The position numbers were made by a program, and so were the translations under genes. A stretch of DNA of 19,319 nucleotides, taken from a candidate division SR1 bacterium CG_4_9_14_3_um_filter_40_9. Its GTDB lineage: Bacteria; Patescibacteriota; Gracilibacteria; Absconditabacterales; Absconditicoccaceae. Numbering within the stretch: position 1 is the first letter of the stretch; each line of letters opens with the position of its first letter. This document shows, in pieces, positions 1 to 19,319 of this stretch. The stretch covers positions 1 through 19,319 of the forward strand of contig PFWQ01000080.1 in NCBI GenBank assembly GCA_002791215.1. The letters run 5' to 3'. A model generated the notes under the pieces. It made no database searches, had not been told where the DNA came from, and worked only from the letters and a program-made list of their open reading frames with translations.

Positions 1-21
1 AGGATTTTTAGGAGGGGGATA

Positions 22-54
22 CTCCGGTTTACCGGGGAGAGGGTTTTGTCACCC
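22..54 (-). terminator. Possible structured 3' end after the secreted-protein gene
   Basis: Two small inverted repeats lie just past the stop codon at 64: CTCCGG (22-27) with CCGGGGAG (32-39), paired with a two-base bulge, and GGGT (41-44) with ACCC (51-54). There is no U-run on the minus strand, so termination is only a guess. I see no start codon or credible reading frame in positions 1-63. Confidence 0.25.
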
Positions 55-63
55 TTCTAAATT

Positions 64-2076
64 CTACTTTATACCCTCTAGTAAAAGCTTCGCCGAATCA
101 TTAATATTTCACAAGGCCTTAGATGTAAAATTCCAGAAGTCTAGATTTGATGTCATAAAATCCCTAACCTCATCATTAAGATTAGCAACATTTTTGTTGC
201 TGGCATTGGAAATAATATTTGACAAAACAGACGTAGATGCTTCTTTTATATTCTTAAGGTCATCGACCTTTTGGTTGTATTCGCCTATATCCTTGATATT
301 TTCGGCGTCAACCTTGGGTCATACGACATCAGCGATAACAATATACTTATTTTTATCATCAGGGGTCATTCATAATATCGCACTCTCATAGCTGACATTC
401 GTTTGCGTAAGCTCCTTAGCTTGAGTGCTTTTTGATATAGCAGGGAATAAAGGCTTCACCTGAGTAGTAATCTGGAAAGAAAATAAATCCTGAAATTTTA
501 TCGCTGACAAAGATGTATCAAAATATTCTTTTGGTTTAGTCCTTTTGACGGTTTCTCCACTATTCAGTCGCGAATCCAAAACCTTTTTTATTTCCAGAAA
601 GATTGCCTCTATACTATAGACTTTTTTACCTCACGTCACACGGTTATTCTCCACAGGGATGGTACAGAATTTTATTTTATACATATCTTCCATCCCTTTC
701 CATTTTTTTCAGATAGGTCATGACACAGTGAAACACAGACATTGAGAATAACAATATGCCTTATCCACTGCATTAGTAAGCGAAACGTCTTCACATTTTG
801 CGGTGCATTCTTTCAAACAAGTATTTAGACAATTTTGTTGCTCGCCTTCTGACAATCAGTTACAGTCTTGTCCGCATTCTCAGCCTATACCATCCACAGC
901 GCTCTCAACTCGTTCATTAGGCGATCAGGATGGATAAATAGCAGGCGTTGATCATGTAGCTCATGTAATATTTGGGACCTGAGGCACAGTATCTTCAGGG
1001 TTGATGTTAAGCGCATCAATAGATGCCTGGATAATTTTCCCATATTGATCTATAGTCGGAGTTGTTGCACCACTCGGTAAAGTAAGATCGGCAGCAACTC
1101 ACGAAGCACATTGACTAGCCGGAAGTGCGTAAAGATTATTCGGAGGATATAATTGATTATTATTATCATTTACGAAATTTTGAATTCACTGATCAGCAGT
1201 AGCCAGAACATCGCCCAAGGCGCCTACATTTTTATCTTGATTATTATCGATACTAGGAGGTGGTGGTTCAATAGGCGCAGTGCCTGTAATTTGTAAACCA
1301 GACAACACAGAAAAAACGCCGCCAGGTTGAGATGAGGAGTCAGTATCTGATCATATATTTGATCATGCGGTAAGGGAAGAAATCGTCGGCAATTCATAAA
1401 ATAAAGTCTGTACTGGCGTGGTGAATGATTCAAACAATTTTTTTCCTATCTTATCTATATCGACCCAGAGGTCATAATCACCATCATCCAAAGTTCCATT
1501 CTGGAACGTATCATCTCAGAAATTAATCTGTTTGAGTGTTTCTTGATTAAAATTCGTATCTATAGGATCACCATACTCTTTATTAAGAACTCTGCTTACG
1601 TCTTCAGAATCTGAAATATCGACAAAGTCTGTCTGACCCTTCCGGCAAAGAAGAAATCTCTCATAACTTTTTACAACATCACGTTCACTAGGGACGGAAA
1701 CTTTTTTCTTGGTTCTATTGAGCACCGTCAGTTTCAAGGTCAACCTGAAATTAGAATTTGCACGATAAAGAATATTCATTACATCATCAGCAGTGATCTT
1801 ACAGGTAGGAAATTCAGAATGCATATTCATAATCGCATCTATCGACGCAGAGGTAGTTTTTACCTCATTATTTCTAACCAAGGTCAAGGCAGTGTCATAG
1901 ATATTGATCGCCTTCCCTTTACTAAACATTTGAGAAACATCTTTTGCTCAGAGATTCTGCAATCAGAGAGCATTTCCAAGGCTAGCGTTGAATTGTCGCG
2001 AAAAAGTCTGTGATGAAAACATCATAATCACAAACAGTAACACAACGATAGCTCTGGAGATAAAACTTCTACTCAT
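64..2076 (-). CDS. Large secreted protein with cysteine-rich segment, function unknown
   Basis: I do not recognise the family. Read with UGA=Gly the gene gives 670 aa, from ATG at 2076 to TAG at 64-66; the upstream in-frame TAG at 2086-2088 leaves this ATG as the natural start. The N-terminus is a clear signal peptide (MSRSFISRAIVVLLFVIMMF, then SSQTFS), so export is expected. A helical-looking region follows, then a low-complexity stretch with four consecutive prolines near residue 271. Residues 401-471 hold ten cysteines, several in Cx3C spacing, which suggests disulfide bonds or metal binding. The C-terminal third is lysine- and asparagine-rich. It is the last of four consecutive minus-strand genes for exported or membrane-anchored proteins, and a surface or envelope role is inferred from that only. 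With UGA as stop it would break into many useless pieces. Confidence 0.85.
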
Positions 2077-2107
2077 ATCTAATAACTATCTAAAACAAAG
2101 TTCCATG

Positions 2108-2150
2108 GACTTTATGACTTTACAGACTTTATGACTTTACAGACTTTATT
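2108..2150. repeat. Two and a half copies of a 17-base direct repeat
   Basis: GACTTTATGACTTTACA occurs at 2108-2124 and again, perfectly, at 2125-2141, followed by a partial third copy, GACTTTATT. Each 17-mer is itself two near-identical 8-9 base words starting with GACTTTA. The array fills the 72-base space between two minus-strand genes and runs into the TAA stop codon (2149-2151) of the upstream one. Confidence 0.9.
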
Positions 2151-3384
2151 ATTGTGGTAGGCATTGCACATTTCTAAAATTTCCTTTTTCAGCAAACAGC
2201 GTATACACGGGAGTGGCGATTTTGGCCATAGCCTCACCGAAATCCTGCAAACTCTCTCGGTACATCAGGAATCATATATGAAGCGAGAATGTCACGTACG
2301 CATTGCGGAGCATTCTGACGCTGATACGCAAAGCCTGTTTTGCAAACAGTAATTCAGTTTTCATCTCATTGATACGACTTGCCTGCTGATCAGAGATTGT
2401 TCACACTCCATTGTTCATGGTAGTGTCTTTGAAGAGATTAGGTTTTTTTGCTATTTGCAGAGAATAATATTCGACGAACAGATTATAATAGAATAATTCA
2501 TTATACACCAGATTGATGAAAGGGCTTAAGATTTTCTCTTTTGGTTCTCACCACAAACCGCACAACATAATATTATATGAAGAATCAACTTTACCAGCAT
2601 CCGAACAAGCTGTGGCAGTAGCAGGAGTGTAATCATTGTACATACCAGAGGCACTAAGGATATTTAGATCCTTAAACATTTTCTTTTGGTTACGAAGATA
2701 CTGAGTCATATAGGTGCATGTTTTGGAGAAAGTCTTTGACAGCTCATCACTCTTATTACACAACTCTATTCAACCAAAATGTGAACTTGTAAAATTTATG
2801 ATTTGTTTTTTTAAACTAAACTTTTTTTCATCATGAGTCTGCAGACCATACACATCAGCCTGCTTGATAGCAAAATATTCTTTGATGATAGTATTGAAGA
2901 GATCATCGGCGTAGAGATAGACGAGATGCCTCTCATCATTTTTGACAGGCAGATCGAGTTTATCAAAAGCAGACTCTTTAAAATACCCGGTGAATTGAGG
3001 GGCATTGACAACAAAAAACAAAGAATAGACGGGATTGATATTTTTACACAGCAGATACACAAATGCTGATTGCCTTGGAGAATATACAAATCCATCTTTG
3101 ATGACATGCCCATTCATCAAAACAGAGCTACAATAAGAAGATATCAATAGTTTTAGATTGCGTGGTCCTACGGTACAATCAGGGTCAGTACCCACAGTAA
3201 AACTCGTGAATAATTTATTTAAATAATTATCAGAGGAAAATTCGGTATCTACTTTAATTTTAGCGATAATCGTTGAATACGAAGTATAAGAAGAATCTTG
3301 ATTTTGAGCATGAGTACAAGAAAAAGACATAAGTACCAAGCCCGGTATCAGTAATAATTTTCTAAAAGAACGAAGACGATACAT
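2149..3384 (-). CDS. Secreted protein, mostly helical, function unknown
   Basis: The gene encodes 411 aa with UGA=Gly, from ATG at 3384 to TAA at 2149-2151; an in-frame TAG at 3397-3399 bounds the start. The N-terminus MYRLRSFRKLLLIPGLVLMS followed by FSCTHAQ is a signal peptide with a THA-Q cleavage site. The Cys nearby is a poor lipobox, so type I cleavage is more likely than lipidation. Scattered cysteines and long predicted helices follow, ending in an amphipathic helical stretch and NVQCLPQ. It starts 12 bases after the stop of the preceding secreted-protein gene, so the two are probably co-transcribed. I see no catalytic motif. It could be a structural part of a surface assembly or a host-contact factor, but the sequence does not decide. 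Confidence 0.85.
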
Positions 3385-3396
3385 TCACTACACTAA

Positions 3397-5004
3397 CTAA
3401 TAAAAACATTTTCATCAGGCATTTGCGCACTGCGCTTTACAAGCATTTCACAAATTATTAATCAAATTATTCTTATTTTCGCTATTTTTACTTCAGATAA
3501 CATCATTAATTGTTGTTCTGACGACGTTTAAAACTTGGAAAAACGGATACGTCGCATCAGAATTGTCGGCAATAATAGCGCTTTTACTCATGTCAACAGC
3601 ATCGGCATATAGCATATCCATAGATGCCTTGATATCAGCATATTCACTCGTATCGACAGGAACATCACCGATCTCAATTTCAACAATTTTGAAATCACTA
3701 GCTTGTTGGCAATTTGGTTTATTACGGAGATCGTCTTTCAATTGATTGATGACTTTTTTTACATCCTGAGCAGCTTTTCTTTTCTCTGCAGTAGTCATAC
3801 TACCGCTACCTCTTGCGAACATTGCAGCCCATTGATTATTTTCTCCAAGATCCTTCTGCATATCCTTCCAGCCATCGCTAAGTTTCTTGCTTGCAGCATC
3901 AAACTGCTTCCTATAATTTTTCAAACCAAACCATCACGTAGTAGCGGCCGCAGTCTTAAGACCAAACTGACTTCTCAAGAGCTCCTGATTCCTTTTTTGG
4001 ATAGCAGCCTTCTCCTCAGATTTCGTATTTTTTCATCCTGCTCCTCACATCGCAATAGATAATCTCTTGGTAGCGTCCGTTATAGTCTTCCGAGCTTCCG
4101 TAGCTCAGCTTCCGAAAGTCTTTCAGATTTTGGCGATATTGCTAAAAAATTTAATAAGAGTATCGTCGCATTTGACGGATCACGCGCACTTATAATCGGC
4201 TTTCATACCACTTATCATGGCCTGATTGAATTTAATTTCGATATCAGGAGAATCCGCAAAAAGACTAGTCTTGGTGAATCCGGAAGCGAATTGAGTAATT
4301 TTTAATCCAGGGCTGGCGATAAATGTTTTCAATGAGCTATTCATTCTCATCATCAAGGTAGTGATTTGCCTATAGGTAGCATGCTGATTAATGACCGTGC
4401 CCTCTTTGAACAATCATTCCCCGCCAGGACCATATTTATCAAAGATTTTCTGGAACATTTTTTGATTAGCTTCAGTAAGTTTGGCGGTCCATCATCCTCC
4501 GAGCCCTAGTTCATATTTTTTATCACTGATCATACTATCGATTTTCATCAGCGTTTTATAATCCCTCAAAAATACTTTTTTTTTGACGAGAATGATGAGT
4601 CATCACGCAAAATCTTTGAGTCCGCCTAAATTTTCCAGATCAGTAAAAACAGCAGTTATAGCAAGCATGGACTGCCACTTCTGTCTGAGATTTCTCATAA
4701 ATTTGCTTGTCAGACCCTCTTTGGGCGGTTTGAACTCATTGCCCTGAAACCGTGAAGGAGAGACATATTGTCCCACATAAGGGTTTCTTGTACCAACTGT
4801 CTTGATTGCAATAATCATCTCTTTGATGAAACTCGTCATAAGTCTGAATGCAGGAGGCGGTGCAGAACAGATATTTGAATTTACACATGGATCAGCGACT
4901 CATGAGGTCATTTGAGCAGAGGTATATACAGAAAAAATAGGCAGGCAGAAAGCTATCAATGCCAGAATCATAATTTTACTCTTTCTATTTTTGTTTGTCC
5001 ACAT
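3397..5004 (-). CDS. Large secreted protein, function unknown
   Basis: The gene encodes 535 aa with UGA=Gly, from ATG at 5004 to TAG at 3397-3399. The N-terminus MWTNKNRKSKIMILALIAFC then LPIFSVYTSAQ is a textbook signal peptide: basic start, hydrophobic core, and an SAQ-type cleavage region near residue 31. The mature part is mainly helical. Around residues 130-150 a hydrophobic patch (GGLIILVKKKVFLRDYKTL) may be a membrane-associating helix. The C-terminus is Asn/Lys-rich with three cysteines (ACKAQC, GGKC). It sits between a membrane-anchored putative zinc peptidase gene upstream and another secreted-protein gene 12 bases downstream. No enzyme motif is visible and I do not recognise the family. 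The upstream spacer (5005-5041) contains a GACTAAA-type repeat and no Shine-Dalgarno sequence. Confidence 0.85.
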
Positions 5005-5020
5005 ATAAATAAATTTTTTG

Positions 5021-5056
5021 CTAAAAACTAAGGACTAAAGACTAAGGACTAATTCT
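5021..5056. repeat. Tandem 7-base repeat (ACTAAGG/ACTAAAG)
   Basis: Positions 5021-5051 are near-perfect head-to-tail copies of a seven-base word, ACTAAGG alternating with ACTAAAG. The array supplies the TAG stop codon (5042-5044) of the putative zinc peptidase gene and its last two or three codons, and continues into the spacer before the next minus-strand gene. Confidence 0.9.
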
Positions 5057-6106
5057 AGTAGTGTCCCATGGCCTTCGACCAGCATTATCTTTCACATAAT
5101 TCACTTCGGTCTTATATGCATGAAGGAAATTTCCATCAAACACACTAGCAACAAAATTATATTTCTTTTTAAGAATTTGATTGTTTTTTGCCATAGCTTT
5201 AAACAAGGAATTATGGTTCATGTAGAGATTGAAACATTCAGCGAAATCTTCAAAAGGATCAGTCATACCATATCCGCTGCAAAAGTCTTTTTTCAAAGAT
5301 CCAGACTTCCTTATCTTTTCGCTTTTCCGAGAGTCTGCATAATACTGCAAAGAAAGATCATCAACAGCAAATACCTTCTTGCCGAATTCTGTGAAAGCGC
5401 CATGCTTATTGCTGCTTACTCATTGAAGAGCTCATAAATCGTATATATGTCACAATTCATGGGCGACAAGTCACACAAATTCTGCTCTCGACTGTACTGA
5501 TCACAAATTGAATACAATGTTATTCCATGTGGCATATCCTCTTCTATTTCACAAACTATTATCAATAGTGATTTTGCGGAGCACAGAGACGATATCATTG
5601 CCTATCACCATGTGTTCTTGGATAAAATTCACCATGCTGAAAATGCTTGAGAGATATAGATATTTTTCCTTTCATGTATAATCGCCTACCCGGTCTATCA
5701 GACCGCAAAGGTCGGTATTCGAATTGCAGATAGTGATGAATTTATCCTGATATTGATTGTCCGTATTTTGAGCAGCAAAATGTCACGAAACTGTAGGGGT
5801 TGTTTGTAACTGCCCCTGCCACTCAAGATAATTATCTTGCCCCTGCTTAATTTCTTCATTATTAATCTCATCAACCCCCTCCTGAATATATTGCTCTACT
5901 AGGTTAGTTATTGTACTTTCTACTTTGTACTTTGTACTTTCAACTCCGATGTAATCCTTTTGGACGAGTTCAGAGAAATCTTCGCCCACAGGCAAAATAG
6001 CATAATTTAAACATGCATAAAAGATAATCGCAGCTGCTATGAGCTTGATGAAAGAAAAGATTTGTTTCTCAGTGATACTACGTAAAAGCATACCATCTAA
6101 TATCAT
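5042..6106 (-). CDS. Putative membrane-anchored zinc metallopeptidase (HExxH)
   Basis: The product is 354 aa with UGA=Gly. One hydrophobic helix (about residues 18-38, IFSFIKLIAAAIIFYACLNY) near the N-terminus suggests an anchored protein with an exported catalytic part. AHELGHIYDL holds the zinc motif HExxH at H216-E217-x-x-H220; the Gly of HELGH is a UGA codon. About 65 residues later DPFEDFAECFNLY (E286, E290) matches the downstream Glu-bearing motif of gluzincin-like peptidases of the lethal-factor-like type, supplying the third zinc ligand. Peptidase activity is inferred from these motifs. The ATG at 6106 directly follows an in-frame TAG and lies inside the end of the preceding gene (29-base overlap), so translation is probably coupled. 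Residues about 54-64 (VESTKYKVEST) are encoded by a short tandem DNA repeat. Confidence 0.82.
5913..5944. repeat. GTACTTT tandem repeat inside a gene
   Basis: Four head-to-tail copies of a seven-base word (GTACTTT, one copy CTACTTT) lie inside the zinc peptidase gene, in frame, between its membrane helix and catalytic domain. They encode VESTKYKVEST on the minus strand. The word resembles those of the intergenic arrays in this window. Confidence 0.85.
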
Positions 6107-8288
6107 CTAAAATCTGCTGTTTACTCGGGCCGTTGACGTTGAAGATAAGAATCTCATCAAGAGGGATTTTGTTGGCATATGCATAGAGCAGAAAGCTGTA
6201 TCAACCGATCAATATTTTACTTCCCTTTTCCTGTTTGGCTTTAAAAATATTTTTTCAGACTCCTCAAGTGATGTTTTCCACCAAAAGTAATGCCCTCTCA
6301 TGTATACGTTTCTGATATATTTCTTCAAATATTTTTTTAGATTGCTCTTTTTGGGTGGAGACGACAAAAACTGACTTTTTGATAGATGAATCTTCAAAGA
6401 AAGAAGTAGACAAATAGTCTATGAGCTTATCGAATTTTTCATCAAAAGGCAGCATAGGGACAACAGTTTTCTCTTCATTTTCCGACAACTTAGCACATTG
6501 TTTATTGGTATTGGAGAAGAAGTATGTGGTGCTAGACGTAAATAAATCTACAAATTCCGGCCATGAAGTGAATTTAGCGTTCTCCGAGTATACAAAATAG
6601 AAATCTGATTGCCCGTATATTTTCTTGTTGATATTCACGACAGAATCGAACACATTGAACATATGAGCAATCTGGCGGGACAACTCGACAAAATCTGATT
6701 CCTCGATATCATCTTTTATTCATTCGAGACAACCGCTCATCTTATTCAAACACAGGGTTGTTTTGTAGAAATCGGAATGTCCTAAGATGGGATCGTGTTG
6801 TATATATGTTTTAGATGTATCAGTGAACAATTTTTTAGTTTCTATAGAAAGCTCTCAGATGAGAATCTGGAAATACTGATAAAAATCTTGAAGTTTAGTG
6901 GATATAGTTGGACTCGATTTTTTGTTAGAATTGTCAATTCACAACTGGTATTTCAGTCATTGTTTATATAAAAGAGTCTCTAAGAGATTTAAAGTGTAAT
7001 AAAGATCGCAAGGACGGGACAAAAAGAAATTATAACTCTTATATCGTTGTTCCACGTCGAAGAAACAGACAGCATAATCCTTATATGCGTGTAATTCATT
7101 ATCCAAGATAGAAAACAGACTGCTGTGTGTGGCCAGAACCAAAGGGTACTTAACTTGCTCTCTGCTATCTTTGATAAAGGAATAAATCTGATAATCGAAT
7201 TTGTTGTTCAAATCCAAGGTTCCATATCCTCTATCGAGATGCGATACATATTTTATCACGAACAAGACTTCTTCATGAGAAAAGACTTTTTTATTTAAAA
7301 ATTGTTGGAATTTTTTTTCATTGATAGTCTGATCCTCTTTGATGAATCATAGATTCTTGATTCAAAATTGATGTAATATCTCTTTTGCAATTTCCAGCTT
7401 CTGAAGATTGGAAAAACTCAGAATAAGATGTTTCTGGGATGCAAGGCTATGAAGAAGATCCTTGATATAAATATTGCCTACATAATATTTTTTAGCATGT
7501 TCCAGACCAGCGAGTTGAAGATCAGTCTTCTTGGATTTGACAGAAGTTTTTGAAGGAAAAATTTTTTCGAGTGCAAGGAATTTGATAGGGGAAGAGACAT
7601 CAAGAATAGGAGGAACAAATATTTTAGAAAAGATTGAGGCATCCTGCTTCACAAATTGCACTAGATTCGGATATTTTTGACACAATTGAGAAAGTGTGCT
7701 TATGAAGTACATATACAAAGCTAAGGAATGCTTCGTATCGTAGAGGGCATCATGGAAAGAGTCCTTAGATGAAGACATAGCCAATCAATAACTCTCCAAC
7801 CACGGTGAAAGGCTTGCCCTGTTGGTTCAGTTAGCAGGGGCAGAATCTTTTTCTTGAAGATGTTGGATCAGGACTTCTAGCGCATAACTCGGAGCATAGT
7901 GCACGAAAGTTTGAGAAAACTGGAAAGTATCGACAGCAAAAGCATAGGTCATTGAAGGGAAATATCTCTTTAGAAAATCCAAATCGAATTGGGCATTGTG
8001 TCATATCACCACAGTGTGCTTATCAAAAAATTTAGAAATCTGGGGCTCTACCTGATCAACCAAAGGCGCATGTTCTAGATCAGAAATCGAAAATCCTGTG
8101 ATAAATCAAACAATGTGCTTGAGTTCATCAGTCTTTTTTGAAGGTTTGATGAGAGATTGGAATTGATCGATGATTTTCCCATCTGCATCAAGCTCTACGA
8201 TTCAAATCTGAATCGGCTCATCTTTGAACGGATCCAATCACGTCGTCTCAAAATCGAGTCCGATATATCTATATTCTTTATTGAGCAT
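6078..8288 (-). CDS. DnaQ-type 3'-5' exonuclease fused to degenerate DinG-like helicase
   Basis: The product is 736 aa with UGA=Gly. Residues 1-200 are a complete DEDDh exonuclease: DFETTG (D12, E14), GHNAQFD (D102) and HDALYD (H179, D184). The C-terminal part follows the layout of DinG/XPD-type helicases: HLILSFSNLQ resembles motif Ia, VLATHSSLF (384-392) the segment before motif II, CFFDVEQ (DVEQ 411-414) stands where DEAH should be, and KILIGGYSFLL resembles motif V. I find no Walker A GKT/GKS, and the terminal arginine motif is not evident, so ATPase activity has probably been lost. Exonuclease-DinG fusions are known in bacteria as single- or double-strand DNA nucleases. Start: the ATG at 8288 is the first after an in-frame TAG (8331-8333). 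The 3' end overlaps the zinc peptidase start by 29 bases. Confidence 0.88.
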
Positions 8289-8324
8289 ACAGAAAAAATA
8301 AGAAACAAAAAAATAGTACACTTT

Positions 8325-8352
8325 ACTATACTATTCTCTGCAGCTATTTCAA
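8325..8352 (-). promoter_or_regulatory. Predicted sigma70-type promoter for the exonuclease-helicase gene
   Basis: On the minus strand, TTGAAA (8352-8347), a 16-base spacer and TATAGT (8330-8325) form a good promoter. Transcription would start near 8318, about 30 bases before the ATG at 8288. The spacing matches other candidates in this window. Confidence 0.45.
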
Positions 8353-8364
8353 CAACTTATTTAT

Positions 8365-8429
8365 CACGAAGTGTTTATCGCCCCGATACTTCGGGGCTTT
8401 TATCGCGAAGCGTTTATCGCCCTTCGGGC
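8365..8429. repeat. Chain of four short hairpins, likely terminator region
   Basis: Four consecutive perfect inverted repeats are separated by nearly the same TTTATC spacer: CAC-GAA-GTG (8365-8373), GCCCCGA-TACT-TCGGGGC (8380-8397), CGC-GAA-GCG (8404-8412) and GCCC-TTC-GGGC (8419-8429). They start just after the stop of the minus-strand chaperone gene (8434) and precede the promoter of the next gene. Transcription termination for the chaperone gene is the obvious role, but the regular repetition is unusual. Confidence 0.7.
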
Positions 8430-8433
8430 TTAT

Positions 8434-8784
8434 TTATTTATCATATTCCACCTCAACTTCGATTTTTTCAGGGATGAGGGCTTTTGGCACAACGATTTGT
8501 AAGGTGTTGTCGGGAGTCAGCTTACTATGAATCTTGTCGAAATACACTTGAGGAGGCAGATCTATCACCTGTTCTATATTTCATCGATAACACTCCTCTT
8601 TCAGAGGAAGAAGATTTTCTTTCACGGTAGGCTTTGCTCTTTTTCAAGAGATGATGAGTCTATAATTTTTGATAGATAGCTTGACGCTATCCTTTTGAAC
8701 ACCTCACAAAGGCAAAACAATCACCACCTCCTGCGGAGATTCATAAATATCATAGGGGATATGAAGTACGTCTTCTTGTTTCAT
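8434..8784 (-). CDS. Small heat-shock protein (Hsp20/alpha-crystallin type)
   Basis: The product is 116 aa with UGA=Gly, from ATG at 8784 to TAA at 8434-8436. The sequence follows an alpha-crystallin domain: PYDIYESPQEVVIVLPLGGV for strands 2-3, VKLSIKNYRLIISGKR for strands 4-5, CYRGNIEQVIDLPPQV for the loop and strand 7, and LTPDNTLQIVVPKA for strands 8-9 (family consensus GxLxIxxPK, with Asn in place of the first Gly). The family holds unfolding proteins without ATP, as oligomers in the cytoplasm. The N-terminal arm is almost absent, so oligomer size may be small. It starts 23 bases after the stop of the membrane-protein gene upstream and is followed by a strong hairpin chain. No heat-shock operator was recognised. 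Confidence 0.8.
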
Positions 8785-8807
8785 GATTATAGAGTATATG
8801 ATAAAAC

Positions 8808-9407
8808 CTAAGCAACCGAATCTCCTCCTATAGAATCCAAAATTTTAGTTTCTAAATCCTTACTCATGATTCTGGCGATTTCCTTTCTTCTTTTCTCTGG
8901 CTTAGGAACCCGACGTAAAGTGATTTCACCACCACCGCCTGTAGTATCTCATTCAGTTAAGAAGATAAGATCGCCATTGTTGAATATGCTATAGAATAGT
9001 CAAGTTTTTTTTACAGAAATAGTTTTAATGCTTTTTTCGTTGGTGCTTATGATGTTTCTATTGAAGATTCCTCATTGGTCATACATGATAAGCAAGTCCG
9101 GAGTGACAATGATGAAATCAAGCTTGTAGTCCATATACTTACCGATGATAGGAAACAATCGGACAAGATCGAATAACGCAAAAGCGATGACAAAGTATAA
9201 CATATAATCGCTTCACAATCGTGAATACAGTCACACTAAGCCCAAAACAGTGGCGGCAATCAAGAAGAAGGTTGGGATGACTACCTTAATGACCCGATAT
9301 AATTTGCTTCTTCCAAACATGATAACATTTTCAGGGCCAAATTGTTCCTGATATTCTTGGAATTTCATTCTTCTGATAGTAGTATCAAAATTAGAAAAAA
9401 TCTTCAT
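8808..9407 (-). CDS. Membrane protein with two helices, possibly PH-like
   Basis: The product is 199 aa with UGA=Gly, from ATG at 9407 to TAG at 8808-8810. A charged N-terminus (MKIFSNFDTTIRRMKFQEYQ) precedes two adjacent transmembrane helices: about residues 40-62 (VIKVVIPTFFLIAATVLGLV) and 68-88 (YMLYFVIAFALFDLVRLF). The cytoplasmic C-terminal half is rich in beta-like segments (DFIIVTPDLLIMYDQGG, NIISTNEKSIKTISVKKTGL, GDLIFLTEG). A short basic helix ends the protein. This layout is like bacterial PH-domain membrane proteins, which is a guess from architecture only. It lies between signal peptidase I and the chaperone, in the same direction and closely spaced (42 and 23 bases), so an operon is likely. 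Confidence 0.78.
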
Positions 9408-9449
9408 AGATATATCGAAAGCAAACTAAAGCTGGATGCCGTTTAGAAG

Positions 9450-10034
9450 CTAAAATAATCAAAATTTTGGGAAAAATCTGATATATACTTTTCAGATGAT
9501 GTGATCAAAAGGGACTTCATAGCTCGACCCATCATAACAATCCAATCCGAAACAACAGCGGGAATCTGTAGAAAATCATCTATTGTCTCACATTACAAAG
9601 AGTCAGCTGACGATCTTGAATTCAGTTAGACCACATCTAGCTTCGGTTTCTACATCATCTGGAAGATATGATTGATCCAATTTTTCACAATTTTCTACGT
9701 CCTTGTCTATTTTACAAATCAGCACATTATCATCTTGTATTTTCACTGTTTCTCATGGAAGACCGATAACTCTCTTAATATAGGGAATGGTTTTTCAAGG
9801 AGGAACAAATACAATAACATCGCCTCTTTTTATTTCCCCGAATCTTGGAGTAATTTTATCGACAACAATAAAATCATTTTCTTCAAAAGCAGGATACATG
9901 CTCGCACCTACAACAGTATAAGGATTTGCTACAAAAAATCTGATAAATAAGACTATCCCACCTACAAATACGAGGAAGGAAATCATATCAAAGACATCAA
10001 ACAAAATCTCCATTAATTTCTTCTTTAATGACAT
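9450..10034 (-). CDS. lepB: Signal peptidase I
   Basis: The product is 194 aa with UGA=Gly and cleaves signal peptides of exported proteins on the outer face of the membrane. One N-terminal membrane helix (about 18-34) leads to NPYTVVGASMYP with catalytic Ser45. Box D, PYIKRVIGLPGE, carries catalytic Lys87, and box E, MGDNRGFSTDSR (149-152), is intact, as is the terminal IIGKVYIRF strand. The Gly of GDNR is a UGA codon. I chose the ATG at 10034 because it gives the usual short basic tail before the helix. An in-frame ATG at 10112 would add 26 residues and cannot be excluded. The several signal-peptide proteins and lipoproteins in the window are its likely clients, apart from lipobox cleavage, which needs signal peptidase II. 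Confidence 0.93.
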
Positions 10035-10160
10035 AATTTCTCTATATAAGCTATAAAAAAGCGCTGACCACGCTATACGGTTTGCAAGGCTGACAAAAAA
10101 ATAGTACAACATTTACATTCATCGCCAAAATATTCACATAATTTTGTTTTTCTACTTTCA

Positions 10161-10195
10161 GCTAAAAGCTAAAGACTAACAACTAAAGACTAAAA
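10161..10195. repeat. GACTAAA-type tandem repeat at the end of ssb
   Basis: Copies of CTAAAGA and ACTAACA words run from 10161 to 10195. The TAG stop codon of ssb (10190-10192) is inside the array. It fills most of the spacer between ssb and the signal peptidase gene. Confidence 0.88.
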
Positions 10196-10591
10196 TGGTA
10201 CCTCTTCGTCGTCAGCAGCTACAACAGGTTCTGTTGACGGACTTTCCTCGTCTCTAGCTCATTTCTGATCCAAGAAGATGAAATTATCAACAATGACTTC
10301 TGTAGAAAATTTCTCTTTTCATTCACTGTCCTCCCATTTTCTAGTTCTCAATCTGCCTTCGATGTAGATTCTTTTCCCTTTATTCAAATACTTCCCCAAT
10401 ACTTCTGCGCCCTTACCATAAGAAACACATCTATGGTATTCTGCATCTTCCAATACATTACCATCTCTGTTTTTGAATTTTCTGTTGGTTGCTACGGTAA
10501 AGTTTACCACAGGAGTACCGCTACTTTCGATAGTTTTCACTTGCAAATTACTGGTAGATCTACCAATGATCATCACCTTGTTCAAATCCAT
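10190..10591 (-). CDS. ssb: Single-stranded DNA-binding protein
   Basis: The product is 133 aa with UGA=Gly. It coats single-stranded DNA during replication, recombination and repair. The OB-fold is complete: MDLNKVMIIGRSTSNLQVKT at the start, VVNFTVATNRKFKNRDGNV, the typical EYHRCVSYGKGAEVLGKYLN with KGKRIYIEGRLRTRKWED, and VIVDNFIFL at the end. A short acidic linker leads to the C-terminal tip DDEEVPF, the conserved docking peptide for partner proteins. Two in-frame UGA codons (10319 and 10259 on the plus numbering) would cut off the tail under the standard code, leaving an SSB without its partner-binding tip. ATG at 10591 is the start. It is divergent from tRNA-Leu. Confidence 0.95.
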
Positions 10592-10658
10592 GATTTAAGA
10601 TTACACGTATAAAAAAGACGAATAATATTCATCACATAAAAATGATAAGTAATTTGGG

Positions 10659-10680
10659 TCAAAAATCAATTGATTTTTGA
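10659..10680. promoter_or_regulatory. Perfect 22-base palindrome between ssb and tRNA-Leu
   Basis: A perfect inverted repeat of 11+11 bases (left half TCAAAAATCAA) lies 68 bases upstream of the ssb start, in the divergent spacer. Its minus-strand right end overlaps a possible -35 (TTGACC). It could be an operator, or a terminator-like hairpin on the plus strand since TGTTTTTTT follows. The remainder of 10592-10760 holds no gene that I can see. Confidence 0.5.
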
Positions 10681-10760
10681 TGTTTTTTTGATAAAAACCC
10701 AACCACTACCTAGTTCAAAGTCTCAAGGTTCATAAAGTCATAAAGTAGTGGCATCATGGT

Positions 10761-10793
10761 GACTAAAGACTAAGGACTAAAGACTAAAGACTA
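10761..10793. repeat. GACTAAA/GACTAAG tandem repeat before tRNA-Leu
   Basis: About four and a half head-to-tail copies of the seven-base word GACTAAA (one copy GACTAAG) end four bases before the tRNA. A related ATAAAGTC doublet lies just upstream (about 10731-10748). Confidence 0.92.
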
Positions 10794-10797
10794 TTTT

Positions 10798-10879
10798 GCC
10801 CAGGTGGCGGAATTGGTAGACGCGCACGACTCAAAATCGTGTCTCGTAAGGGGTGAGAGTTCGATTCTCTCTCTGGGCA
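10798..10879 (+). tRNA. tRNA-Leu (anticodon CAA)
   Basis: An 82-base cloverleaf can be drawn. The acceptor stem GCCCAGG pairs with TCTGGGC (one G-U). The D arm is GGCGGAATTGGTAGACGC. Anticodon stem CACGA/TCGTG encloses loop CTCAAAA with anticodon CAA, which reads UUG. A variable arm is present, as in class II tRNAs, then T stem GAGAG/CTCTC with loop TTCGATT. The discriminator is A and CCA is not encoded. Its own promoter is not obvious because the upstream DNA is repeat. Confidence 0.96.
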
Positions 10880-10894
10880 AAAAACATAGCAAAA

Positions 10895-10970
10895 GGGGTT
10901 CAAGTTTACCCCGATCCGTCGGGATCCCACCGAATGAAATGAACCCCGCTGAGTGAAGCGACTGCGGGGC
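10895..10970 (+). repeat. Structured REP-like element downstream of tRNA-Leu
   Basis: Nested inverted repeats pack this stretch. GGGGT (10895-10899) pairs with ACCCC (10908-10912), or GGGGTTCA (10895-10902) with TGAACCCC (10940-10947). CCCCGC (10944-10949) pairs with GCGGGG (10964-10969) around a GAGTGAAGCGA loop. The alternatives are mutually exclusive. No coding frame was seen in 10880-11063. Confidence 0.6.
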
Positions 10971-10984
10971 TGGGTAGAATAAAG

Positions 10985-11008
10985 ATCTGAAGCAATTCAG
11001 ATTTTTTT
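10985..11008 (+). terminator. Rho-independent terminator after tRNA-Leu
   Basis: ATCTGAA (10985-10991), loop GCAA and TTCAGAT (10996-11002) form a perfect seven-base-pair stem, followed directly by a T-run to 11008 and more T-rich sequence. It is well placed to end the tRNA transcript. Confidence 0.8.
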
Positions 11009-11078
11009 GTTTTTTTCTTGTTTTCCCGAAGGCCTTCATTACCATTGTCTAGCATTTAGCATATAAGACCGAAAATCT

Positions 11079-12482
11079 ATGTGAAATATCGTTTTAGTAT
11101 GAGCAGGATGAACATGAATGTCTGGAGTAGCATGACTACTCTATGATTTATGATATACCAATCTCGTCTGTATAGATGGATTCCAGAGTGAACTCACCGA
11201 TAAATTAGAGAAAAAGTGACTCAAAGTCATCATAGGACACGACAAATATGAACCGAAACTCGATGACATCGTCATCTATTCTGAAGCGGTGGTAGATTCT
11301 CCCGAAGTGACAAAAGCGAGAAACCTGGCTAAAGAGAATAAAAAAATAACGCTGATCATAAGCTACTTTCAGTTCCTCGGAGAAATATCCAAATACTTCA
11401 TCACGGTCGGATTCGCTTGAACCAACGGGAAAAGTTCGACAACTGCCCTAGCGATTCACACCGCAAAAAAATTGTTGCCGAATTTCGGATTAGGAATCTT
11501 ATGAGCGCTCGTTCCAGAATTCGATAATCAAAGCTATTATCTCAATCCGGACCATAAAAACGACATCAGATCAATCTTTGATTTCATTCTCACCTGAAAA
11601 TCCTCTGACATCCTCTGAACTCATCTTCTGAAATCCGTATATTTTTTCGTAGAAGCATGTGAATACAAAAGACATTTTCTCTATCTCGATCTCGATTATG
11701 TAGTCATCACGAGTTTAGAGCTGGATCACACGGATTATTACAAAGATATTAAGGACTATCTTTCTGCATTCCAACAGCTCATAAATAGGACTAAGCAGAA
11801 AGTACTCGTCCCGAAACGGCTTAAAAACGTCAGTTGATCAAATATACAAGAAATTTCCATAAAAAAAATTCCATTCACTCACATTCGAGGCGGACATAAC
11901 AATGTAAATGGGTCATTAGTGCTGGCATTATTAACAGAACTTTGAAAATCATCTGGAATCATCAGGCAAAATCTTCTGTCATCTTTAAAAACATTCGGGT
12001 GACTCTGGAGAAGATTGGAACTTTTAAAAACGAATAAGAACGGAGCAAAAATATTCACGGATTACGGACATATGGCTTCTTCTATCGAACTTGGCTATTT
12101 AGCATTGAAAAAGAAGTTCCCTGGCAAGAAATTATTCGTCATCTTCCAGCCACATCAAATAAACAGGATAGTCATCGGATGGGAAGATTTTCAAAGGACG
12201 CTGAAAAAATACGACAAAGTGATGATTTATGACATCTACGCGGCCAGAGAAAATATCAAGGACTTCATTGAACATCATGCATTCATCAAGAAAGAGAATA
12301 CCCGTACTTTGAACGACTTAGGGAATCATTTTGCGAAAATATGCGGCGGCACATATACTACGGACTTCTCAGTCATCATAAAAGAAATCGAGCAAACAGA
12401 GAAAAACACCATCATCGTCATTTACAGCGCTTGAGATATCGACTATAGTCTGAGACGCCGACTCGGCAGTAATACAGAGTAA
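11079..12482 (+). CDS. murC: UDP-N-acetylmuramate--L-alanine ligase
   Basis: The product is 467 aa with UGA=Gly, the usual MurC length. It adds L-alanine to UDP-MurNAc in the cytoplasm, the first amino-acid step of peptidoglycan synthesis. The N-terminal loop VGAGGTGMSG (residues 7-16) is the Rossmann UDP-binding motif; three of its glycines are UGA. The ATP loop is FAGTNGKSSTT (K118), where the family has GTHGKT. VEACEYKRHFLYLDLDYVVI matches the MurC-specific EACEY segment, and SLELDHTDYY the following DH motif. HNNVNGSLVLALL, GLWRRLELL and VIFQPHQINRI are the family's HNxxN, RRFE and FQPHxxxR segments. The DDYAHHP loop is altered to TDYGHMASS. TAA at 11064-11066 leaves ATG 11079 as the only start. 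Stop is TAA at 12480. Confidence 0.94.
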
Positions 12483-12491
12483 CGTCAAAGC

Positions 12492-12510
12492 TATACCACA
12501 GTTAGGTATA
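12492..12510 (+). terminator. Weak hairpin after murC
   Basis: TATACC (12492-12497) pairs perfectly with GGTATA (12505-12510) around a seven-base loop, ten bases after the murC stop. No T-run follows, so any terminator role is weak. Confidence 0.3.
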
Positions 12511-12550
12511 AACTGAGACAGCACAAAGAAATATTCAAAGAAAGCCAAGT

Positions 12551-12582
12551 GCTAAAGACTAACAACTAAAGACTAAAGACTG
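12551..12582. repeat. GACTAAA-type tandem repeat after murC
   Basis: Copies of CTAAAGA and ACTAACA words fill 12551-12582, nearly the same string as the array at the end of ssb. It lies between the murC stop and the next promoter. Confidence 0.9.
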
Positions 12583-12591
12583 AAATGTGTC

Positions 12592-12619
12592 TTGATTTTA
12601 TATTTTAAAAAAGTATCAT
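12592..12619 (+). promoter_or_regulatory. Predicted sigma70-type promoter for the lipoprotein operon
   Basis: TTGATT (12592-12597), a 16-base A/T-rich spacer and TATCAT (12614-12619). Transcription would start near 12626, about 30 bases before the ATG at 12657. Confidence 0.5.
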
Positions 12620-12656
12620 ACGAGTAACATTCGTTTATTTTTTTAATAAATAAAAA

Positions 12657-13052
12657 ATGCATAAATTAAAAATGATTTCTTTGATATCAGCAGTACTACT
12701 ATTGACCTGATGTTCTATGACAAAAATCAATCAATCAGAAGAATTGACGGGAGATACCATTACCTGAGAGATTGCTACAGGAGCTATAAATTCTGGTACA
12801 ATGAATAATGATGTGATAAGTTGAGATGTGATAGATACAACAGGAACGACCGCTTTAGAAGTCAGCACAGACACGACAGTAGCAACCAATACCACGACAG
12901 CTACTGCAGAAGATAATGCCCTAAAAGCGAAAATCAGAGATCTGATAGAGAAAAGAAAGATCGAATCTAAATCAGCAACAGGATTGACAGAAGAAGACAT
13001 TCAGCTCATGACAGATGTATTACAAGCAATCGTAGATGAAACAGGCAAGTAA
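12657..13052 (+). CDS. Small lipoprotein, function unknown
   Basis: The product is 131 aa with UGA=Gly. The N-terminus MHKLKMISLISAVLLLTGCS is a type II signal peptide with lipobox LTGC; lipid attachment would be at Cys19. The Gly before this Cys is a UGA codon. The next 70 residues are Thr/Asp-rich low complexity (TTGTTALEVSTDTTVATNTT), typical of a flexible surface linker. A short charged helix (ALKAKIRDLIEKRKIESK) and an EF-hand-like or helical tail (LTEEDIQLMTDVLQAIVDE) end the protein. It heads a three-gene group with a small membrane protein and a second lipoprotein. An internal ATG (residue 6) is possible but gives a shorter n-region. There is no Shine-Dalgarno motif before either ATG. 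Confidence 0.85.
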
Positions 13053-13093
13053 TAAGCAGATTCTTTTATTTTTTATAGATTGTTAAAACAGCT

Positions 13094-13387
13094 ATGGGGA
13101 CTTTGTTAGAGATTTTGAAATGAATATTTTTTTTTCTTACCATCGTGGTATGACTCTTTTTCCTAAGAGGAGACGTCATCATCAGCGCGCAATATTATGA
13201 TATCGTGAGACAGGTCCTTATGCCATGATATCTTATCTTTTATGGAACTATGCTTGGATACATAATCTCTCGCATATGGATAGGATATGATGAAGAGAAG
13301 CCAAACAAAAATCAGATATACACCAAATCCTTCCTCATAGGAATAGGCATCGGAATTCTGCTAGCCATTATTTATATATTCATCTAA
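13094..13387 (+). CDS. Small membrane protein with two or three helices
   Basis: The product is 97 aa with UGA=Gly, from ATG at 13094 to TAA at 13385-13387. The first helix (GIFFFLTIVVGLFFLRGD) is at residues 10-26. A middle hydrophobic stretch is around MPGYLIFYGTMLGYIISRIW (44-63), and a last helix, FLIGIGIGILLAIIYIFI, ends the protein. The short polar loop YDEEKPNKNQ probably faces the cytoplasm. Family not recognised. It lies 41 bases after one lipoprotein gene and 12 bases before another, all in one direction, so the three are likely one transcript. A scaffold or holding role for the lipoproteins is possible but unsupported. Confidence 0.78.
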
Positions 13388-13399
13388 AAACAGATAATT

Positions 13400-13951
13400 A
13401 TGAAAAAGATCGTCATGGTATCGCTGCTTGTCGGAGGCATGATAGTACTAAATTGATGCGCCAAGAAATACACAACAGAAGTAAGTTTTGATCAATTCAC
13501 TTTCAAAGTCACGACCCAAAATATGGCATTGGTGGGGATAACAGAAGAAGAAAAGGTAATATTTGAAAATGAAGAGAACTTATACAGAGTATATACGATA
13601 ATGAACAAAGGCTGATACAGTGATTCGCTTCTCATCTCCAAAGAACAGATCTCTACAGAGATACCGCTAGACAGACTGGTGCAATTGAATATAAAAAAGT
13701 TGGAAACCAGATTACAATGATTTAAAGCCAGCGCATCATCACAGATCGACGTAAAATGCTGAAAAGATACAATGACCTGACATCTGCAATCATTCACATT
13801 CGATGGGGCAACTCCAAAAGAAAAAATTTATATGAACCAGTATTTCTTCAAAGATCAAGGTTATCTCTACATTATCTCGAGTTCCACAGAGGATAGTACC
13901 AACAATAAGGGTTTCAAAACATGAATCAAAAACATCCAGTGTCCCAAATAG
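13400..13951 (+). CDS. Lipoprotein, function unknown
   Basis: The product is 183 aa with UGA=Gly. MKKIVMVSLLVGGMIVLNGC is a type II signal peptide, with lipobox LNGC and lipid attachment at Cys20; the Gly of the lipobox is UGA (13454-13456). The mature protein alternates short beta-like segments (SFDQFTFKVTTQNMALVGIT, LYRVYTIMNKGGYSDSLLIS, GYLYIISSSTEDS) with a helix (LDRLVQLNIKKLETRLQGF). Two further cysteines (VKCGKD and the penultimate IQCPK) could form a disulfide. It looks like a folded exported domain of about 160 residues; I do not recognise the family. Stop TAG at 13949. It starts 12 bases after the small membrane protein gene. Confidence 0.85.
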
Positions 13952-14010
13952 TTTGCTACCCAAATAAGTCTCTTTAGTCCACGATAGTGGGGAAATGTAA
14001 TGAAGAATTA

Positions 14011-14039
14011 TTGTGGTAGCAACTATATATGCATATATA
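14011..14039 (+). promoter_or_regulatory. Predicted promoter for the membrane-protein gene at 14068
   Basis: TTGTGG (14011-14016), a 17-base spacer and TATATA (14034-14039). The spacer and -10 include a perfect TATATATGCATATATA palindrome, which may affect DNA melting. The ATG follows 28 bases after the -10. Confidence 0.38.
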
Positions 14040-14067
14040 TAAATTTTAACATCTAAAACACAAAAAA

Positions 14068-14910
14068 ATGGAAGACTTGCAAAATCTATGAATTAGCCAG
14101 TTTACGACCATGCCCACATCAGTGCAAGAAAAAAATGTTTTTAATGAACCTAACAATCAAAGCGGGTGGCAGGTTATAGGAAGGGCATTCCTTTGATTAG
14201 CTGTGGGATGAATCATAGCAGCACTATTATTCGTGATACTCACTTTCATTGGCGGAATGTTCATCACAGCATTAGGGGGGGCAGATGCCACATGATGATT
14301 GGCAAGCAGACCAAATCCATTGCTTCCGCTAATATTGCTTTTCATATGATTTCTAAGCACCTTCATCGGGAATATTTCCGTTTCCGGGCTCTACAGCTTG
14401 TTTTATGGCAAAAAATATACAAACGCCACCAAGACATTCGGATTGCTCTTATTAACCAACGGAATATTATTCTTTATACTAGCTCCGATCTATCTGGTTT
14501 TTAGTAAAGACGTTCAGACACTATTTATAGTATTATGATTCCATGTGTTATTTTCAGTATTCATCTCAGCATGTCAGGTTGAATTCTCTAGCAACCCGAA
14601 CTATTCCGGATCTGCATTTATGGGTAACATCATAGGTTTCGCAGCTGCATTGCTTATGTATGCTATCATTTACAAATCAGCTACTACTGGGGATACACAA
14701 AAACAGACGTATCTCCTCATGCTTCTTCCATCTATCTTATGATACACGCTCATACCCTTATGAGCTGGCTTACGAGAAAAAATCTATTATAAATTCTATG
14801 AGATGGGGAATAACGGGTTCTTCATACCGTCTCCATCAGATAGTGGACAGATATTGACATGAGAAGACAAGTTACGCAACGAAATAGAAGATATCAATAT
14901 CGAATGATAG
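14068..14910 (+). CDS. Polytopic membrane protein, about six helices
   Basis: The product is 280 aa with UGA=Gly. A polar 30-residue head (MEDLQNLGISQFTTMPTSVQ) precedes hydrophobic segments: AFLGLAVGGIIAALLFVILT, LLPLILLFIGFLSTFIGNIS, TFGLLLLTNGILFFILAPIY, LFIVLGFHVLFSVFIS, NIIGFAAALLMYAIIY and YLLMLLPSILGYTLIPLGAG. A soluble tail of about 45 residues ends in EDINIEG. Family not recognised; neither transporter nor enzyme motifs are visible. The last sense codon before the TAG stop is UGA, so the natural end reads UGA-UAG. The gene after it is separated by a REP-like element and a short repeat. Confidence 0.82.
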
Positions 14911-14911
14911 C

Positions 14912-14994
14912 CGTCATCCTGAGCGAAACGAAGAATCTAATTCAGACTCTTCATGGAACTTGTCCCGCCACTTGATGCGGGATTCAGAGTGACG
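14912..14994. repeat. REP/MITE-like inverted-repeat element
   Basis: The ends are imperfect inverted repeats starting CGTCATCCTGAG and ending CAGAGTGACG. An internal hairpin pairs TCCCGC (14963-14968) with GCGGGA (14977-14982). The GTCATCCTGAGCGAA start is like short interspersed palindromic elements I know from many bacterial genomes. It carries no gene and sits between two same-strand genes. Confidence 0.6.
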
Positions 14995-15017
14995 TTCGAC
15001 TTTATGACTTTCGACTA
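14995..15017. repeat. GACTTTAT-type short repeat
   Basis: Three spaced copies of CGACT/GACTTT words (CGACTTTATGACTTTCGACT) directly adjoin the REP-like element and end five bases before the next ATG. It is the same word as in the array at 2108-2150. Confidence 0.7.
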
Positions 15018-15021
15018 ATTC

Positions 15022-15411
15022 ATGTATCTTTATCACATCATCTCAGGGATAAAATTCATTCTTTGAGTAGCCATCATATTGATAGTCTACACGTCCATCA
15101 ACATCTATGAAGATCCCATGATGGGCATCTGATTAGGTTTTTTGTGAATATTTATAGCATCATGGGGCATAAGTTTTTATCTGTTTGTCGGGATACAGAA
15201 CATCTATCGTCATGTAGAAAAACTACGCATCATAAAGGATAGCTACAAATTGTCATTACTCTTTGGGATATACGTGCTGATAAACATCCTCCTGCTTCTC
15301 CTAGAATATCGGAATAAATATATAGGGATAGTACTGCTGATAGGATTTGTCTTTTTGCAGATCGCTTTATTCTCAGATAGTGCCAAGAAAAATGAAGAAG
15401 ACGCTTGATAA
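15022..15411 (+). CDS. Membrane protein with four helices
   Basis: The product is 129 aa with UGA=Gly, from ATG at 15022 to TAA at 15409-15411. There are four hydrophobic segments in a compact bundle: IKFILGVAIILIVYTSI, LGFLGIFIASWGISFYLFVG, LSLLFGIYVLINILLLLLEY and YIGIVLLIGFVFLQIALFS. A short charged tail, DSAKKNEEDAG, ends the protein. The last sense codon is UGA, directly before the TAA stop. Its end overlaps the start of the MIP18-family gene by 20 bases, so the two are probably translationally coupled. I do not recognise the family and see no functional motif. Confidence 0.8.
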
Positions 15412-15823
15412 ACTGAGACGCAAACACGCTGTAGCGGGTAACGTCGACGTTATACCGATGACTTTAGATGCTGCAACTTCGAATGAAGTGAAGAAGTTGG
15501 AGATTTCTAAAGCAGTTCGGTATAAGAAAAAAATAGTAGAGAAAGCACTCAAAACTGTCTATGATCCAGAGTTCCCTATCATAGATATTTTCACCTTATG
15601 ACTCATTTATGACATCAAAGTACAAGAAAAAGAAAAGAAAATTAATATCCTCATGACCTTCACGACGCCTGCCTGCCCTATGGCAGAAATGTTGCAGGAG
15701 ATGGTAAAAAATGCGATCAACGAGAAATGTGAATGATATACGGTAGTGATTTCTATCACCTTCGATCCCATGCGGAACATAGATATGATCAAAGATCCCG
15801 ATCTCAAAAGAATGTTTGAATAA
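15392..15823 (+). CDS. MIP18-family (DUF59/SufT-like) Fe-S assembly protein
   Basis: The product is 143 aa with UGA=Gly. Proteins of this family help mature iron-sulfur proteins in the cytoplasm, and some members serve other metal-dependent steps. Residues 45-125 follow the family: ALKTVYDPEFPIIDIFTLGL then IYDI (consensus ALxxVxDPExxxxIxDLGLIYDI, Gly is UGA), INILMTFTTPACPMAEMLQE with the single conserved Cys, and FDPMRNIDMIKDPDLKRMF at the end. A basic N-terminal extension of about 40 residues (MKKTLDKLRRKHAVAG) is extra. No other SUF or ISC gene is in the window. The ATG at 15392 lies inside the preceding gene. There is no Shine-Dalgarno sequence, and coupling could explain initiation. Confidence 0.87.
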
Positions 15824-15828
15824 ATATT

Positions 15829-15902
15829 AGCTACTAGTCACTAGCCACTAGTTTCTAGAAAATACCAAAAGCTAGTAGCAAGAAGCTAGCAGCTAGAAGC
15901 TT
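15829..15902. repeat. CTAG-rich palindromic repeat between convergent genes
   Basis: Seven- to nine-base words centred on CTAG (CACTAGC, CACTAGT, GCTAGTAGC, GCTAGCAG, GCTAGAAG) fill the space between two converging stops. GCTACTAG (15830-15837) is the perfect complement of CTAGTAGC (15872-15879), so a large hairpin can form. It may end transcription from both sides. Confidence 0.75.
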
Positions 15903-17251
15903 TATAGGTTAGTATTTTTTACATAGAAATTTCGTTTGCATCAATTCAATACTCATTTTTTAGTAGCTTCGCTCCAGTATGCTGATTTGATATCTGACGA
16001 GCTTGTTACGCTTCGCCCTCCTACCAATCACTTCATGACCATATAGGTTTCACACAATACACGCTTACTTGGATTAGCGCTATAGCCTATCAGTTTCATA
16101 TCATAGGCCGTCTTAAATTGAGCATAATAAGGGTTCTTTGGGGAGACATATGTAAATATCATATTCTTTTGAGATGACAACTCTACGCCATAATGATCCA
16201 TGAGATAGATCAGCGTGTCCATTAAGGTAGGATACAAAGGAACGTTTAATCTATCGTCCTCTTCTGGTTCGACAGTTCAAGCATCAATAGTAGAAGAAAC
16301 GGTCGCATCTTTAGAAAAAAGAACATCAGAACTTACATCACCGGTTAAAATAACATCTGAATATGTATCACCAACTATTCACGTAGAAAGGCTTGTAGAA
16401 AGGACTTGTCAGGTACCGTTTGATAAAAGATCAGGTCATGTAAAGACATCTTCCATTCAGACCTGTTGTATACGGTGGAACGAAAACCCATGGGTGAATA
16501 AGGATTGTATGGCACCTCGATCATTAGCCAGCTTGTATTTGTAGCTTGAAGAAAAGCTTTGCACTCACAGGATAAGAGCGAATATAGCTATCAAGACCAG
16601 ATAAAATCTCGTGAAAAACAGCTTAAAGATATTTGATGATCAGAGTTCTTTGACGATAGTCGCTCCGATAAAGAAAAAGATAAATCAGATGAGGGCAGCG
16701 AATAAGAGCTTAAATGCGAGTACCTGCAAAACCAAAGTACCATATACACCTATCACGACAATCAGACTGGTCCAGAAGAGGAAATCTTTGGGGAGGAAAA
16801 CAGTATTTCATATGACAATTTTCTTATCGAGCAGCTTTTTGGCAGACAAGAATAGCATGATAAAATAGAATCATGCGAATCGCCATACGCTTACAGGGAA
16901 GATATTCAGAAACGCTTTGTCCAAAACGACCAAAAACAGCAATATTATGGATATGACGAAAAGATAACTAATCAGACTGGAGTTGTTTTTTCTGGAAGCA
17001 TGCAAAGTGACATGATATTTATGCACTATATGTTCAGCTTTTGTTTCTTCAAAAAGATCTTTTTTTGTACCCCCCATAGCGGGTGATGTATCAAAGTTTT
17101 TATAGAATAATGCCATCAAAATGATGAATACAAGATTGACGATACTGATAAGATAAAATTTTGGCTCTCATCGAACAACGCCGAAAATCGCAGATTGCAC
17201 TACGAAGAAATACATGAAGAACATGATGAAAAAGCTTCTATTCATGATCAT
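15902..17251 (-). CDS. Multi-helix membrane protein with large exported C-terminal region
   Basis: The product is 449 aa with UGA=Gly, from ATG at 17251 to TAA at 15902-15904. An ATG two codons later (17245) fits the promoter better. Residues 1-240 hold six or seven hydrophobic segments, for example YLISIVNLVFIILMALFY, LISYLFVISIILLFLVVLD, FLFWTSLIVVIGVYGTLVLQ and LLFAALIGFIFFFIGATIV. A Thr/Ser/Asp-rich linker follows (STSLSTGIVGDTYSDVILTG). The last 118 residues are a soluble domain: VPLYPTLMDTLIYLMDHYGV, NPYYAQFKTAYDMKLIGYSA, NPSKRVLCETYMVMKGL. Its YY..F..AY......NP pattern resembles S-layer-homology repeats, which bind wall polymers; that likeness is from memory and weak. The protein is convergent with the MIP18 gene. 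Confidence 0.8.
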
Positions 17252-17277
17252 TACACTTAAAATATAAACAATGTCAA
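17250..17277 (-). promoter_or_regulatory. Predicted promoter for the multi-helix membrane protein, possibly leaderless
   Basis: On the minus strand, TTGACA (17277-17272), a 16-base spacer and TGTAAT (17255-17250). Transcription would start near 17243-17245, at the second in-frame ATG (17245). The mRNA could therefore be leaderless, which makes the ATG at 17251 (inside the -10) the less likely start. Confidence 0.5.
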
Positions 17278-17381
17278 ACTTTTTTGAGCATAATATAGAT
17301 GATATATACAAAATAACAAGGGTTTTTCAAGGGTAAATTTGCGAAGTGGTTGGCACGGAGTAAATTTTTGTGAAGAAAAAT

Positions 17382-17409
17382 TTGCATAATTTGGCATTTT
17401 AAGTATAAT
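17382..17409 (+). promoter_or_regulatory. Predicted sigma70-type promoter for the pilin-like operon
   Basis: TTGCAT (17382-17387), a 16-base spacer and a perfect TATAAT (17404-17409). Transcription would start near 17416, leaving a leader of about 105 bases before the ATG at 17521. A second TATAAT at 17474-17479 lacks a clear -35. Confidence 0.6.
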
Positions 17410-17520
17410 TGAGACACGGACCAGAATGTTATTGTAGTCGTCTGGACGATGTCGAAATTATGCTACAAAGCAGTATAATCTAGGTATGCGAAGAATCTTT
17501 AATTCAGAAGTCTCATAATT

Positions 17521-18021
17521 ATGAAAAAAATAGTGCTCTTGGGAATCATAACCGCATATATCGTAGGCCTATCCTCTTTGGCCCAATTTGAGGTACCGGG
17601 AAATGCTACTATTTATACGGAAGAGCAGACACAAGTCATAAATGCAGATGATCTGAGTAATCCGATAAGAGAATGAGCATATAAAGTCATAAATGCAGAA
17701 GACAATATCCCAAAAAATAAGGTAGGAGGCTTAGTCAGCGCGGATATCGAGATAGAAACACATGATACCGCGAAATTACAAACTCTGAGCATCATCAGGA
17801 ATATCATAAATTATGCGTTAGGACTAGTAAGTCTGGTGGCGTTGATCTACCTTATTTATCATGGAGTATTGGTATTGACGGCAGCGGGCGACGAAACACA
17901 ATATAAAAGGGGGATAAAATGAATCCAATTCGCAGCCATAGCCATAGCAGGAATAGGACTTAGTCGATTGATAGTAAGCTTCGTATTCTATATTATCCAG
18001 GGGGCTATAAACTGATTTTAA
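17521..18021 (+). CDS. Pilin-like membrane protein (VirB2/TrbC-like layout), copy 1
   Basis: The product is 166 aa with UGA=Gly. MKKIVLLGIITAYIVGLSSL ending in AQ is a signal peptide. A polar segment with the motif VINA(D/E)D twice follows. Two membrane helices, INYALGLVSLVALIYLIYHG and FAAIAIAGIGLSRLIVSFVF, are joined by the short charged loop GDETQYKRGIKG. This signal peptide plus two-helix hairpin is the layout of VirB2/TrbC-type pilins and of pilin-like proteins in CPR conjugation-like loci. Function is inferred from layout and neighbours. The next gene is a related copy 28 bases downstream, and a TraC-like gene follows. The leader carries a strong promoter. Confidence 0.83.
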
Positions 18022-18049
18022 AGATTTTACTCTTCTAAATGTGCACATT

Positions 18050-18553
18050 ATGTTGCAGTATGTAAAAAAGATACTAATGGTCGCTATATTACTTTGTACA
18101 TGATACTTTGTATTTTCCACAAATAGCGTTTTCGCAACTTCTGATGGAAGCGAGCCTTTTTATGAACAAAGCCAAAATTATGAGAACGACGATGACAATC
18201 TGAACATAGCGGGAAATCTAACTAGCAACGAATTAGAATCTGATGAAAGCACATTTGCCAGAATCCGTGACTTCTTTGGTATGGGAACATATGCGGCCAC
18301 AGGTAAGACCACTCCGGCATTAGTATATATACAGACCATCGTGAATATCCTCTTAGGTCTGGTATCATTGCTATCACTCATTATGGTCATAATAGCTTTC
18401 TATCTCATTTTCTTCTCCAAGCAGGAAGAAGCAGTAGGGAAAGCTAAGAAAATGCTGATTTGAGTAGCAATAGCACTAGCTGTCATGTGATTATCACGAT
18501 ATATCGTCAGTTACTTCTACAATATCTACAGCACAACAACCTGAGCATTTTAA
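18050..18553 (+). CDS. Pilin-like membrane protein, copy 2
   Basis: The product is 167 aa with UGA=Gly. The signal peptide MLQYVKKILMVAILLCTGYF runs to NSVFA before a very acidic segment (NYENDDDNLNIAGNLTSNEL). Two helices, IVNILLGLVSLLSLIMVIIA and LIGVAIALAVMGLSRYIVSY, are separated by the charged loop SKQEEAVGKAKK. It aligns over its last 75 residues with the preceding protein: LGLVSL, AIA, GLSR.IVS, and the ending GA.F are shared, so the two are paralogs. The N-terminal halves are unrelated. It could be a second pilin subunit or an accessory membrane component. It starts 28 bases after copy 1, with no Shine-Dalgarno motif. Confidence 0.83.
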
Positions 18554-18580
18554 TGTAATATTTATCCCATTCGTGCAAGA

Positions 18581-19279
18581 ATGATTTTCAATCTATGAGA
18601 ACAAACAAAAGTACAAAAGACAAAACACGACAACGTATTCAATACGGAAAATATGTTGCCAGTTTCTGAAATAAAAAACGACACCATGATACTCAAAGAC
18701 TGAGGTTTGAGGTGAATTCTCAGGATAACCGGACTCAATCTCGATCTTAAAAACTTCGATGAACAGCAGATAGTGCTGGAACAATACAAAAAATTCCTGA
18801 ATGGATTGGACTTTCCGATACAAATCATCATACGCAATACCTACCTCGATCTCTCCATGTATCTCCATTATATAAAGACAAATGTAGACAAAATAGAGAA
18901 TCTTACACTCCAGAAACAAGGCGAAGCTTATTACAAATTTTTGCAGGATATAGATATGCAACAAGGACTTATTTATACAAAGGAATTCTATATCGTGGTG
19001 CCATTTTACGAAGGAGAAAAAGATGCTGAAGAAATCAATAAATGACGACGAAGTAAATTACTTAATGCGCTTAACGCAAAAGATGACGCAGAAAAAATTA
19101 TCGCCAGATACAGATGATTTCTCAAAGGAAGAAAGGGACTTGAAACAAGATGCTCGCTCATCATAGACGGTTTATGAGCGATGGGGATCTGAGCAGAAAA
19201 GGTTTCTACTTCAGAAATAATTAATCTGCTTTTTCGTTGTTACAACCCACTCCTCCATAGTTCCCAAGCGAATATGTAA
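18581..19279 (+). CDS. TraC/VirB4-N-terminus-like conjugation protein
   Basis: The product is 232 aa with UGA=Gly, from ATG at 18581 to TAA at 19277-19279. No signal peptide or membrane helix is seen, so it is probably cytoplasmic. It has a mixed alpha/beta pattern: MILKDGGLRGILRITGLNLD, FDEQQIVLEQYKKFLNGLDF, IQIIIRNTYLDLSMYLHYIK, KEFYIVVPFYEGEKDAEEIN, LETRCSLIIDGLGAMGIGAE and EIINLLFRCYNPL. This resembles the N-terminal, nucleotide-free part of VirB4/TraC proteins, which in CPR genomes is often a separate gene next to pilins. There is no Walker motif; the ATPase part would be expected in the next gene. It lies 27 bases after the second pilin-like gene, in the same operon. Confidence 0.78.
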
Positions 19280-19282
19280 TAT

Positions 19283-19319
19283 ATGTTGATTTACTACCGA
19301 GAATCCATAATCTGCTACC
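19283..19319 (+). CDS. Start of a further gene, cut by the window edge
   Basis: An ATG three bases after the TraC-like stop opens a frame (MLIYYRESIICY) that stays open to the end of the window. A VirB4-type ATPase would be expected here from the neighbours, but 12 codons cannot show it. Confidence 0.35.
   Translation, partial: MLIYYRESIICY

Follow-up and report, generated by a model that had tools for sequence, protein, structure and literature searches.

A doubly changed genetic code in an Absconditabacteria-type genome: UGA read as glycine and CGA and CGG very probably as tryptophan

Results

Genes and features of the window

The DNA analysed here (the window) is a stretch of 19,319 nucleotides. 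When open reading frames (ORFs) are called across it with NCBI translation table 25, 20 ORFs totalling 5882 codons cover 91% of its length. Pfam matches were obtained for 12 of these at E ≤ 0.01, part of them under the curated cut-off, and one further ORF has a VirB4-type NCBIfam match under its cut-off; the remaining seven are without a Pfam match. The features are as follows.

64 to 2076, minus strand: ORF of 670 aa without Pfam or NCBIfam match; 18 UGA, 3 CGA, 1 CGG
2149 to 3384, minus strand: ORF of 411 aa without Pfam match; 4 UGA, 1 CGA
3397 to 5004, minus strand: ORF of 535 aa without Pfam or NCBIfam match; 15 UGA, 2 CGG
5042 to 6106, minus strand: putative zinc metallopeptidase (Peptidase_Mx under cut-off, HELGH); 8 UGA, motif glycine UGA at 5450-5452
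6078 to 8321, minus strand: RNase_T/DnaQ-type exonuclease (PF00929, 64.4 bits); 15 UGA
8434 to 8784, minus strand: Hsp20 small heat-shock protein (Pfam); 3 UGA, 1 CGA
8584 to 8586, minus strand: CGA codon 67 of the Hsp20 gene, read as Trp (YWG); aligned family relatives have TGG (6) or CGA (6)
8808 to 9407, minus strand: bacterial PH-like membrane protein (match under cut-off); 5 UGA, 2 CGA, 2 CGG
9450 to 10112, minus strand: signal peptidase I (LepB); 7 UGA, GDNR glycine UGA at 9588-9590
10190 to 10591, minus strand: single-stranded DNA-binding protein (Pfam); 2 UGA
10797 to 10880, plus strand: tRNA-Leu (CAA)
11079 to 12482, plus strand: MurC-like Mur ligase (best NCBIfam model murC, under cut-off); 15 UGA
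12657 to 13052, plus strand: small lipoprotein; lipobox glycine is UGA
13094 to 13387, plus strand: small ORF without Pfam match; 3 UGA
13400 to 13951, plus strand: lipoprotein (DcrB match under cut-off); lipobox glycine is UGA
14068 to 14910, plus strand: ORF without Pfam match; 11 UGA
15022 to 15411, plus strand: ORF without Pfam match; 4 UGA
15347 to 15823, plus strand: MIP18/FeS_assembly_P protein; 2 UGA, one within LGLIYDI
15902 to 17356, minus strand: ORF without Pfam match; 15 UGA, 5 CGA
17521 to 18021, plus strand: T4SS pilin-like protein (Pfam); 3 UGA, 1 CGA
17965 to 17967, plus strand: CGA codon 149 of this pilin gene; TGG in the sole aligned relative; reading it as Trp raises the Pfam score from 35.1 to 38.2 bits
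18041 to 18553, plus strand: second T4SS pilin-like protein (under cut-off); 4 UGA, 1 CGA
18581 to 19279, plus strand: VirB4-like conjugation ATPase piece of 232 aa (match under cut-off), closed by TAA; 7 UGA, 2 adjacent CGA

UGA corresponds to glycine

UGA occurs in frame in all 20 ORFs, at least twice in each and 150 times in total. The ORFs end in UAA (11) or UAG (9); that none ends in TGA is by itself no test, because the ORFs were called with TGA open. The only in-frame TAA and TAG codons are the 20 that end the ORFs, and TGA has a similar frequency in frame (150) and in the two shifted frames (156 and 198). Under table 11 the window breaks into 51 ORFs of at least 60 aa, the longest closed one having 204 aa, and the first-pass annotation was thus right that standard annotation of this DNA would be wrong. 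Its claim that genes end only in UAA or UAG was examined with 67 ORFs of the same genome that have a standard-code homolog. In 38, the alignment stops no more than 15 aa short of the homolog's end, and 35 of these usable ORFs reach TAA or TAG within 20 codons past the end of the alignment, the other three overrunning by 50, 51 and 125.

The motif glycines named by the first-pass annotation are indeed encoded by UGA: the G of GDNR in signal peptidase I, the G of HELGH in the putative metallopeptidase, codons 8, 11, 13 and 114 of the MurC-like gene (VGAGGTG and AGTNGK), the glycine of both lipoboxes (LLLTgC and VLNgC) and that of LgLIYDI in the MIP18 protein. The alignment of lepB and murC products that it had proposed as a check, to which we added EF-G, showed glycine in all 15 conserved columns into which UGA falls (30 standard-code homologs for MurC, 8 for LepB and 18 for EF-G); nine of the 15 UGA codons of MurC lie at columns where these homologs conserve glycine. 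Across the 67 ORFs, the best-hit residue opposite UGA is Gly at 204 of 378 codons and Trp at one, and for comparison GGA lies opposite Gly at 328 of 554. Strict UGA columns are Gly in 85 of 93 cases and Trp in none, with eight that are not Gly. UGA therefore reads as glycine here, a code change already known for the group.

CGA and CGG correspond to tryptophan

In the same 67 ORFs, CGA lies opposite Trp 26 times and Arg once among 71 aligned codons, and CGG opposite Trp 14 times and Arg never among 49, which gives Trp 40 and Arg 1 for the 120 combined. The other two codons of the box show the ordinary assignment (CGC: Arg 21, Trp 0, of 56; CGT: Arg 28, Trp 0, of 55). We used as a control a standard-code genome of the same class, termed G135, in which CGA lies opposite Arg 41 times and Trp never among 85 codons and CGG opposite Arg 144 times and Trp never among 352. 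In EF-G, this genome has CGG at a position where 18 of 20 standard-code homologs share a tryptophan. Arg occupies one of the 12 strict columns for CGA or CGG (CGR), and a residue other than Arg or Trp occupies three. Within the window alone, no strictly conserved Trp column falls on a CGA or CGG codon.

The control genome is an RF2-less, one-contig member of a standard-code family, and an independent code change there was considered and rejected: its code looks ordinary, as TGA ends 26 of its 62 homolog-matched genes and CGR reads Arg. An apparent assignment of AGG to Trp (about 6/70; 23/203) was likewise discarded, having disappeared once antisense shadow ORFs were removed (1 TGG site; 0/149).

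These counts bear on the reading in which table 25 is the complete code, so that UGA is glycine and CGA and CGG remain arginine. Pfam scores lean slightly its way, since reading CGR as Trp lowers the Hsp20 match from 33.2 to 32.0 bits (-1.2) and the match of the PH-like protein drops out, and ARAGORN labels the tRNAs with anticodons UCG and CCG as Arg, a label that reflects the anticodon. Against this stand the 40 tryptophans to one arginine in this genome, where the control gives Arg 185 and Trp 0 of 437, and the identity elements of the tRNAs described below; we consider arginine at these codons very unlikely. CGA and CGG are very probably read as tryptophan, and because they face Trp, the 32 such codons of the window (21 CGA and 11 CGG) are misread by table 25. 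The table 25 assignment made by the first-pass annotation accordingly stands for UGA and fails as a description of the whole code.

Release factors and tRNAs

The genome encodes RF1 over the NCBIfam cut-off; RF2 was not found in it, the RF2 model scoring under its cut-off in an assembly that is 88.5% complete. None of 23 sampled genomes of its family has RF2 over the cut-off, which is exceeded in 97 of 154 genomes of the class. The absence of RF2 predicted earlier is thus borne out in this sample.

A tRNA with anticodon UCA was found in 12 of 12 relatives with one search pattern and in 21 of 23 family genomes with a second. In the nine that were read, all carry the glycine identity elements G1:C72, C2:G71, G3:C70 and U73. 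Pattern and RF00005 searches and ARAGORN found no tRNA(UCA) in the 88.5% complete, 95-contig assembly of the genome itself; the RF00005 search was incomplete, since a tRNA-Met detected by ARAGORN escaped it, and the pattern matches were rejected as one tRNA-Glu and two non-tRNA sites. One contig of this assembly ends 7 bp past the tRNA-Ala of a tRNA cluster that in relatives holds tRNA(UCA), and a contig break inside this conserved cluster can explain why the tRNA is missing. The tRNA-Gly(UCA) that had been predicted is therefore present, with glycine identity, in the family but was not recovered from the incomplete assembly.

Relatives also carry tRNA(UCG) (12 of 12) and tRNA(CCG) (11 of 12). 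A20 is present in none of these 23 tRNAs and G73 in 21, with the discriminator of two tRNA(UCG) open between G and A and one tRNA(CCG) having a poor acceptor stem, whereas the three Arg tRNAs of the genome under study (UCU, CCU and GCG) all have A20 and A73. Searches of the same incomplete assembly found neither tRNA(UCG) nor tRNA(CCG). From its relatives we infer that the genome has tRNAs with anticodons UCA, UCG and CCG.

Other readings of UGA

A Mycoplasma-type code (table 4), with UGA as tryptophan, raises the scores of the two T4SS pilins (35.1 to 35.9 and 24.6 to 29.4 bits) and of a weak CS match of Hsp20 (19.8 to 21.1 bits). However, eight of ten scored proteins drop on their best family, among them LepB (122.4 to 102.7 bits), RNase_T (64.4 to 48.3) and Hsp20 (33.2 to 25.1), the MurC N-terminal domain match is lost, and the single tryptophan opposite UGA leaves this code with almost no credibility. 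tRNA-Sec is a long tRNA. The notion that UGA is a stop, in a window that is decayed, misassembled or rich in recoding sites such as selenocysteine, draws on ARAGORN calling the UCA tRNA SeC and is improbable in the extreme, given that all 20 ORFs are open without internal TAA or TAG, that UGA falls on conserved glycines, that RF2 was not found and that the UCA tRNA is unlike tRNA-Sec, being 74 to 75 nt long with an acceptor stem of 7 bp and an ordinary variable loop.

Discussion

We conclude, with a probability of about 97%, that the window comes from the chromosome of a bacterium in the Candidate Phyla Radiation, of the Absconditabacteria/Gracilibacteria kind, whose code is doubly changed, with UGA as glycine and CGA and CGG as tryptophan. 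In the proposed mechanism, UGA would join GGN as a glycine codon, and CGA and CGG would join UGG as tryptophan codons. RF2, the terminator at UGA, would have been lost, leaving RF1 alone to terminate at UAA and UAG. The decoder of UGA would be a tRNA(UCA) with glycine identity elements, which the usual glycyl-tRNA synthetase presumably charges, and CGA and CGG would be decoded by tRNAs UCG and CCG that are without A20, the arginine identity element, and mostly carry the tryptophan-type discriminator G73. We infer this charging and decoding in vivo from the identity elements observed in the relatives.

The Absconditabacteria code, with UGA as glycine and CGA and CGG as tryptophan, is NCBI table 37. 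Table 25, provided for SR1 and Gracilibacteria, shares UGA as glycine and the lack of RF2 but leaves CGA and CGG as arginine, which is wrong here. Both reassignments have been published for Absconditabacteria (Shulgina and Eddy 2021, PMC8629427), and the genome resembles that account in the reassignments themselves, in the tRNA identity rules (UCA-Gly and UCG/CCG-Trp), in a tRNA-Arg(GCG) for CGU and CGC and in low GC; no difference was found from the portions of that report drawn on here. A BD1-5/SN-2 bacterium, from a related candidate group, is also described as reading UGA as glycine (Hanke et al. 2014, PMC4032931).

CGA and CGG together number 309 vs 203 UGG in 109 ORFs of the genome, and 120 vs 81 in aligned regions. 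Per 10,000 aligned codons we count 33.0 CGA, 22.8 CGG and 37.7 UGG, near the 30, 24 and 35 given in PMC8629427 for its one advanced genome, GCA_002791215.1; the remaining Absconditabacteria reported there have less CGG, under 7 per 10,000 in all but one. It is about as likely as not that CGA and CGG are now the main tryptophan codons of this genus-level lineage, which would then be a second one at the advanced stage that PMC8629427 reports for a single genome.

The biology is already known, and the correction to table 25 is useful. Table 11 shatters the window, and table 25 recovers the genes but gives Arg for Trp at 32 codons out of 5882. Pipelines going no further than table 25 would pass such errors into alignments and structure models of these genomes. 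If the lineage is as described, it would be a natural system in which to watch two code changes settle within one organism.

UGA is read as glycine

Under translation table 25, in which UGA is read as Gly, the window holds 20 ORFs that cover 91% of its length, contain 150 in-frame TGA codons and end in TAA (11) or TAG (9). The lack of any ORF ending in TGA is a consequence of ORF calling with TGA left open and is not a test. TAA and TAG never occur inside these 20 frames, while TGA is found roughly as often in frame as in the shifted frames, the behaviour of a sense codon. Pfam matches (E ≤ 0.01) were obtained for 12 of the 20 ORFs. Gene ends were checked against standard-code homologues in the 38 usable ORFs out of 67 from this genome with a homologue, and 35 of them reach TAA or TAG within 20 codons. 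The remaining three meet a stop only after 50, 51 and 125 codons, with the first TGA 50, 34 and 106 codons past the alignment, respectively.

The first-pass annotation had assigned glycine to UGA from individual motifs, and each motif position that it named was checked and holds. The MurC, LepB and EF-G fragment sequences from this genome, with UGA masked, were aligned with 30, 8 and 18 homologues, respectively, from families of the same class that lack UGA in those genes. For 15 of the 27 UGA codons the column reaches 70% conservation or more across the rows, and glycine occupies all 15; the other 12 lie in variable or gapped columns, in none of which is Trp among the six commonest residues. 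In comparisons with solved structures, the residue opposite the UGA-encoded glycine of GDNR is G in each of the two signal peptidases shown, and that opposite the LGLIYDI glycine is G in all three shown; opposite G91 of SSB stand G in the top two matches and N in the next.

The same assignment emerges from a sample of 339,635 of the genome's 922,604 bases (the window and 32 further stretches), in which TGA, CGA and CGG were masked, shadow ORFs were taken out and the remainder was compared with standard-code ORFs (best hit for each of 67 ORFs; 21,495 codons aligned). The 378 UGA codons face Gly 204 times, Trp once, Arg four times and a gap 32 times; GGA in the same ORFs faces Gly at 328 of 554 positions. 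At strict columns, defined by at least 80% agreement among two or more homologues, glycine is opposite UGA in 85 of 93 cases, the other eight being A, S, H, R, N, M, K and P. When ten proteins were scored with UGA as Trp (table 4), two pilins gained, a result against glycine, and the other eight dropped on their best family or lost the match.

Five LepB matches in family relatives (L036, L037, L047, L051 and L055) contain one or two TAA or TAG codons, perhaps because the match overruns the gene end or crosses a break. At window positions 17521-19279, two T4SS pilin-like genes precede a TAA-closed, VirB4-like ATPase piece of 232 aa (NCBIfam match below cut-off), an arrangement that suggests a locus for conjugation or pili in which VirB4 is short or split.

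CGA and CGG align with tryptophan

Table 25 had been taken as the sufficient code, and this part of the first-pass reading fails: CGA and CGG (together CGR) face Trp 40 times and Arg once in 120 aligned codons. Separately, CGA (n = 71) faces Trp 26 times and Arg once, and CGG (n = 49) faces Trp 14 times and Arg never. For comparison, TGG faces Trp at 30 of 81 positions, CGC faces Arg at 21 of 56 and CGT faces Arg at 28 of 55. The Trp matches (40) come from 22 different ORFs; the one Arg match comes from a single ORF. In the standard-code control G135, handled identically except that TGA was a stop, CGR (n = 437) faces Arg 185 times and Trp never; in the family relative G008 (n = 84) the counts are Trp 15 and Arg 5. 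Strict columns hold W 3, R 1 and M 1 for CGA (n = 5) and W 5, G 1 and L 1 for CGG (n = 7), and among these strict columns is the EF-G tryptophan that 18 of 20 standard-code homologues share. CGA and CGG are not arginine codons in this genome and align with Trp.

About 60% of the codons presumed to encode Trp are former arginine codons (CGR 309, TGG 203; 109 ORFs from the window and from this genome, loci L161-L176 and L217-L232). In the window, 21 CGA and 11 CGG codons are affected, and support from the window alone is thin. Relatives carry TGG (6) or CGA (6) at Hsp20 codon 67, and pilin codon 149 adds 3.1 bits when read as Trp; the same reading costs Hsp20 1.2 bits and loses a weak PH match.

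Candidate tRNAs for the reassigned codons

Among 12 relatives, tRNA(UCG) is present in all and tRNA(CCG) in 11; in G010, a pattern site for the latter was not called as such a tRNA. Neither was found in the source assembly. A20 is absent from all 23 of these tRNAs in relatives, and G73 is the discriminator in 21 by scripted assignment, including L357, whose acceptor stem fits poorly (4/7 pairs). In the remaining two, L338 and L345, the discriminator is G or A depending on which of two equally well paired acceptor registers is taken. The three Arg tRNAs of this genome have A20 and A73, and its tRNA-Trp(CCA) has G73 without A20. In the tRNA-UCG of G008 (L333:1488-1560) the first anticodon-stem pair is apparently mismatched, leaving a 4-bp stem as read from sequence, which is relevant to the superwobble idea of PMC13092985.

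The predicted tRNA-Gly(UCA) was recovered from the family and not from the source assembly; its lack there, like that of tRNA(UCG) and tRNA(CCG), counts against the proposed code. An anticodon-UCA tRNA occurs in 12 of 12 relatives. A family-specific pattern matches 21 of 23 family genomes and none of 131 others, and is uninformative on families f12, f14, f22 and f24; the source genome and G017 (85% complete) are the two exceptions within the family. Nine of these tRNAs were read over their whole length of 74 to 75 nt; ARAGORN labels them SeC, and they carry G1:C72, C2:G71, G3:C70 and U73, the elements of the glycine identity rule that Shulgina and Eddy use (PMC8629427). In 9 of 9 loci the tRNA is clustered with Tyr, Ala(UGC), Arg(UCU) and Glu(CUC) tRNAs, Tyr and Ala being swapped in one. 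The source genome has the same Glu, Arg, Ala order (L163, G000:C78, 10845-11557), and contig C78 ends 7 bp past tRNA-Ala. A break of C78 inside the conserved cluster would account for the lack of both the Tyr and the UCA tRNA from this 88.5% complete assembly; we infer that both lie beyond it.

Release factors

The expected absence of RF2 agrees with what was found. RF1 of this genome exceeds its NCBIfam cut-off, and under the RF2 model, whose cut-off is 370 bits, the same protein reaches 259; RF2 was not found in this genome, nor over cut-off in any of the 23 own-family genomes. RF2 is over cut-off in 97 of 154 genomes of the class, and in none of those sampled from f12 (1), f14 (13), f22 (8) and f24 (1). 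Eleven further genomes without RF2 (71 to 98% complete) belong to families that otherwise have it. An ArfB-like ribosome rescue protein lies on contig C47 (L030:1489-1926, minus strand; 87.8 of 100 bits, below the NCBIfam cut-off), and the genome also carries tmRNA.

The common sequence around the RF1 GGQ motif is GAGGQHVN; the neighbourhood in this RF1 (L029:877-1950) is unusual, SSCGGQNANKNQ.

Class-mates without RF2 vary widely in UGA uptake.

In-frame TGA codons in the matched part of EF-G (genome, family, count)
G034, f12, 34
G036, f14, 8
G148, f24, 1
G045, f14, 0
G083, f22, 0
G094, f22, 0

In G135, a one-contig genome of class-mate family f5, RF2 is not over cut-off, yet TGA ends 26 of 62 homologue-matched genes; its RF2 may have diverged or be missing from the assembly.

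Relation to published codes

That UGA encodes glycine in Absconditabacteria and Gracilibacteria is already published. PMC8629427 also predicts CGA and CGG as Trp for Absconditabacteria and CGG as Trp for some Gracilibacteria, and PMC13092985 repeats the CGA/CGG assignment. Per 10,000 aligned codons, this genome uses CGA 33.0, CGG 22.8 and UGG 37.7 times, near the values that PMC8629427 gives for its one advanced genome, GCA_002791215.1 (30, 24 and 35). The code finding is real, well supported and known in kind, and the correction that it brings is that table 25 is insufficient for this organism.
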